From: an uncultured Saprospiraceae bacterium
Lineage (GTDB): Bacteria > Bacteroidota > Bacteroidia > Chitinophagales > Saprospiraceae
Direction of reading: 5' to 3'
Length of the DNA: 64,000 nucleotides
Assembly: GCA_937941765.1 (NCBI GenBank)
Contig: CALDGQ010000011.1
Coordinates: forward strand, 1 to 64,000
Below the pieces are notes generated by a model. That model ran no database searches. It saw only the letters and a program-made list of their open reading frames with translations, and had not been told where the DNA came from. Positions 1 to 64,000 of this stretch are shown here, piece by piece (within the stretch, counting starts at the first letter, position 1; each line of letters opens with the position of its first letter). A program made the position numbers and the translations under genes.

Positions 1-64
1 CTTCTTTTTTCACATCTATAAAAATCATATAATTCTTTTGCAGCCGATTCGTGATAATTGACAG

Positions 65-165
65 GGTTAGAAACCTTTGGCTCGGTTAAACAAAAGCGAG
101 CCGAAGGTTTCTAACCTCTCGGTGTTTGGCAACCAACTTTCGTGCATTTTCGCACAGTCTCACGA
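65..165. repeat. Dispersed hairpin repeat, family R1 (partial copy)
   Basis: A 20-base arm at 65-84 pairs with 97-116 (19 of 20 positions), centred on GGTTAGAAACC and GGTTTCTAACC. It is followed at 147-165 by ATTTTCGCACAGTCTCACG. The same arm and the same tail, in the same order, recur at 41681-41775, where the element is complete. Here the left outer arms are not recognisable. The stretch 1-64 shows no gene or clear signal. Confidence 0.75.
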
Positions 166-217
166 AGCAGCCCTCTTTTTTCAAGGAGGGTCGGAATGTC
201 CGGGGTGGATCCTAACG
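163..217. repeat. Dispersed repeat, family R2 (copy 1)
   Basis: It contains CGAAGCAGCCCTC, a short hairpin of CCCTC and GAGGG around a T-run, and CGGGGTGGATCCT. The same blocks in the same order occur at 62582-62640. The right end reaches the stop codon of the minus-strand acyltransferase gene at 212, so the element directly abuts or supplies the end of that gene. Confidence 0.7.
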
Positions 218-1078
218 CCTACGTTTCCAGCGTTTATGAGACCACAGCCAACTCTCCGGTCTGTCTTGAATAATTTTTTCCAATTCTCTTATATATAAAT
301 TAGTCACTTCGCTTTCAGCTAATTCATTTGGATGATCTGATAATTTATTAAACGTCACCTCATATTGTCCTCGATTTATTCGTTTAATATCCGTATTGAA
401 AATTGGGTAACCTGTTTTCCTGGCAATTTTGTCCACACCATGTAAAAACGGTGTGTCTTGATTTAGAAAATCGAACCAATGTGCATGCTTAACATCAGAT
501 GGGGTTTGATCCGCTATGAAAACAAAAACGGTTGGTTCCTTTTTTCTAGCAATGATTGCACGACCTGTTTGAGCCATGCTTGTCAATTGCAATCCCCACT
601 TTTTTCTTTTCCCATTATAGTAGGTATCTATGAATTGATTATTCAAAGGTTTGTACACACCAACTACTTGACCTGTTGTCCAAAAATTAAATGATAGGAC
701 ACCCCATTCCCAATTGGCAATATGACTCGCAATTACAATTACACTATTTCCTTTTTCAAATTCTTGATTAATAATATCAACATTTAAATATTGAAACCGC
801 TTTTGAAGATCCGATTTAGACATTGAAAGTCCCTTGATACCTTCCAAAATTATATCCGATAAATTTTTGTAAAACCCTTTTTGAATAGCCTGAATTTCAG
901 CTTCATCTTTATTAGGGAAAGAATTTTTCAAGTTAGTTTCAACTACTTTTCGACGATATTTAAAAACAACACGAAGTAAAAAAGAAACTCCATCAGATAA
1001 CACATATAGTTGACTCATTGGAATCAATGAAAACAAAAAGACAAAGCAGCGAAGAAAAAAGTATCCAATAAAATTCAT
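212..1078 (-). CDS. Lysophospholipid/lipid A acyltransferase (LpxL/HtrB family)
   Basis: This 288-residue protein is probably an inner-membrane acyltransferase adding a secondary acyl chain to lipid A or a related lipid. It has one N-terminal hydrophobic segment (about residues 1-38) and the family's H-x4-E catalytic motif at His119 and Glu124 (ASHIANWEWG). A conserved basic C-terminus (PESWLWSHKRWKRR) is also present. The length is normal for the LpxL/HtrB family. A TAnnTTTG element on the minus strand (1099-1106) lies about 20 bases upstream of the ATG. The stop codon lies at the edge of an R2 repeat. The acyl chain and acceptor cannot be read from sequence. It has no operon partner in view. 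Confidence 0.85.
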   Translation of the reverse strand: MNFIGYFFLRCFVFLFSLIPMSQLYVLSDGVSFLLRVVFKYRRKVVETNLKNSFPNKDEAEIQAIQKGFYKNLSDIILEGIKGLSMSKSDLQKRFQYLNVDIINQEFEKGNSVIVIASHIANWEWGVLSFNFWTTGQVVGVYKPLNNQFIDTYYNGKRKKWGLQLTSMAQTGRAIIARKKEPTVFVFIADQTPSDVKHAHWFDFLNQDTPFLHGVDKIARKTGYPIFNTDIKRINRGQYEVTFNKLSDHPNELAESEVTNLYIRELEKIIQDRPESWLWSHKRWKRRR

Positions 1079-1098
1079 TCACAAATATTCGTTAATGG

Positions 1099-1106
1099 CA
1101 AATTTA
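1099..1106 (-). promoter_or_regulatory. Possible -7 promoter element for the acyltransferase gene
   Basis: Read on the minus strand this is TAAATTTG, matching the Bacteroidota -7 consensus TAnnTTTG. No TTG lies at the right upstream distance, so the call is weak. Confidence 0.35.
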
Positions 1107-1246
1107 CTTATTTTATTGATGTATGATTTAAGATATGACCGTTATTGATTGAGTGACACGTCACGTATCAACGTCATATTATAAATCGTAAATCACACAT
1201 CATATATCTTGCCTTAAAAAATCAAAAAAAATTGGTAACTTGAAAC

Positions 1247-2230
1247 ATGAATACTCGACGAAAATTTATCAAAAAAAGTGCAGTTACTGCGGTTGGAATA
1301 CCATTAATCAACGTGAGCAATTGTTATGGTGCTCAACAAGAAGTCGAAAAAAATATTTCAAAAAAAATAATTCCAACGGTAATCTCCACTTGGGAAAATC
1401 AAAAAGCAAACGAAGCAGCTTGGAATGTGATTAAATCAGGAGGTAGTTCTCTGGATGCAGTAGAAACAGGCGTTAAAGTTCCAGAGGCAGATCCTGAAGA
1501 TCAATCAGTTGGATATGGTGGAAGACCAGATCGTAAAGGTATTGTTACGCTAGACGCTTGTATTATGAATGCGGATGGTGATGCTGGGTCTGTTAGCTTT
1601 TTGCAAGGAATTAAACATCCCATTTCGGTAGCAAGAAAAGTAATGGAAGAAACACCTCATGTGATGTTGGTGGGTAGTGGGGCAGAGCGATTTGCATTAG
1701 CCAAAGGATTTGAGAAAATAAATTTATTGACAGACTTATCTAAAAGAGAGTTTGAAGACTGGAAGAAAACTTCTAAATATAAACCGGTCATAAATATCGA
1801 GCAACACGATACAATAGGTATGCTTGCAATTGACAAAAATGGAGATATCGCAGGTGCTTGCACAACTAGTGGACTGGCATATAAAATGCACGGAAGAGTA
1901 GGAGACTCTCCAATCATTGGTGCAGGAATGTTTGTGGATAATGAAATAGGTGGTGCTGCAGCAACCGGAATGGGAGAAGCTGTTTTAAAATCCCTTGGAT
2001 CGTTTTTAGTTGTCGAGTTAATGCGGCAAGGTAGAACTCCATTTGAAGCTTGTAAAGAAGCAGTGATGCGAATCATTAAAAAACAACAATTTGGAGACAT
2101 TCAAGTTGGATATATTGCCATAAATAAGGAGGGAGAATATGGAGCTTTTGCTATTCAACAAGGCTTCAACTATGTCATTACTCAAAAAGGGCAAACGCAA
2201 TTAATTGATGGTCAATTCTTTAAAAAGTAA
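1247..2230 (+). CDS. N4-(beta-N-acetylglucosaminyl)-L-asparaginase (Ntn-hydrolase), Tat-exported
   Basis: This 327-residue glycosylasparaginase / isoaspartyl-peptidase family protein is an N-terminal nucleophile amidohydrolase made as a precursor. It cleaves itself to expose a threonine and then hydrolyses the GlcNAc-Asn bond or a related amide. The N-terminus NTRRKFIKKSAVTAVGIPL is a twin-arginine signal, so the folded protein probably goes to the periplasm. The processing and catalytic site is EQHDTIGMLAID with Thr189 as nucleophile. A substrate-binding stretch is seen around GDSPIIGAG and a glycine-rich ATGMGE segment follows. GYGGRPD near residue 90 is also typical. An overlapping frame starting at 1240 is a shadow. 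The gene stands alone, and the physiological substrate is not shown. Confidence 0.88.
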   Translation: MNTRRKFIKKSAVTAVGIPLINVSNCYGAQQEVEKNISKKIIPTVISTWENQKANEAAWNVIKSGGSSLDAVETGVKVPEADPEDQSVGYGGRPDRKGIVTLDACIMNADGDAGSVSFLQGIKHPISVARKVMEETPHVMLVGSGAERFALAKGFEKINLLTDLSKREFEDWKKTSKYKPVINIEQHDTIGMLAIDKNGDIAGACTTSGLAYKMHGRVGDSPIIGAGMFVDNEIGGAAATGMGEAVLKSLGSFLVVELMRQGRTPFEACKEAVMRIIKKQQFGDIQVGYIAINKEGEYGAFAIQQGFNYVITQKGQTQLIDGQFFKK

Positions 2231-2250
2231 CTACCCTAGAAAAAGTAGTA

Positions 2251-2264
2251 TTTGCATATGCAAA
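2251..2264. repeat. 14-bp perfect palindrome
   Basis: TTTGCATATGCAAA is its own reverse complement. It lies just after the asparaginase gene and before a TATATTTG element at 2280-2287. It may be a binding site for a dimeric regulator, but nothing else supports that. Confidence 0.4.
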
Positions 2265-2420
2265 ATCAATATATTTTCCTATATTTGATTAACAAATTCC
2301 GTGAACAATATAATATGTCTTTTAAAACTACCCATTAACAAGTTTGGTTTCTAGAACAGTCCTCCCATGTACTGAATCTATTCTCCAATCTCTATTTTCC
2401 TGATACCGATTTGAATTAGT

Positions 2421-2516
2421 CACCGCACTATGACTATAGTTGCGCACCGCACTATGACTATAGCTGCATAATGCACTATAACTGTAGTAGCGAAACGTAC
2501 TATCAAAAATAGCTGC
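2421..2516. repeat. 24-bp tandem repeat, four copies decaying in one direction
   Basis: Units run 2421-2444, 2445-2468, 2469-2492 and 2493-2516. Units 1 and 2 (CACCGCACTATGACTATAG core) differ at only two positions. Unit 3 is clearly diverged and unit 4 keeps only parts such as GTACTAT and AGCTGC. There are no spacers, so it is not a CRISPR. It ends about 50 bases upstream of the response-regulator start, in the 333-base gap after the asparaginase gene. Confidence 0.8.
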
Positions 2517-2563
2517 GCACTTTATTTTTGTATTGTGGCATTGGATTTGTATAAAATACTAAT

Positions 2564-3322
2564 ATGTTTCAGGATAACAACAATATAAATAAAGACAGAT
2601 TGAATACATTAAGCAATTCAACAATTGAGGACCAAGCAATTACCTCTAACGAGGCTAATGTGCAAGTGGTAAAGGTTATAATAGCCGAAGATCATTTACT
2701 TTTTATTGAGGGTTTAAAATCAGTATTAAGGCAATCAGAAAAATTTGAATTCAATATTACAAATATTGCAAATACAGGACCTCAATTGGAGGAAATGTTG
2801 AAAACTTCAGATGCTGAATTATTGCTTTTGGATTTGAACATGCCTGACAAAGACGGGTTGAATGTATTAGCCGATATAAAAGGCAAATACAAAGATCTTA
2901 AGATTCTTGCTTTGACGAATTACGATGAAGTCAAATTGGTCAAATCGGCATTTAAATCTGGTGTCGATGGTTATATTCTCAAAAACATAGGTATTCATGA
3001 TTTACACAACGCAATTGACGTTGTAATGGATGGTCGTACGTATGTTGGAGAAGGAGTAGAGTTAGTCAACAATGGCGTCAAACCTATGACTCCTGAAATG
3101 AAAGCTTATCAAGATAAATTCTTGAAAAAGTACAATTTAACGAAAAGAGAAATGGAAATTCTGTCACTTATTGCGCAAGCATTAAGTAACAAAGAAATCG
3201 CTAGTCAATTATACATAAGCGACCAGACAGTAAGTGTCCATAGAAAAAATATCATGCGTAAATTAGGTGTCAGCAATGCTGCAGCTCTAATTAAAATCGC
3301 ATATGAAAATGATTTGATTTAA
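2564..3322 (+). CDS. NarL/LuxR-family DNA-binding response regulator
   Basis: This 252-residue two-component response regulator has a receiver domain at about 36-155 and a LuxR-type helix-turn-helix at about 190-250. The acidic pocket is Glu42/Asp43, the phospho-acceptor is Asp90 (LLLLDLNMPDKDG), and the switch residues are Thr118 and Lys140. The recognition helix region reads SNKEIASQLYISDQTVSVHR. An unusual polar N-terminal extension of about 35 residues precedes the receiver. A later start cannot be excluded, but the first in-frame methionine after residue 1 lies inside the receiver domain. No histidine kinase is adjacent, so this is an orphan regulator in this window. Its position upstream of the surface-protein locus makes that locus a possible target; this is only inference. 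Confidence 0.9.
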   Translation: MFQDNNNINKDRLNTLSNSTIEDQAITSNEANVQVVKVIIAEDHLLFIEGLKSVLRQSEKFEFNITNIANTGPQLEEMLKTSDAELLLLDLNMPDKDGLNVLADIKGKYKDLKILALTNYDEVKLVKSAFKSGVDGYILKNIGIHDLHNAIDVVMDGRTYVGEGVELVNNGVKPMTPEMKAYQDKFLKKYNLTKREMEILSLIAQALSNKEIASQLYISDQTVSVHRKNIMRKLGVSNAAALIKIAYENDLI

Positions 3323-3325
3323 AAA

Positions 3326-3361
3326 CTAAATCAGATTAATATAAAAAATGACCTGATTTAG
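3326..3361. terminator. Stem-loop after the response regulator
   Basis: CTAAATCAG at 3326-3334 pairs perfectly with CTGATTTAG at 3353-3361 around an 18-base AT-rich loop, starting four bases after the stop codon. No long T-run follows, so termination is plausible rather than clear. Confidence 0.45.
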
Positions 3362-3497
3362 TCTGTCAGGCTCATTTCAATCCGCACGACTACAGCTTAC
3401 CATATCAAACGGTTTTTGTTTAGGATATACATTTGAAAAAAATGGATAGAAGGTGATTCTATTGAAGAATTGACCCTTTTGAAGGATTAGAATGGTA

Positions 3498-3527
3498 TTG
3501 AGTTGAAATAATATTTTCGTATATTTG
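3498..3527 (+). promoter_or_regulatory. Bacteroidota-type promoter upstream of the surface-protein locus
   Basis: TTG at 3498-3500, 19 bases, then TATATTTG at 3520-3527 match the TTG-N19/21-TAnnTTTG consensus. A second TATATTTG occurs at 3660-3667 without a -33 element. Either would leave a transcript leader of about 440-580 bases before the cohesin gene at 4114. The remainder of 3528-4113 shows no open gene. Confidence 0.55.
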
Positions 3528-4113
3528 TATTGAATTATATGTGAAAATATCGTTTCTGCACTAGTTATACTGGATTATGTTTCCTAAAGAGTGAAAACAA
3601 TCAAGTTCGTAATGTTATTATTACCACAAATGTGGTATGTGTAACGTTCTTAATTAGCGTATATTTGTTTTAAATTATAACCGATGTTCCCGTTCAAGTA
3701 ACGGGACTCAGAACAAAACTTAATCCCAATTGCTTTTAATTTGAGTTAGTAAAAATCCCGTGAGCATAATCAACGTAGTCTAAGATAGATTACTCTTATC
3801 TCCCACATTTTCCATGATCTGGATTTTTCCTAAATTATCTTAACAGCTTTTTTATTTTTAAAATGTAGTCCTGAACATTCAGTAAACTTAATCTCGTGTA
3901 TTGCTAACTGATACGTCTTACTAAGTATCAAATTATAACTTACCTAGCTACACTAAATATCAAAATTAACCGCCGAGATTAATTATCCATCTGGTATTAC
4001 CAGTAGGAAAAATTTTACGTTCAGGTCAGTTCAAAAGGGTTATTACAAATTCTTAGTTATATTACTATGTCTGATTTTTCAGACTGAATAATCATTTGAT
4101 TAAAAAGAAGAGT

Positions 4114-4893
4114 ATGGTTAAATACTTACAGTGTGTATTTTGTTATTTTTTCGTTTGTACTTCATTATTAGCGCAACCGACTTTTACTAGTTCATCTGCA
4201 GACGTAGCGCCTGGAGAGGTATTTACGATTCAAGTTTCAGCTGAAAACTTAGTCAATATCGTTTCTATGCAGTTTTCTCTGGACTGGGATCCGGCTGTAG
4301 TCGATTTTCAAGAAGTTAGAGATTTTTCGATTCCTTCTTTAGGTCTTGGAAATTTTGGAAGTCAACAAGTGGATCAAGGAAGAATTGGAATGAATTGGTA
4401 TGACAATTCGCAAGCGTCACAAGGAATAACTGCACCTGCAACCAACCTTTTTAAATTAGATTTTAAAGCACTTGATGGAATTGTACAAGCAGAAACTGCG
4501 ATTTCCTTTTCAGGAATTCCGGTAGCAATTGAAATAGCAGATACTTCTTTTATGGATATCGGAATGATTCCAGTAAATGGAGTAATCAGTGTGTTAGATC
4601 CGAATGACATAACTGAACTTGAAAATGAGGTAACAACAATTGGTCAAAATGTCCCCAATCCATTTTGTGATGAAACAATAATTCCCATTGAAGTCTCAGA
4701 AAGCAATGAACTTAAAATAGAAATTATAAATCTCACCGGTGCTCAAATTTATGAGCATACGGAATTTATTCATCCCGGACTACATAAAATCAATATTCCC
4801 GGAGATATTTTTCCAGCCAATGGAACCTATCTATATTCTGTATTGATTGGAGAAAAGAAAGTAGCTAAAAAGTTATTTTATAATGGTAAATAA
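4114..4893 (+). CDS. Small cohesin-module protein with T9SS type A sorting domain
   Basis: This protein has 259 residues from the ATG at 4114; an upstream in-frame TTG at 4096 only adds IKKKS before the signal peptide. Signal peptide is about 1-21, ending in LLAQP. One cohesin-like module follows (about 22-165), recognised by VSMQFSLDWDPAVVDFQEV and the final beta-strand region. A C-terminal sorting domain (about 180-259) carries the NVPNPF motif and ends in KKLFYNGK, typical of T9SS type A cargo. It is probably secreted or surface attached. Only 31 bases separate it from the multi-cohesin protein, suggesting one transcript. Cohesins bind dockerins in cellulosomes; the partner here could be any of the four downstream dockerin proteins, which is inference. 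Confidence 0.8.
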   Translation: MVKYLQCVFCYFFVCTSLLAQPTFTSSSADVAPGEVFTIQVSAENLVNIVSMQFSLDWDPAVVDFQEVRDFSIPSLGLGNFGSQQVDQGRIGMNWYDNSQASQGITAPATNLFKLDFKALDGIVQAETAISFSGIPVAIEIADTSFMDIGMIPVNGVISVLDPNDITELENEVTTIGQNVPNPFCDETIIPIEVSESNELKIEIINLTGAQIYEHTEFIHPGLHKINIPGDIFPANGTYLYSVLIGEKKVAKKLFYNGK

Positions 4894-4924
4894 TATTTTT
4901 TCACATCCCACATTCCATGGACAA

Positions 4925-7900
4925 ATGAAAAAGCTAATAACACTTATGTTTTTGGGTTGCTTTGCAGCGACAACGATGTTTGGACAATTGAACATATCCG
5001 CATCGTTTCCCAACCCAGCGCCCGGCGCAACGACCACAGTAGACTTTACTGTGACTGGATTTACAGATATTGTAAGTTCTCAGTTTACACTCAATTATGA
5101 TCCTGCAGTTTTGCAGTACGGTTCCATCAGTTACACCAATCCCGCTTTTAGTGGATTGAGTGCTGCTGCATTTGGAAATCCGAATCCAGGAGTAATTACA
5201 TTCTCTTGGTTTGACAATTCCTTATCAGGAGTTACTGTTGCAGATGGTACCCTGATGTTTTCAATTGACTTTGTTGCAATCGGTGCCGATGGTACCAATT
5301 CAGCAATAACATTTGGAAATTCACCAACCCCAATCGAATTTAGTGACAACAATTTCCAAACATTACCTCCAGGCGATTTCACATTGACGGATGGTAATGT
5401 GCCCGTTGGTTCTGGCGGAGGTGGCAACAATGGTCCATTAGGAACCAGTTTTGCTTGCCCTACTGGTGCTACCGGTGAAAATGTTTGTATCGATGTTGCT
5501 GTAACGGACTTTGAACTAATTCAAGGTTTTCAATACACAGTAGCCTTTGATCCTGCAGTTTTACAATATACGGGAACAGCAGGTTATAATCTTGTTGATC
5601 TTACAGCAGGAAATTTTGGTGACGGAAGCGGTGGTCTTTTGACTGTTTCTTGGAATCAAATAACAAACGCAGGAACTGGGGTTACCGTTGCAGACGGTAC
5701 GGTCATTTATCAAATCTGTTTCAATGTAATTGGAGCTGGAGGAACAAGTAGTACGATCAGTACGACTAATTCACCAACTGCACAAGAAGCTTATCATATA
5801 GATTCTCCTGGTACCAACATTGGTTTGAATGGAACGCCTTGTACATTTTCAACTTCAGGTACTGGAGGAAGTGCATTGTCTATTCAGGCAGGGACTGTCA
5901 GTGGTGAACCTAATTCAACGGTATGTGTCCCATATACGGTGACCAATTTTACAGACATTGTAAGTATGCAGTATGTTATGAATTATGATAATTCTGTTTT
6001 GCAATTTAATTCAGTTATGAATATTAATGCAGGCATTACAGGTATGACACCTTCTTCATTCAATAGTTCAAATCCAGGAACCATCAATTTTAGTTGGTTT
6101 GACAATACAATTCAAGGGGTAACTGTACCAAACGGAACGGTTGCTTACGAAATATGTTTTGACGTCATTGGAACACTTGGAGATTCAAGTCCTTTAAGTT
6201 ATTCTGGATTAATTGAAGCATCACAAAATCAAGGTGGTTCCACGACTACCGTTCCATTAACAACCTTGCCAGGAAGTGTAAGTGTTGTTGGAGCGCCAGG
6301 AGCAAACTTTACAATTGATGCAGCAGAAGTGAATAGTGATGGTGCAACCAATGTTTGTGTACCATTTACTGTACTCAACTTTTCTACAATCATAAGCATG
6401 GAATTTGACATGACTTACGATCCAACTCATCTAGAGTACACTGGTGTTAATGTAACTGGTGCACTACCCGGTTTACAGCCTACTACTAATTTTAACTTAT
6501 TGTCTCCTGGAAATTTGAGACTAGCAAGTTGGACTTCACCAGATCTTACGGTGGGAGAAACACTCGCAGATGGAACTTCGATTTTTGAAGTTTGTTTTGA
6601 TAAATTAGGTACAACTGGAACGAGTAGTATAATCAGTTTTAATCTAAATGGGGTCAATGAAATTGCGATTCCACCAGGTACAGCACTTACTTTAAAAGAT
6701 TTCTTAGACGGAAGTGTTACTTGCACAACAGGCAGTCAACCATTAGATGTAACTTCAGTAGCACCTGTTGTTACACAAATTGATTGTAATGGAAATACAA
6801 CTGGTGCCATCGATGTAACAACTTCTGGTGGTGTTGCACCAATTACTTACTCATGGGTAGGAAGTAGTGAAACGACAGAAGATTTAACAAACTTAGGTCC
6901 TGGAACTTATACACTGACTGCGATGGATGGAACAGGAGCAACTGCTTCTACATCTGCTATCGTAATCAATGCAGCGCCTGGTGCTATTACCACAACCGAT
7001 GTGGTTACAGATGAAATGAGTGCTGGTGCAAATGATGGAGCAATCAATTTAACAACAGCAGGTGGGACCGCGCCATATGCTTGGTCATGGGACAATACAC
7101 CGGCAGGAACAACAGAAGATATCTCAGGATTAGCTCCTGGTAATTATAATGTTACAGTTACTGATGCCAACATGTGTACGATGACTTTTGGACCTTTTAC
7201 AGTAGCACCTTTTATGGCTGCACTTACAATTGATCCAACCACATCTACTGTTGTTGATATTGAATGTTTTGGCGAAATGACTGGATCCATTACTTTGGCA
7301 GTTACAGGTGGCGCAACTCCTTATAGTTACTCATGGAGTTCGAATGGAGCAACTAGCAATCCATTATTAAATATTGGAGCTGGTAACTACAGTGTTACAG
7401 TAACAGATAGTGCTGGCGCAACCGCTACAGAAACTTTTACGGTCAATGAATTAGCAACCGCTGCACTTGATTGCTCCGTTGCAAATATCACCGATGCTAT
7501 GGGAGGCAATAACGGTGCAATCGATCTAGTACCTTCAGGAGGTACAACTCCGTATTCTTATAACTGGAGTAATGGTCAAACAACAGAGGACATTTCATCA
7601 CTTGGTGCGGGACTTTATATAGTTACCATCACAGATGATAATGGTTGTACACAAATATGCTCTCATACGGTTAATCAAGCAGATCCATTTGATATTGATG
7701 AAACACTTTCAACAGTAACAAATGCAACTTGCTTAGGGATAAATAATGGTGCTATTAATTTAGCAATTAGTGGTGGAACAATGCCTTATGGTCCTTTCTC
7801 TTGGACGGGTCCAAACGGATACATGGCTACAACACAAAATATAGCTGCATTAGTAGCTGGTACCTATAATGTTACTGCTACCGATGCTTCGGGAGCTACA

Positions 7901-10900
7901 GATATGGCTTCTTTCACAATTACAGAACCTGCGACTGCAATTACAGTTGTAACTACTTCTTTTTCAGATGAGTCGGGTCAAAATGCAAATGATGGATCCG
8001 TCACAGTAAGTGCATCTGGTGGAAGTTCACCTTACTCCTTTCTTTGGAGTAATAATGCAAGTGATTCCAATACAACTACTTCAACTATTTCAGGATTAAC
8101 AGGTGGTTTATATTGTGTTACCGTGACTGACGCAACAGGTGTTTGTACCGAACAAATTTGTCAAACAGTTAACACAATAGTTCCAAACCCAATGGTATTA
8201 ACTTTTACAGTTTCCAATCCAGCATGTAATGGTGGAGATGGAGGTATAAGTGTTGAAGTGACAGGCGGAACACCTAATTATACATATATGTGGGAAGAAA
8301 CTGGAGTTGGACCGATTCCAAACAATGCATTCCCGAATCTTGGTGGAATTGATGTAGGAACTTATGGTCTTACCGTTACAGATGCCAATGGTGTTCAAGC
8401 ATTCGGTTCACAAACTTTAGTAGAACCAGCGGCACTTGTATTAAGTGCGGTTCCAACAAGTTCTAGTGGGACAGATGGATCCATTGAATTGGATATATTT
8501 GGTGGATCACCTGCTTATACACCAATCTCATGGACTGGACCAGCAGGCTTCATGGCAAGTACAGAAGATATTTCAGGACTAGCGCCAGGGCAATATTGTG
8601 TAGAAGTATTTGACGCAAATGGTTGTACGGCAAATTCATGTTATGATGTAACCGCAACAGCTAATCCACCAGTAGTAACAATTGCAGGAACCAATTTAAC
8701 TTGTAATGGTGATAATACGGGAGCAATTACTTTAAATGTTTCTGGCGGTGTCGGAACTCCTACATTTACTTGGAATCCGGATTTAGGAAATACACAAAAT
8801 CCTTCAGGCTTAGCAGCTGGAACCTATGAAGTAACTGTTTCAGATGATAACAATGATACTGCAATTGCTTCAATAACTATAACAGAACCAGCTGCAATCA
8901 TGACAACGGGTCAAACTACTCCCGTTACGAATGGAATGATGAATGGAGCGATTAATATTGTAGTGAGTGGAGGAAGCGGCATGGGCTATACATATTCATG
9001 GACAGGTCCTGCGCCTTTTACAGCAAATACACAAAATATTTCTGGCTTAGCAGCTGGTCAATATATAGTAAACATTGAAGACAGTAATGGTTGTACAACT
9101 ACTGGTATTTACAATGTTATTGAAGATTCAAACGTAGCACCAGTTGTTATCATGGCGAATATGATTCCAGCTGATTGTAATGATGAGAATGGAGCAATTA
9201 CGGTGGGAATCACAGCTGGTACTGGAAATCCAGCCTTTACTTATAACTGGTCAGTACCAGGTGGCGGACCAAACGGACCAACCATTACTGGTTTAAGTGC
9301 TGGTTCCTATGACGTAACCGTAACGGATGCTCAAGGTTTAACAGGAGTTTTACAAGGTATCATGGTTACTGCTGCAACGAATGGTACAAGTATTCCGGCA
9401 ACAGGAGTTACGGTGACTTGTGAATCTGGTAGCTTAAATGATGGACAAGTAAATATTACACCAACAGGTGGCTGTTTACCTTATACTTTCTTATGGAGTA
9501 ATGGTGGTACCACAGAAGATATTACTGGTTTGATTGCAAATGATTATCGAGTAACAATTACCGATGATTGTGGATGTATTTTCGTCTCAGATGATTATAC
9601 AGTTTGTTTTGATGGAGGATCAGTAAGTCCAGCAATCGTTATCGAGGAACCACTTTGTAATGGAGATGCGAATGGAAGTATTATTCTTTCAGTAGATACG
9701 CCAGGTGATTACTCATTTGCTTGGACAGGAACTAGTTCGTCAGGTCCTTCAGCAACAGGATTGGCAGCTGGTACTTATAGTGTTACAATTACTGATGATA
9801 ACAATAATAATGCAGTTGTGTATATGAATACGTGGACATTGGGAGAACCAGATGCAATTGTCATCACAGTAGATGATGTACAACATCAAGGATGTCCTCC
9901 TGGACCAGGTGCAATTTATATTTCAGTGACTGGAGGTACTTTCCCAGTTGGAGTTTCATGGAGTAGTGGGGCAACGTCGCAAGATTTGAATCCAGCCGCA
10001 GTAGGATTTCATCAACCAACCGCTATAGATGCAAATGGATGTTTCTTAGTAGGACCAGATATCGAAGTAACAGATGATCCACCATGTGCAGTAGAAGAAA
10101 TGATTACACCGGTCAACTGTTCCAATGAATGTGATGGTTCGATCGATATCAATGTAGTCGGAGGAACACCAGGCTATACTTTCTTATGGAGTAATGGAGA
10201 CACCTCAGAAGATGTAGCAGGATTATGTGAAGGAGCAATTTCAGTAACAATAACAGATGCTAGTGGATTAGTGAATTCACATACTTATGTGGTAGGTTCT
10301 AATAATAATGGACCTCAATTATCAGGAACAGTTCTACCTTCTTCAGGAAGTGATGGAATGATTGATGTTAGTGTCAGTTTAGGTTCACCTGCTTTTACTT
10401 TTATATGGAGTAATGGAGCAACTACTGAAGATATTTCAAATCTAGCTCCTGGTAACTATAGTGTTACAGTAACAGACGCTAATGGCTGTACAGATACCGA
10501 ATCCTACAATGTAGAATCAACATTGATTGCAGCAGAAGTAACACATGTAGATTGTTTAGGAAATATGAATGGAGCGATTGATATCAGTCCTGCTGGTTCA
10601 TTGATTCCACCACTTACTTACCAGTGGTCTGGACCTAATACAATGGACACGACTCAAGATATCACCAATTTAGAACCTGGTGTTTATACTGTTCAGATTA
10701 CAGATGGCAATGGAACTATTGCTACTAGCTCGTGGACAATCACTGAAGGTTCTGATATCAATATCTCTACTTCAGAAATTAATCCTCCTTCGGACGCTGG
10801 AGCTTCGGATGCAAATGCAACTGCGATTGCAACCAATGGAGCAGAACCATATTCATACTTATGGAGCAATGGTCAAACAACACAAAATTTGACGAATGTG

Positions 10901-11728
10901 TCTGCTGGTTTGTATACGGTAACGATTACTGATGCCAATGGATGTGCAGCGGAAAATTCAATTACTATTTTTGACCCAGTCATTTTTAGTGCTGCCTTAG
11001 ATATAGTAAATACTAGTTGTAATAATTTGGATTGTAATGCAACGGCAACGGTTGTTATAAACGGAAATCCAATACCACCATTGACCTACGAATGGAGTGA
11101 TGGCCAAACAACACAGACGGCAGTAGGACTTTGTGATACTGTTTATACCGTTATTGTTACGGATGCAGATGGAAACTCAACAATGGCTATTGCATCTAAC
11201 TTTGGAGTAGAAGAAATGACAGCTTCTTACGTAACTTCCGATCTAGGCGGCAATCTATATGAGATTATTATTAATGTTGAAGGAGGAACGGCACCATATC
11301 AATATGTTTGGGGAAATCCTCTTGCTGATAATGATGATAATACGGCTGAAGCATCACCTGGTACATACGCTGCTATCATCATGGATGCCAATGGTTGTAC
11401 AGTGACTTTAGATCAAATCTTTGTTTACGATGACACTGAGTGTTTAGACTACCGGCAAGTAATCACACCAAATGATGATGGCTTCAATGATAATTTTGAA
11501 ATGAGTTGTTTGGAAAGATATCCTAACAATGAATTGGAAATTTACTCTCGTTGGGGAGAATTGATGTGGATGGCTGATGGTGATTATAACAACCAGTGGG
11601 AAGGTACCGATTTAGACGGTAAACTCTTACCACAAGGAGGTTACTTCTTCGTATTCAGATATGATGATGACACTTCAGGTACAGTAGAAAGAAAACAAAT
11701 CAAAGGTGCAATTACCTTGTTAAGATAA
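4925..11728 (+). CDS. Giant SprB-repeat adhesin with four cohesin-like modules and type B sorting domain (candidate scaffold)
   Basis: This 2267-residue exported protein is counted from the ATG at 4925 (MKKLITLMFLGCF); an earlier in-frame start at 4883 overlaps the previous gene and precedes the signal peptide. Signal peptide is about 1-20 (ending MFGQ). Four cohesin-like modules lie at about 22-160, 172-308, 316-452 and 458-602, each with a signature like QFTLNYDPAVLQY. About twenty SprB-type repeats follow (about 605-2158), each with GxI, GG-x2-PY-x2-W and TVTDANGC-like strands. The C-terminal 95 residues (TPNDDGFNDNFE, IYSRWGELMW) are the gliding-motility-associated CHU_C / T9SS type B domain. 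SprB in Flavobacterium is a mobile gliding adhesin. This architecture, with N-terminal cohesins, suggests a cell-surface scaffold. The PorP/SprF-like gene follows directly. Confidence 0.85.
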   Translation: MKKLITLMFLGCFAATTMFGQLNISASFPNPAPGATTTVDFTVTGFTDIVSSQFTLNYDPAVLQYGSISYTNPAFSGLSAAAFGNPNPGVITFSWFDNSLSGVTVADGTLMFSIDFVAIGADGTNSAITFGNSPTPIEFSDNNFQTLPPGDFTLTDGNVPVGSGGGGNNGPLGTSFACPTGATGENVCIDVAVTDFELIQGFQYTVAFDPAVLQYTGTAGYNLVDLTAGNFGDGSGGLLTVSWNQITNAGTGVTVADGTVIYQICFNVIGAGGTSSTISTTNSPTAQEAYHIDSPGTNIGLNGTPCTFSTSGTGGSALSIQAGTVSGEPNSTVCVPYTVTNFTDIVSMQYVMNYDNSVLQFNSVMNINAGITGMTPSSFNSSNPGTINFSWFDNTIQGVTVPNGTVAYEICFDVIGTLGDSSPLSYSGLIEASQNQGGSTTTVPLTTLPGSVSVVGAPGANFTIDAAEVNSDGATNVCVPFTVLNFSTIISMEFDMTYDPTHLEYTGVNVTGALPGLQPTTNFNLLSPGNLRLASWTSPDLTVGETLADGTSIFEVCFDKLGTTGTSSIISFNLNGVNEIAIPPGTALTLKDFLDGSVTCTTGSQPLDVTSVAPVVTQIDCNGNTTGAIDVTTSGGVAPITYSWVGSSETTEDLTNLGPGTYTLTAMDGTGATASTSAIVINAAPGAITTTDVVTDEMSAGANDGAINLTTAGGTAPYAWSWDNTPAGTTEDISGLAPGNYNVTVTDANMCTMTFGPFTVAPFMAALTIDPTTSTVVDIECFGEMTGSITLAVTGGATPYSYSWSSNGATSNPLLNIGAGNYSVTVTDSAGATATETFTVNELATAALDCSVANITDAMGGNNGAIDLVPSGGTTPYSYNWSNGQTTEDISSLGAGLYIVTITDDNGCTQICSHTVNQADPFDIDETLSTVTNATCLGINNGAINLAISGGTMPYGPFSWTGPNGYMATTQNIAALVAGTYNVTATDASGATDMASFTITEPATAITVVTTSFSDESGQNANDGSVTVSASGGSSPYSFLWSNNASDSNTTTSTISGLTGGLYCVTVTDATGVCTEQICQTVNTIVPNPMVLTFTVSNPACNGGDGGISVEVTGGTPNYTYMWEETGVGPIPNNAFPNLGGIDVGTYGLTVTDANGVQAFGSQTLVEPAALVLSAVPTSSSGTDGSIELDIFGGSPAYTPISWTGPAGFMASTEDISGLAPGQYCVEVFDANGCTANSCYDVTATANPPVVTIAGTNLTCNGDNTGAITLNVSGGVGTPTFTWNPDLGNTQNPSGLAAGTYEVTVSDDNNDTAIASITITEPAAIMTTGQTTPVTNGMMNGAINIVVSGGSGMGYTYSWTGPAPFTANTQNISGLAAGQYIVNIEDSNGCTTTGIYNVIEDSNVAPVVIMANMIPADCNDENGAITVGITAGTGNPAFTYNWSVPGGGPNGPTITGLSAGSYDVTVTDAQGLTGVLQGIMVTAATNGTSIPATGVTVTCESGSLNDGQVNITPTGGCLPYTFLWSNGGTTEDITGLIANDYRVTITDDCGCIFVSDDYTVCFDGGSVSPAIVIEEPLCNGDANGSIILSVDTPGDYSFAWTGTSSSGPSATGLAAGTYSVTITDDNNNNAVVYMNTWTLGEPDAIVITVDDVQHQGCPPGPGAIYISVTGGTFPVGVSWSSGATSQDLNPAAVGFHQPTAIDANGCFLVGPDIEVTDDPPCAVEEMITPVNCSNECDGSIDINVVGGTPGYTFLWSNGDTSEDVAGLCEGAISVTITDASGLVNSHTYVVGSNNNGPQLSGTVLPSSGSDGMIDVSVSLGSPAFTFIWSNGATTEDISNLAPGNYSVTVTDANGCTDTESYNVESTLIAAEVTHVDCLGNMNGAIDISPAGSLIPPLTYQWSGPNTMDTTQDITNLEPGVYTVQITDGNGTIATSSWTITEGSDINISTSEINPPSDAGASDANATAIATNGAEPYSYLWSNGQTTQNLTNVSAGLYTVTITDANGCAAENSITIFDPVIFSAALDIVNTSCNNLDCNATATVVINGNPIPPLTYEWSDGQTTQTAVGLCDTVYTVIVTDADGNSTMAIASNFGVEEMTASYVTSDLGGNLYEIIINVEGGTAPYQYVWGNPLADNDDNTAEASPGTYAAIIMDANGCTVTLDQIFVYDDTECLDYRQVITPNDDGFNDNFEMSCLERYPNNELEIYSRWGELMWMADGDYNNQWEGTDLDGKLLPQGGYFFVFRYDDDTSGTVERKQIKGAITLLR

Positions 11729-11761
11729 AATTATTATCCCGGAATATTAAATATAAGAGAA

Positions 11762-12700
11762 ATGAAAAAATTAATCATCATATGCGCTTTCTTTGCAGGT
11801 TTTTGCAATCTGTCCAATGCGCAAGAAGAAGCGATTTATTCGCACTATCATCTAAATCCGTTGCTGATCAATCCAGCAACAGCAGGTTTTGATGAAGACT
11901 ATTATCACTTGTTTTTAAATGCGCGTAGTTCATGGGTAGAATTTCCTGAGACGCCAAGAACTTATTCTTTAAGCTTCAATGGTCCTATAACTAAGAATAT
12001 TGGAATCGGTGCATTGTTGTTTACAGAAAACTTAGCTGCCTTATCTAGAAATAGATTACAGTTATCGTATTCTGGTAGATATAATATCACAGAAGATTTC
12101 AAAGGAGCAGTAGGATTCTCAACTGAGTTTCACCGCACACGTATTACTTCGAATGTTGTCAACAATCAATTGTATGAAGCAGGTGATGAAATTATTGACG
12201 AAGCCATTGATGGTGTCAGAGTTTTTGATGTATCAGTAGGAGTTTATGGAGCATACAAAGAAGATACTTATGGTGGAGTGACGATTCCAAACTTAGTAAG
12301 AAACAAATTGGATGATATCAATGGAGATGAATCTGGATTGTATTACATCATTTTTGCAGGACATCGTTTTGATCCACCATCAACCACTTTTAGTTTCGAA
12401 CCATCTTTTGCAATTAAAAAAGTGAGAACGGTACCTTTTCAAATCGACTTCACTTTAAAAGCAGGATTTTTAGATGATCGTTTGATGACTGGATTAACTT
12501 ACCGTACAGGTACAGGTGGAGATTTGGCCATTCTTATTGGAACGAATTACAAAAACTTACAAGCGTATTATACTTACGATGTGTACTTTGACAAATTCCA
12601 GACGTATAACAATGGTTCTCATGAATTTACAGTCAGTTACCGATTCGAAAGAAAGAAAGGAAAATTCGATCGTAGCAAAAAATTTAGATCAGATAATTAA
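11762..12700 (+). CDS. PorP/SprF-family type IX secretion outer-membrane protein
   Basis: This 312-residue protein has a signal peptide at 1-20 (ending SNAQ) and the family's start NPLLINPATAGF after the first strands. Amphipathic beta-strands continue to the end, typical of an outer-membrane barrel. Family members lie next to SprB-like genes and are needed for surface delivery or attachment of type B cargo; PorP is also a T9SS component. It begins 33 bases after the 2267-residue adhesin, so co-transcription is very likely and a hairpin terminator follows at 12741. It is best seen as the dedicated partner of that adhesin. Whether it serves other cargo is unknown. Confidence 0.9.
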   Translation: MKKLIIICAFFAGFCNLSNAQEEAIYSHYHLNPLLINPATAGFDEDYYHLFLNARSSWVEFPETPRTYSLSFNGPITKNIGIGALLFTENLAALSRNRLQLSYSGRYNITEDFKGAVGFSTEFHRTRITSNVVNNQLYEAGDEIIDEAIDGVRVFDVSVGVYGAYKEDTYGGVTIPNLVRNKLDDINGDESGLYYIIFAGHRFDPPSTTFSFEPSFAIKKVRTVPFQIDFTLKAGFLDDRLMTGLTYRTGTGGDLAILIGTNYKNLQAYYTYDVYFDKFQTYNNGSHEFTVSYRFERKKGKFDRSKKFRSDN

Positions 12701-12740
12701 TTAATGAACTATTATAGATATAGATAATTAGTTTTTGGTT

Positions 12741-12776
12741 AAAAGTCTTCTTCATTCATTTGAAGGAGACTTTTTT
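12741..12776 (+). terminator. Rho-independent terminator of the scaffold/PorP operon
   Basis: AAAAGTCTTCTTC pairs with GAAGGAGACTTTT around ATTCATTT, followed by a T-run. It closes the three-gene unit 4114-12700. The remaining gap up to 13321 (about 545 bases) shows no gene. It contains TTATTCCTAGAATATATT at 12791-12808, echoed at 23569, and CTTATCTCCCAC at 13172, also found at 3795. Confidence 0.8.
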
Positions 12777-13321
12777 CATTTAACCCAGTCTTATTCCTAG
12801 AATATATTGTACGTTTTATTGAAAATAGAAATGAAAGGAGTAATCCATTTTTATTTTCTAACATACATATTTCATACTACTTCACTTCCTTACCCATCCA
12901 AAATAATTTCTATCTGATAATTACGTGCATACGGGTATTTCTATCAGGACACTTATTGTTTAAATTGATATAAAATACCGACAAATGATTTTTAAAACTT
13001 TAATCTTCTTATTTATTGTAATGTTGTTTGTAGAGATTCGTAAAGATTCTCCAGACAGTTACCAAGAGTAATGCAACAACAAAAGAAAGGACAACACTGA
13101 TTCCAGTCTTGATTACAAAACGTTAACCCTCTAACGTTATTCCTTTAGTTCTCAAATAACCGATCTCCCCACTTATCTCCCACGCATCCTCCATTTTCAA
13201 TTCCACGGTTAATTTATTCTCGTACATAACTTGTTATGTATGGCGTTTTAATTTGAAATCTTATCAAGTAGCTTGCTTGATATTTATTAATAATTTTTTT
13301 TATAACCAAAACTTTCATCCC

Positions 13322-16300
13322 ATGAAAAAATCGATTACTCTATTCGGTTGCTCAAATTGGCTGACCAAAATGGTCATGTCGCTCATGTTATTATTTAGCA
13401 TGAATGGAATTGCCTTGGCTCAGCCAGGCGCATGTGCTTTACCTTGTAATGGACAAGTAAATATTTCTCTGGATGCGAACGGACAAGCGCTGATCGATCC
13501 ATTGTTAGTTTGGCAATCAGGGGCTAGTTCCCAATGCTATCCTAACTTAATGTCTGTAACTGTAACGGTTGCAGGTCAATCTTCTAGTTTCAGTGGAACC
13601 TTTAATGATGCATCTGGAACTCCTTTATTAAATTCAATGGGTACTGCAATTCCTACTTCAAGTGCGATTGTAGATTGTTCATTGATTGGTCAGAATGTAG
13701 AATACAATTTGATCAAAAACTACGTAGATGGCACGTCTAACCAATGTTGGGGATATCTTCTTGTTGAAGATAAATTAGATCCAACAATTGTTTGTACAGA
13801 TGTTACTGTCTTTTGCAACGAAGGAACAACACCTAATGATTTATCAGCTGCTGGATTAGCTGGTTATCCTACAGCCTATGACAATTGCGACAATAATTTA
13901 GATTACGATTACACAGATCTAATTGTTGATTTTGATTGTGATACTTTCATAAATGGTATCTATGTTACTGGTGCGGTTGAAAGAACTTGGACGGTGACTG
14001 ATGACAATGGAAACAGTTCTACTTGTACACAAAAGATTTATTTACAAAGAGCTACACTTTATGACTTAGCATTTCCACCAAATTATGATGGATATGACCA
14101 GCCAGTATTAAGCTGTACGGACAATCCTAACAATGTAGCTGCTACTGGTTACCCAACATTAAACGGTGTAAACGTATTGTTTAAAGGAAGCTGTGAAATG
14201 TCTGCAACGTATGTAGATCAAGTGATTCCACAATGTGGAGGAAGCTTCAAAGTATTACGTAAATGGACTATTATCGATTGGTGCCCAGTTGCACCTGTTA
14301 ATTATCCTGGAGATCTTTATGACAATGGAGAAGGAATTTTAGTTCACACACAAATAATTAAATTCTTAGACGAGGTTGCGCCATCTATTTCCTGTGGATC
14401 GGACATCACTTTAGGAACTTCAAATTCAAGCTGTACTGCTTCTACTATTTTACCACCTGCATCAGTTTCTGACAATTGCTCAGGTTTTACTGTTCAAACG
14501 ATTACTCCAAACGGAACAATTAATGGAAACGGTGGTGCTGTTTACAATTTACCTTACGGAACAAGCACGATTACTTATGTTGCTACAGATGAATGTGGAA
14601 ATGTAAGTGAGTGTACTTTAGATGTAACGGTTGAAGACAATGTTGCACCTATTGCAGTTTGCGATTTAAATACAACGGTATCTTTAGGATTTGATGGAAC
14701 GGCACAAGTTTGTTATGGAACTTTTGATGACGGAAGTTATGACAACTGTGGAGATGTTGATTTGAGTGTTAGAAGAATGGATACACCTAATTTCCCATAC
14801 ACAGATTGCGTAGATGTATTTTGTAGTGATTTAAATGCGGGTGTACAAGTTGTTTTAAGAGTTGTTGATGGTTCTGGAAATACAAATACTTGTATGGTTA
14901 ATTTAACAGTGGAAGACAAAATTGCTCCAATCATTGTTTGCCCTACTGACAAAGTATTAGATTGTACAGATGATTATACTAACACTGCATTAACGGGAAC
15001 TGCTACTGCAAATGATAATTGTGGAATTGCTTCTATTAATTATACTGACAATGCAGATATTGACGATTGTGGACAAGGAGTTGTTTTCCGTACGTTTACA
15101 GCAATTGATAACCAAGGAATTAGCGTTTCTTGTACTCAAAAAATTACTTTAGTAAACAACAATCCATTCTTTATTACAGATATCGATGCTACCAACGCAA
15201 ATCCAAATGATGGAGTAGTGTGGCCAAAAGATTATATCACTTACGATTGTGTAACGGATGTTAATGTTTTCGAACCTGAAAATTTACCAACTACTTACAA
15301 TGAGCCACATGTATTCGATAGCGACTGTGGAATGATCGGTGTTTCTCACCAAGATAAATTATTGGATTTGAATGCACCTGCATGTTTCAAAATTATCAGA
15401 ACTTGGAAAGTAATTGACTGGTGTCAGTTTGATCCTAACAGTGGTTCTACTGAAGGATACTGGGAATACAATCAAGTAATTAAAGTAATTGATAACGAAG
15501 CACCAGTAATTGCTGGACCTGCTGATATCATCGTTGACAACTTTACGGCTAACTGTGGTGCTCAATACGTTGACATTGCAAGTGCAACAGCTACAGATTG
15601 TGCAGATAATGTTACTATTACAAATGATTCTCCATATGCGAATGGTGGTGGAGCAGATGCAAGTGGTAGCTATCCAAATGGAACAACTACGGTTACATTT
15701 ACAGCTATTGATCACTGTGGAAATGCTTCAACGTATTCTTTTGATGTAAAAGTTGCGGATGGTAAAAAGCCAACTCCAGTTTGTTTGAACGGATTGTCTG
15801 TTGACTTAATGCCAAACTCTGGTATGGTTACACTATGGGCTTCTGACTTCGAATCAGGAAGCAGCTATGACAACTGTACTGCTTATGGTGATTTGAAGAT
15901 CTCTTTCTCAAGTGATGTTAACAATACAAATACTCAATTTACTTGTGCTGATTTTGGAACGAACATCGTTCAGATTTGGGTGACAGATCTTGCTGGAAAT
16001 CAAGACTATTGTGAAACTTACGTGATTGTTCAAGACAACATGGGTGCATGCGGAAACAATCCATTAAATGCATTTATTGAAGGAAACATTGAAGATGAAA
16101 TGGGTCAAGATATCGAAGATGTAGAAGTAGATATCACTGGGTCAAACGCTATTCCTTACATGACTGGAAATGATGGAGAATACTTATTCAACAACTTGGC
16201 TTTAGGTTCTAACTACAACGTAGCACCTGAAAAAGATGTAAACCCGTTGAATGGAGTTACTACATTTGATTTGGTATTAATTTCACAACACATCTTAGGA

Positions 16301-17311
16301 GTAGAGACATTAGGATCTCCTTACAAGATGATTGCGGCAGATGCTAACAATTCAGGTACGATAACAACACTTGATTTAGTTCAGATCCGTAAATTGATCT
16401 TAAACATTGACCAACAATATACGAACAATACTGCTTGGAGATTTGTAGACAAAGATTTTGTATTCCCTAATCCTGCAAATCCATTTGCAACTGCATTCCC
16501 AGAAGTTATTGCAATCAACAACTTGACACAAAATGAAATCGCTGATTTCGTAGCAGTTAAGATTGGTGATGTTAACTGTACTGCAATTCCAAACAATATG
16601 TTAGGAAGTTTGACACGTAACAATGAAGGTACTTTGTTATTCTCATTAGAAGACAAAAAATTCTCAGCAAATGAGACATTCATTGTTGACTTCAAAGCGA
16701 AGGACTTCAAAGACATGTTAGGATACCAATTCACATTAGGATTTGATGCTACTGCATTAGAAGTGAATGATGTAAAAGCTGGTTCATTAGAAATCACTGA
16801 AGGTAATTTTGGATTATCAATGTTAAATGAAGGAGTATTGACTTCATCATGGAATGATTTTGCAAAGACTTCAATTGATGACAACGAAGTGTTATTTAGC
16901 ATTGAGTTTACGGCACTTGAAAATGGACAGTTAAGTGAATTGTTAGAAATTTCTTCTAAAGTAACAAGAGCTGAAGCTTATGCAAACAATACGCAATTGG
17001 ATGTTTCACTAGCTTTCAATACAGAAGAAGGAACAACAGTTGTTGGTGGTGAATTTGATTTATACCAAAATCAACCAAACCCAGTTGTAAATGCTACAAC
17101 TATCTCATTCAACTTGCCAACTGCTGCAAATGCAACCCTTACAATTTCTGATATTTCAGGTCGTACATTGAAGATAATCAATCAAGATTTCGCTCAAGGT
17201 TACAACGAAATTTCTCTAGGAAAAGAAGAAATAAATGCTTCAGGTATTCTTTACTACCGTTTAGATACGCCGAATCATACTGCAACAAAGAAAATGATAA
17301 TCATTGACTAA
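13322..17311 (+). CDS. HYR/Ig-like repeat protein with dockerin, cohesin-like module and T9SS type A domain (paralogue 1)
   Basis: This protein has 1329 residues from the ATG at 13322; a TTG at 13253 would put 23 residues before the signal peptide. Signal peptide is about 1-35 (ending IALAQPG). HYR-like beta-sandwich repeats rich in cysteine and DNCG/VEDN motifs fill about 40-905. A carboxypeptidase-regulatory-like fold (about 916-970) runs into a dockerin-like pair of loops at about 972-1035 (DVNPLNGVTTFDL, then DANNSGTITTLDL). A cohesin-like module follows (about 1107-1230, MLGYQFTLGFDATALEV) and a type A sorting domain (about 1245-1329, LYQNQPNPV). It probably lies at the surface. First of four tandem paralogues, it pairs in length and head type with paralogue 4. 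The ligand is unknown. Confidence 0.82.
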   Translation: MKKSITLFGCSNWLTKMVMSLMLLFSMNGIALAQPGACALPCNGQVNISLDANGQALIDPLLVWQSGASSQCYPNLMSVTVTVAGQSSSFSGTFNDASGTPLLNSMGTAIPTSSAIVDCSLIGQNVEYNLIKNYVDGTSNQCWGYLLVEDKLDPTIVCTDVTVFCNEGTTPNDLSAAGLAGYPTAYDNCDNNLDYDYTDLIVDFDCDTFINGIYVTGAVERTWTVTDDNGNSSTCTQKIYLQRATLYDLAFPPNYDGYDQPVLSCTDNPNNVAATGYPTLNGVNVLFKGSCEMSATYVDQVIPQCGGSFKVLRKWTIIDWCPVAPVNYPGDLYDNGEGILVHTQIIKFLDEVAPSISCGSDITLGTSNSSCTASTILPPASVSDNCSGFTVQTITPNGTINGNGGAVYNLPYGTSTITYVATDECGNVSECTLDVTVEDNVAPIAVCDLNTTVSLGFDGTAQVCYGTFDDGSYDNCGDVDLSVRRMDTPNFPYTDCVDVFCSDLNAGVQVVLRVVDGSGNTNTCMVNLTVEDKIAPIIVCPTDKVLDCTDDYTNTALTGTATANDNCGIASINYTDNADIDDCGQGVVFRTFTAIDNQGISVSCTQKITLVNNNPFFITDIDATNANPNDGVVWPKDYITYDCVTDVNVFEPENLPTTYNEPHVFDSDCGMIGVSHQDKLLDLNAPACFKIIRTWKVIDWCQFDPNSGSTEGYWEYNQVIKVIDNEAPVIAGPADIIVDNFTANCGAQYVDIASATATDCADNVTITNDSPYANGGGADASGSYPNGTTTVTFTAIDHCGNASTYSFDVKVADGKKPTPVCLNGLSVDLMPNSGMVTLWASDFESGSSYDNCTAYGDLKISFSSDVNNTNTQFTCADFGTNIVQIWVTDLAGNQDYCETYVIVQDNMGACGNNPLNAFIEGNIEDEMGQDIEDVEVDITGSNAIPYMTGNDGEYLFNNLALGSNYNVAPEKDVNPLNGVTTFDLVLISQHILGVETLGSPYKMIAADANNSGTITTLDLVQIRKLILNIDQQYTNNTAWRFVDKDFVFPNPANPFATAFPEVIAINNLTQNEIADFVAVKIGDVNCTAIPNNMLGSLTRNNEGTLLFSLEDKKFSANETFIVDFKAKDFKDMLGYQFTLGFDATALEVNDVKAGSLEITEGNFGLSMLNEGVLTSSWNDFAKTSIDDNEVLFSIEFTALENGQLSELLEISSKVTRAEAYANNTQLDVSLAFNTEEGTTVVGGEFDLYQNQPNPVVNATTISFNLPTAANATLTISDISGRTLKIINQDFAQGYNEISLGKEEINASGILYYRLDTPNHTATKKMIIID

Positions 17312-17364
17312 TTTCTAATTAGTTCAATATCAAAGACTTACCTCAATATCCGGTTTTTGGGATG

Positions 17365-17398
17365 GCCTCTCTCTACGAAAGTAGAGGGGGGCTTTTTT
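17365..17398 (+). terminator. Terminator after paralogue 1
   Basis: GCCTCTCTCTAC pairs with GTAGAGGGGGGC (some G-T pairs) around GAAA-type loop bases, followed by a run of six T. It is preceded by CGGTTTTTGGGATG, a preface repeated exactly before a second terminator at 17775. Confidence 0.85.
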
Positions 17399-18330
17399 CA
17401 TTTAGAAAATGAATGACTTTTTTTTCGAATATTTAGAATATATTATAAAAACTTAGTAATTTAGCGTTGTATTTAACCGATACTGTCCCATAACTTAACA
17501 GGCAAATTATTTCCCACTAACCTGCCTAATTCCATACTTCCCAATTTCCGTAAAAAGTTTCTTTAGCTTTAATGAAAGACCTATGTCTCAGTTTTAGTTT
17601 TAAAGAGTTGAACGCTTAAGCACAATTATGTCCCGTGAACATATCACACTTCTTTTGTGAATATCTTACTACTTGATATTCATAAGCTCTCATAATTGTT
17701 ATAAATATATTTTATCGATCCCACCGATCCTGACATGGCAATTTTGTGTCATATCAAAATCGGTTTTTGGGATGGCCTCTCTCCGGACAGTTTTTGGAGG
17801 GGGGCTTTTTTTTTGTTCAACGGAAAACCGTCACCAAATTTGTATTAAAAGAAACACTAATACAAATACTTTCTCCTTCTCTTATCTTTAAAATTCAGTT
17901 ACATATTAATTTTTAATAATGTAAAAGCCTGTCACATATACTGGTAAAAACTAATCTTTAATTGAATGTTCTATCCTCATATTGTCGTCATAAGTGAACA
18001 GTTCCTCTGTTCCAGCTATTGGTAAATTCTATATTGATACACGACGGTTTCCGCTAAGGGATATTACAACCTGGTGCTAAAGTAATTTTAGTGCACACTC
18101 CTTTATGTTTCTTTGTTCAAAGAAATATTTCATTCTTGGATTGACCTCCAACTTAGTGTTACAAACAAATACGTGTATGTATTACGCATAACTACGTCTT
18201 CAAAAAGAAGATGATAGTAATAATTGCGTACGACCACATCTTTGATATCAAAGGTGATGGCTATTGTGCATTTAGATTTATTACTAAATATTTTACATGA
18301 AAAATTTGTTAACAAAAAAAATTAATTTCC
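17399..18330. other. Gene-free gap between paralogues 1 and 2, with a duplicated terminator
   Basis: About 930 bases hold no convincing gene; short open frames lack coding character. A second terminator lies at 17775-17813. Near the right end there is a 14-bp palindrome CTTTGATATCAAAG at 18240-18253, about 80 bases before the start of paralogue 2. The segment between the two terminators (17399-17760) begins with TTTAGAATATATT, like the bases following other terminators in this locus. Confidence 0.6.
17775..17813 (+). terminator. Second copy of the paralogue 1-type terminator, without its own gene
   Basis: GCCTCTCTCC (17775-17784) pairs with GGAGGGGGGC (17796-17805), followed by nine T. The preceding bases CGGTTTTTGGGATGGCCTCT match those at 17351-17370 exactly. 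No reading frame of useful length ends upstream of it after the first terminator. Confidence 0.8.
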
Positions 18331-21300
18331 ATGATTAAAAAATCCCCCACCGATTTCAGTCGATACTTATCGACAAGCACATTACTCGCAGGAGTATTTA
18401 CATTGCTGTTACTTTTTGTAACAAACATAACCTTTGGAAATCACGAATGTGATCCACCAACCTTAAGCGATATTGGAAACCCTGATGGTGTTTACGATCT
18501 TACAACAGATTGTACACAAACATTTGCACCACAATCAGGAGGAACCTACGAAATTGAAGTAAATGATAACACAACTTACACTTTTACGATATGTAACCCT
18601 GCAGGAGGGACAGCAGTTCCATTTGCTGAATTATGGTCAGGATCTGGTGTGAATGATTTAATAGCAGCTAGCACTACAGTAGATGGTTGCGCTGTAGTTG
18701 AATATGTAAATTGTGATGCAGCGACTGAAGTTTATTTGAATGTATTTTCTGTACACGGAACAGATATGTGTGCCAATGATTGGTACACATGGTCTATGAC
18801 AACTAGTTGTGTAGAATCTTTATTTACTTGCCCAGCAGCAATCAAGTTGTCTATTTCGGACCCAACACTATGTTGTTATGTAGGTGAATTACCTTTACCT
18901 GATTTTTCCAACTATGCTTGTGATATTGATTCTTATACTGTTGAAGGAACAGATTGTGATGGTATTGCATTTAGTCAAGTTGATCCAGTAGCTCCCTATA
19001 TGGTTTCATTACCAATTGGAGTTAATTTTATAACACACACGATTACAATTGATGGAGAAGATATTATTTGTACACAACAAGTAACGATCACAAAAGCAAT
19101 TGCTTGTACACCAACTGTACAAGTTTCTTTAGATCACAATTGTGAAGCTACAGTATCAGCTGCTACTTTTACAAATTATTCTTGTCCTGAAGCAGGCAAC
19201 GCATATGTTGTCGGACTTACAGTCAATGGTGCTTCTGTGACGGTATTGAACCAATCACATATTGGTGCTTTTATAATTGCTACAGTTACAGATCCGCATG
19301 GAAATTCATGTTGGTCAAACATTATACTTGAAGATAAATTAGGACCTAAGATTGCGTGTCCAGATGATATTACTTTGCCTTGCGGTGCTGATTATAGCAT
19401 AGCTACTTTAGGAGATGCTGTTATTTCAGATTGTACAGATGTTGGTTCGACCAGTGTTGTAGATGTAGGACCTACAGGTGATCCATGTGCCGGCGACCAA
19501 ACTATTGAAAGAACTTGGACTGCTGTAGATATTTTAGGAAATGTTGCTACCTGTACACAAACAATTACTTTGGAAAGACCAGATTTGGACGATATTGTTT
19601 GTCCTCAAAACTATATTGATCCAACAGAAGCTGGACCAAATGAAATGATGTTGTCATGTGATAGTTTCCCAATGTCAACGCCTCCAGGAATTACAGTAAC
19701 AGGAGGATTCGTATTGCCAATGGATCCAGCTGATCCAGATGACGATATATTGTTACAAGAAGGAATGTTTTGTAATTTCTTAATTTCAAAAACAGATGAA
19801 ATCGTACCAACTTGTGGAGGTGCTTATGATATTTTACGTGTTTGGAAAATTAGAGATTGGTGTGATGCAACAAATGAAGAAACTTGCACACAAATTATAA
19901 AAGTAAAAGATACTACGGCTCCTGAAGGAACTCCAGGATCTTATACCTATACTTCCGAGGCACATAGTTGTATCGGGACTGTTACCGTAACACCTGCTTC
20001 ATGGACCGATGGATGTTCAGGAATGGACGTTACAAGTTATACTACAAAGTTAGTACAAGTAATTTCGAACGCTGCAGGTGTAGTAACAGGTACAGGCACA
20101 GTTTATTCTTTCCCAGGAAATGGAGGAGTATTAACCAATATTCCTTTAGGAACTTATAATCTGGTTTACTGTGGAAAAGATGAATGTAACAACAATGGAG
20201 ATATTACAATTGAAAATATAGTGTTAGAAGATAATTTAGCACCAGTTGCAGTTTGTGATGACAAGACGGTTGCATTGGGTACAAACGGAGAAGTATGGTT
20301 ATGTGCAAATACATTGGATGATGGATCTTATGACAATTGTCAAATTATTGCTAAGAAAGTAAAGAGAATGGATGCTGCAGATGATGTATCCTTTACTGAT
20401 TGTATTGGCTTAACTTGTGATGATGCAGTCAATGGTAGTGTCAATGTTCGTTTCAGAGTTTATGACTTGACAGGAAGTTTAACCGCTAGCGATGATCTCC
20501 CAGAAAGTATGGGAAGATATTCAGAGTGTATGACAACGATTACTGTGCAAGATAAATTGAGACCAACTTGTGGTGCTATGCCAGAAATTATTGTCGATTG
20601 TGGAACTGATTTTACAACACATGCTGATTACGCAACAACGCCAAATGCAACAGATAACTGTTCTTGGGATTTCGTTGCCATGGCTGATGATGGAACACCA
20701 AATTCATGTGGCGATGTTGTTATATTAAGACAATGGAGGTTGACGGATCCAAGTGATGCTACTTGGGTAGGACCAATTTGTAAACAACAAATTACAATAA
20801 ATGCAACGCCTTGGACATTTGATCCAGTATGGCCAACAGATCATACAGTAGATTGTAGTACTGCGGGTGGAACAGATCCAACATCACTTCCTAGTGGTTC
20901 AGATTTCCCAACCTATACGATTCCTTCAGATGATATTTGTGAAGACTTAGTAATTGGACACACGGATAAAATTTTAGAAAACCAACCTGGTGCTTGTTTC
21001 ATTATTATCAGAACTTGGAAGATTTATGATCTTTGCCAAAACCCTGGTTACAACACAACCGGTCCAGGATACTGGTCTTACAACCAAAAAATTACCGTAA
21101 CAGATTCACAAGGTCCAACATTTACAACAACTCCTGGAGATAAGTTTGTAGACTTAGGTGATAACTGTTCCGCGATCTTCTTTTTAGATCCTGCTGCAGC
21201 AAGCGATATTTGTAGTGATGACATTACAATTACGAGAAGTGTTCCAGGTTCTTTTGCATTAAATGCAGATGGATCATACACGGCACCAGCTGGAATTCAT

Positions 21301-23496
21301 ACTGTAACTTATTCAGCTACAGATGGTTGTGGAAATCAAACTGATTTGCCGATTACCATTACTATTGAAGATAACAAAGCACCTTCACCTATTTGTTTAG
21401 GAATCTTTGCTACGACATTGATGCCAAATGGTGACGGTTGTATGGCTCAAATTTGGGCTTCAGATTTACATAATGGAAGTAGTTCAGACAATTGTCCAGG
21501 AGATTTATCATACTTTGTTACAGATTATTTTGTTTCTAATGGAAATGGTGGACAAATTGTAAATACAGTGTTACCATCAACTACCGCAGTTGAATTTGAT
21601 GAAAATGATTTAGGTTCAAACCTTGTACAGTTGTGGGTTGTTGATGCTTCTGGAAATGCGGATTACTGTGTAGTGGAAATTGTACTACAAGACAATTTAG
21701 GGGTTTGTATTCCTTGTGATAGTCCAACATTTACCGTTGCTCAAGATGCTGCTAACTGCTCTGCTTCAGTCGTAGGACTTTCTGGAGGAGCTGCACCATA
21801 TGGATATCAGTGGGCACCAATGTCAGTTTCTGATCCTAATTTTACATTCACAATTTGTGAAAATAGTACTACTTGTGGTGGTCTTGCAAATGGAGGTGTT
21901 TACCAAGTTACGGTAACAGATGGAAATGGCTGTTCTACAGTCAACGAATTTACAATGACTTGTAATGTTGCCAATCCATGTGAAGGACTTGTTTTTAATA
22001 TGAATGTAGTGAATTCAAATCCACTTTGTAATGAAAATGCTTTTGCGGAGGTGACCTTTATTTCCCCAGGAAATGTAGCTGACTATTCTTATCAATGGTT
22101 GACACTTGCTGGAGATGCGGTACCTGGTTGTACAAGCGCATCTAGTTGCGCCTCACTACCTGCAGGAAGTGCAGACTATGTTGTTAGAGCTACCAATGCG
22201 AATGGTTGTACAACAGAAAGACAATTCAGTATTGATTGTACGGGTATGATTGCTGGTCGAGTTGCAAACGAAGAAGGTGGTGAAGTGCAAAATGTTGAAG
22301 TAGATGTAACTGGAATGACACCATTGATGACAGATATAGAAGGAGGATTTATGTTTGAAGATTTAATTCCTGGAAATAATTATACCGTAACACCTGAGAA
22401 AGATGTTGATCATACGAATGGTGTAACTACTTATGATTTGGTTTTAATATCACAACATATCTTAGGTGTACAATCTTTAGAATCTCCATACAAAGTAATT
22501 GCAGCAGATGCTAATAATTCAGGGACAGTAACGACTTTGGATTTGGTTGAATTGAGAAGCTTGATTTTAAATATTTTTAGCGAGTTTCCTAACAATACAT
22601 CTTGGAGATTTATTGAAAAAGATTTTGTTTTTGCAAATCCAATCAATCCGTTCTTAACTAGTTTCCCAGAAGTGATTTCGTTCAATAATTTCACTCCTAA
22701 TGAAATCCTTGCAGACTTCGTTGCTGTAAAAATCGGTGATGTCAACTGTTCTGCAACGACTAGCAATATGACTAGTGCTTTGACAAGAAGTTTCGATGGT
22801 GATTTGGTGTTAAATGTAGAAGATCAAAAATTTGAAGCAGGTGAAATGGTAAATGTTACCTTCACTGCAGAAGAATTTGAAGCGATTTTGGGATACCAAT
22901 TTACCTTAGAATTTGATACAGATAGATTAGACTTTGTTGATTTTGCAACAGAGAAATTACAGAATTGTACAGAAGATAATTTTGGATTCTCAATGTTGAA
23001 TGATGGAGTTATTACTGCAAGTTGGAATACGACAAGTGGGGTAACTATGGAAAACGAATCAGCATTATTTACATTGAAATTTACTGCAAAAACGGCAGGA
23101 ACTTTATCTGACTACTTAAGAATTTCATCTAAATCAACCGTTGCAGAAGCTTACAAAGCAAATGGCACATCTGCTGAATTGATGGATGTCTTAATCGGAT
23201 TCAACAATGGAAATACAACTACTGTATTAGCTGGTACTTATGAATTGTACCAAAACCAACCAAATCCATTTAACAATGAGACGACAGTTGGGTTTAATTT
23301 ACCGCAAAATGAAACTGCAACGATCACTGTATTCGACGTTTCAGGAAAAGTTATAAAAACAGTAAACCAAGAATTTGCACGAGGTTATAATGAAGTAACA
23401 TTCAATAAAAATGAATTGAATGCTTCAGGTATTTTATACTACCAATTGCAAACATCAGAATTTACTGATACAAGAAAAATGTTGTTGATAGACTAA
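18331..23496 (+). CDS. HYR/Ig-like repeat protein with dockerin, cohesin-like module and T9SS type A domain (paralogue 2)
   Basis: This 1721-residue protein has a signal peptide at about 1-36. A cysteine-containing head (about 40-170) resembles the beta-sandwich pre-peptidase type of domain and is shared with paralogue 3 but not 1 or 4. HYR-like repeats fill about 170-1140, then two short SprB-like stretches (GGAAPYGYQW and similar) at about 1150-1300. A regulatory-like fold starts at about 1307, and the dockerin-like loops at about 1358-1420 read DVDHTNGVTTYDL and DANNSGTVTTLDL. The cohesin-like module is about 1491-1615 (LGYQFTLEFDTDRLDF) and the type A sorting domain about 1637-1721 (LYQNQPNPF). 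It probably sits at the surface. A perfect 12-bp stem terminator follows. Confidence 0.82.
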   Translation: MIKKSPTDFSRYLSTSTLLAGVFTLLLLFVTNITFGNHECDPPTLSDIGNPDGVYDLTTDCTQTFAPQSGGTYEIEVNDNTTYTFTICNPAGGTAVPFAELWSGSGVNDLIAASTTVDGCAVVEYVNCDAATEVYLNVFSVHGTDMCANDWYTWSMTTSCVESLFTCPAAIKLSISDPTLCCYVGELPLPDFSNYACDIDSYTVEGTDCDGIAFSQVDPVAPYMVSLPIGVNFITHTITIDGEDIICTQQVTITKAIACTPTVQVSLDHNCEATVSAATFTNYSCPEAGNAYVVGLTVNGASVTVLNQSHIGAFIIATVTDPHGNSCWSNIILEDKLGPKIACPDDITLPCGADYSIATLGDAVISDCTDVGSTSVVDVGPTGDPCAGDQTIERTWTAVDILGNVATCTQTITLERPDLDDIVCPQNYIDPTEAGPNEMMLSCDSFPMSTPPGITVTGGFVLPMDPADPDDDILLQEGMFCNFLISKTDEIVPTCGGAYDILRVWKIRDWCDATNEETCTQIIKVKDTTAPEGTPGSYTYTSEAHSCIGTVTVTPASWTDGCSGMDVTSYTTKLVQVISNAAGVVTGTGTVYSFPGNGGVLTNIPLGTYNLVYCGKDECNNNGDITIENIVLEDNLAPVAVCDDKTVALGTNGEVWLCANTLDDGSYDNCQIIAKKVKRMDAADDVSFTDCIGLTCDDAVNGSVNVRFRVYDLTGSLTASDDLPESMGRYSECMTTITVQDKLRPTCGAMPEIIVDCGTDFTTHADYATTPNATDNCSWDFVAMADDGTPNSCGDVVILRQWRLTDPSDATWVGPICKQQITINATPWTFDPVWPTDHTVDCSTAGGTDPTSLPSGSDFPTYTIPSDDICEDLVIGHTDKILENQPGACFIIIRTWKIYDLCQNPGYNTTGPGYWSYNQKITVTDSQGPTFTTTPGDKFVDLGDNCSAIFFLDPAAASDICSDDITITRSVPGSFALNADGSYTAPAGIHTVTYSATDGCGNQTDLPITITIEDNKAPSPICLGIFATTLMPNGDGCMAQIWASDLHNGSSSDNCPGDLSYFVTDYFVSNGNGGQIVNTVLPSTTAVEFDENDLGSNLVQLWVVDASGNADYCVVEIVLQDNLGVCIPCDSPTFTVAQDAANCSASVVGLSGGAAPYGYQWAPMSVSDPNFTFTICENSTTCGGLANGGVYQVTVTDGNGCSTVNEFTMTCNVANPCEGLVFNMNVVNSNPLCNENAFAEVTFISPGNVADYSYQWLTLAGDAVPGCTSASSCASLPAGSADYVVRATNANGCTTERQFSIDCTGMIAGRVANEEGGEVQNVEVDVTGMTPLMTDIEGGFMFEDLIPGNNYTVTPEKDVDHTNGVTTYDLVLISQHILGVQSLESPYKVIAADANNSGTVTTLDLVELRSLILNIFSEFPNNTSWRFIEKDFVFANPINPFLTSFPEVISFNNFTPNEILADFVAVKIGDVNCSATTSNMTSALTRSFDGDLVLNVEDQKFEAGEMVNVTFTAEEFEAILGYQFTLEFDTDRLDFVDFATEKLQNCTEDNFGFSMLNDGVITASWNTTSGVTMENESALFTLKFTAKTAGTLSDYLRISSKSTVAEAYKANGTSAELMDVLIGFNNGNTTTVLAGTYELYQNQPNPFNNETTVGFNLPQNETATITVFDVSGKVIKTVNQEFARGYNEVTFNKNELNASGILYYQLQTSEFTDTRKMLLID

Positions 23497-23530
23497 AAAG
23501 TTAGCTCTCGATACACGGTTTTATAGGGTA

Positions 23531-23566
23531 AGACCTTCCTCCATATTTTTGGAGGAAGGTCTTTAT
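23531..23566 (+). terminator. Terminator after paralogue 2
   Basis: AGACCTTCCTCC pairs perfectly with GGAGGAAGGTCT around ATATTTTT. The bases TTCCTAGAACATATTA follow at 23569-23584, nearly the same as those after the terminator at 12741. Confidence 0.85.
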
Positions 23567-23736
23567 AATTCCTAGAACATATTAAACTAATTTATTCATT
23601 ATAAAACCCTCTTTGCCTATGATTTAAACCGAAATTACACCTTGGCTAAGCAAACTACCTTGAACACCATCTCACTCTAGTTGAAAAAAATTTCATGGTC
23701 CCCCCATATTATTTTTTTACCTCTAAAACATTAATA

Positions 23737-26700
23737 ATGATAGAGAAAACTAGAAAAAAACAGCAGCGTCCTTGCATGCAAAAAAATTGTATTCAAAGAA
23801 TGCTTCCTGTTTTGTTATTTAATTTTTTGTTGTTTTTTACAACAACACTTTCTGCACAAGTATGTGCACCGCCAACTTCACATGCAAGTATTTTTGATAT
23901 TGCTAGTGATTGTGCAATTCAACGAAATGTTACAGATGGAAATGCCTACAATTTGTCGGTAGATCCGAATGTTACTTATTCATTTACAGTTTGTGATCCG
24001 AATTATACTACAGGTGGATCTCAACCGTATTTAGAACTTTGGGATGCTCCAAATGGGAATTTCCTTGCGCTTTCTACAGCAACCAATGGATGTGCAACTG
24101 TTACACATTCCAATTGTACACCGATTCAAGATTACTCATTATTTGTGCATACACAACATGGTACTAGCATGTGCGATGTGGATAATGCCAATTACGAATT
24201 TACTTCTACTTGTACACCGAATACTTTTACATGTCCAACAACAGCGACTCCTTTCAAGATTTCTGTTTCAGGAGCTTCTTGTTGTTATAGTGGATTGATT
24301 CCATTACCAGATTTGTCAACTATTGGTTGCCAGAATGCGGCAACATTAGCAATTGCATATACTGATTGCTCAGGAATTATAATGACTAATAACATTCCAT
24401 TGCCGGATGCAGACAATGCAGTATTGGCTGAATTACCTTTAGGTGTTAATAATGTTGATTACACGGTTACCGTTAATGGAGTTGCAGTCACATGTACTTC
24501 TATTATAACCGTAACTAAATCGATTGCTTGTAATGCAAATATGGTTGTTGCATTAGGAGCAGATTGTAAGACAACGATTGATCCTAGTACTTTGTCATCA
24601 CAGACCTGTATGGGAGTAGATTATGACGTTACTTATACTGTAAATGGAGTGGCAGTTGACACTTTAAGAAGTGAACATTTGAGTTCAATAAATATTGTTG
24701 CAACCGTAACAGATCCTCATGGAAATAATTGTTCTTCAAATATTGATTTGCAAGATAATTTAGGACCCAAATTAGTTTGTCCAGTAGATGTAGTTTTGAC
24801 TTGTGGTCAATCCACAGATATTGCCAATACAGGTGGAATGGCTACGGCTACAGATTGTTCAGGAATCGATGGAGAAGTTACTTTTTTAGATAGTCGGAGC
24901 CAAGTTGGATGTGGAGAAGAAATAATTAGAACTTTTTATGCTACAGATAAGAATGGTGTAACCGCATCTTGCCAGCAAACGATTACGTTGCAACCAATTA
25001 ATTTAATGGATGTTGAACCACCTTCAAACTACATTGATGCTACTGCTACAGGACCAAACGAAATGGTTTTGTCATGTACAGATTTTCCAATTACATCATT
25101 ACCAGGAGTTGAAGATGTTGGTGGATTAACCATTAATGGAATTTTACTTTCTACTGGAATGAATTGTCAATATTTAGTTTCAAAAAGTGATGAAGTAGTT
25201 GAAATATGTGGAGGTGCCTATGATTTGATACGTACTTGGTCTATTTCGGATTGGTGTAATACGCCACCATCAACAACTAATTACGTTCAATACATCAAAG
25301 TAAAAGATTCAGAGGGACCAGTCGGTACTGCAGGTACTGCTTCATTTGAAAACGAAATGCTGTCATGTGAAAGTACTGTTGAGGTTGGAGCTGCAAGTTT
25401 TACAGATAGTTGTTCTCCAATTGTTGCGACAAATTACACCGTAAGTTTGACTGGTTCAGGAACTACGTTTTCATCAGCAATCAATGCAGCTTCAGGTACC
25501 TTTAATAATGTGCCAATGGGTGTTTACAATGTAGAGTGGTGTGCGCAAGATGAGTGTGGAAATGAAGGTTGTGTTACTAGTGCATTGACAATTGTAGATG
25601 ATTCATCTCCATTAGCGGTTTGTGGGCCTAAAACCATTTCAATTAATAATAGTAGTTCTATTTCATTTTGTGCTACTGCATTTGATGGTGGAAGTACAGA
25701 TAATTGTGGAATTGCTGCTTACAAAGTAAAAAGAATGGATGCTGCATCTACCGTTGATTTTACGGATTGTGTTTCATTATCTTGTTCGGATACGGATGCA
25801 CCTGTAGCATTGAGATTGAGAGTGTATGATGTGTTAGGAACCTATGTAGCTAGTGACGATATTCCTGAAGCTGCAACGGGTGTAAGATTTACAGAATGTA
25901 TGTCTACTGTTACAGTTGATGATAAAACTTGTCCAACTTGCCCGGCTTTTCCAGATGTAGCGATTACTTGTAATCAACAAATCACAGACGGAGTTGGATA
26001 TGTAGTTGATCCAAGTATTGAAGGAACTGGTGCAGGGGAGTTAAATGAGAATACAGACAATTGCAATATGTTTGCATATGCAGACGGTGGCTTGACTGAT
26101 AGTAATGGAGCTGTAATTACTGAACTGCCAACATGTGGAGGAGTGATTTACAAAAATTGGATTTTGACTGCATCTAATAATGCAGATTGTGCTGCTCAGA
26201 CTTGTCAGCAACGGATCAATATTTCTGCTACTACATGGGATGGCAATGCGATTGTAAATGGTGTGCCAAATATTGCTTGGCCTGTTGATGTGACAGTAGA
26301 TTGTGATGCACTAACAACTGCAACTACAGAACCTGTTTTGTCGAATATTGATGATGCATGTGGATTTGTTTTTACAAGTTTAGCGAATGAAAAAATCCAT
26401 AACAGTATAAATGGAGGTTGCCAAAGAATATTGAGAACATGGAAAGTTGTTGATGAATGTGCCACGGATCCATTAGATCCTACTGCGGGTGTTTATACGC
26501 AAGATCAAGAGATAACGGTTAATGACAATATCGATCCAGTATTGCCAGCCTTGAGTGATTTAACCGTTGAATGTAACACAACATTTCCTTTACCTGATTT
26601 GCCAGTTGCAACTGATAATTGTGACGATTCAGTAACCGTAACTTCAGATCAGAATACAATTTTTGGAGCACCAGATGCTAGTGGCAATTATTCAGCTGCA

Positions 26701-28890
26701 GTAGGAACTTATACGGTTACTTATACTGCTACCGATAATTGTAACAATACAGTTTCAGAGTCAATTACAGTAACTATAGGTGATTTTACGGGTCCTGTTG
26801 TTACTTGTTTGGTCGATAATAATCCAATTGATTTAGGTCCTGATTGTACGGAGTTAGTTACAGCATCTGCGATCGCTTCTGCTGCTGATGTGTGTGATGG
26901 TGCAGATTTGACCGTATTTGTTGAGCGAATTACCGATCCTGCTAATCCGTCTACTACCTTACCAACTACTACCAATGTAACCTTTACTTCTAGTGATATT
27001 ACAACAGGTACGAGTGGAACATTTTATGTACAAGCTTGGGCTGTTGATGCAGCTGGCAATAGTTCGTCTATTGTTTGTTCGATTGCACTTTCTGGACCGG
27101 ATGCTTGTTTTTGTGGAACTGGATTTACATTTGATGTAAATGAAAATTCGTCAGAACCGAATTGTGATTTGGAAGCAACGGTATCAAATTTATTATTTGA
27201 TGGGGCAGCTATTGATGCTGCAGACTATTCAGTAATGTGGGAGTCTAATGCTACTTGTAACAATTTGTTGACATGTGCATATCCAGCAGCAGGGACTTAT
27301 ACCGTTACAGTCTCGCATAATAGCAGACAATGTTCAAATGCAATGTCAGTTACCATAACACAAGACATTGTTGAGATTATTGATCAAACTTCTGACAACT
27401 GTAATACGGGATTAGGAATTGGATCAGTTTTATTGAACAGTGTAAACGTGAATGCTTCTATTTCTAACATTGAATTATTGAATGCTGCTGGAAATAATTT
27501 ACAAGATGGAAATGGGGATGTTGTTTGTGACAACCTCAGCATTGGAGAATTCTGCTCTGGTCAATCTTCAGGAGATTATATCGCCAGAGTAACTTTTGCA
27601 AATGGATGTGTTTACGATAAATTGATCGAGCATAATTGTTCGTTTTTACGTATCGGAGGAATTATTCTAAATGAAGAAGGAGATGAACTTGATGAAGTAA
27701 CGGTAAAAGTTAGTGATGCAGTTACTCCAGTGATAACGGATGAAAGCGGCGCCTACATTTTTGAAACTTTAACAGAAGGAAGCAACTACACCGTCACGCC
27801 AACCAAAAATGTTGATCCGTTAAATGGAGTCACAACTTTTGATTTGGTACTAATCAGTCAACATATCCTAGGAGTTGAATTGTTGGATACGCCATACAAA
27901 TTGATTGCAGCAGATGCTAACAATAGTGGAACCATCACTACACTTGACTTGGTGAAAATTCAGCGATTGATTTTAGGATTGGATAATGATTTTGCACCGA
28001 TTGATTCTTGGTGTTTTGTGGATGGAAGTTTTGCTTTTCCAACACCTACAAATCCGTTCCAAACTACATTCCCAGAAATTTATCCGATCAATAACTTTAC
28101 GGAAGAAATGTTGGATGTAGATTTCGTAGGAGTGAAAATTGGAGATGTAAACGGAACGGCGATTGCCAATAATTTATTACCAAGTGAAACTAGAAGTGAA
28201 GGTACATTGAATTTTGAAATTCAGAATCAGCAATACGAAAGGGGAGAAGCGGTTGAAGTGAACTTCACTAGTGATGCATTTGATTCCATGTTAGGATTCC
28301 AATTTACTTACCAATTTGATAATGATGCTTTAGAATTTGTTGAGGTGAAATCAAATACACTTGAAAATTTAACTTATGAAAACTTTGGATTGAAAAAAGT
28401 AGCAAATGGATTAATCACAGCAAGTTGGTTTAGCCACAAAGCAATTTCATTAGAATCCGAAGACGTCCTATTTACACTAGTATTTAAAGCAAAAGAAAAT
28501 GGAGACTTATCTAATGCTTTTGATATTACATCAGGAATTACAAAGAATGAAATTTACAGTACTATTAATGGATCGATTTCAACATTGTCCATTCATTTAA
28601 ATGTCGATGGTGCCATCGACAATTCCAAAGAAGTGACCTTGTTCCAAAACAGTCCAAATCCTTTTCAAGAATCAACAACGATTCAGTTTTATTTACCAGA
28701 AGCCGATCAAGCATCAATTTTGATATTTGATTATTCAGGAAAATTGGTAACAGAAATAAATCGTGATTTTGAAAAAGGGATGAATGAAATTCTAATTAAT
28801 AAAGAAACACTAAATACATCCGGTGTTTTATTTTATCAATTAGAAACGAAGCAATTTACAGCAACGAAAAAAATGTTAATAGTAGATTAA
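23737..28890 (+). CDS. HYR/Ig-like repeat protein with dockerin, cohesin-like module and T9SS type A domain (paralogue 3)
   Basis: This protein has 1717 residues from the ATG at 23737 (MIEKTRKKQQR); an in-frame ATG at 23695 is also possible. The signal sequence is long, with a charged n-region and hydrophobic core ending LSAQ (about residue 45). The cysteine-rich head resembles that of paralogue 2 (SCCYSGLIPLPDLS against LCCYVGELPLPDFS). HYR-like repeats fill most of 150-1170. The regulatory-like fold begins at about 1305 and dockerin-like loops at about 1358-1420 read NVDPLNGVTTFDL and DANNSGTITTLDL. A cohesin-like module (about 1490-1615, LGFQFTYQFDNDALEF) and a type A sorting domain (about 1634-1717, LFQNSPNPF) end the protein. 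The first residue of dockerin loop 1 is Asn instead of Asp, unlike the other three copies. Confidence 0.82.
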   Translation: MIEKTRKKQQRPCMQKNCIQRMLPVLLFNFLLFFTTTLSAQVCAPPTSHASIFDIASDCAIQRNVTDGNAYNLSVDPNVTYSFTVCDPNYTTGGSQPYLELWDAPNGNFLALSTATNGCATVTHSNCTPIQDYSLFVHTQHGTSMCDVDNANYEFTSTCTPNTFTCPTTATPFKISVSGASCCYSGLIPLPDLSTIGCQNAATLAIAYTDCSGIIMTNNIPLPDADNAVLAELPLGVNNVDYTVTVNGVAVTCTSIITVTKSIACNANMVVALGADCKTTIDPSTLSSQTCMGVDYDVTYTVNGVAVDTLRSEHLSSINIVATVTDPHGNNCSSNIDLQDNLGPKLVCPVDVVLTCGQSTDIANTGGMATATDCSGIDGEVTFLDSRSQVGCGEEIIRTFYATDKNGVTASCQQTITLQPINLMDVEPPSNYIDATATGPNEMVLSCTDFPITSLPGVEDVGGLTINGILLSTGMNCQYLVSKSDEVVEICGGAYDLIRTWSISDWCNTPPSTTNYVQYIKVKDSEGPVGTAGTASFENEMLSCESTVEVGAASFTDSCSPIVATNYTVSLTGSGTTFSSAINAASGTFNNVPMGVYNVEWCAQDECGNEGCVTSALTIVDDSSPLAVCGPKTISINNSSSISFCATAFDGGSTDNCGIAAYKVKRMDAASTVDFTDCVSLSCSDTDAPVALRLRVYDVLGTYVASDDIPEAATGVRFTECMSTVTVDDKTCPTCPAFPDVAITCNQQITDGVGYVVDPSIEGTGAGELNENTDNCNMFAYADGGLTDSNGAVITELPTCGGVIYKNWILTASNNADCAAQTCQQRINISATTWDGNAIVNGVPNIAWPVDVTVDCDALTTATTEPVLSNIDDACGFVFTSLANEKIHNSINGGCQRILRTWKVVDECATDPLDPTAGVYTQDQEITVNDNIDPVLPALSDLTVECNTTFPLPDLPVATDNCDDSVTVTSDQNTIFGAPDASGNYSAAVGTYTVTYTATDNCNNTVSESITVTIGDFTGPVVTCLVDNNPIDLGPDCTELVTASAIASAADVCDGADLTVFVERITDPANPSTTLPTTTNVTFTSSDITTGTSGTFYVQAWAVDAAGNSSSIVCSIALSGPDACFCGTGFTFDVNENSSEPNCDLEATVSNLLFDGAAIDAADYSVMWESNATCNNLLTCAYPAAGTYTVTVSHNSRQCSNAMSVTITQDIVEIIDQTSDNCNTGLGIGSVLLNSVNVNASISNIELLNAAGNNLQDGNGDVVCDNLSIGEFCSGQSSGDYIARVTFANGCVYDKLIEHNCSFLRIGGIILNEEGDELDEVTVKVSDAVTPVITDESGAYIFETLTEGSNYTVTPTKNVDPLNGVTTFDLVLISQHILGVELLDTPYKLIAADANNSGTITTLDLVKIQRLILGLDNDFAPIDSWCFVDGSFAFPTPTNPFQTTFPEIYPINNFTEEMLDVDFVGVKIGDVNGTAIANNLLPSETRSEGTLNFEIQNQQYERGEAVEVNFTSDAFDSMLGFQFTYQFDNDALEFVEVKSNTLENLTYENFGLKKVANGLITASWFSHKAISLESEDVLFTLVFKAKENGDLSNAFDITSGITKNEIYSTINGSISTLSIHLNVDGAIDNSKEVTLFQNSPNPFQESTTIQFYLPEADQASILIFDYSGKLVTEINRDFEKGMNEILINKETLNTSGVLFYQLETKQFTATKKMLIVD

Positions 28891-28981
28891 TTTGGTTGTT
28901 ACTAGCAACTAACCAAAGTAGTTAGATTGTGAAGTAAACCACCTTATTATATATTACTAACTTTTTCAATGCACTAAGGTT

Positions 28982-29027
28982 TGGCCTTCTCATCCGATAG
29001 CTTTCGGAAGGGGAGGCCATTTTTTTA
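28982..29027 (+). terminator. Terminator after paralogue 3
   Basis: TGGCCTTCTC pairs with GGGGAGGCCA (with G-T pairs), with an inner TCCGA/TCGGA step, followed by a T-run. Confidence 0.75.
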
Positions 29028-29533
29028 ACTAAAAAATTTTTCAAAAAAAATAAAAAAAGGATGCATCATATCAATTATTGCTCTATATTTGTCATGACCA
29101 TATATGTAATAGTACAACTTACTTACTGAAGGCAAGAACATATCAATCTTAACTTCGCTGCTACAAAAGTAAAATACAAAAATTAGTCTCATAGCCGAAA
29201 AATGGTACATTACATTAAAAATTGATTTATCAATTTTTGAGAGGGCATAAACCATGAACACGTTAACCCACTCTTTTTCAGTCGATTATCTATCGATTTT
29301 AAAATTCCATTTTTCACGCTACGGTTTTCTATATTCTAAAATGCGCTTACACATTTCAGAATTCTAACATCTAAAGTTACTGTATCCTGTTGTCTCTTTA
29401 CGGACAATAGAATTTTTGCATGTTATCCCATTTACCGAAACGTCGTGTTTCAGTAGATATGATATTTCTGTGCACTTTATGTAAACATGATGTTATTCAA
29501 AAATACTTTTTTAAACCGTATAAATTACTCCTC
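29028..29533. other. Gene-free leader before paralogue 4
   Basis: About 500 bases without a convincing gene. A TATATTTG -7 type element at 29084-29091 has no matching TTG. A short minus-strand open frame at 29025-29261 overlaps the terminator and has no recognisable features. Confidence 0.4.
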
Positions 29534-32500
29534 ATGAAGAATTGCTTTACACTCTTCTGCATTTATGGATTTACAAATACACTTTCAAATAAAAATAAAA
29601 GTGTAAATATAAATTCAACTAAGTTACATAACATCCTTAAGGGAATGGTGTTATTACTCCTTTGCTTTGCAGCTTTTAATCAAGCAAATGCACAAGCATA
29701 CTGTACAATGGCTTGCCACAACCAGGTAAACATTTCAATGGGTACTAACTGCCAGATTGAAATTGGATATGATGTAATGATGCCAGATGGGGACAACCCA
29801 GCATTGTGCTCACCAAATGGACCACAAGCTTATATGGTTTTTATCACTTATCCAGCTGGTACCAATACTTTTGATCCACCAAATATTGTCGATGCTTCTC
29901 ATGTTGGACATAACTTAGAAGTTATGGTAAAACACTGGGCTACGGGAAATACTTGTTGGGGAAATGTATTAATTGAAGATAAGTCACCACCACAAATTAC
30001 ATGTCCTGCGGATATAGTCATTAATTGTTCTGACCCACTTCCAAATGCCAATATACCGAACGCTAATATTTTTGATTGTTCAGCTACGACACAATCGTAC
30101 TCAGACAATGAAGTTGATCTTGGTTGCAACGGAACTTATTCAAGTCAAATAATCAGAACTTATTCTGTTACTGATGCGATGAATAATACGGCAACTTGTA
30201 CTCAAAATATTTATGTGCAAAGAGCAACATTAGCAGATGTTCAACAACCTAATAACTATGATGGTATTGATTATCCTGTTTTATCTTGTGGTTCTCAATA
30301 TGGACCTGATGTCGTTCCTGGCCCATTATTAAACGGAAATGCAATTGTAAATGGAGGTTCATGCGATATTTTATTAACGCACAGTGATCAAGAAATTGAT
30401 TTATGTGGTGGTAGTAAAAAAGTAATCCGTACTTGGACAGTAGTAGATTGGTGTAGTGGTGCAAATACTAATATGGTGCAGTTGATCAATTTAATGGATC
30501 AAACGCCACCTGCAATTACTTGTCCTGCCAATGTGAACTTTGGTTCCAATTCACAAGATTGTAATGGTAGTGTTGTATTTCCACCTGCAACGATCAGTGA
30601 TAACTGTTCAAACCCAGTAGATGTGGTAATCAGTACTTCAGTTGGTTCAATTTCTGGAAATGGTGGTTACCTTTCTGGAATTCCATTAGGAAATCAAACC
30701 GTTACTTATACAGCGACGGATCAATGTGATAACACTTCTTCTTGTTCCATTACAGTTGATATTAATGATAACACGCCTCCAATTCCAGTATGTGATCAAA
30801 ATACAGTTGTTGCACTTTCAGATGGACCCAATGGCGGGACATTAGTTTGCCAACAAACCTTTGACGATGGTAGCTATGATAACTGTGAAATTGTAGTGAG
30901 AGAAATAAAAAGAATGGATGCACCTCCTTCTGTCCAATTTGATGATTGTGTATTGTTAGGTTGTGAAGATGTTGGAACCAACGTAATGATTATTTTCAGA
31001 GTGGCGGATGCTGCTGGAAATTCAAATCAGTGTATGGTGGAAGTAGAAGTACAAGATAAAGGACTTCCAGGATTGGTATGTCCTCCAGACAAATACTTAG
31101 AATGCACACAAGATTATAATGATTTAGGATTGACAAGTGAAGCGGTTGCAACTGACAACTGTGGTGCTGTCGTCACTTTTACAGATGTTCAAACAAACAT
31201 CGACGATTGTGGTGTTGGATATATTAAGAGAAGATGGAGAGCGGAAGACGCGAATGGAAATTTTTCAATCTGCGATCAGAATATTTACTTACAAAATAGC
31301 TATCCATTTACAGAAAACATGATTGTTTGGCCATTAGATCCACCGGCTGTATCTTGTGTAGATGCGTCTACTTTGGATCCTGAAGATTTGGATTCACCAT
31401 ATGATCAACCTACTTATAATGGGGACGTTTGCGATCAAGTATTTAAGTCATACGAAGACAAAATATTTTATGTAACAAACAGCACTTGCTTTGAAATCAG
31501 AAGAGAATGGAAGGTAGTTGATTGGTGTCAATATGATCCTAATTCAGCTTCTCAAACAGGAATTTGGTATCATACACAAACAATAAGTGTTACTGATTCA
31601 GAAGCGCCGACAATCAATGGACCTGCGGATATTGTGATTGCAGCAACAGATAATAGCTGTACATCATCTTATGTCGACATACCAGTAGTAACTGCGACAG
31701 ACTGTAATCCTGATGTGGTTATAACAAATAATTCACCATATGCAACTTCCAATACTGGAGGTGATGCCTCTGGAAATTATCCTTATGGAAATACAACAGT
31801 TACTTTTTTCGCTTCAGATGGATGTGGTAATGTTTCTGAACATGATGTAGTAATTAAAATTACGGATGGGAAAGCACCAACACCTGTTTGCATTGTGGTA
31901 TCAACAGATATTATGTCGACTGGAACAGTTGATCTATGGGCTTCTGACCTTGAATCGGGAAGTAGTTTTGACAACTGTACCGCTTATGATGACTTAACAT
32001 TTACGATACGTATTCTCGAAGATGGAGTACCTCCCTCATCAACCCCACCTACTTCTTCTTCGGTTACGTTCACGTGTGATCACATTGGAAACGTACAATT
32101 GCAAGTATGGGTAGGAGACGAAAGTGGTAACTGGGATTACTGCCAGACTTATGTAAATGTGCAAGATAATTTCAACGCTTGTGGAACGGCTCCTCCTCCT
32201 CAAAACAATGAATATTATATTGCAGGAAGAATTGCTAATGAAGAATCAGATGATGTAGAAGATGTGGAAATGGAAATCAGTAGTGGTTCAACTTCTCCTT
32301 TGATGACAGGCGCAGATGGTGCTTATATGTTTCCTAATTTAGCACCAGGTGCCAACTATACCGTTACACCTGAAAAGGATATCAACCATGGAAATGGAAT
32401 CTCTACTTTTGATTTGATTATTATGCAAAAGCATATTTTAGGAATAGCACCATTGGACTCTCCTTATAAAATTATCGCTGCAGATGTCAATAAATCGGAG

Positions 32501-33472
32501 ACGATTAGTACAGTTGATATTGTAGAATTGAGAAGATTAATTTTAAATCAGATCACAGAATTTACAACGAATACATCCTGGAGATTCGTAGATACAGATT
32601 TTGTATTCCCTAATCCTAACAATCCATTTGAGACGGACTTCCCTGAAGTATTTTCTCTAAATAGTTTGACAGGAGATGTGACGGCTGCGGATTTTGTAGC
32701 GGTCAAAGTGGGAGATTTAAATTGTAGCGCATCACCTAATAACATGGTAGGTACGCAATCAAGAAATGATGAAACAATGACATTTGGTTTGACCACAAAA
32801 GAACTAGCAAATGATCAAATCATGGTTTCATTTACTGCTAAGGAATTTAAAGATATGTTAGGTTATCAATTCGCTTTATCATTTGATACAGAAACCTTGT
32901 CATTTGTTGATGTGATAAAAGGCGATTTACCTAACATAGACACTAATAATTTTGGTTTTTCTTTGTTAAATGATGGTATTATTACCACCAGCTGGAGTAC
33001 TTCAACATCCAATGGAATGGAGGATGGAGAAGTTCTCTTCAGCTTGGTTTTTGATAAACTACAAAAGAATTTACCAAATAGTATTTTTAAATTGGAGTCT
33101 AACATTGTAAATGCAGAAGCTTATCGTCAAAACGAAACTTCTATCACACCATTAGATGTTAACATTGCAATTGAAAATAACAACATTACTACAGAAATTT
33201 TATCTACTACACACTTCAAACTTTATCAGAACAAACCAAACCCATTCGATAACGAAACGGTTATTGGGTTTGACCTTCCGGACGCATCCAATGTCTCAAT
33301 TAAGATATACGATATGTCTGGAAAGGTTCTGAAATTGACCAATGCTGATTTTGAAGCAGGCTACAATGAAGTGACGTTGAGGAAAGATGAAATTGAGACA
33401 ACAGGAATTATCTATTACCAAATTGAAACCGCAACAAATACTGCGACTAACAAAATGGTAATCATTAGATAA
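29534..33472 (+). CDS. HYR/Ig-like repeat protein with dockerin, cohesin-like module and T9SS type A domain (paralogue 4)
   Basis: This protein has 1312 residues from the ATG at 29534 (MKNCFTLFCIYG); an open frame from 29420 would add 38 residues that do not look like a signal peptide. The hydrophobic core before NQANAQAYC (about 36-55) is the probable signal sequence. The head CHNQVNISMGTNCQI resembles paralogue 1 (CNGQVNISLDANGQA). HYR-like repeats run to about 880, a regulatory-like fold starts at about 895, and dockerin-like loops at about 949-1012 read DINHGNGISTFDL and DVNKSETISTVDI. The second loop lacks the usual glycine. A cohesin-like module starts at about 1082 (MLGYQFALSFDTETLSF) and the type A sorting domain at about 1229 (LYQNKPNPF). 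Confidence 0.82.
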   Translation: MKNCFTLFCIYGFTNTLSNKNKSVNINSTKLHNILKGMVLLLLCFAAFNQANAQAYCTMACHNQVNISMGTNCQIEIGYDVMMPDGDNPALCSPNGPQAYMVFITYPAGTNTFDPPNIVDASHVGHNLEVMVKHWATGNTCWGNVLIEDKSPPQITCPADIVINCSDPLPNANIPNANIFDCSATTQSYSDNEVDLGCNGTYSSQIIRTYSVTDAMNNTATCTQNIYVQRATLADVQQPNNYDGIDYPVLSCGSQYGPDVVPGPLLNGNAIVNGGSCDILLTHSDQEIDLCGGSKKVIRTWTVVDWCSGANTNMVQLINLMDQTPPAITCPANVNFGSNSQDCNGSVVFPPATISDNCSNPVDVVISTSVGSISGNGGYLSGIPLGNQTVTYTATDQCDNTSSCSITVDINDNTPPIPVCDQNTVVALSDGPNGGTLVCQQTFDDGSYDNCEIVVREIKRMDAPPSVQFDDCVLLGCEDVGTNVMIIFRVADAAGNSNQCMVEVEVQDKGLPGLVCPPDKYLECTQDYNDLGLTSEAVATDNCGAVVTFTDVQTNIDDCGVGYIKRRWRAEDANGNFSICDQNIYLQNSYPFTENMIVWPLDPPAVSCVDASTLDPEDLDSPYDQPTYNGDVCDQVFKSYEDKIFYVTNSTCFEIRREWKVVDWCQYDPNSASQTGIWYHTQTISVTDSEAPTINGPADIVIAATDNSCTSSYVDIPVVTATDCNPDVVITNNSPYATSNTGGDASGNYPYGNTTVTFFASDGCGNVSEHDVVIKITDGKAPTPVCIVVSTDIMSTGTVDLWASDLESGSSFDNCTAYDDLTFTIRILEDGVPPSSTPPTSSSVTFTCDHIGNVQLQVWVGDESGNWDYCQTYVNVQDNFNACGTAPPPQNNEYYIAGRIANEESDDVEDVEMEISSGSTSPLMTGADGAYMFPNLAPGANYTVTPEKDINHGNGISTFDLIIMQKHILGIAPLDSPYKIIAADVNKSETISTVDIVELRRLILNQITEFTTNTSWRFVDTDFVFPNPNNPFETDFPEVFSLNSLTGDVTAADFVAVKVGDLNCSASPNNMVGTQSRNDETMTFGLTTKELANDQIMVSFTAKEFKDMLGYQFALSFDTETLSFVDVIKGDLPNIDTNNFGFSLLNDGIITTSWSTSTSNGMEDGEVLFSLVFDKLQKNLPNSIFKLESNIVNAEAYRQNETSITPLDVNIAIENNNITTEILSTTHFKLYQNKPNPFDNETVIGFDLPDASNVSIKIYDMSGKVLKLTNADFEAGYNEVTLRKDEIETTGIIYYQIETATNTATNKMVIIR

Positions 33473-33549
33473 TCTCCTTCACTGCCACCGAGAATGGTTG
33501 CAGTCAAATACGGCTAAGTTTAGAGATTTTCAATAAACGGTTTTGGGAT

Positions 33550-33587
33550 AGAGCCTCTTTCAATAAAGTTTGAAAGAGGTCTCTTAT
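33550..33587 (+). terminator. Terminator after paralogue 4
   Basis: GAGCCTCTTTCA pairs with TGAAAGAGGTCTC with a one-base bulge, followed by TCTTATTT. It ends the surface-protein locus. The preface CGGTTTTGGGATA resembles that of the paralogue 1 terminator. Confidence 0.75.
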
Positions 33588-33664
33588 TTAAATAAGCTCG
33601 CTAAATATAGGAAAAAATTTAAACTATCCATTGCCCATTAACATAGAAGTATTAGTCAAAGCAT

Positions 33665-33712
33665 AAGATTAAGTTTAAGGAGCGCGCGAGCTTACGTCTT
33701 AAACTTAATCTT
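33665..33712. repeat. 15-bp perfect inverted repeat in a repeat-rich gap
   Basis: AAGATTAAGTTTAAG (33665-33679) pairs perfectly with 33698-33712 around a GC-rich 18-base loop. The left arm region (GTCAAAG-x2-TAAGATTAAGTTT) recurs near 33816-33838. Further on, ACATTCTGCGGTTC occurs twice, at 33903-33916 and 33925-33938. A weak GCCTC/GGAGG hairpin with a T-run lies at 33763-33797. The whole gap 33588-34068 has no gene. Confidence 0.65.
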
Positions 33713-33998
33713 TCAACTTAAACTTATCAAGATACCGCTTTAGTCCCCTGATTTATTAAAGCAGCCTCTTTCGAACTTTTGTTTGGAGGAGGTTTTTACA
33801 TTGCAAGTTTAAACGTCAAAGTGTAAGATTAAGTTTTTAGCGAAGTAGTGTATGCGGACAACCAAACATGAATATACGCGTGGACTCGCGTACTCAACTT
33901 CAACATTCTGCGGTTCTCTGTTCGACATTCTGCGGTTCAATTTCGTTTTCACACAGCCTGAAATCTTAAAACTTATCCAGGGAACCTTTTCAAGTCAA

Positions 33999-34028
33999 TT
34001 GGTATTTATAGCTTATGAATTATCTTTG
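33999..34028 (+). promoter_or_regulatory. Bacteroidota-type promoter for the EGF-like lipoprotein gene
   Basis: TTG at 33999-34001, 19 bases, then TATCTTTG at 34021-34028 give a full match to TTG-N19/21-TAnnTTTG. It leaves a leader of about 35 bases before the ATG at 34069. Confidence 0.7.
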
Positions 34029-34068
34029 TAAAGTCAACGGATATTAATTTAAAATTCAAAAACATAAA

Positions 34069-34896
34069 ATGAAAAAGAATCTATCTCATATCCTACCCAT
34101 TTTAATATTAGCATTAATTAGTTCAATAATAATTGCAGGATGTAAAGGCGACGATAATGCGGTCCCCGATGTTGAAAATTGTACTATAGATTGTCAAAAC
34201 AATGGTATTCTTACTATTGATTGTGAATGTGCCTGTCCAGAAGGATTTGAAGGTGAGTTATGTGAAATAGTAACGTGTACACTTGTTTGTCAAAATGGAG
34301 GAACCCTGACTTCACAATGCGAATGTGACTGCCCAGAAGGTTTCACAGGTACTAGTTGTGAAAATTGCGAACCAAAAGTTGGATTTTTTGATCGTACTGC
34401 TTATTGGAGTCCAGGTAATCTCAACCTTGTAGATGATGTAGAATCAACATTGCCTGCTAGTTTTATTTTAACTGGTTTTGGATTCAGTACTTCATCAACA
34501 ATAATGGTAGCTGGAAGAGAAGTATTTCAAGATGGGACCTTAGGAGAAGAAATTCAATTTAGAGATGGCAGCAATCCAAATGGCGATCTTGATGTTTCTT
34601 ACATCGTACCAGAAGGAACCGTTGTTACTGGAGTAGGCTTTGGACTTAATAGTACCAGCGAAGTAAGTCGTTTGGTTGTAAATTATAGTGAAATTACATT
34701 TGATGAATCCTGTGATTTAAAATTGGGACCACCAATGCTTTATGATAACAATAGTAGTGACGATGTCGATGCGTGGCTGAAGATTTCTGATACAGGTCTT
34801 GATACAAGGTATTATGGATTTAGAAGTTTAGAAATTAAATACACGAGTCCTCGACAAGTAGAAGCATATATGGGAGAAATTATCAATCAATTCTAA
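34069..34896 (+). CDS. Lipoprotein with two EGF-like modules
   Basis: This 275-residue protein has a type II signal peptide ending at a lipobox (IIIAGC, Cys about 25), so it should be lipid-anchored. Two EGF-like cysteine modules follow at about 38-66 and 69-100, each with the closing CPEGFxGxxCE pattern. The rest (about 101-275) is probably beta-rich with no family I recognise (SFILTGFGFSTSSTIMVAGREV, split here as seen around 130-150, and a later LVVNYSEI). EGF modules usually mediate protein or calcium binding. It has its own promoter and is followed by ruvX 57 bases later. It may belong to the surface repertoire, but nothing ties it directly to the preceding locus. Confidence 0.75.
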   Translation: MKKNLSHILPILILALISSIIIAGCKGDDNAVPDVENCTIDCQNNGILTIDCECACPEGFEGELCEIVTCTLVCQNGGTLTSQCECDCPEGFTGTSCENCEPKVGFFDRTAYWSPGNLNLVDDVESTLPASFILTGFGFSTSSTIMVAGREVFQDGTLGEEIQFRDGSNPNGDLDVSYIVPEGTVVTGVGFGLNSTSEVSRLVVNYSEITFDESCDLKLGPPMLYDNNSSDDVDAWLKISDTGLDTRYYGFRSLEIKYTSPRQVEAYMGEIINQF

Positions 34897-34941
34897 ATGA
34901 TAATTTGAATACGACAATCTATATAATTATATCTATAAAAT

Positions 34942-34949
34942 TATCTTTG
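34942..34949 (+). promoter_or_regulatory. -7 element immediately before ruvX
   Basis: TATCTTTG matches TAnnTTTG and ends only four bases before the GTG start of ruvX. If used, transcription would begin at or next to the start codon, giving a leaderless message. No well-spaced TTG is seen upstream. Confidence 0.4.
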
Positions 34950-34953
34950 CAGC

Positions 34954-35367
34954 GTGGGAAGAATATTAGCAATAGATTACGGCACTAAACGAATTGGATT
35001 AGCAGCCTCAGATCCGTTAAAGATCATAGCATCTGGTCTGGAAACTGTTGAAAATCAGAAAATTATTTCTTTCTTGGAAACCTATTTGGAAACAGAAGAA
35101 GTGGAATGTTTCGTGGTGGGAGAACCATTTCATCATGATGACCAACCCACTCAATTAACAGGAAAGATCAATGAATTCATCAACAAATTAAGAAAGAAAT
35201 TTCCAAATATTCCTATAGAAAGAGTGGATGAACGACACACATCAAAAGATGCAAAAAGAATAATCTTAGACAGTGGCGCGAGGAAAAAAAAGAGAAGAGA
35301 TAAAGGATTAGTAGATAAGGTAAGTGCTATCCTTATCTTACAAGAATATTTAGAATCGAATCGATAA
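34954..35367 (+). CDS. ruvX: Holliday junction resolvase-like protein RuvX (YqgF)
   Basis: This 137-residue RNase H-fold nuclease is implicated in 16S rRNA 5' processing in bacteria and possibly in junction resolution. The N-terminal motif ILAIDYGTKRIGLA holds the first catalytic aspartate (Asp8). FVVGEP (about residue 55) and ERVDERHTS (about residue 90) hold further acidic residues, and a C-terminal DKVSAILILQEYL helix is typical. The start is GTG at 34954, chosen because the conserved strand begins three residues later and no ATG is available. The def gene begins nine bases after the stop, so the two are probably one transcript. Confidence 0.93.
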   Translation: MGRILAIDYGTKRIGLAASDPLKIIASGLETVENQKIISFLETYLETEEVECFVVGEPFHHDDQPTQLTGKINEFINKLRKKFPNIPIERVDERHTSKDAKRIILDSGARKKKRRDKGLVDKVSAILILQEYLESNR

Positions 35368-35376
35368 GACACAAAA

Positions 35377-35934
35377 ATGATACTACCAATTTACGGATAC
35401 GGTTTTCCTGTTTTGAAACAAAAAGCCAAGGCAATTGACAAAGATTATCCAGAATTCAACACGTTGTTAGAAAACATGTGGGAGACCATGTACAACTCTG
35501 ATGGGGTAGGGCTCGCTGCACCTCAGATCGGAAAAGCCATCCGTATATTTCTTGTTGACTCTGTTCAAATGATGAAGGAAGGAGAAGAAGATCTAGGAAT
35601 CAAACAAGCTTTTATCAATGCCGAAATGATCGAAGAAGGTGGTGGAGAATGGGAATATGAAGAAGGCTGTTTATCGATCCCCGATGTGAGAGGCAATGTA
35701 ACCCGCGAAAAACAAATCAAAATCAAATATCAAGACGAAAATTTCGAAGAACACACCAAAGTGTTTACGGGTGTCAATGCCCGTGTCATTCAACACGAAT
35801 ATGATCATATTGAAGGCAAGTTGTTTATTGAAATGCTTAAACCCATCCGTAAACGTCGTGTTAAAAGAAGATTAGAGAAGATAAAAAAAGGAGATATTGA
35901 AGTTGGATATAAGATGAAATTTTATGATAGATAG
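35377..35934 (+). CDS. def: Peptide deformylase
   Basis: This 185-residue metallo-hydrolase removes the formyl group from the initiator methionine of new proteins in the cytoplasm. All three family motifs are intact: GVGLAAPQ (43-50), EGCLSIP with metal ligand Cys98, and QHEYDH with ligands His140 and His144 and catalytic Glu141. Length and C-terminal basic helix (KPIRKRRVKRR) are usual for Bacteroidota. It is probably co-transcribed with ruvX nine bases upstream. Nothing unusual is seen. Confidence 0.97.
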   Translation: MILPIYGYGFPVLKQKAKAIDKDYPEFNTLLENMWETMYNSDGVGLAAPQIGKAIRIFLVDSVQMMKEGEEDLGIKQAFINAEMIEEGGGEWEYEEGCLSIPDVRGNVTREKQIKIKYQDENFEEHTKVFTGVNARVIQHEYDHIEGKLFIEMLKPIRKRRVKRRLEKIKKGDIEVGYKMKFYDR

Positions 35935-35977
35935 GATCTTTGATCTTTATATCTTCGAATGGTTTTTGTACTTATTT

Positions 35978-36058
35978 GTTCTGGCGATCTTTAGTCGCCA
36001 ATAGAGCAGGTCAAATCAAGAAGGGGCGACTGAAGATCGCCCGAACAAGAAATATATA
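35978..36058. repeat. Hairpin repeat, family R3 (copy 1)
   Basis: The left arm GTTCTGGCGATCTTTAGTC... (35978-35999) pairs with 36025-36046 over 22 positions with two mismatches, followed by AAGAAATA. The same elements in the same orientation occur at 40741-40807. The rest of the gap 36059-36422 has no gene. It contains a small CGATGT/ACATCG hairpin with a T-run at 36363-36389. Confidence 0.8.
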
Positions 36059-36422
36059 CAGAGCGTTAGGCTACCATTCACTACTCACATTTATGTCCTT
36101 CCACCCAAGTTTTAACAATCCAAATACAATTTAAAAATAAATCACCTTTTCCTTGAAATTTCGCTTTTTTTTTTTTGTAACATTGCATTAGCGAAAAGAA
36201 CCCCACTTCTAAATTGCTTTAGAAGCTTTAATAGCTCAACCAAATAGCAATTATTTAAATAGCCTGTATATAGATTATTGACGATGTGAGTTTAGTGCAT
36301 AGTGTACTAGCTTCATAGTTAATACAATAGTAAACAAATTGTTCGGCCAACAATCTGAATAGCGATGTATTGCTCTTAACATCGTTTTTAATAAATAAGA
36401 GTATAATAAAATACAATCTAAA

Positions 36423-37259
36423 ATGAAAATTAGAAAATTATTTTTTTTACTAGCAGCATTCACAACATTGGTTTTTTCGTGTAACGAAAATTCCAACAAG
36501 GATTTTGATTTATTAACTCAAAATGAAGTTCAATCAAACCCAGAAGAAAAGAATGAATTATTAATTGAATTTTATCTAGAATTTACAGGAGTAGTTGGGA
36601 AACTAATTAAGGAAGATTTAGCTTCAGAACTAAATCTTATTACTGATTTTGAAACTGAGGATGAATTAAATTCTTATCTTTTGATATTAGAAGCGGACCT
36701 GAAAAAGCTAAATATTTATGATGAAATAAAATATTTAGCTGAAAAGCATTCTTTTATTGTGAAGTCATTTCCCGAAGTAGCCCGCTATAATAAAGAAGAC
36801 TGGGAAGAGGTTGGCATTTCTGCATTAGAAAATATACAAAAAGGGCCTGATCTTGGTCACATAGGTACCATATTTTCGATTAATTGCACTGATCCTTTAT
36901 CTGCATTTAAAGATTCAGATTTATTCCCCCAGTATGTTGGTTGGACAGATTTAGAAATTGCTGCAGAAATTTGTGTTGGAGGGGCGCAATGTTATGAAGA
37001 TTTTGAAAATACGTTAGAACCAATAATAGCTGATTTCAATGCAGATGTCAGATCTTGTCAAATTAAGGGAGCTACTATAGGGCTTTCAACATTTGGGATT
37101 ACTACCAGTGCCACTGTAGGATTTGGAGCTATTTTGGGAGCGATTTCTGGTACAGTTACAGCTACTCTTACTATCTTAGCTTGTGTGGATCCATTGGCAG
37201 ATAGTCTTGAAATTAAATGTGATACTGCAAATGAGGCTTTTGAAGGCTGTTGTAATTAA
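36423..37259 (+). CDS. Hypothetical lipoprotein
   Basis: This 278-residue protein belongs to no family I recognise. The N-terminus MKIRKLFFLLAAFTTLVFSC is a lipoprotein signal with Cys20 as the lipid-modified residue. The first half (about 25-140) is charged, acidic and helical. The second half has four separated cysteines, a long Gly/Ala/Thr-rich hydrophobic stretch (about 213-255, ATIGLSTFGITTSATVGFG) and a CC pair before the final Asn. Such a hydrophobic tail could insert into a membrane or form a peptide-like core; that is inference. The gene is AT-rich and lies in the segment between the two R3 repeats. An inverted repeat follows at 37276-37310. Confidence 0.65.
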   Translation: MKIRKLFFLLAAFTTLVFSCNENSNKDFDLLTQNEVQSNPEEKNELLIEFYLEFTGVVGKLIKEDLASELNLITDFETEDELNSYLLILEADLKKLNIYDEIKYLAEKHSFIVKSFPEVARYNKEDWEEVGISALENIQKGPDLGHIGTIFSINCTDPLSAFKDSDLFPQYVGWTDLEIAAEICVGGAQCYEDFENTLEPIIADFNADVRSCQIKGATIGLSTFGITTSATVGFGAILGAISGTVTATLTILACVDPLADSLEIKCDTANEAFEGCCN

Positions 37260-37275
37260 ATCAAAAATTGTATTA

Positions 37276-37310
37276 TACCATATTTGCTATTTAATATAGC
37301 GAATATGGTA
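37276..37310 (+). terminator. Stem-loop after the hypothetical lipoprotein gene
   Basis: TACCATATTTGCTAT (37276-37290) pairs with ATAGCGAATATGGTA (37296-37310), one G-T pair, five-base loop, followed by TATTTT. A terminator is likely. Confidence 0.6.
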
Positions 37311-37347
37311 TATTTTACCTTTACTCTAAAAACTTCTATTATTTGAC

Positions 37348-39534
37348 ATGGCTATGCCTAAGGTTATAATTTTAGTGATTATTTCTATCTTAATTAGTCC
37401 AACGCAGAAAGTGTTGTGTAACCACGTTGTTGGAGGAGAAATAAATTACGAATGTCTTGGTGAAGGTTCAAATCCAAATTCGTTTACAATACGAGTTAAT
37501 TACTCTTCTTTTGAAGTTTGTGAGTTTGAATTTACGCAAGAAACCAAAATATTACGAAAATGGATTGACGGTTTATTTACAGATTTAATACTTAACTTAG
37601 ATACTTTTAACGTAATTGAAACAATTGATTATTCCTGCGTTCAAAACGAAAGTAATTTTTGTTATGTGAAGAATTATTACTCAAATGAATTTGAATTTAT
37701 TAAGTCGGATAGCGAAATATATTTGGAGGCAAGAAGCTGTTGTAGAGATGCAGACATTATAAATTTGGACGCAAATGGATTAAGTTTAGGTGCCGTTTAT
37801 ATGATTGATCTTTCTACTTTTGCGCAACAAGAATGTAACAATAGTCCTAATATTGAGAATAATCTTCCTGCTTCATTTTGTAAAAATGAATTTTTTGAAC
37901 TAAATTTAGCTGGCAATGACATTGAAAATGATCAGATTATTTATGAATTTTGTGCTCCCTTGAACACCCCTTCCGAGCCTGTCGATGTTCCTGATTTTCC
38001 ATCATTACCTTTTAATTTCCCGGATTATGGTCCACTTTATCCCTTAGGTCAAGGAGTACTAAGTCTTGACCCAAATCTTGGCATTCTTTCTGGCATCCCT
38101 TCAAACCTCGGTTCATTTGTGGTAGGAATTTGTGTTACTGAATATAGAAATGGACAATACCTTAGCAAGACTCGGCGTGATATTCAAATCAATGTCACAG
38201 ATTGTATCCCTTACGTGCAAGCCGATATGAATTCAGACTCAATTACAGATGAAAGTATATTTATTATCAATAGTTGCAATCAGCCAACAATTAATTTCGA
38301 AAATCTAAGCATAGAAGAGAATAATATAAATAGCCAACTTTGGACTATTGATATGGGTACGGATATTGTGACCTCTGATGAATGGAATCCTACAATCTTT
38401 TTCGAAGAAGCAGGAACTTATTCTGGAAATCTAGTTATCAATCCTAATGAAGAATGTTCTGATTCCATAGATTTTATTGTAAATATAGTTACCGATATTA
38501 TTCCTGATTTTACGACTATTTATGATACTTGTATTAGCGGGCCGGTGAAGTTTTTCAACAATTCATATGCGAATGGAAGCGAGCTTTCTTTTTTTGAATG
38601 GTCATTTGGTGATAGTACTTATTCTTATGAATTGGAAGTAGAGAAAATTTATCAAAACCCTGGAATATATGATGTCCAACTGAAAGTAATAGATGAATTT
38701 GGCTGTGCAGATAGTATTAACAATGTGCTAGATTGGCGACCTGCTCCTGCTATTATTATTGCCCCACCCAGAATTCCCGCTAGTTGTGCGCCTTTGGAAA
38801 CAAAATTAATCAATCTTTCATGGCCTATTGATTCAACTTATTCTTTTGAGTGGGATTTTGGGGATGGTACTTTTGTATATGATGAAATTAACCCGATGCA
38901 TACTTATAGTAAACATGGCACTTACGATATATTTGTTTCAGTTACCTCACCAATAGGATGTATTGCAGATACTTTGTTTGAGCAATTGATCCTTGTAGAA
39001 GAACCGCCAGCCGCATCATTTAATTATTTACCAACAGCACTTACATCCTTTAATTCAATAATTTCCATTACGGATTTTTCTGAGCGCGCAGTGCATTGGC
39101 ATTGGCTCTTCGACCAAGTCGATAGTAGTTATATACAAGAACCTATCTATGAGTTTGCAGATACTGGTTTTCACACAGTTCGATTGGTCGTGAAAGATAT
39201 TTATGGTTGTACAGATACTTTGGTGCAAAAAGTAGATGTAATACCTGCAGTTACTTATTTCTTGCCAAATGCTTTCTCGCCAAATGGTGATGGCCAAAAT
39301 GATGTGTTTCAAGCGAAAGGGATTTTAGAATATGTGACTGACTTCCAAATTAAAATTTTTAACAGATGGGGACAAATCGTTTTTGAATCATTTGATCCAG
39401 AGATTAATTGGAGTGGATTTGATCAAACTAATAATCAATTTTACCCAAATGGAGTGTATTCATTTATCATAAGATATAAAATATCAAGAGGTAACATTGA
39501 AAATAAAACAGGATTCGTTACAATTGTCAATTAA
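37348..39534 (+). CDS. PKD-repeat surface protein with T9SS type B (CHU_C) sorting domain
   Basis: This 728-residue protein has a signal peptide at about 1-25 (ending KVLC). The mature start HVVGGEINYECLG is a common opening of Bacteroidota gliding-associated proteins. A cadherin/Ig-like region fills about 160-290, and two or three PKD modules lie at about 390-635, with WSFGDS and FEWDFGDGT as the marker motifs. The last 85 residues (FLPNAFSPNGDGQNDVF, IFNRWGQIVFES) are the CHU_C / T9SS type B sorting domain. It should be exported and surface-held. No PorP/SprF-like gene adjoins it, unlike the adhesin at 4925. The next gene starts three bases after its stop. Confidence 0.85.
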   Translation: MAMPKVIILVIISILISPTQKVLCNHVVGGEINYECLGEGSNPNSFTIRVNYSSFEVCEFEFTQETKILRKWIDGLFTDLILNLDTFNVIETIDYSCVQNESNFCYVKNYYSNEFEFIKSDSEIYLEARSCCRDADIINLDANGLSLGAVYMIDLSTFAQQECNNSPNIENNLPASFCKNEFFELNLAGNDIENDQIIYEFCAPLNTPSEPVDVPDFPSLPFNFPDYGPLYPLGQGVLSLDPNLGILSGIPSNLGSFVVGICVTEYRNGQYLSKTRRDIQINVTDCIPYVQADMNSDSITDESIFIINSCNQPTINFENLSIEENNINSQLWTIDMGTDIVTSDEWNPTIFFEEAGTYSGNLVINPNEECSDSIDFIVNIVTDIIPDFTTIYDTCISGPVKFFNNSYANGSELSFFEWSFGDSTYSYELEVEKIYQNPGIYDVQLKVIDEFGCADSINNVLDWRPAPAIIIAPPRIPASCAPLETKLINLSWPIDSTYSFEWDFGDGTFVYDEINPMHTYSKHGTYDIFVSVTSPIGCIADTLFEQLILVEEPPAASFNYLPTALTSFNSIISITDFSERAVHWHWLFDQVDSSYIQEPIYEFADTGFHTVRLVVKDIYGCTDTLVQKVDVIPAVTYFLPNAFSPNGDGQNDVFQAKGILEYVTDFQIKIFNRWGQIVFESFDPEINWSGFDQTNNQFYPNGVYSFIIRYKISRGNIENKTGFVTIVN

Positions 39535-39536
39535 TT

Positions 39537-40337
39537 ATGAAATTCTCTAAAAAAACTGCAAAAAAAAATGGTTCATTTAATAGTTGGGCAAAATATATTT
39601 TCCCAACACTCGGTCTTTTGTTGTTATGGAATCAATTTTTTTATACAGATAAATCAGTTTCTTTTTTAGACTATGAAGGGTTTTCCATATCAGGTATAAC
39701 TTCATTCTTGTTTGCTATTCTATTAATAATTGCTGGACTTTATTTTTTTAGAGGAGGAACATTTGATTCAATGTTCAAGTGGAAAGGGAAAAAGAAAATA
39801 GTATTAATTTTGATAATTGTATTCGTCGGATTTGAGATAATAATTTCACCCAGATTAAAGTCAGGTGCCGAAAATTATAAATATTATTTACCATTAAATA
39901 GAATTCAGACTTCCGAAATTATTGGAACCACCACTAAGCATACATCAATTTGGATAAATGACTATGGTCCTGATCATCGGGAAGATATGAAAAGGCATCG
40001 CCCATCTGTTGCTTTACATGGGGGCTTAAAAGAATATCCAAATATTTATTTTGATTACCCCAGCGAGCTTGTTCTGAAAACAGAAGTAGAAAATATTAGA
40101 AATAAAAATCCAGAAAGAATGGCTGAGCAGCAATCTGAAAGATACCAAAGAACAAACAAAGAATTTCCAAACTATGTGAAATATACTAGACTTCCAGAAG
40201 GAACAAAAGTCAAATTAAAAATTAGAAGTACAGATTTCAATAAAATAAATGCTTTAAATGATTCTAAGAGTAAAGTTAGTTTTTATGAATTAATTGTTGG
40301 TAAAGAGCTTCTGGTTAGAAAATTTGGGATACAGTAG
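39537..40337 (+). CDS. Hypothetical membrane protein
   Basis: This 266-residue protein belongs to no family I recognise. It has three predicted membrane segments (about 18-33, 52-70 and 84-102), then a charged soluble domain of about 160 residues (KHTSIWINDYGPDH, ERYQRTNKEFPNYVKY). No catalytic motif is evident. It begins three bases after the preceding type B protein, so they are probably co-transcribed. A link to that protein's function is possible but unsupported. Confidence 0.6.
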   Translation: MKFSKKTAKKNGSFNSWAKYIFPTLGLLLLWNQFFYTDKSVSFLDYEGFSISGITSFLFAILLIIAGLYFFRGGTFDSMFKWKGKKKIVLILIIVFVGFEIIISPRLKSGAENYKYYLPLNRIQTSEIIGTTTKHTSIWINDYGPDHREDMKRHRPSVALHGGLKEYPNIYFDYPSELVLKTEVENIRNKNPERMAEQQSERYQRTNKEFPNYVKYTRLPEGTKVKLKIRSTDFNKINALNDSKSKVSFYELIVGKELLVRKFGIQ

Positions 40338-40341
40338 AAAT

Positions 40342-40560
40342 CTATTTTCTTGAGGCATTAGAAAATGGAGAAGCTAGGATTTTGGAGCCACTACCGCTTT
40401 GTGAATTTGATTCTGGGGTTTGGACGGCTTGTGATATAAATCCAATGATGGAATCATCATCTTGTACACGATAGTATGAATTAGTATTGTATAATTTAAA
40501 TTTTTCAGTTCTTGAAAAGTAACAATTGTACTCAACAAAAAAATTAAAAGACCATGGTCT
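40342..40560 (-). pseudogene. Possible gene remnant
   Basis: On the minus strand 72 codons are open, ending in NASRK and a stop at 40342. They have a protein-like composition (YRVQDDDSIIGFISQAVQ in the middle, a Ser/Gly-rich end). The stretch is bounded upstream by a stop and contains no start codon, and I find no clean continuation in the other frames upstream. It could be the 3' end of a truncated gene, or chance. No family is recognised. Confidence 0.3.
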
Positions 40561-40740
40561 TCACTTGCTAAACTTTATGTTGTCATTGAGCCGTACCCTC
40601 ACACAGCAGGGCACTTAAATGTAGATGTTCATTTTAATAAAAACTTTATGATTTTCTATTGGTTTGGTTTTGTGTGTTTTTGTGTGTTTTTGTTTTCTTT
40701 GCCTACTTTTTATTATGGGTATTTTGTATACTATGGATTA

Positions 40741-40807
40741 ATCTTTAGTCGCCAAATGAGAAGCACCACCAAGAAAGGGCGACTAAAGATCGCCCGAACA
40801 AGAAATA
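40741..40807. repeat. Hairpin repeat, family R3 (copy 2)
   Basis: ATCTTTAGTCGCC (40741-40753) pairs perfectly with GGCGACTAAAGAT (40778-40790), followed by CGCCCGAACAAGAAATA as in the copy at 35978. The left arm is shorter than in copy 1. Upstream, 40561-40740 shows only a short TTTTGTGTG direct repeat. Confidence 0.8.
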
Positions 40808-40826
40808 AATGAGTTGAACATTGAGC

Positions 40827-40914
40827 GTGATGAGTGGCTCCTCCAATTGCTTAATGATAGGAAGAAGCCACTCATCACTCAACACTCATCACTCAAAAAC
40901 TCATCACTCATCAC
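40827..40914. repeat. Hairpin plus ACTCATC microsatellite before the rnhA 3' end
   Basis: GTGATGAGTGGCT near 40827 pairs with AGCCACTCATCAC near 40866. The bases to 40914 then repeat the unit ACTCATC with small variations (CACTCATCACTCAACACTC and so on). It lies between R3 copy 2 and rnhA. Confidence 0.65.
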
Positions 40915-40915
40915 T

Positions 40916-40964
40916 GCAGAAAATAAAAGCTTGTCTGCTAGCAGCACAAGCTTTTATTTTCTGC
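40916..40964. terminator. 19-bp perfect inverted repeat overlapping the end of rnhA
   Basis: GCAGAAAATAAAAGCTTGT (40916-40934) pairs perfectly with 40946-40964. The right arm includes the last codons and stop of rnhA (minus strand). It may act as a terminator or protect the 3' end; the strand-appropriate T-run is part of the stem rather than after it. Confidence 0.5.
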
Positions 40965-41586
40965 CAAAATCCGCAGGAATCTCCCCCCATTCCTCCGTCT
41001 TCCACTTAATAATTTCATTTTTGTAATGATTTTCACGAAGCCACTTCTCAGCACGTGCAATTAACTCCCAAAGAATTTTAGTAGTAGGTGTTTTCGCTAG
41101 TTTAGTGTTAGCTTTTCTTTTACGAACCCAAGCCATAGCAGTCCGAGAATCAGAATATATCGGTGTAGAATCGTTGCCCTTTTTTTGTAAATATGCCAAT
41201 GCGTGCACGAGTGCCAAAAATTCTCCTACATTATTAGTTCCACCATTGAAAGGACCTTGATGAAAAAACTGCAAACCCGTTTTCGTATCGACCCCTTGAT
41301 ATTCCATGATGCCTGGATTACCACTACAAGCTGCATCAACAGCAAGACTTTCCCAGTTAATTGCTTTTTGAGCTGCTGGGTCTAGCACCTTTTTCGTTTT
41401 TACATTCGTATCAATATGAGTATTCAAGTCATCACTAAAAGCAGCTTCAGCCGCAGCTCTCGTTTTGAAAGATTTATATTTTGCACCGGGATAACCTTTG
41501 ATCGACAATTGACATGCCGTCCAACTATCGAAAACACCAGGACTGTTGCCTACCCAAACGACGTAGAATTTTTTGCTTTTTGCCAT
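40954..41586 (-). CDS. rnhA: Ribonuclease HI with N-terminal viroplasmin domain
   Basis: This 210-residue enzyme cleaves the RNA strand of RNA-DNA hybrids in the cytoplasm. The N-terminal 45 residues (KFYVVWVGNSPGVFDSW, YKSFKTRAAAEAAF) are a viroplasmin/RNase H1 N-terminal domain that binds hybrids. The catalytic domain (about 75-210) has the acidic residues Asp84 (VDAACSGNPG), Glu122 (NNVGEFLAL), Asp146 (YSDSRTA) and Asp206 (PADFG). The domain arrangement and length are normal for Bacteroidota. The gene is bracketed by repeats on both sides: a perfect hairpin overlaps its end and the large R1 element starts 13 bases before its ATG. Confidence 0.95.
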   Translation of the reverse strand: MAKSKKFYVVWVGNSPGVFDSWTACQLSIKGYPGAKYKSFKTRAAAEAAFSDDLNTHIDTNVKTKKVLDPAAQKAINWESLAVDAACSGNPGIMEYQGVDTKTGLQFFHQGPFNGGTNNVGEFLALVHALAYLQKKGNDSTPIYSDSRTAMAWVRKRKANTKLAKTPTTKILWELIARAEKWLRENHYKNEIIKWKTEEWGEIPADFGRK

Positions 41587-41598
41587 GAATTAAAGATT

Positions 41599-41828
41599 AA
41601 TTAAAAATGTAAAATTAAAAATTTAAAATAGGACGTATATGCGTGAGCACGTCAGGCTGTGCGAAAATTCCCAAAAGCAAAGAGGTTAGAAACCTTTTGC
41701 TCGAATACCGTGTGTGTTACGAGATGAAGGTTTCTAACCTCTCATCTCGAACGAGTATTTTCGCACAGTCTGACGTATGCACACGAATCAAGGGCATATT
41801 TTACATCATTAATTTTACATTTTTAATT
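41599..41828. repeat. 230-bp nested inverted-repeat element, family R1 (complete copy)
   Basis: Three nested arm pairs share one centre. The outer pair 41599-41618 / 41809-41828 is 20 bases and perfect, the middle pair 41650-41668 / 41757-41775 is 19 bases with one mismatch (GTGCGAAAAT core), and the inner pair 41681-41696 / 41727-41742 is 16 bases and perfect (AGAGGTTAGAAACCTT). The inner and middle-right parts recur at 65-165. No open frame for a transposase is present, so it resembles a MITE or a structured RNA/DNA element. The remaining gap to 42055 has no gene. Confidence 0.85.
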
Positions 41829-42022
41829 CTTCACGTTCTATCGTCTATTATGCATTGTTAATTTCTCACGTCCAGTCGTTCAATAAAGAGAAGTTATCAA
41901 CAACTTATTAACATATACTAAATCCAACTAGCAAATTAGGAACCTGACGTATAACTTGGTGATTATTAGACGTTTTAGAAAGAATTAAATCAAAATAAAT
42001 AAGAAAATATCATATATAAAAG

Positions 42023-42030
42023 TATATTTG
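42023..42030 (+). promoter_or_regulatory. -7 element upstream of the TatD-family gene
   Basis: TATATTTG matches TAnnTTTG and lies 25 bases before the TTG start, a suitable distance. No TTG is found about 20 bases upstream. Confidence 0.45.
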
Positions 42031-42055
42031 GTTTATAAAACGGATAAAAAGAGAA

Positions 42056-42856
42056 TTGGAATTAGTTGATACACATGCTCATCTCTACTTAAATAAATTT
42101 GATGAGGACCGAAATGAAGTGATGCAGCGAGCTGCAGAGAATGGAATAAATCGAATTTATCTTCCTAATATAGATCGTCAATCTATCGACTCCATGTTGA
42201 AAATGGAGAAAGCATATCCGGAAATCTGTTTCCCGATGATGGGTTTACATCCGTGTTCGGTGAAGGAGAATTATTTGGAAGAATTGGAGATTGTAGAAAA
42301 TTGGTTGAAGAAAAGACCATTTATAGCAGTAGGGGAGATTGGGATTGATTTGTATTGGGACAAAACATTTTTCCCACAACAAAAAGAAGCATTTAAGAAG
42401 CAGATGAATTGGGCAAAAGATTTAGATATTCCGATTGTCATTCATTCTAGAGATTCAACTGCTGAAGTAATAGAAATTTTAAAAGAAGAGCAGTCAGATA
42501 AATTGAGAGGCATATTCCATTGTTTTGGTGGAAATGTAGAAGAAGCGAAAAAGATTATCGACCTAGGATTTTTGTTAGGAATTGGTGGAGTATTGACTTA
42601 TAAGAAGTCGGGACTCGATCAAACACTGGCAGAAATTGATTTAAAAAACATGGTATTAGAAACAGACGCACCTTTCCTTTCACCAGTTCCATTTAGAGGA
42701 AAAAGAAATGAAAGTGCCTACATTTTAAATATAGCGGAACGCTTAGCAACGATAAAGAACATCAGTGTTGAGGAAGTAGCAAAGGTTACAACAAAAAATG
42801 CAAATACAGTTTTTGCATATCAATTCGACAAAGGAAAAAAAACGGAAGTACACTAA
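42056..42856 (+). CDS. tatD: TatD-family metal-dependent deoxyribonuclease
   Basis: This 266-residue amidohydrolase-fold nuclease family member is probably cytoplasmic; members act on DNA ends and have been linked to DNA repair and quality control. Metal-site motifs are all present: DTHAHL (His7, His9), EIGID (about 98), VIHSRDS, FHCFGG and ETDAPFLSP. The start is a TTG at 42056; no ATG is available before the conserved DTHAH, and starting later would delete the metal ligands. It is followed 184 bases later by tRNA-Ser. Physiological substrate is not shown. Confidence 0.92.
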   Translation: MELVDTHAHLYLNKFDEDRNEVMQRAAENGINRIYLPNIDRQSIDSMLKMEKAYPEICFPMMGLHPCSVKENYLEELEIVENWLKKRPFIAVGEIGIDLYWDKTFFPQQKEAFKKQMNWAKDLDIPIVIHSRDSTAEVIEILKEEQSDKLRGIFHCFGGNVEEAKKIIDLGFLLGIGGVLTYKKSGLDQTLAEIDLKNMVLETDAPFLSPVPFRGKRNESAYILNIAERLATIKNISVEEVAKVTTKNANTVFAYQFDKGKKTEVH

Positions 42857-43040
42857 AACAAACAAAACATAAATTTTAATAATTGTTTTGTCAAAGAACA
42901 AACTGTAAATATTCCATTTTCCGTCGTTGAAATATTTTGTAAAGTAACATTTATTTGCAATTTTTGTGTTTAACGCTTTTCGGCTATTGTGCTGAAATTG
43001 ATGTATTTATGTAGGTCATTTGTATAAATGACGAAAAGAA

Positions 43041-43131
43041 GGAGAGTTGGCCGAGCGGCTTAAGGCGCACGCTTGGAAAGCGTGTATACCTCAAAAGGGT
43101 ATCAAGGGTTCGAATCCCTTACTCTCCGCCA
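43041..43131 (+). tRNA. tRNA-Ser (anticodon GGA), with encoded CCA
   Basis: The acceptor stem GGAGAGT (43041-43047) pairs with ACTCTCC (43121-43127), followed by discriminator G and CCA. The D-arm is TGGCCGAGCGGCTTAAGGC, the anticodon stem CACGC/GCGTG has the loop TTGGAAA giving anticodon GGA, the long variable arm is typical of serine tRNA, and the T-arm is GGGTTCGAATCCC. It reads UCC/UCU codons. Confidence 0.97.
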
Positions 43132-43202
43132 TTTTAGAGCAAATAATATTTAAACAATCATATTTTATTCAACTTCAAAATCAATCGTAAAACCACTTAG
43201 TT

Positions 43203-43928
43203 ATGCGTAAATTATTTTCACTTTTATTGGTTACCGTTGTTTCATTCACTATGGGTGCTAGTCAGTTAATGGCTCAAGCAGAAGGTGGAGGCTCCGGTTT
43301 TCAGACGTTGAAGCAATATTTTATTGAAGGAGACTGGAGATTCATGAGTTTGGTACTTGTGTGTCTTATTCTAGGATTAGCTTTCTGTATTGAAAGAATT
43401 ATCACCCTTAATGTTGCAACAACAAACACAGACAAATTACTTTCTCGTATAGATGATAACCTAAAATCAGGTGATCTTCAAGGTGCAATGGAAGTAGCTA
43501 AATCTACTGCAGGACCAACTGCAAGTATCTTGTACGAAGGTCTTAAAAATGCAAACAAAGGACCTGAAGCTGTTGAAAAAGCAATCGTTTCTTATGGTTC
43601 TGTTCAGATGGGACTTTTAGAAAAAGGATTGATCTGGATTTCACTTTTTATTGCGATTGCACCGATGCTCGGGTTTATGGGTACAGTAATCGGGATGATC
43701 CAGGCATTTGATAACATTGCTCGTGTAGGAGATTTATCACCTTCAGTAGTTGCAGGTGGTATCAAGGTCGCACTATTGACAACTGTATTTGGATTGGTCG
43801 TAGCGATTATCCTTCAAATCTTTTACAATTACATTATCTCTAAGATTGACTCTATCGTCGGTAAGATGGAAGAGACTTCTATTGGATTTGTAGATGTAAT
43901 GGCTAACAACAATGTTTTTAAAAACTAA
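43203..43928 (+). CDS. exbB: MotA/TolQ/ExbB-family proton channel protein
   Basis: This 241-residue inner-membrane subunit of a proton-driven motor pairs with ExbD-type proteins to power outer-membrane processes such as TonB-dependent uptake. It opens with an apparent signal peptide (to about residue 25, LMAQA), then three membrane segments at about 48-66, 145-168 and 185-210. The last two carry the family core GLLEKGLIWISLFIAIAPMLG (read in two pieces around 135-157) and GTVIGMIQAF. First gene of a tight cluster with a small membrane protein and two ExbD genes. ExbB and TolQ cannot be separated from sequence alone; the paired ExbDs and N-terminal extension favour the Bacteroidota ExbB type. 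Confidence 0.88.
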   Translation: MRKLFSLLLVTVVSFTMGASQLMAQAEGGGSGFQTLKQYFIEGDWRFMSLVLVCLILGLAFCIERIITLNVATTNTDKLLSRIDDNLKSGDLQGAMEVAKSTAGPTASILYEGLKNANKGPEAVEKAIVSYGSVQMGLLEKGLIWISLFIAIAPMLGFMGTVIGMIQAFDNIARVGDLSPSVVAGGIKVALLTTVFGLVVAIILQIFYNYIISKIDSIVGKMEETSIGFVDVMANNNVFKN

Positions 43929-43944
43929 TTAAAGATCAAAACTG

Positions 43945-44424
43945 ATGTATAATTTATTATCAAAATATGGTCAAGTAGGCGCCTTTGGTGTTGGTTTATT
44001 GATCACAGTTATTTTTGTTTTTAGCATATTTACTGGATTAGAAGATTTCAATGCGTACGGACCTAAAGATGCAGCTCGTTTTGATACGACCATTTTTAAT
44101 TTCGGTATTGGAGTAGCAGTTGCTTTAGCAGCAGTCGCATTTATTATCATGTTGATTTTTATTCTTTTGAATACCGTTACTTCTCTAACAAGTGGAGGAG
44201 CCAAAGGGATGATAGGAATTTTAATCGCTGTGATCGTTTTTGCAGTTTGCTATTTTTTAGCAGAGCCTTTAACAGGTGGTCCTTTAGATGAATACTGTCA
44301 AAAGTTTTTTGTTACAGAAGGACAAAGTCAATTAATCAGTGGAAGTGTCAACGCAAGTATTATTATGTGTGGAATCGCTTTAGCTGTATTTGTACTTTCT
44401 GAAATCCGTAACATTTTTAAATAA
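43945..44424 (+). CDS. Small four-helix membrane protein of the ExbB/ExbD operon
   Basis: This 159-residue protein has four hydrophobic segments (about 14-33, 52-76, 86-105 and 133-152) and short polar loops. It belongs to no family I can name. It starts 16 bases after the exbB stop and ends nine bases before exbD1, so it is almost certainly part of the same transcript. It may be an accessory subunit of the proton motor; this rests on position only. Confidence 0.8.
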   Translation: MYNLLSKYGQVGAFGVGLLITVIFVFSIFTGLEDFNAYGPKDAARFDTTIFNFGIGVAVALAAVAFIIMLIFILLNTVTSLTSGGAKGMIGILIAVIVFAVCYFLAEPLTGGPLDEYCQKFFVTEGQSQLISGSVNASIIMCGIALAVFVLSEIRNIFK

Positions 44425-44433
44425 GAAGTTATT

Positions 44434-44982
44434 ATGCTAAAAAAAGGAAATAGTCTGCGACAAACGAACGAAATCAATGCAGGATCTATGGCAGATATTG
44501 CCTTCCTTTTATTGATTTTCTTCTTGGTAACAACTACCATCGCAGAAGATAAAGGTATCCTTGTAAAGCTACCACCATGGTCAGAAGACGAGCCAGATAT
44601 TACTAAATTGAATAAGCGAAATGTATATTCAGTGTTAGTAAATAAAGGTAACGAGCTGTTGGTGCGTGGAGAGCCGATGAGTACCAAAGAATTGCGTGAG
44701 AATACAAAGGAATTTATCATGAATCCTTTGAAACGTGAAGACCTTGCTGAAAAGCCAACCAAAGCAATTATATCATTGAAGAATGACCGTGGTACCAACT
44801 ATAAAACGTACCTGGAAGTTTACAATGAATTAAAAGCAGCATACCGAGAAATTTGGGATGCTGAAGGTCAAAAAAGACATGGCAAAGATTACGAATTTTT
44901 AACCAGAGATCAGAAGAAAAATTTGCGTAAAGATATTCCATTGATTATATCTGAAGCAGAACCTACTTCATTTGGTGAATAA
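44434..44982 (+). CDS. exbD: ExbD-family biopolymer transport protein (first copy)
   Basis: This 182-residue protein has one N-terminal membrane helix (about 19-39) carrying the essential proton-path aspartate Asp21 in SMADIAFLLLIFFLVTT, then a periplasmic domain that is longer than in the two other ExbDs here. The periplasmic part starts with KLPPWSEDEPD, usual for Bacteroidota ExbD. It pairs with the ExbB-like protein in the stator-like motor. It lies in the operon, nine bases after the small membrane protein. Confidence 0.9.
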   Translation: MLKKGNSLRQTNEINAGSMADIAFLLLIFFLVTTTIAEDKGILVKLPPWSEDEPDITKLNKRNVYSVLVNKGNELLVRGEPMSTKELRENTKEFIMNPLKREDLAEKPTKAIISLKNDRGTNYKTYLEVYNELKAAYREIWDAEGQKRHGKDYEFLTRDQKKNLRKDIPLIISEAEPTSFGE

Positions 44983-45025
44983 CAACGTAATTGCTAATTA
45001 AATTTTATTTAAAATTAGATAGAAT

Positions 45026-45493
45026 ATGTCAAAATTTCAGAAGAACAAAGGAAAGGAATCACCGAAAGTAAATACGGCTTCCTTACCAGATATCATCTTC
45101 ATGTTGTTATTCTTCTTTATGGTGACAACAGTATTGAGAGATTCAGAATTGAAATTGGATGTGAACACACCAGAAGCAACAGAGTTGACTAAATTGGAAA
45201 AAAAGTCATTGGTAAATTACATTTATGTAGGAAAACCAATGGCCAAATATCAAGCAACTTACGGTACAAAACCACAAATGCAACTTGGTGACAAGTTTGC
45301 TTCCGTGGCTGATATTCCATTGTTTTTGGAAAAACATAAGATTAAAGTACCCGAAGGACAACGTCCAGGTATCACTACTTCATTAAGAATTGATGGAGAT
45401 GTAACAATGGGTATTATTCAAGATATCAAAACAGAATTAAGAAAGTCTGGACAATTGAAGTTGAACTATTCAGCGAGTCCAAGAGCAGAATGA
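45026..45493 (+). CDS. exbD: ExbD-family biopolymer transport protein (second copy)
   Basis: This 155-residue protein has its single membrane helix with Asp22 in ASLPDIIFMLLFFFMVTT and a short periplasmic domain (KKSLVNYIYVGKP, LRIDGDVTMGIIQDIKTEL). It is a heterotypic partner of the first ExbD, 43 bases downstream. It is closely similar over its whole length to the ExbD at 47343, so a local duplication is clear. A strong terminator follows. Confidence 0.9.
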   Translation: MSKFQKNKGKESPKVNTASLPDIIFMLLFFFMVTTVLRDSELKLDVNTPEATELTKLEKKSLVNYIYVGKPMAKYQATYGTKPQMQLGDKFASVADIPLFLEKHKIKVPEGQRPGITTSLRIDGDVTMGIIQDIKTELRKSGQLKLNYSASPRAE

Positions 45494-45517
45494 TTTTGTT
45501 ATTTTAATTCTAACAAT

Positions 45518-45556
45518 AAAACCGCTAAGTGCATTTGTGCTTAGCGGTTTTTTTTA
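45518..45556 (+). terminator. Terminator of the ExbB/ExbD operon
   Basis: AAACCGCTAAG pairs with CTTAGCGGTTT around TGCATTTGTG, followed by eight T in all. The same stem follows the duplicated exbD at 47817. Confidence 0.9.
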
Positions 45557-45558
45557 TG

Positions 45559-45772
45559 TGCTCGCTTTGCTCGTGGGTTGATCCATCCTCTAATCCGCCA
45601 AAGGCGGATAGGCCCTTACCTTTTAAAAAAAGGAAGGGGCGCTGGTGAATACGTGAGTGAGTGAGATCGCAAGTCCGCGCATCCACGCGCTCCCCTTCCT
45701 TTTTTTAAAAGGTAAGGGACGTCCAGCTATGCTGGTACAGGGATGGATCAAACCAACGAGCAAAGCGAGCAC
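45559..45772. repeat. 214-bp nested inverted-repeat element (family R4)
   Basis: The outer arms at 45559-45589 and 45741-45771 match at nearly all of about 31 positions (TGCTCGCTTTGCTCGT core). The inner arms at 45613-45639 and 45692-45718 pair over 27 bases (CCCTTACCTTTTAAA core). Two small hairpins, ATCCGCC/GGCGGAT and CCAGC/GCTGG, sit between them. It lies between the exbD terminator and the end of the GntP-type gene, and has no protein-coding frame of its own. Confidence 0.85.
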
Positions 45773-45786
45773 CCCCCCACAAAAAA

Positions 45787-47133
45787 TCAAACAAACACCG
45801 ACAACAAACAAACAACCCCAAAACTTACCAAAGACAAAATCAAAGTCATCATCGACCAACTTTGAAAAGTCTGCTTTTCATCCAATCCCAAATATTTACT
45901 TACCAGCCAAAATCCACTGTCATTTACATGTGACAAAATACTTGAACCAGAAGCAATAGCAATCACCATCAAAGCTAAAGAAGTTGGAGAAGTGTCTGCT
46001 GCAATTAAAGGCGCAGTCAAACCAGCAGCCGTAATCATAGCTACCGTCGCAGAACCTTGAAGCAGCCTAACTAATACAGCGGCAACATATCCAAAAAACA
46101 AAACACTAATATTTTTGGTGGCAAAATAGGTAGCTAACATTTCACCTACTTGTGTCTCAATTAATACTTGTTTGAAGACTCCACCAGCACCTGTTAACAG
46201 TAAAATTACACCAGCAGGTCCTAAGGATGCTGTGGTTATTTTTAAAAGATAGTCTTTACTCATTCCTCTTTTGATACCTAAAAAATACCAGGCGATTAAA
46301 TTGGCAATAATCAAAGCACTAAATGGATGTCCAATCACCTGAATTACTTTCATCATGCCAGGCGGAATACTCAACGACTTTGCCAATGGACCTCCAGTAA
46401 ACGTATGTAAAAGAATCAAAACAATTGGTATGGCGATCAAACTGAAAATCATTGCCGCTGGCGGAAGATGCACCTCTTTTATTTCCTTATCTTCTTCTAA
46501 TACTGGTGCATCGATGTGAATTTTTTTACCAATCCAAGTTCCAAATAATGGACCTGCAACATAAGCAGTAGGAAGGCCAACAATAAAACCAAAAAAGATC
46601 ACCCAACCTAACTCAGCATTCAAAATATCTGCAACAGCAATAGGGCCAGGAGTAGGAGGGATAAATGCATGTGTAATCGCCAATCCTGCTAACAATGGAA
46701 TCGCATAATGTAAAAGAGATAATTTAGATTTTCGTTGCAATGAATAAACCAAAGGAACCAACAATATAAATGCAACATCAAAGAAAACAGGAATTGCTAT
46801 CAAAAATCCAGCAACGACCATTGCCCAATTGGCTCGCTTCTCGCCAAAACTTTTAAGTAAAGATTTGGCAACCGCTTCTGCTCCTCCAGAGTGTTCCAGT
46901 ATGGCACCAAACATCGCACCTAGTCCGATAACTACCGCTACAAATCCTAATGTATTTCCCATTCCAGTTTTCACCAAATCCATCGTTGCTGCGGGTTCAA
47001 TACCAGCCATCAATGCAACGGAAATACTTGTAATCAGCAAAGCAATAAACGCTTGTAATCTTACAAACAAGATTAAAAATAGCAGCAGTGCAATTCCAAT
47101 AAATACATAAAATAGTAACCAGAAATCAATCAT
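45787..47133 (-). CDS. GntP-family permease (gluconate-type proton symporter)
   Basis: This protein has 448 residues from the ATG at 47133 (MIDFWLLFYVF); an upstream in-frame TTG at 47166 adds eleven residues. About twelve hydrophobic segments span the protein, with family motifs such as GMGNTLGFVAVVIGLGAMFG (near 50), FFDVAFILLVPLVY (near 118), HAFIPPTPGP (near 155) and LSHVNDSGFWLV (near 400). The family imports gluconate or related sugar acids with protons; the real substrate is not shown, as no kinase or dehydrogenase lies nearby. It is the only minus-strand gene between 43 and 56 kb, lying between two duplicated exbD genes and next to the R4 repeat. Confidence 0.9.
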   Translation of the reverse strand: MIDFWLLFYVFIGIALLLFLILFVRLQAFIALLITSISVALMAGIEPAATMDLVKTGMGNTLGFVAVVIGLGAMFGAILEHSGGAEAVAKSLLKSFGEKRANWAMVVAGFLIAIPVFFDVAFILLVPLVYSLQRKSKLSLLHYAIPLLAGLAITHAFIPPTPGPIAVADILNAELGWVIFFGFIVGLPTAYVAGPLFGTWIGKKIHIDAPVLEEDKEIKEVHLPPAAMIFSLIAIPIVLILLHTFTGGPLAKSLSIPPGMMKVIQVIGHPFSALIIANLIAWYFLGIKRGMSKDYLLKITTASLGPAGVILLLTGAGGVFKQVLIETQVGEMLATYFATKNISVLFFGYVAAVLVRLLQGSATVAMITAAGLTAPLIAADTSPTSLALMVIAIASGSSILSHVNDSGFWLVSKYLGLDEKQTFQSWSMMTLILSLVSFGVVCLLSVFV

Positions 47134-47342
47134 AGTAAGTGCCTTTTTTGAGATTAAGTTTAGCAATCATTCTCAAACTCGTAAGTATCTTCAAAATAGG
47201 AATTCATTTTGGCAATTCAATTACCAATGATAGGATTAAACGATTTTCATTGATATAATATTTAGCTCCTTTTTTCGTTTTATAAATACTATCGCCGGAA
47301 GACATTTTCTTAACCTGCTTATGCAGATCAAAACTTTAGATT

Positions 47343-47810
47343 ATGTCAAGATTTAAACAAGGGCGAACAACGCCAAATCCAAAAATTTCAACCGCATCTT
47401 TACCGGACATCATTTTCATGTTGCTGTTTTTCTTTATGGTTACGACTGTCTTAAGAGATGCTACTTTGAAGTTGGATATTATCACCCCAGCTGCAACAGA
47501 ACTTACTAAGTTGACAAAAAAATCATTGGTCAATTACATTTATGTCGGGTCTCCAAAATCTCCTTACCAAATAGAATATGGTGATGCACCTCGTATCCAA
47601 TTAGGAGATAAGTTTGCATCGTTGCAAGACATTCCAATTTACTTGCAGACTGAAATAACAAAGGTACCAGAATATCTACGTGACCAAGTCAACACGTCGT
47701 TGAAAATAGATGAAGATGTGACAATGGGAATTGTTCAAGATATCAAAACCGAGTTGCGGAAATATGGTCAATTAAAAATTAATTATTCTGCAAAATACAA
47801 TGTAGATTAA
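47343..47810 (+). CDS. exbD: ExbD-family protein (third copy, duplicate of the second)
   Basis: This 155-residue protein has the same length as the ExbD at 45026. It shares the helix ASLPDIIFMLLFFFMVTT with Asp22, KKSLVNYIYVGSP and VTMGIVQDIKTELRKYGQL, with most differences in the middle of the periplasmic domain. Key residues are intact, so it is probably functional. It is separated from the operon by the GntP-type gene, and has no own ExbB. It ends in the same terminator stem as its sister. Confidence 0.88.
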   Translation: MSRFKQGRTTPNPKISTASLPDIIFMLLFFFMVTTVLRDATLKLDIITPAATELTKLTKKSLVNYIYVGSPKSPYQIEYGDAPRIQLGDKFASLQDIPIYLQTEITKVPEYLRDQVNTSLKIDEDVTMGIVQDIKTELRKYGQLKINYSAKYNVD

Positions 47811-47816
47811 TCAACG

Positions 47817-47858
47817 AAACCGCTAAGTAAATAACTGCTTAGCGGTTTCGCTTTTTGT
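47817..47858 (+). terminator. Terminator after the third exbD
   Basis: AAACCGCTAAG pairs with CTTAGCGGTTT around TAAATAACTG, followed by CGCTTTTTG. The stem is identical to that at 45518. The gap 47859-48180 holds nothing recognisable. Confidence 0.8.
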
Positions 47859-48180
47859 TTAATTGGTAAGGAACTTTTTGAAAATTAATAAACTAAATAA
47901 TTATAGTCACTCTATTAAAATCTAGTTGGCATTTAATCAGCTAATAGCTTGCATAGTAATTATAAGCATTTAGTTTAATGTTATGAACAGATTGGTCACA
48001 ATAACTAGATATGTTGTCAATAATTTGAGAGGTAGTTGTTTAAATTAAGAATAAAATTAGCAACAGTCACTTTCCTTAACGTCCCTCCATCTTTCTTAAC
48101 CTCAAAATTCAATCATAGTTATGATAACAGTGATTCGTTCTTGCTATTGCAATTTTCAAAAAAAAAATAGCAATAAAATA

Positions 48181-51100
48181 ATGAAAGGTTTTCGGCCTTT
48201 TAATTTTTTCATCCTATTTGGGATATTATTTCCAACATTCCTTTTTAGCAATTCTAGTCTCAATTATTTAGATAATAATTATAACAATAAAGTTTCAACT
48301 TCATTGATGGCAACTTCTGAAGTGATTGTTACCGTTAATTGGCCAGATTATGCAGGAGAAAATAAAGTTGATGTATTTAATTCATCCAATGTTTTGATAC
48401 AGTCAATATGTTATCCTTCTGCATGCTATAATGGTTCTGCAGGAGTGTACAGTGCTACTATCAATCTTGGTTGTGTAGATGATGGAAGCGGATATTACTT
48501 AAATCTTTATGATTCCTATGGTGATGGATGGACTACTGCAGGATATGTTAGTGTCACAAGTGGTGGGACAACAGTTATAAATGGGGTTGGAGTAACAGGA
48601 AGTTCTTCAGGTCCACATACTTTTTCAGTTTCTGGAGGTGGTGCAGCTTGTGCTCCGCCAGAAGGTCCAGGTCATCCAGATTGTGTAAATAATACAGAGT
48701 TGGGAGGAGTTGCTTTTCAAGATTATAACAGCAATGGTGCAATAGATGGTCAAGAAGCCTCTGTAGAAAATATTGCTGTAATGCTATTTGATGAAGTCGG
48801 ACAGGTTGGCAACACCAAGATGACCAATGCTGATGGTGAATACTTATTTACTGGATTGACAAATGGAACAACTTATAGAATTGAGTTTGGAATACCAGAT
48901 TATTTTGAAGAAAGTTATGGAGCAGATGCAAAATCTTCTGTTCAATTTGCCCAGCCAGGTACATGTGATAATAATGTAGGTCTTTTTCAGCCAAATGATT
49001 ATTGTGATACCTCAAATCCTGGTGTTGTTATTTCCTGTTATGAAGATGGAAATGCAGTTTATGGAGGGACCGGAAATATTGGGAAGTCAATGGTTACTAT
49101 GCCTTACAATAGTTCAGGAGGAGCACCTACTGGAATTTCGGAAGTTGCCTTAATTCATGAAACAGGAACTACTTGGGGAATTGCATTTCAAAGAATGACA
49201 CAAAGAATGTTTTCAACAAGTTTATTAAAAAGACATTCAGGACTTGGTTCACAAGGATTAGGAGGAGTTTACGTATCCGATTTTTCTTCTGGAACAGGTG
49301 ATCATCTGACAAGTTTTAATTTAGATGGTGTCATTCCAGCAAATGGAGGCGGTGTACTTGATTTTGGATCTATAACCAGATCAGGAAGTACGGATTATAC
49401 CTTACCTAATAATAACACAACCAATTCTATTGATTTAGATGCTTTTGATAAAGTAGGAAAAGTAGGGATTGGAGATGCGGATATGAATGGAGACAACATG
49501 TTATGGTTGGTTAATTTGAATCAACGGGCGTTGGTTAAAGTAGATGTTTCAAATACAAGTTCTTATCCAGGAGCAGTCGATCAATATTTATTAAGTTCAT
49601 TTAGCGGATTGCCTTCTTGTAATAATGGAGTGTTGCGTCCTTGGGGTTTGTCATTCAATGAAGGGAAAGGATATTTAGGATGTGTCTGCTCAGCTGAAAA
49701 CGGTGGGACAACTGCAGATTTAAACGCGTATGTGCTTTCTTTTGATCCAGAAAGTCCAACGGCCTTTACAACTGAATTAAGTTTTCCATTAAATTATATA
49801 AGAGAAAAAGCGGTGGATTTTCCTAGTTTCGGTCTAAGTGCGGATGGTACCTGGAGAACTTGGGCAAGTGATTGGTCCGATGTTGTTGTTCCCAATCCAA
49901 CCCCAGCTGAAATTGCTTGGGCACAACCGATATTGTGTGATATTGATTTTGCGGATGATGGATCGATGGTGTTAGGATTTGCAGATCGATTTGGTTTTCA
50001 AATGGGTTACCAAAATTACATTCCTTTATCAGGAACGGCACAGGAAACCAGTGTCGATGCAGCGGGAGATTTGTTAAAAGTATGTAATGTCAATGGGGCT
50101 TGGATATTAGAAGGTGGTGATTCATGTTCAGAAAATGACGCAGGTAGCGCAAGTTCATTAACCAATGATGGACCAAGCGGTACTGGTGAATTTTTCTATT
50201 CAGATGCATTTGATGATACTTCAAGGGCCCCAACTTATAATCACAACGAAACTTTTATTGGAGGACTAAATGTATTAGCTGGAACAAATGAGGTTGCAGC
50301 TGGTCATTATGATCCTTATGATGGGGCTGGATTTTCATTTGATCTAGGGCTTGTTTGGCATAATGCAACAACAGGTGCACGAAATGATGATTTTATAATT
50401 GTATTGTCTGGAGCGACTGCCTCAAAAGGGAATAATCTTGGAAGTTTTGAATACGTTTGTAGTCCAGCACCACTTTCAATCGGAAATTATGTTTGGGTAG
50501 ATACAGATCAAGATGGTATTCAAGATCCAGATGAAAATGGAATTGCAGGAGTCAATGTTTCATTGACAGATAACAATAATACAGTAATTGCAACGACAAC
50601 GACTAATGGAGATGGATTATATTTATTCTCAGATGCTAATGTTTCGGGAGGAATTAATTATAACACAAATTATAAAGTAAAAATATTGTTGAGTGATGTA
50701 CAAGTAGTTGATCCAACAATTTTAAATACCACTTCCGTTAATACTGGGAATGGTTTTAATGACAACGATGCAATGATTATCGGAATGAACGCAGAAGTTG
50801 CAATTACAACTGCCGGATCTGGATCTAGTACTTATGCTATAGACTTTGGTTTTAGTGCTGCATTGCCAGCTAGTAAAGGAATCATCGGAAATTATGTCTG
50901 GATTGATGAAAATGCAGATGGATTTCAAGATGTTGGAGAACCAGGAATTGCAAACGTTATGGTACAACTTTCGGACAATATAGGAACACCGATAGACACC
51001 GTAATTACTGACGCACATGGTGGTTATTTATTCATGGGTTTATCAGCAGATGATTATAGTGTTCAAGTACTAGCATCAACTTTACCAAATGGATTATCTC

Positions 51101-54100
51101 AAACTACAAATCCAATTAATGCAAGTGCTGATTTAGGAAATCAAAGCCAATCATATAACATTACATTGGGAACGGATGAAGAAAACCTAACAGCTGACTT
51201 TGGATTTAATTGGGGGGATGCATATGGAAATACAGGAATGGGTGCGATTGGTGATTACGTATGGATAGATAGCAATGGAGATGGAATCCAAGATGGTTCA
51301 GAAGTAGGAATTTCAAACGTAACAGTAAGTATTTATTCAGATTCTAATGGAGATGGATTATTAGATCCTGCAATAGATGCATTAGTAACAGGCGCAACAG
51401 ATCAAAACGGAAGTACAGGAGGAACAACAACAACTGAAGCGAATGGCTTTTACATTTTTCATAACCTAATGCCAGGTGCTTATATTGTTTTAGTAGATGA
51501 TGCTACATTGCCTAGTGCAGGAAGTGCATGGACACAAACAGGTGATCCAGATGAAAGAGATGAAACAGCAACTTCTCCAGACCACAAAAGTAATCCAATT
51601 GTTATTGCTCCAGGTGATACTTGGTTAAATGCAGATTTCGGATACATGCCTTCGACGCCATTAAATACAGTTGGAGATAAAGTATATTTAGATACAGATG
51701 CAGACGGCAGTTTTTCAGGTAGTGACACTGGGATTTCAAATGTTACCGTTACATTGTTAGATATAGCTGGAAATTCAGTAGCCACAACGAGTACAGATTC
51801 ATCAGGAGATTATTTATTTGAAGGATTAGTGGATGGAAATTATGTAGTTTTAGTAAATGATACAGACGATGTTTTAAACGAATTAAATCAATCAGGTGAT
51901 CCAGATGCAAGTCTTGATAATCAGAGTACCGTCATCTTGTCAGGAGGAATGACTGACTTAGCGCAGGACTTTGGTTATTTACCTAATGGACATAACGTAA
52001 ATGATGGTGCGATTGGAGATCTAGTTTACATTGATTTTGATAATGACGGTGCATCTTCTACTGGAGAAGGAGTAGCCAATGTTACTGTGGATTTATATGA
52101 TGCAGCTGGAACCAATTTAATTGCGACCGTAGTTACAAATGAAAATGGAAATTATCTTTTCGGTGGACTCGATCCGAACATGTCTTATAGTGTAAAAGTA
52201 GATGAAGCAACATTGCCAGGTTCAGTAACAAATTTTGACGATCCAAACGGAGGTAATGATAGCGAATCTATTTCAAACTTATCAACTGCTGGACCAATTG
52301 ATTTAACGCAAGACTTTGGTTACAAGGCTGCAGGAACATTGGGTAGTTTAGGAAATTTAATTTGGGAAGATCGCAATGCAAACGGGGTTGTCGATGCAAG
52401 TGAAAATGGAATAGAAGGAATCACCTTAGATCTCTATTTAGATTCGAATAATGATGGATTATTAAATCCAGGAGAAGCGAAATTAGGAAGTACAACTACA
52501 GATGCTTCGGGTAATTACACTTTCGAAAATCTTTCAGTTGATGGTGGTGTAAGTTATATCGTCGATGTAACAGATAATGGAAATAATTTAACAGGATACT
52601 GGCATTCAACTGGTGTTGCTGACACAGATGATAATTCTCAAGCAGATCCGTATGCGGTTTCTTTGTCAACTGCAATTCCTACTGTAAATCATGCAGACTT
52701 CGGGTATTATATCGACCCTGCTGCTCTCGGAAATTATACTTGGGAAGATGCTAATGGAAATGGGATTCAAAATGGAGGAGAATCAGCAGTAGCTGGAGTG
52801 GATGTGATACTTGAGATAGATTTTGGTGGAGACAATACTGTCGAAGTAATGTTGACATCTACTTCAGATGCTAATGGTTTTTACTCATTTGGCAACTTAT
52901 TATTAGATGAAGATCTAAACGACGCAAGTTCATCGACTACTTATACTATTTCAGCAACGAGTCCAAACGGTTTTTCAGCAACAACAACTGATGTTTCTAG
53001 TAATGGAAACGATTTGTTAGATTCTGATGATATTGCTGGTGTAACTGCTGCTCCAATACAAGGAATGGTTGACGTAGCACTTTCGAATACAAGTGGAGTA
53101 GAAGCAAGTTATGATTTTGGATTTGTGCAAGCAGTAAATGTCGGAAATTACGTTTGGGTAGATGAAGATGGCGATGGCGATCAAGATGCTGGTGAATCAG
53201 GAATACCTGGAGTTGTTTTATTGTTAAAAGATAACAATGGAGCTACATTGCAAACAGAGGTGACTGATTTTAATGGTGGTTATTTATTCGAAAATGTAAC
53301 TCCAGGAATTTATACCATAGAAGTTGACAATACCTCATTGAGACCTGAATTAAACAATCAAACTTATGATGCAGAAGGAGCATTGGACAATAGTTCAATG
53401 GTAACGATCGCAACTGAAGATGATTTAGCTCAGGATTTTGGTTACAATTATGCCCCTGCAACGGATACCAACAATCCAGGAAATGTGAATGGAGCCATTG
53501 GTGACAGAATATGGAATGATGCAGATAGCGATGGCAAGCTAGATGAAGGTGAAGCAGGTATTGGAAATGTAACAGTATCCTTGCTAGATGAAAATGGAGT
53601 GTTGATGACAACAGTTACGGATGTAGCGGGTAATTATATATTTGATAATTTACCAGCAGGCATGTATAGCGTTGTTGTGGATGAAACTACTTTACCTTCT
53701 GGCTTTTTAACGGTACCAACTGGAGATCCTGATGATGACATGACCAACGAAAGCGAAAGAATGTTGTTAGCTCCTGGAGATGTTTATTTAGATATGGACT
53801 TTGGTTACACGCATCCATCTGCAAGTGATATTGGAAGCTTAATTTTCATAGATGAAAATGCCAACGGAAGTTTTGACAATGGAGAAAGTCCAATGCCAGG
53901 AGTAAGTGTAGCTTTGATTGATGATTCAAATGCAAATGGGATGTGGGATTCTGGAGAAATGCCGATTGCAACGACAAAAACGGATATGAATGGAAACTAT
54001 TTATTCCCAGGTTTAGCGGATGATAATTATGTTGTTGTTGTTACAGATACAGACAATTTGATTGGCAAAATGACCAACACTGCTGATCCAGATGGTGGCG

Positions 54101-56610
54101 TGGATGAATATTCATCAGTCATGTTAAGTGGTGCAGATGATTTAATTCAAAACTTCGGATTTACGCCAAATGGACATACCACTACAGATGGGATCATTGG
54201 TGATTTTGTTTTCTTGGATGCAGACGGAAACAATGCTTTTAGTGTTGGTGAATCAGGACTAGAAGATGTGAAAGTTGAGTTATATGATGGAATGAATAAC
54301 ATAGTTGCAACAACCAAAACGGATGCAAATGGAAAATACTTATTTGGTGGATTACAACCTGATACCTATAAAGTAAAAGTTGATGTGAACACGTTGCCAG
54401 GCGCAGCATCCATTCCAGCAGGGTTAGCACAAAGTGTAGATCCGGATGGTGGCAATGACAATGAGTCCACTACTACCATCACAATGGGTGGACAAGATTT
54501 GGATCAAGACTTTGGGTATAAAGCATCCATACCTAACACAATCAGCGGAACTATTTGGGAAGATACAGATGCGAATGGTACCTTGGATGAAAATGCGCTA
54601 ACTTTATTCGAAGACGTTACCGTTATATTGTTAGATAATCAATCCAATATTGTTGGAATGACGACTACAAATGCTATGGGTAATTTTGAATTTGCTGGAT
54701 TGCCGGATGGCATGTATACAGTAGATGTGACAGACGATGCACAAGTATTAGCAGACTTCTGGAAATCAAATGGAACCAATGTGGGTAATGACAATAATTC
54801 TCAATTAGATACTTATACTGTTTTTGTCGCAGGAGGAAGTGTAGATGCCACAAGTGATTTTGGATACTTTAAAGAAGGAGCCGCATTGGGTAATACAATT
54901 TGGATTGATAGAAATAACGATGGAATTCAAGATAGCGATGAGATTGCTATGCCGCTTGTACCTGTTACTTTAACGGTCACTTTCCCGAACGGAACAATTG
55001 TTACGGCAACAGAAACAACAGATGCACAAGGTCATTATGGATTCAACAATTTATTGTTAGACGAGGACTACAACACAGGTGGAGGTGGAATGATGCCAGA
55101 ATTTGTTTTGTCCGTTGGAACACCTGCCAATTTTGTAACAACAACAGTAGATGCTAATTCAAATGCAAATGATAAAGAAGATTCTGAGGACCATGCTGGA
55201 GTGATGGCAATGCCAATGCAAGGACAACAAAATATTGTTAAGTTTTCGGATCCAATGATGGAATCTGATGTTGCTTCATATGACTTTGGATTTACCTTAG
55301 ATTGTTCTTCTCCTGTCGTACATTATGCAATTACCAATGGTGCAATCAGTAATCCTGGTCAGACTACAGATCACTTTTACCAAGATACGACTCAAAATTT
55401 GTCAACCTTGACAACACACGTTCAACTTGCTGCACAAGATGGAGTCATCAGAAGTATCGATTATTGTGATTTTGGAAATTGGAGTTATTATTTCAATTCG
55501 TCAGATCCGGATGAATATCTTTTTGCAATTGAACAAGGAGACAATGTCACTCCAATCGAATACATAGAACTTTGTGTTGATGACAATCCTGCCGACCGAT
55601 ATGCGGTGGGACCTGAAGATGCGACTTATGTAATGGCAAGGGATTGGTTTGTTAGAACAAAGAATGATGCCCCATTATTAGATGCAAGTGGAAATCCTAC
55701 TACTGTAAATATTCGTTTTTATTTCCCTGAAGAAGAATTTAAAGAAATATTGGATGAGGCAAAAGCACAAGCTGCGATTTGGGGTTCAACGATGCCAACA
55801 GTAGCAGATGTTTATTGGTTTAAAAGAGAAAGCTTTGATGCGGATACAGATATTGACGATAAAGGTTCTTCGCTGAAATCCTTTGATATCAATATGCTAA
55901 GAAATGCTACGACTTCAGAACTAGGAGTAAATACGGATGATGGAACTGCTGGAACAACCGGAAATGGAAAGAACCATATTCAATTCAATGGAATTACAGG
56001 ATTCTCTGGAGGAACTGCAGCTATTACCATATTTAATTCCCCACTTCCTGTTGCTTTAAGTAATTTTGAAGCAACAGCTGAAAACTGTGAGGTAGAGTTG
56101 AAGTGGCAATCAGAAAGTGAAACTAATTTTTCACATTACATTTTAGAAAGTAGTGAAGATGGTGTTAACTATGAATTCGTGCATGAAGTACCGACACTAG
56201 TATCTACTTCAACAGAGAAAAAATATAGTTACACAGATAGTAATATCACTACCGACAAGTTTTACAGACTAAAGATGTTGAATCTGGATGGCAGTTATGA
56301 TTACTCAAAAGTCGTGATTGCTAAATCGGTTTGTGCTGATATTTCAGGATTAGAGTTGTATCCGAATCCAGTTGGATTTGATCTCACTTCTTTAAATGTA
56401 AAATTCAGGAGTAAAAAGGAGATGGATGCACAAGTTGTAATAACCAACACATTAGGAAATCAGCAATTGGTAATCCCAATGCAAACAACCAAAGGATTGA
56501 ATCATCTAGGGATAGATGTTTCCAATTTGGCTGATGGAGTTTATATTGTTACAATAAGAAATGTAAATGCAAAAATATCCTCCCAACAATTTGTGAAAAT
56601 TTCACAGTAA
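48181..56610 (+). CDS. Giant SdrD-B repeat surface protein with T9SS type A sorting domain
   Basis: This protein has 2809 residues from the ATG at 48181 (MKGFRPFNFF); an earlier ATG at 48121 adds twenty residues before the signal peptide. Signal peptide is about 1-23. An Ig-like head (about 45-160) is followed by a first SdrD-B-like module (about 173-240) and a 500-residue region (about 250-760) that looks beta-propeller-like but is not assigned. About 13 further SdrD-B-like modules follow (about 763-2370), each starting like GNYVWVDTDQDGIQD, whose DxDxDG loops probably bind calcium and stiffen the rod. A unique region (2373-2610) and a fibronectin-like plus type A sorting domain (about 2620-2809, LELYPNPVG) end the protein. 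It is probably a long surface adhesin or stalk. It stands alone, with a terminator following. Confidence 0.85.
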   Translation: MKGFRPFNFFILFGILFPTFLFSNSSLNYLDNNYNNKVSTSLMATSEVIVTVNWPDYAGENKVDVFNSSNVLIQSICYPSACYNGSAGVYSATINLGCVDDGSGYYLNLYDSYGDGWTTAGYVSVTSGGTTVINGVGVTGSSSGPHTFSVSGGGAACAPPEGPGHPDCVNNTELGGVAFQDYNSNGAIDGQEASVENIAVMLFDEVGQVGNTKMTNADGEYLFTGLTNGTTYRIEFGIPDYFEESYGADAKSSVQFAQPGTCDNNVGLFQPNDYCDTSNPGVVISCYEDGNAVYGGTGNIGKSMVTMPYNSSGGAPTGISEVALIHETGTTWGIAFQRMTQRMFSTSLLKRHSGLGSQGLGGVYVSDFSSGTGDHLTSFNLDGVIPANGGGVLDFGSITRSGSTDYTLPNNNTTNSIDLDAFDKVGKVGIGDADMNGDNMLWLVNLNQRALVKVDVSNTSSYPGAVDQYLLSSFSGLPSCNNGVLRPWGLSFNEGKGYLGCVCSAENGGTTADLNAYVLSFDPESPTAFTTELSFPLNYIREKAVDFPSFGLSADGTWRTWASDWSDVVVPNPTPAEIAWAQPILCDIDFADDGSMVLGFADRFGFQMGYQNYIPLSGTAQETSVDAAGDLLKVCNVNGAWILEGGDSCSENDAGSASSLTNDGPSGTGEFFYSDAFDDTSRAPTYNHNETFIGGLNVLAGTNEVAAGHYDPYDGAGFSFDLGLVWHNATTGARNDDFIIVLSGATASKGNNLGSFEYVCSPAPLSIGNYVWVDTDQDGIQDPDENGIAGVNVSLTDNNNTVIATTTTNGDGLYLFSDANVSGGINYNTNYKVKILLSDVQVVDPTILNTTSVNTGNGFNDNDAMIIGMNAEVAITTAGSGSSTYAIDFGFSAALPASKGIIGNYVWIDENADGFQDVGEPGIANVMVQLSDNIGTPIDTVITDAHGGYLFMGLSADDYSVQVLASTLPNGLSQTTNPINASADLGNQSQSYNITLGTDEENLTADFGFNWGDAYGNTGMGAIGDYVWIDSNGDGIQDGSEVGISNVTVSIYSDSNGDGLLDPAIDALVTGATDQNGSTGGTTTTEANGFYIFHNLMPGAYIVLVDDATLPSAGSAWTQTGDPDERDETATSPDHKSNPIVIAPGDTWLNADFGYMPSTPLNTVGDKVYLDTDADGSFSGSDTGISNVTVTLLDIAGNSVATTSTDSSGDYLFEGLVDGNYVVLVNDTDDVLNELNQSGDPDASLDNQSTVILSGGMTDLAQDFGYLPNGHNVNDGAIGDLVYIDFDNDGASSTGEGVANVTVDLYDAAGTNLIATVVTNENGNYLFGGLDPNMSYSVKVDEATLPGSVTNFDDPNGGNDSESISNLSTAGPIDLTQDFGYKAAGTLGSLGNLIWEDRNANGVVDASENGIEGITLDLYLDSNNDGLLNPGEAKLGSTTTDASGNYTFENLSVDGGVSYIVDVTDNGNNLTGYWHSTGVADTDDNSQADPYAVSLSTAIPTVNHADFGYYIDPAALGNYTWEDANGNGIQNGGESAVAGVDVILEIDFGGDNTVEVMLTSTSDANGFYSFGNLLLDEDLNDASSSTTYTISATSPNGFSATTTDVSSNGNDLLDSDDIAGVTAAPIQGMVDVALSNTSGVEASYDFGFVQAVNVGNYVWVDEDGDGDQDAGESGIPGVVLLLKDNNGATLQTEVTDFNGGYLFENVTPGIYTIEVDNTSLRPELNNQTYDAEGALDNSSMVTIATEDDLAQDFGYNYAPATDTNNPGNVNGAIGDRIWNDADSDGKLDEGEAGIGNVTVSLLDENGVLMTTVTDVAGNYIFDNLPAGMYSVVVDETTLPSGFLTVPTGDPDDDMTNESERMLLAPGDVYLDMDFGYTHPSASDIGSLIFIDENANGSFDNGESPMPGVSVALIDDSNANGMWDSGEMPIATTKTDMNGNYLFPGLADDNYVVVVTDTDNLIGKMTNTADPDGGVDEYSSVMLSGADDLIQNFGFTPNGHTTTDGIIGDFVFLDADGNNAFSVGESGLEDVKVELYDGMNNIVATTKTDANGKYLFGGLQPDTYKVKVDVNTLPGAASIPAGLAQSVDPDGGNDNESTTTITMGGQDLDQDFGYKASIPNTISGTIWEDTDANGTLDENALTLFEDVTVILLDNQSNIVGMTTTNAMGNFEFAGLPDGMYTVDVTDDAQVLADFWKSNGTNVGNDNNSQLDTYTVFVAGGSVDATSDFGYFKEGAALGNTIWIDRNNDGIQDSDEIAMPLVPVTLTVTFPNGTIVTATETTDAQGHYGFNNLLLDEDYNTGGGGMMPEFVLSVGTPANFVTTTVDANSNANDKEDSEDHAGVMAMPMQGQQNIVKFSDPMMESDVASYDFGFTLDCSSPVVHYAITNGAISNPGQTTDHFYQDTTQNLSTLTTHVQLAAQDGVIRSIDYCDFGNWSYYFNSSDPDEYLFAIEQGDNVTPIEYIELCVDDNPADRYAVGPEDATYVMARDWFVRTKNDAPLLDASGNPTTVNIRFYFPEEEFKEILDEAKAQAAIWGSTMPTVADVYWFKRESFDADTDIDDKGSSLKSFDINMLRNATTSELGVNTDDGTAGTTGNGKNHIQFNGITGFSGGTAAITIFNSPLPVALSNFEATAENCEVELKWQSESETNFSHYILESSEDGVNYEFVHEVPTLVSTSTEKKYSYTDSNITTDKFYRLKMLNLDGSYDYSKVVIAKSVCADISGLELYPNPVGFDLTSLNVKFRSKKEMDAQVVITNTLGNQQLVIPMQTTKGLNHLGIDVSNLADGVYIVTIRNVNAKISSQQFVKISQ

Positions 56611-56631
56611 GAATCTTATAACTACTTAATA

Positions 56632-56667
56632 AAGCCTTTCTCATGAATTTGGGAAAGGCTTTTTTTA
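56632..56667 (+). terminator. Terminator after the SdrD-B giant
   Basis: AGCCTTTCTC pairs with GGGAAAGGCT around ATGAATTT, followed by seven T. Confidence 0.88.
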
Positions 56668-56771
56668 TAGCAAAAGAATTATTGCCCAACCAATCCAAAA
56701 AAGAAATATCGGAAAATTAACCCAAATCCCAATCGAATAATTTGATGAGAATATGTGAAAAACATAAAATT

Positions 56772-57212
56772 TTACCGCAACCGATCCATACTCTTTACCA
56801 ATTTTTCGTCCTTAGAAATAAAACGCAAAGCCAGTCCTAAAAACACAACTGCAATAAAAGGCATATACAAACCAGCTTCATCACTTGGATCGACAGCACC
56901 CAAAGTACCTGAATCATTATAATACAAAGCGATTGCTAGGACCAAGCCTATGACATTTGCAATGAGCGCAAACCGACTCAGGTTGAGTTGCAATTTTCTA
57001 TTTTTAAAAAGAAAGATAGCAATCAATGCAAGTACACCTGCTAATCCAAAAAGAATCAACAGTGCAATATGGTCATGTAAATTGTAAAGCGAATCTCCAA
57101 AAATGGAGGAGACATTTATTGGATTTGGAGTGCTAGCAAATGGAAGTCCAAATAATCCAAAAGTTGCAAGCGATGCAAGAAAGAGAAATATAGATTGAAT
57201 ACGTTGTATCAT
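56772..57212 (-). CDS. DUF4293-type integral membrane protein
   Basis: This 146-residue protein has four membrane segments (about 8-25, 48-68, 78-98 and 116-134). The start MIQRIQSIFLFLA is the usual opening of the DUF4293 family found in Bacteroidota. The function is unknown for the family. It is divergent from the VOC-protein gene, sharing a gap of about 90 bases that must hold both promoters. Confidence 0.8.
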   Translation of the reverse strand: MIQRIQSIFLFLASLATFGLFGLPFASTPNPINVSSIFGDSLYNLHDHIALLILFGLAGVLALIAIFLFKNRKLQLNLSRFALIANVIGLVLAIALYYNDSGTLGAVDPSDEAGLYMPFIAVVFLGLALRFISKDEKLVKSMDRLR

Positions 57213-57304
57213 GTTTTAATTTTTTGCTATGTTGAAAATAGTCCAAATAGTTGGAACACAAATTTGACAAATTATTATCTTGTATTCAACAAAATCGATA
57301 GTAA

Positions 57305-57697
57305 ATGATAGCAAATTTTGGTGGTACCTTTTTATATTCCGAAAATCCTGAAAAACTGGCCATTTGGTATCAAACCAATCTTGGAATAGAATACGAATTT
57401 TCAAAAGAATATGAAGCCTATTTTATTACTTTCAAATATTTGGATGAAAATGAAAAAGCACATCGTTATACTTGTTTTTCTATTATGAAATCAGAAAACC
57501 GACCGATTTATCCAGAACAACTATTTACCATTAACTTTAGGGTATATAATATGGAAAAAATGATTGAGCGATTGGAACAAAATGGAATTGCTTTTTCCAT
57601 TCCAGAAATTCCAGGTCAAGGAAAATATGCAAGGTTGAAAGATCCAGAAAACAATCATATTGAATTGTGGGAAGACCAACAAATTCAAAAACAATAA
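57305..57697 (+). CDS. VOC / glyoxalase-like protein
   Basis: This 130-residue single-module vicinal-oxygen-chelate fold has the two beta-alpha-beta-beta-beta halves. GGTFLYSENPEKLAIWYQTNLG opens the first (split here over residues 6-27) and LKDPENNHIELWE closes the second with the metal-ligand-like glutamate. Members include glyoxalases and dioxygenases; no specific reaction can be read. It ends eight bases before the FAD oxidoreductase gene, so the pair is probably co-transcribed and perhaps acts on the same small molecule. Confidence 0.82.
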   Translation: MIANFGGTFLYSENPEKLAIWYQTNLGIEYEFSKEYEAYFITFKYLDENEKAHRYTCFSIMKSENRPIYPEQLFTINFRVYNMEKMIERLEQNGIAFSIPEIPGQGKYARLKDPENNHIELWEDQQIQKQ

Positions 57698-57705
57698 ATC
57701 GGAAT

Positions 57706-58845
57706 ATGCCAAGATTAAGTTATTGGGAACGTCAATCCTTTTTTTCAAACATTGACGTACTCATTATTGGAAGTGGAATTGTCGGACTAAGTACTGCTAT
57801 TCATTTAAAGGAATCGAATCCGAAATTACAGGTAGTCATTATCGAAAGAGGTGTTTTGCCGATAGGAGCGAGTACACGCAATGCTGGATTCGCTTGTTTT
57901 GGAAGCATGACAGAATTAATTGATGATCTTTCCACACAAAGTGAAGCCGAGGTTTTTGGGATTGTAGAAAAAAGATGGAAAGGACTGAAAGCATTACGAT
58001 CTAAGTTATCCGACAAACAATTAGATTACAAAGAGTGGGGAGGATATGAAGTTTTCACAAATTCAGATATTGATAGTTATAAACAATGTTTAGCTGAAAT
58101 GTCTCATCTAAATAATCGACTCAAAGAAATCATTGGGACATCAATGGTTTATCAAAAAAGTGATAACAATATCAACACATTCGGATTCGACCAAACAAAA
58201 CACTTAATCGTCAATACACAAGAAGGTCAAATCAATACAGGAATGATGATGAAAGGATTGTTGGAGATAGCAACAACTGCTGGAGTCAAAATATATAATG
58301 GAATTGAAATCGCGGATTGGGAAACACATTCGAATGGAGTAACGGTATCTACCAAAGATGAATGGACCATTGACGCATCCAAATTAGTAGTTGCAACAAA
58401 TGCATTCACCACAAAACTTTTCCCAACAATCCAAGTAACTCCCGCTAGAAATCAAGTCTTAATTACCAAACCAATTCCAAACCTAAAAGTAAAAGGTTGT
58501 TTTCATTATGACAAAGGCTATGTGTATTTTAGAAATATAGATGAAAGAATATTGTTAGGAGGTGCAAGAAATGTAGATTTACAAAATGAAAATACGGATG
58601 AATTTGGGGACAATAAAAAAATCGACGCTGTTTTAAGCAATCTACTCAAAGAAGTAATTCTTCCAAATCAACCTTTTGAAATTGATCAAAAGTGGAGTGG
58701 TATCTTGGGAGTAGGGGAGTCAAAGCGACCGATTATCAAAAAAGCAGCACAAAATATATATGTAGCAGTCCGTCTGGGTGGAATGGGAGTTGCTATTGGA
58801 TATGGAGTTGGAGCAGATGCTGCCAAATTAGTCCTTTCAAATTAA
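57706..58845 (+). CDS. FAD-dependent oxidoreductase (DAO/glycine-oxidase-like)
   Basis: This protein has 379 residues from the ATG at 57706 (MPRLSYWERQ); an earlier frame start at 57667 overlaps the previous gene. The dinucleotide-binding motif DVLIIGSGIVGLSTAIHL lies at about 18-35, with an RNAGFACFG segment near 65 typical of D-amino-acid oxidase-type flavoproteins. The C-terminal FAD contact VRLGGMGVAIGYGVG is near 358. The family oxidises amines or amino acids; the substrate is not shown. It probably forms an operon with the VOC protein. Confidence 0.87.
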   Translation: MPRLSYWERQSFFSNIDVLIIGSGIVGLSTAIHLKESNPKLQVVIIERGVLPIGASTRNAGFACFGSMTELIDDLSTQSEAEVFGIVEKRWKGLKALRSKLSDKQLDYKEWGGYEVFTNSDIDSYKQCLAEMSHLNNRLKEIIGTSMVYQKSDNNINTFGFDQTKHLIVNTQEGQINTGMMMKGLLEIATTAGVKIYNGIEIADWETHSNGVTVSTKDEWTIDASKLVVATNAFTTKLFPTIQVTPARNQVLITKPIPNLKVKGCFHYDKGYVYFRNIDERILLGGARNVDLQNENTDEFGDNKKIDAVLSNLLKEVILPNQPFEIDQKWSGILGVGESKRPIIKKAAQNIYVAVRLGGMGVAIGYGVGADAAKLVLSN

Positions 58846-58976
58846 CATTTAATTAGTACTATTGCGGAGCTTTAATAGGTGAAACTAAACGTTTTAGTAA
58901 TCTAGCGTTTACTCGTTTACTAAATTTTTAAAGTTTGGTAAGCGTATTGAATTAACGTTTTACTTTACTAACGATA

Positions 58977-59059
58977 GCTCCAAAGGAGCGAAATCAAGAA
59001 CAAAGGGCACCGCCCTTTGTATTTACGAAATAAGCAAAAGCCCCACTGGGGCGAAATCA
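58977..59059. repeat. Cluster of short hairpins before the OstA-like gene
   Basis: GCTCCAAAGGAGCGAAATCA (58977-58996) and GCCCCACTGGGGCGAAATCA (59040-59059) are two versions of one unit: a five-base stem followed by CGAAATCA-like bases. Between them ACAAAGGGC pairs with GCCCTTTGT (59000-59020). The upstream part of the gap repeats CGTTTACT-like bases. It ends about 30 bases before the GTG start at 59090. Confidence 0.7.
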
Positions 59060-59089
59060 TTATTCGCACAAAGAAGACCGAAATAAAAC

Positions 59090-60901
59090 GTGAAACAACT
59101 CACACTCATATTAGTCCTATTCATTTTCACGCCACTCACCTTATTTGGTCAAGTCAAAAAAGAACCTGTATTTAAAGATCCAGTAGCTACAGAAACTACG
59201 TACGACACCACCAAAACCGAAAAAGTAATCGTTGATTATTCAGAATTCGTAGAAGGTTTTATTGAAGATGGGGTAGAAACCAGATACTTAAAAGGAAAAG
59301 TAGAATTGCGACAAGGAGATATATTTATGTATTGCGACACAGCAGTTATATACGAAAATGATGTACAAGCTGTCGGAAGTGTAATTATCCAACAAGGTGA
59401 TTCCTTAACGATATTTGCAGATTCTTTGTCATATGTAGGTGCTTCTCGAAATGCAGATTTATTTGGAGAGGTAGTATTGCTAAATAAAGAACAAAAATTA
59501 TTTACCAATAGACTCAATTACAACCTTAAATCCAAAGTGGCGAAATACTTCACCGGTGCAACGTTGACAAATGGAGATACCAAACTTATCAGTAAACGAG
59601 GTTATTATTATGTCGATACAGACTTAGCTTATTTCAAAGACAGTGTCGTTGTCGTTGATCCTGAATTTTCACTAAGAACAGATACTTTAAAATTCGAAAC
59701 CAAAACTAGGAAAGCAATATTCTTAGGACCTACTTTAATTAATCAAAATGAAGCAAAAATTTATTGTGAAAGTGGGTTTTACGAAATTGAAAATAAAACC
59801 GCTGAGTTTACTGGCAACGCACAATATTTAAGTGGGCAACAGCAAGCAACAGCTGATAAGATCACGTACGATGGGGCCACCAAAAAAATCGACATGGTTG
59901 GAAATGCAAAGTATAAAGATGGAGATAAAAATGCTACTGCTGAAAAAATTGTATATGATGAAGTCTCTGGTAAAACAGATTTGATTGGTAATGCCTTTTA
60001 TAAAGGACCGGATCAAGAAATAAAATCAAACTCCATATTATATGATGCCGAAACGGGAAGTATAAAAACAGAAGGGAGGTCGGCCATTAACAATGATCCT
60101 CAATTCCTAATTGCAGACAATGTTGATTTCAATAACCAAACAAAAACAGGAATCGCTAATGGAAACGTGATTTGGTCAGACACTTCTTCCAACATTAGTA
60201 TTGCAAGTGAAACGATTGACTACAAAAATGAAAACCATATTGTAGCTTATGGTGATCGTCCATTGATGAATAGCATCATAGAAGAAGATTCTTTTTTTAT
60301 GAGATCGGATACATTAGTTAGTTTGACTACTACCGATTCTGCTGCTGCAAGAACATTGTTGGCATATCAAAACGTTTCTATTTTCAAATCCGATTTACAA
60401 GCAGTTTGTGATTCCTTGGTTTATAGTGAACAAGATTCTGTATTTTGGTTTTATAACAATCCAATTATATGGTCGGATACTTCTCAATTCTCAGCAGATA
60501 CGATTGCAATGCAAATGAAAGGGGGAAAAATTGATCGGATCTTTTTATATAATAACTCGCTGATAATCAATTCAACAGATGAAAAATATTTTAATCAAAT
60601 TAAAGGTAAGTTCATTACTGCATTTTTTGAAGCCAACGAATTACGCAGAATGAAAGTAGAAGGGAATGCAGAGTCCGTTTATTATGCTTTAGATGACGAT
60701 AAAGCCTATATGGGTGTTAATAAAACGATCTGTAGTGATATGCTGTTATATTTTGGAAATAATGAGGTCGAGACAATTAAATTTTATGCAGAACCCAAAT
60801 CAACCATGTTTCCAATGCAACAAGCGAAGCATGAGGAGTTAAAATTGCCTGGATTTAACTGGTCTCCTCAAAAACGGCCTTTGTCAATTGCAGATTTATA
60901 G
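59090..60901 (+). CDS. OstA/LptA-like periplasmic protein
   Basis: This 603-residue protein probably belongs to lipopolysaccharide transport to the outer membrane, as OstA/LptA/LptD-N domains form the beta-jellyroll bridge. A GTG start at 59090 opens a signal peptide (1-20, LTLFGQ). OstA-like strand repeats run from about 45 to 440 (ADSLSYVGASRNADLFGEV, ATADKITYDGATKKIDMVG, YDAETGSIKTEG). The C-terminal part (about 440-603) continues with related strands (DSLVYSEQDSVFWF). Much longer than LptA of enterobacteria but usual for Bacteroidota OstA-like proteins. A BatE-like gene follows 23 bases later with its own promoter inside the end of this gene. Confidence 0.85.
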   Translation: MKQLTLILVLFIFTPLTLFGQVKKEPVFKDPVATETTYDTTKTEKVIVDYSEFVEGFIEDGVETRYLKGKVELRQGDIFMYCDTAVIYENDVQAVGSVIIQQGDSLTIFADSLSYVGASRNADLFGEVVLLNKEQKLFTNRLNYNLKSKVAKYFTGATLTNGDTKLISKRGYYYVDTDLAYFKDSVVVVDPEFSLRTDTLKFETKTRKAIFLGPTLINQNEAKIYCESGFYEIENKTAEFTGNAQYLSGQQQATADKITYDGATKKIDMVGNAKYKDGDKNATAEKIVYDEVSGKTDLIGNAFYKGPDQEIKSNSILYDAETGSIKTEGRSAINNDPQFLIADNVDFNNQTKTGIANGNVIWSDTSSNISIASETIDYKNENHIVAYGDRPLMNSIIEEDSFFMRSDTLVSLTTTDSAAARTLLAYQNVSIFKSDLQAVCDSLVYSEQDSVFWFYNNPIIWSDTSQFSADTIAMQMKGGKIDRIFLYNNSLIINSTDEKYFNQIKGKFITAFFEANELRRMKVEGNAESVYYALDDDKAYMGVNKTICSDMLLYFGNNEVETIKFYAEPKSTMFPMQQAKHEELKLPGFNWSPQKRPLSIADL

Positions 60902-60909
60902 TATTTTTG
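60881..60909 (+). promoter_or_regulatory. Promoter for the BatE-like gene, inside the end of the OstA-like gene
   Basis: TTG (60881-60883), 18 bases, TATTTTTG (60902-60909) match the Bacteroidota consensus. The -7 element overlaps the stop codon region of the upstream gene and lies 15 bases before the ATG at 60925, so the ATG is the more likely start than an in-frame TTG at 60907. Confidence 0.6.
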
Positions 60910-60924
60910 CGGCGTAGAACTAAT

Positions 60925-61677
60925 ATGAGAAAAATATCACTTCTTATTCTGATACTGATACCACTTTTCATTTTCGCTCAAGATAATGAAACGGTTTTCA
61001 GTACAGCAAATGAAGATTATAAGAATGGCAAATTTGAGCGTGCCATTTTGAAGTACCAACAATTATTAGATAATGGGTATGTATCTTCTGCATTGCATTT
61101 CAACTTAGGAAATAGTTACTACAAAAAAGGCGAATTAGGCTACGCAGTGTTACACTTTGAGAAAAGTTTGTTACTGCAACCAAATGATAAAGAGGTGCTT
61201 TTTAATTTAGAAAAAGCGAATCGGAAACAGGTAGATGAAATCATACAGATACCTTCGTTCTTTTTGTCTAGATGGTGGAGTGGTATCCGTAAATGGATGT
61301 CCTCTGGAATGTGGACAGGACTTGGACTCCTATTGTTTTGGAGTGGTATTGCAGGATTAATTTATTGGCTAATTGGAGGAGATAGAACCAAAAAGAAAAA
61401 AGCTTTTTTAGCTGGTTTGTTTTTGACACTATTTAGTCTACTACCAATATTGTTAGGACGAAGTAGTTATATCAATCAGACACGTAACAATTACGCAGTT
61501 GTTACCAAAAAAGAGGCAAAATTTAATATATCTGCCGACAATGAAAGCGAAACATTGCTGACTATTCATGAGGGCTTGAAAGTGGAGATTTTGGACAAAA
61601 TAGAAGATGCATTCAAAATAAAATTACCGAATGGCGATGAAGGATGGGTTAATTCAAGTGTAATAGAAAAAATTTAA
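60925..61677 (+). CDS. TPR and SH3 domain protein, BatE-like
   Basis: This protein has 250 residues from the ATG at 60925 (MRKISLLILI). The signal-like segment is 1-18, two or three tetratricopeptide repeats (about 20-105, ALHFNLGNSYYKKGELGYAV), two membrane helices (about 130-150 and 160-178), and a bacterial SH3 module (about 190-250, EGLKVEILDKIEDAFKIKLPNGDEGWV). This order is that of BatE in the Bacteroidota bat (aerotolerance-type) genes, but no batA-D genes lie here. Its role is unproven. It has its own promoter and is 23 bases after the OstA-like gene. Confidence 0.78.
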   Translation: MRKISLLILILIPLFIFAQDNETVFSTANEDYKNGKFERAILKYQQLLDNGYVSSALHFNLGNSYYKKGELGYAVLHFEKSLLLQPNDKEVLFNLEKANRKQVDEIIQIPSFFLSRWWSGIRKWMSSGMWTGLGLLLFWSGIAGLIYWLIGGDRTKKKKAFLAGLFLTLFSLLPILLGRSSYINQTRNNYAVVTKKEAKFNISADNESETLLTIHEGLKVEILDKIEDAFKIKLPNGDEGWVNSSVIEKI

Positions 61678-61724
61678 CGAATAGATGAAAAAAAATATTT
61701 GTATTATAAATTCTTCTATGTATA

Positions 61725-62447
61725 TTGTATTTCCATTCCAAAGTCAGCCGACTAAACTATTTATTAACAAATTCCCATGTTCTAGTGCCAAATAGTAACT
61801 CTATTTCCAATATACTTATTAGCGCGTGTTCGAATCACCCTTATGTAGCTTTTAAGTACAACAAAGCTCCGCTTGCATCTTATGATATGAATGGTAGTTC
61901 TATTCTTATATCAAAGGTGAATATGGATGAAGTAATTCAGCGATTGAGCAACTCAGATATGATTCTGACGATGCGGATCCATGAAAATAAAGGAAAGACA
62001 AAACTCGAAATTCGAACCATCACCAATAAACTTATCAAAGTGCAATTCATTCATGAGTTTCTAAATAAGACGCTCTGTTATATGGATAAAAATGCGCTCT
62101 TTGAATCTAGAGTTCGTGATGACGATGGTATTTTCGTTCCTACTGATTTCAAATTGTTAGAATACGCTTTGTTAAACAGCTTCCTTAATGACCAAGGAAT
62201 TACAGAAGAACAATTCGATTATTTTGATTCACTTAATTTTAAAGATAAAGTGGATTTGATCGGAACGTTTAACGAAATATACAACACCAATTTCCCTTCT
62301 GTATTTTTATTAAGTTGTTTTGATGAAGATGAAAAGTACGAAATGATTAAGCATGTAAAAGTACTTCCACAAAATCGTCTGATCAATCAGATGAATGTGA
62401 AGATGCATACCTTTTTCGGTTACATGAAGCAAGCTAGAATTATTTAA
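61725..62447 (+). CDS. Hypothetical protein (DUF3822-like)
   Basis: The open frame has 240 codons from a TTG at 61725 (the exact start is uncertain; the first good in-frame ATG is well inside at residue 55). I do not recognise motifs with confidence; length and character resemble the DUF3822 family of Bacteroidota. There is no signal peptide or membrane segment. A cytoplasmic, alpha/beta protein is likely. An AATATTTG element near 61692 may drive it. A strong terminator follows. Confidence 0.6.
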   Translation: MYFHSKVSRLNYLLTNSHVLVPNSNSISNILISACSNHPYVAFKYNKAPLASYDMNGSSILISKVNMDEVIQRLSNSDMILTMRIHENKGKTKLEIRTITNKLIKVQFIHEFLNKTLCYMDKNALFESRVRDDDGIFVPTDFKLLEYALLNSFLNDQGITEEQFDYFDSLNFKDKVDLIGTFNEIYNTNFPSVFLLSCFDEDEKYEMIKHVKVLPQNRLINQMNVKMHTFFGYMKQARII

Positions 62448-62465
62448 TTATAAGTTCGAAGTATA

Positions 62466-62507
62466 AAAAAACCCGTTCTGACATTTATCTCGGAACGGGT
62501 TTTTTTT
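62466..62507 (+). terminator. Terminator after the DUF3822-like gene
   Basis: AAAAACCCGTTC pairs with GAACGGGTTTTT around TGACATTTATCTCG, followed by a T-run. The next 300 bases hold an R2 repeat and no gene. Confidence 0.88.
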
Positions 62508-62581
62508 ATGTGGCACAGACATCCTGTCCGTCCTTCTCTGTGGTTAACTTATAGTCTTACGCGAAGTTCACGTCTGGCCCG

Positions 62582-62640
62582 CGAAGCAGCCCTCCTTTTT
62601 TTAAGGAGGGTCGAAACAAAGTTTCGGGGTGGATCCTACG
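62582..62640. repeat. Dispersed repeat, family R2 (copy 2)
   Basis: CGAAGCAGCCCTCC, then AAGGAGGGTCG forming a hairpin, an AAACAAAGTTT hairpin and CGGGGTGGATCCT. The same blocks as at 163-217, here 59 bases and with the extra AAACAAAG. It lies in the gap between the terminator at 62466 and the rpmA terminator. Open frames in this gap are repeat shadows. Confidence 0.72.
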
Positions 62641-62802
62641 CAAGAAGCTCCTATATTTCAAGACTTATGGTAGCTCGCCAAACTGACAAAGTCCTGCGTT
62701 TAGTGGATGCACCACCCGAAATTTTACTCACTCAAATCAACATAACCCTCCAAAATAAGACAGGGATATCTGATTAATCCAGGAATGTCTGACCAAACCT
62801 AA

Positions 62803-62838
62803 CAAAAAAAACCGTCCCAACTTTCGTCAGAACGGTTT
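62803..62838 (-). terminator. Terminator of rplU-rpmA
   Basis: Read on the minus strand, AAACCGT pairs with ACGGTTT across about 17 bases (CTGACGAAAGTTGGG), followed by eight T. It closes the ribosomal protein transcript. Confidence 0.8.
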
Positions 62839-62864
62839 CAATATTTTTAATCGTAGAAGTTGAA

Positions 62865-63644
62865 TTAATCCAACTTACCACCATCTAATTTATCTTGCCA
62901 AGCTTTCAACAAAGACCACTTTCCTTCAGCAGCCATTTTCGCTTGTGTAGGCCAAGTAGCAGGATCGTGTGCCGCGAAATTACCATCAGCAGCATCCAAT
63001 ACTTCCTTAATTTTCGAAGCCATTGTGTTACCTAGTTTTTCCCAAGTATCAATTCCAGCTGCAACCAATACTTCACCAATTTTAGGACCGATACCTTCAA
63101 CAGCAGTCAAGTCATTCAGCTTCATACCTTTTGGCATTTCAGAAGTTGAACCACCAACATTTGGTGTAACGTGTGGAGTAGAAGTGGTTTCAGTCACTTT
63201 AGTTTCTGCCTTTGGAGCTTCAGCTTTAGGAGCAGCAGCCTTTGGTGCTTCTTTTTTAGGAGCAGCTGTTTTCTTTGGAGCTGCCGCTTTTTTAGCCTTA
63301 GGAGCTTTAGCAGCAGGAGCTGGTGCATCCGATTTAGGAGCAGCACTCTTTACTTTTTTAGCTTTTCTTGGCTTAATTGTTATTACACCTTCAGCAGGAA
63401 GGATACTAACATAAGTTTTATTATTTCTCTTTTTTCGAAAAACAACGGTACCATCGACCAATGCATGAATAGTATGATCTTTACCCATGTTGACATTGTC
63501 TCCAGGGTGAAATTTTGTACCTCTTTGTCTGATAATAATGTTACCAGCGATCGCTTGCTGACCACCGAATAGTTTTACGCCAAGACGTCTTCCAATACTG
63601 TCACGTCCGTTATCCGTACTACCTACACCTTTTTTATGTGCCAT
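62865..63644 (-). CDS. rpmA: 50S ribosomal protein L27 with a long linker and helix-hairpin-helix C-terminal domain
   Basis: This 259-residue protein is three times the usual length of L27 (about 85-95). The first 90 residues are a normal L27 ([44 protein letters not shown]) and reach into the peptidyl-transferase centre. Residues about 93-170 are an Ala/Lys/Pro/Glu-rich flexible linker with KAxAP-type repeats. Residues about 173-259 form a helix-hairpin-helix domain ([20 protein letters not shown]) and end in [20 protein letters not shown]. Such domains bind nucleic acid. In Bacteroidota I know a similar tail on L21; here it sits on L27. It follows rplU by 33 bases on the same strand. Confidence 0.92.
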
Positions 63645-63677
63645 TGTTTTAAAATTTTCAGATTAGTAATTTAGAGA

Positions 63678-63989
63678 TTATCCTACAATCGAGTTGATCT
63701 TGATTTTTGTAAAGCTTTGACGGTGTCCGTTTTTCACACGGTAACCTTTACGTCTTTTCTTTTTGAAGACAATTACTTTGTCTCCTTTTTGATGACCAAG
63801 AACCGTAGCTGATACAGATGCACCAGCTAATTGAGGTGTTCCTACATTCACAGTACCTCCATTATCAACCAAATTTACTTGGTCAAAAGAAACACTGTCA
63901 CCTTCTTCAGCATCCATTTTGTGAACAAAAATCTCTTGATCTTTTTCAACTTTGAATTGCTGTCCTGCTATAGTAACGATTGCAAACAT
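63678..63989 (-). CDS. rplU: 50S ribosomal protein L21
   Basis: This 103-residue protein is of ordinary length, without a C-terminal extension. The opening MFAIVTIAGQQFKVEKDQ and the C-terminal KRRKGYRVKNGHRQSFTKIKI are family hallmarks and bind 23S rRNA. First gene of the rplU-rpmA pair; its promoter is probably outside the window on the right. Confidence 0.97.
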   Translation of the reverse strand: MFAIVTIAGQQFKVEKDQEIFVHKMDAEEGDSVSFDQVNLVDNGGTVNVGTPQLAGASVSATVLGHQKGDKVIVFKKKRRKGYRVKNGHRQSFTKIKINSIVG

Positions 63990-64000
63990 TTTGATTTATT

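Follow-up and report, generated by a model that had tools for sequence, protein, structure and literature searches.

The locus described here raises the question of what cohesins and dockerins, the plug-and-socket modules of cellulose-digesting complexes, do in an uncultured Saprospiraceae bacterium. The window, i.e. the whole stretch of 64,000 nucleotides analysed (contig CALDGQ010000011.1), contains a small gene (4114–4893, + strand; frame 4096–4893, with the ATG at 4114 giving 259 aa) whose product has a signal peptide recognised by eye, a cohesin (4192–4524; Pfam Cohesin 47.6 bits) and a T9SS type A C-terminal domain (CTD; Por_Secre_tail 24.1 bits, under the Pfam cut-off of 27). Beyond its cohesin and sorting domain, this protein contains little else. 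The following gene (4883–11728, + strand) encodes a scaffold with four cohesins, about 12 SprB repeats and a CHU_C sorting domain at ~11450–11674 (Pfam: Cohesin 97.5 bits over four stretches, SprB 356.3 over 12 stretches, CHU_C 78.1). A six-frame PF00963 search placed its cohesins at 5018–5314, 5459–5779, 5882–6247 and 6308–6640, and every cohesin place in the window exceeded the PF00963 cut-off of 24.1 bits when scored per stretch. Next to the scaffold lies the gene of a PorP/SprF-family outer membrane partner (11762–12700, + strand; PF11751 170.5 bits); the CHU_C and PorP_SprF scores both exceed the Pfam cut-offs. The SprB/SprF layout of T9SS consists of SprB repeats, a CHU_C domain and an adjacent PorP/SprF gene, all of which are found here, with SprA present in the genome. 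As the CHU_C domain points to export, the scaffold would present several cohesins on one exported protein, as in a cellulosome. Pfam thus bears out the preliminary description of five cohesins, one in the 259-aa protein and four in the SprB-repeat protein, and its link to T9SS is upheld by the T9SS-type CTDs, the PorP/SprF partner gene and SprA.

Four adjacent HYR-repeat paralogues follow on the + strand. Paralogue 1 (13253–17311) combines HYR repeats, a CnaB-like domain into which a dockerin (16235–16402) seems to be inserted, a cohesin (16658–17005) and a T9SS CTD. The corresponding dockerin and cohesin, again with a T9SS CTD, lie at 22402–22566 and 22813–23151 in paralogue 2 (18331–23496), at 27829–27972 and 28213–28506 in paralogue 3 (23695–28890), and at 32378–32545 and 32795–33070 in paralogue 4 (29420–33472). 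Whole-protein Pfam searches scored the dockerins of paralogues 1 to 4 at 25.0, 23.2, 20.4 and 22.9 bits; scored per stretch, six frames gave 30.5, 29.2, 25.3 and 27.8 bits. Paralogue 3 therefore falls below the PF00404 cut-off of 22.9 bits as a whole protein and above it per stretch. The cohesins of the paralogues are divergent (21–36 bits whole-protein), that of paralogue 4 scoring 21.3 bits, under the cut-off, in the whole protein versus 27.7 bits per stretch. Por_Secre_tail, as in the small cohesin protein, stayed under its cut-off in three of the four paralogues. A PF00404 match was obtained in all four, confirming the dockerin-like module reported for each; the cohesin C-terminal to it had been overlooked, and since every paralogue bears both modules, a plain division into scaffold and clients does not hold. 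The dockerins match the solved structure 4uyq (E 3.7e-4) and the cohesins 1g1k (E 1.7e-5) by sequence; these matches agree with Pfam, and the profile and solved-structure matches are therefore well beyond chance. Genome-wide, the six-frame Pfam search gave 28 cohesin and 21 dockerin matches, and tblastn found no relative of the paralogue 1 cassette in viral contigs.

AlphaFold modelled the cassette of paralogue 1 (CnaB-Doc-X-Coh) as one unit with a pTM of 0.90, which suggests a confident placement of the cohesin relative to the other parts of the chain. The cohesin module (pLDDT 94.5) matched 4ums (VIA Z 12.3, rmsd 2.4, 123 aligned), and by title 49 of the 50 fold matches listed, 2xdh and 2jh2 among them, were cohesins or entries holding one. 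A cohesin fold is thereby supported for the predicted paralogue 1 module. In the CnaB-dockerin part, modelled by itself with a pTM of 0.89, helices are predicted at 73–84, 92–98 and 108–118; the two structure searches made for the dockerin listed chains of CnaB-like and other beta-sandwich type throughout. The apparent insertion of the dockerin within the CnaB-like domain was read from aligned ranges (8..174, 81 aligned residues) and strand positions.

Canonical dockerins have two calcium loops of the DxNxDGxxxxxD-like type. Loop 2 of the present module (DANNSGTITTLD) fits this pattern, while loop 1 (DVNPLNGVTTFD) is degenerate and lacks the usual acid at position 5 (L in 71% of 105 rows); the module is filed by its profile as dockerin-like. 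Conservation within the cassette is highest in this module, with a mean column entropy of 1.24 bits versus 2.28 for the cohesin, and its surface is in part near-invariant between genera. In a tree of 134 cohesins, those of the cassettes (cis cohesins) clustered apart from the scaffold cohesins, giving two sequence groups. The cis cohesins occupied one side of the best tree with a support of only 41/39, which is due to one very long row, and 53 of 54 grouped at 97/69; the tree was built on few columns. Its rows came from cis hits longer than 110 residues and scaffold hits above 60 bits, at loci from L032 onwards except L033, L128 and L129; from these, 50 of 117 non-window cis rows and 50 of the non-window multi-cohesin rows were taken at random, together with every row labelled 'small', one of which (S1_L087_8977) is a cut scaffold start.

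The surroundings of these genes recur in relatives. Upstream in the window are a Lipid A acyltransferase-like gene (212–1078, − strand; PF03279 117.2 bits), an Asparaginase_2-family gene (1247–2230, + strand; PF01112 228.6 bits) and a LuxR-type response regulator (2564–3322, + strand; Response_reg 77.9, GerE 74.7 bits). Hmmscan of entire long proteins overlooks modules (it gave no cohesin in the 3412-aa C67 scaffold, where the six-frame search found six and local profiles seven), and architectures in relatives were therefore read with local, uncurated profiles made from the genome's own modules. Those for SprF, peroxidase, asparaginase, LuxR and acyltransferase rest on single sequences, so that a gene not seen may still exist. 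Two non-random sets of stretches were read: 20 centred on scaffolds, chosen by strong cohesin score, and 15 centred on peroxidases, with peroxidase and scaffold on one contig among the matches listed. Of the stretches centred on peroxidases, 9 of 15 contained the asparaginase gene and 11 of 15 the LuxR regulator; the former was also present in several scaffold stretches and the latter in scaffold stretches as well. An acyltransferase relative stood at the matching place in L134, L139, L144, L145 and L148 and in L059, L075, L104, L113 and L114. The small cohesin-CTD gene was found again in 16/20 scaffold-centred stretches, and an SprF relative followed the scaffold in 15/20. The recurrent order, with gaps, is haem peroxidase, lipid A acyltransferase, asparaginase, LuxR regulator, dockerin-cohesin protein, small cohesin-CTD protein, multi-cohesin-CHU_C protein and SprF. 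Among 78 loci found by the cassette alone, eight have the small cohesin gene; all eight run from dockerin-cohesin protein through small cohesin-CTD protein to scaffold (cut past its start in two), and SprF comes next in all six uncut ones. Scaffolds of relatives carry 2–10 cohesins, mostly near one or two dockerin-cohesin proteins within the stretch fetched, and the source genome has 22 matches to the dockerin profile. These numbers led us to drop the earlier proposal that each of the four scaffold modules holds one of the four HYR proteins.

The distribution is family-wide. The dockerin profile was detected in 107/120 and tandem scaffold cohesins in 105/120 Saprospiraceae genomes; the two come together in 104, with dockerin only in 3, scaffold only in 1 and neither in 12 (Fisher p 5e-13, or 3e-11 at a stricter scaffold cut-off, shared ancestry being ignored). 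Outside the family, the count was 5 of 292 other genomes drawn from the class. The cohesin-dockerin system is thus a core trait of Saprospiraceae. One genome (G103) has 11 dockerin matches and zero tandem scaffold match, and the cultured relative Phaeodactylibacter xiamenensis KD52 has the cassette (L091).

A scan of 22 dockerin proteins of the source genome at E 1e-3 listed no glycoside hydrolase family (contig-cut L033:11073-16910 excluded; whole-protein scans miss some modules in long proteins); the dockerin-bearing glycoside hydrolases of a cellulosome were not found among them, and for these proteins the earlier statement that no glycoside hydrolase is seen stands. The label 'without enzymes' fails, because a haem peroxidase recurs at the loci of relatives and a trypsin-like protein tipped by a dockerin was matched, through the dockerin, in 60/120 family genomes. 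The peroxidase bears a dockerin in about half of the loci (it lacks one in 7/15 loci holding peroxidase and scaffold), and one cohesin of a separate class is likewise present in roughly half of the peroxidases at these loci. In the C78 protein, An_peroxidase (489.8 bits) and dockerin (28.9 bits) share one chain. The dockerin-bearing peroxidase of the source genome ends a different contig, and its absence from the window is probably due to a contig break. In the trypsin-like protein (open frames of 562–702 aa) the chain stops at the dockerin, with no space for a cohesin, and the source genome's copy retains the conserved helix-1 residues of the dockerin. Five proteins ending in a dockerin were seen in the one-contig genome G062, where the cargo scan listed 45 Pfam families, of which the first 25 were read; a 4389-aa cargo was excluded from it for its size, and frames of 6570 and 13315 aa were not fetched whole. 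No sorting domain was found in the dockerin-tipped proteins, which leaves their export unexplained.

We propose, with a probability of roughly 58%, that surface proteins dock in trans, through candidate cohesin-dockerin binding, on a scaffold exported by T9SS and held by SprF. The SprB-repeat protein would leave the cell via T9SS by its CHU_C domain, and the SprF partner, by analogy with SprB/SprF, would hold it at the outer membrane with its four cohesins displayed. Dockerins of other exported proteins would plug into these cohesins, the putative clients being the giant HYR/Ig-like fibres, the dockerin-bearing haem peroxidase beside the locus in relatives and the dockerin-tipped trypsin-like protein. 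Another dockerin protein could be bound by the extra cohesin of separate class, which the HYR proteins and roughly half of the peroxidases at the locus carry, and such docking through cassette cohesins would build layers or branches; the product would be a proteinaceous coat or adhesive matrix acted on by tethered enzymes. The modules, their recurrent gene order, the family-wide co-occurrence, the two cohesin groups and the conservation of the dockerin are observed, and binding, docking direction, surface location and the coat or matrix role are inferred. The proposal is supported by the profile, solved-structure and fold matches, the co-occurrence, the neighbourhood order, the conservation of the dockerin and the CHU_C/SprF/SprA set, and trans docking in particular by the cohesin-free chain ending at a dockerin in half of the family genomes and by the helix-1 residues kept in the source genome's copy. 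Against this reading stand the missing loop 1 acid, the peroxidases that lack a dockerin, the G103 genome, the Por_Secre_tail scores under the cut-off and the unexplained export of the dockerin-tipped proteins.

A cassette cohesin may also dock on, or block, its own dockerin. If each cassette dockerin were clamped by its own cohesin, a rigid stalk before the sorting domain would result and the scaffold would bind something else. This is unlikely, though it is the strongest of the alternatives: dockerin and cohesin keep a constant order and spacing in 19/21 examined proteins of the genome with this dockerin type, L121 is the sole end-intact protein without a cohesin among 115 dockerin proteins (L036–L133), the pTM of the four-part module is not below that of CnaB-dockerin alone, and scaffold cohesins group separately from those of the cassettes. 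However, L121, the trypsin-like proteins and the G062 set show that cohesin-less dockerin chains recur, the dockerin is conserved far above the cis cohesin, and the scaffold and dockerin genes co-occur and adjoin. We consider it improbable that the modules are purely structural, the cohesins serving as rigid Ig-like and the dockerins as calcium-stiffened spacers of large adhesins with no mutual binding; the abundance of other beta-sandwich repeats in these proteins (HYR, SprB, PKD), the degenerate loop 1 and the divergent paralogue cohesins would suit such spacers, whereas a dockerin surface nearly invariant in parts across genera, the tight co-occurrence with multi-cohesin proteins and a recurrent operon with varying scaffold cohesin sets would not. 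It is equally doubtful that the dockerin acts as an export pass and that the HYR fibres become a coat through oxidative cross-links made by a tethered peroxidase. Here, the small cohesin-CTD protein would bind, in the periplasm, signal-peptide proteins that end in a dockerin and have no CTD, the complex would be carried folded through T9SS, and the passenger, such as the trypsin-like protein or another dockerin-ended protein, would then be handed to the multi-cohesin scaffold on the surface. Finally, as SprB has a role in gliding according to the accessible text of PMC3796261, the SprB/SprF layout could mark a motility adhesin with cohesins as sugar- or surface-binding heads and the HYR proteins as independent adhesins, a very improbable reading that accounts neither for the dockerins and the co-occurrence nor for the constant place of the small cohesin-CTD gene beside the scaffold.

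A scaffold docking surface proteins in trans would resemble several known systems. Like clostridial and ruminococcal cellulosomes (CipA, ScaA/ScaB), it has several cohesins on one exported protein and dockerins on others, and like the adaptor scaffoldins, which carry both cohesin and dockerin, it includes proteins with both modules. Cellulosomes use LPXTG or S-layer anchoring, whereas the Saprospiraceae locus has features of T9SS export and an SprF partner, its cargo comprises HYR/Ig fibres, haem peroxidase and trypsin-like protein, with no glycoside hydrolase listed, and its dockerin is apparently inserted in a CnaB-like domain. In X-module-dockerin dyads (type II XDoc of CipA; Ruminococcus XDoc), an Ig/CnaB-like module is likewise tied to a dockerin; here, by contrast, strands from either side of the dockerin seem to make up a single CnaB/transthyretin-like domain, so that the dockerin looks inserted and not merely adjacent. 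The likeness to the Flavobacterium SprB/SprF pair ends at the four N-terminal cohesins, the preceding small cohesin-CTD gene and the flanking dockerin proteins. Noncellulosomal modules in Archaeoglobus and Clostridium perfringens belong to single secreted enzymes or are of unknown use, and Peer et al. reportedly treated such cohesins; they too lie beyond cellulose degradation, with 2xdh and 2jh2 appearing in the list of fold matches, and the Saprospiraceae modules differ in forming a recurrent multi-gene locus. According to the accessible text of PMC4420034, peroxidockerins make up Family 6 of the peroxidase-cyclooxygenase superfamily, and the line to animal peroxidases began from bacterial ones. 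They share with the present proteins an animal-type haem peroxidase and a dockerin in one bacterial protein, a likeness of domain content; in Saprospiraceae relatives, a cohesin scaffold adjoins the peroxidase gene.

No description of a cohesin-dockerin surface locus was found in the open-access literature searched, and that literature pulls two ways. The accessible part of PMC8547425 describes genes related to cohesins in MAG096, a Saprospiraceae genome from Posidonia banquettes, and takes them, along with SLH domains, for parts of a cellulosome that degrades cellulose; the presence of cohesins in the family is thus already in print, with no locus, T9SS or peroxidase link given in that part. 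From our data, the modules appear to be used otherwise, accompanied by giant fibrous proteins and a peroxidase and not by cellulases, and most members of this large family share a multi-gene locus for surface proteins in which cohesin and dockerin recur together. If the proposal is true, the cohesin-dockerin plug would also build a surface coat in Gram-negative bacteria through T9SS, the bacterial peroxidockerins would gain a plausible partner, and new cohesin-dockerin pairs would be on offer. Both the coat and the peroxidockerin partner would be testable in cultured Phaeodactylibacter xiamenensis KD52.

Pfam searches of the window resolved a small cohesin protein with a sorting tail (4096-4893), a scaffold carrying four cohesins, about twelve SprB repeats and a CHU_C domain (4883-11728), a PorP/SprF gene (11762-12700), and one dockerin in each of the four HYR-type paralogues (13253-17311, 18331-23496, 23695-28890 and 29420-33472). 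In sequence matches to solved structures, the scaffold cohesin within 5879-6301 resembled Clostridium cellulolyticum cohesin 1g1k (E 1.7e-5), and a window dockerin resembled adaptor-scaffoldin dockerins (4uyq, E 3.7e-4). The Pfam, 1g1k and 4uyq matches thus bore out the five cohesins and four paralogue dockerins of the preliminary description, which had overlooked a further cohesin in all four HYR paralogues, located 80-85 residues past the dockerin and ahead of the type IX secretion (T9SS) sorting domain (CTD). The cohesin modules belong to the cohesins; the dockerin modules count as dockerins by profile, with one of two loops degenerate and with CnaB-like and other beta-sandwich chains filling the structure-comparison lists. 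A cysteine pair is kept in at least 90% of 22 aligned tandem scaffold cohesin pairs and may form a disulphide; by eye, it is missing from the window's first scaffold cohesin and small cohesin. Directly after the fourth paralogue lies a 275-aa cysteine-rich EGF-like protein (34069-34896) with a lipoprotein-like signal by eye, and further on a 2829-aa protein (48121-56610) with about 14 SdrD_B domains and a T9SS tail, in which Pfam listed no cohesin or dockerin.

The AlphaFold model of the paralogue 1 cassette, comprising a CnaB-like domain, the dockerin (Doc), an X part and the cohesin (Coh), reached a pLDDT of 94.5 and a pTM of 0.90 (105 sequences), and the CnaB-Doc-X model reached 96.0 and 0.89 (61 sequences). 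Solved cohesins were the best matches to the cohesin part (4ums, VIA Z 12.3, rmsd 2.4, 123 residues), which supports the cohesin fold on a predicted structure. For the N-terminal part, the matches were transthyretin-like domains of carboxypeptidase D and CnaB domains, aligned along residues 8-174 (3mn8, rmsd 2.2, 81 aligned, Z 7.8, a value under 8 being only moderate), a range that includes the dockerin helices at 73-118. Since only about 55 residues from position 8 precede the dockerin, some of the 81 aligned residues must follow it, and the model suggests that the dockerin is an insert within the CnaB-like domain. Of the two calcium loops, the second is of the standard kind and the first is degenerate. 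Over 105 cassette rows the dockerin was the most conserved part (entropy 1.24 bits; X part 1.55, cohesin 2.28, CnaB 2.39), and the invariant columns include G70, D75, H82, P92, D99 and D110.

The same cassette ends 19 proteins of this genome (6.25 Mb, 154 contigs, 81.6% complete), and its best named matches come from metagenome assemblies of Saprospiraceae, taken here as the family. Inspection of 21 of the 22 dockerin profile matches revealed these 19 full cassettes, one trypsin-like protein ending at its dockerin (contig C18) and one protein cut by a contig end. A second scaffold, the 3412-aa protein of C67, adjoins a dockerin-cohesin protein and an SprF-like gene; it combines CHU_C and 23 HYR repeats with six cohesins according to Pfam, or seven according to the local profile. 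A third, cut by a contig end, holds three cohesins and is preceded by five dockerin-cohesin proteins, with a weak SprF-like match. One chain on C44 (L028:4054-10677) joins three scaffold-type cohesins to a full cassette and could be an adaptor scaffoldin.

The earlier view of a scaffold without enzymes did not hold, as a haem peroxidase heads the locus in the same-genus genome G079 and a contig break had probably hidden it from the window. The G079 row (stretch L134) reads peroxidase-CnaB-Doc-X-Coh-CTD, lipid A acyltransferase, asparaginase, LuxR and small cohesin. In this genome, 389 bases separate the peroxidase from the C78 contig end, and the acyltransferase opens the window; on L134, the C78 tail (11765-14931) and the window head (15124-16016) map to neighbouring segments, and no exact overlap of at least 15 bases joins the contig ends. 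From this alignment without exact overlap, we infer that the peroxidase gene adjoins the window. The enzyme carries the motifs QxxDHD, REHN and FRLGHTL, which are typical of the animal family. Passages of PMC4420034 name bacterial peroxidockerins. Of the 120 family genomes, 38 gave a match that begins in the peroxidase and extends as far as the sorting domain (start at most 26, end at least 922 of 971). Among the matches listed, 15 stretches came from relatives with peroxidase and scaffold on one contig: the cassette is present on eight peroxidases and absent from seven, with asparaginase genes in nine stretches, LuxR genes in 11 and acyltransferase genes in five. In G062, a genome made up of one contig, the peroxidase is followed by a dockerin-cohesin protein, the small cohesin, the scaffold and SprF, with no acyltransferase, asparaginase or LuxR gene between peroxidase and SprF. 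Across genera, the Asparaginase_2 (window 1247-2230) and acyltransferase (212-1078) genes are repeatedly found next to the scaffold locus. The peroxidase is not the only oxidising enzyme on a dockerin chain: a lysyl oxidase-domain protein (109.7 bits) cut by the end of contig C54 (L030:6317-8761) has a dockerin of the classical type (20.4 bits whole-protein, 23.5 per stretch) and, by eye, a cohesin-like stretch.

Of 120 family genomes sampled evenly, 112 contained Pfam cohesins, 107 the dockerin-X profile (threshold E 1e-10) and 105 tandem scaffold cohesins (threshold E 1e-20). Dockerin and scaffold occurred together in 104; three had only the dockerin (G003, G103, G114), one only the scaffold (G071) and 12 neither (Fisher p 5e-13, shared descent ignored). 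With nine scaffold matches weaker than 1e-30 scored absent, the counts became 96/11/0/13 (p 3e-11, shared descent ignored). Class-wide, 8/295 genomes matched, three of them family members; since relatives come first among the matches and no unmatched family genome appears, this may be read as 5/292 outside the family.

Gene order was recurrent. Among 20 stretches centred on strong cohesin matches, a biased choice, the small cohesin-CTD gene precedes the multi-cohesin gene in 16 and PorP/SprF follows it in 15; L120, L130 and L133 are truncated at one side, L121 departs from the pattern, as does L132, which is also truncated, and L129 has no scaffold. Of 78 loci found via the cassette alone, eight contain the small cohesin gene, and in every one the dockerin-cohesin protein comes first, then the small cohesin and then the scaffold, which is truncated in two of the eight; SprF comes next in six, the other two being cut, and a LuxR gene lies upstream in six, the other two beginning inside the dockerin gene. 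CHU_C-ended scaffolds in these two sets carry 3-10 cohesins (25 entries including the window, C67 twice), and the minimum in the peroxidase-centred set is two (L145).

These modules are best accounted for by a T9SS-exported scaffold docking surface fibres and enzymes, to which we assign a probability of about 0.58. The main rival, on account of the high pTM of the cassette model, is docking in cis between the dockerin and cohesin of one chain, which we consider rather unlikely. The cohesin tree weakly parts cis from scaffold cohesins, which would be in keeping with different binding classes. The best evidence for a dockerin acting in trans comes from proteins that have neither cohesin nor sorting domain: the C18 protein, in which a signal peptide (by eye) and a trypsin-like domain (21.2 bits, under the cut-off of 27.6) are followed by dockerin and stop, and five G062 proteins terminating at the dockerin-X part (L162, L170, L174, L176 twice). 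Relatives of the C18 protein matched to at least residue 591, beyond the dockerin, in 60/120 genomes, this one counted, with open frames of 562-702 aa. The small cohesin-CTD protein might be the carrier that exports such dockerin-ended proteins. In G062, 13/19 aligned giant dockerin-cohesin cargo parts (L150-L175 and L135), spread genome-wide, are 74-95% identical to the first, which matched no Pfam family, and one dockerin gene (L177:446-6151) is disrupted, either by a stop codon or by a change of frame, giving two half matches. A purely structural use of the modules is improbable and a role as gliding adhesin more so; both explain less.

No description of this locus was found in the open-access literature searched. 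Passages of PMC5831590 and PMC6247017 report no cohesins, dockerins or scaffoldins for the Bacteroidetes treated there, and passages of PMC8547425 report cohesin-related genes in a Saprospiraceae genome, interpreted as a cellulosome, so that cohesins as such are not new to the family. The locus proposed here would resemble a cellulosome in its mode of working but differs from one in its enzymes, Pfam listing no glycoside hydrolase family for the 22 dockerin proteins scanned in this genome.
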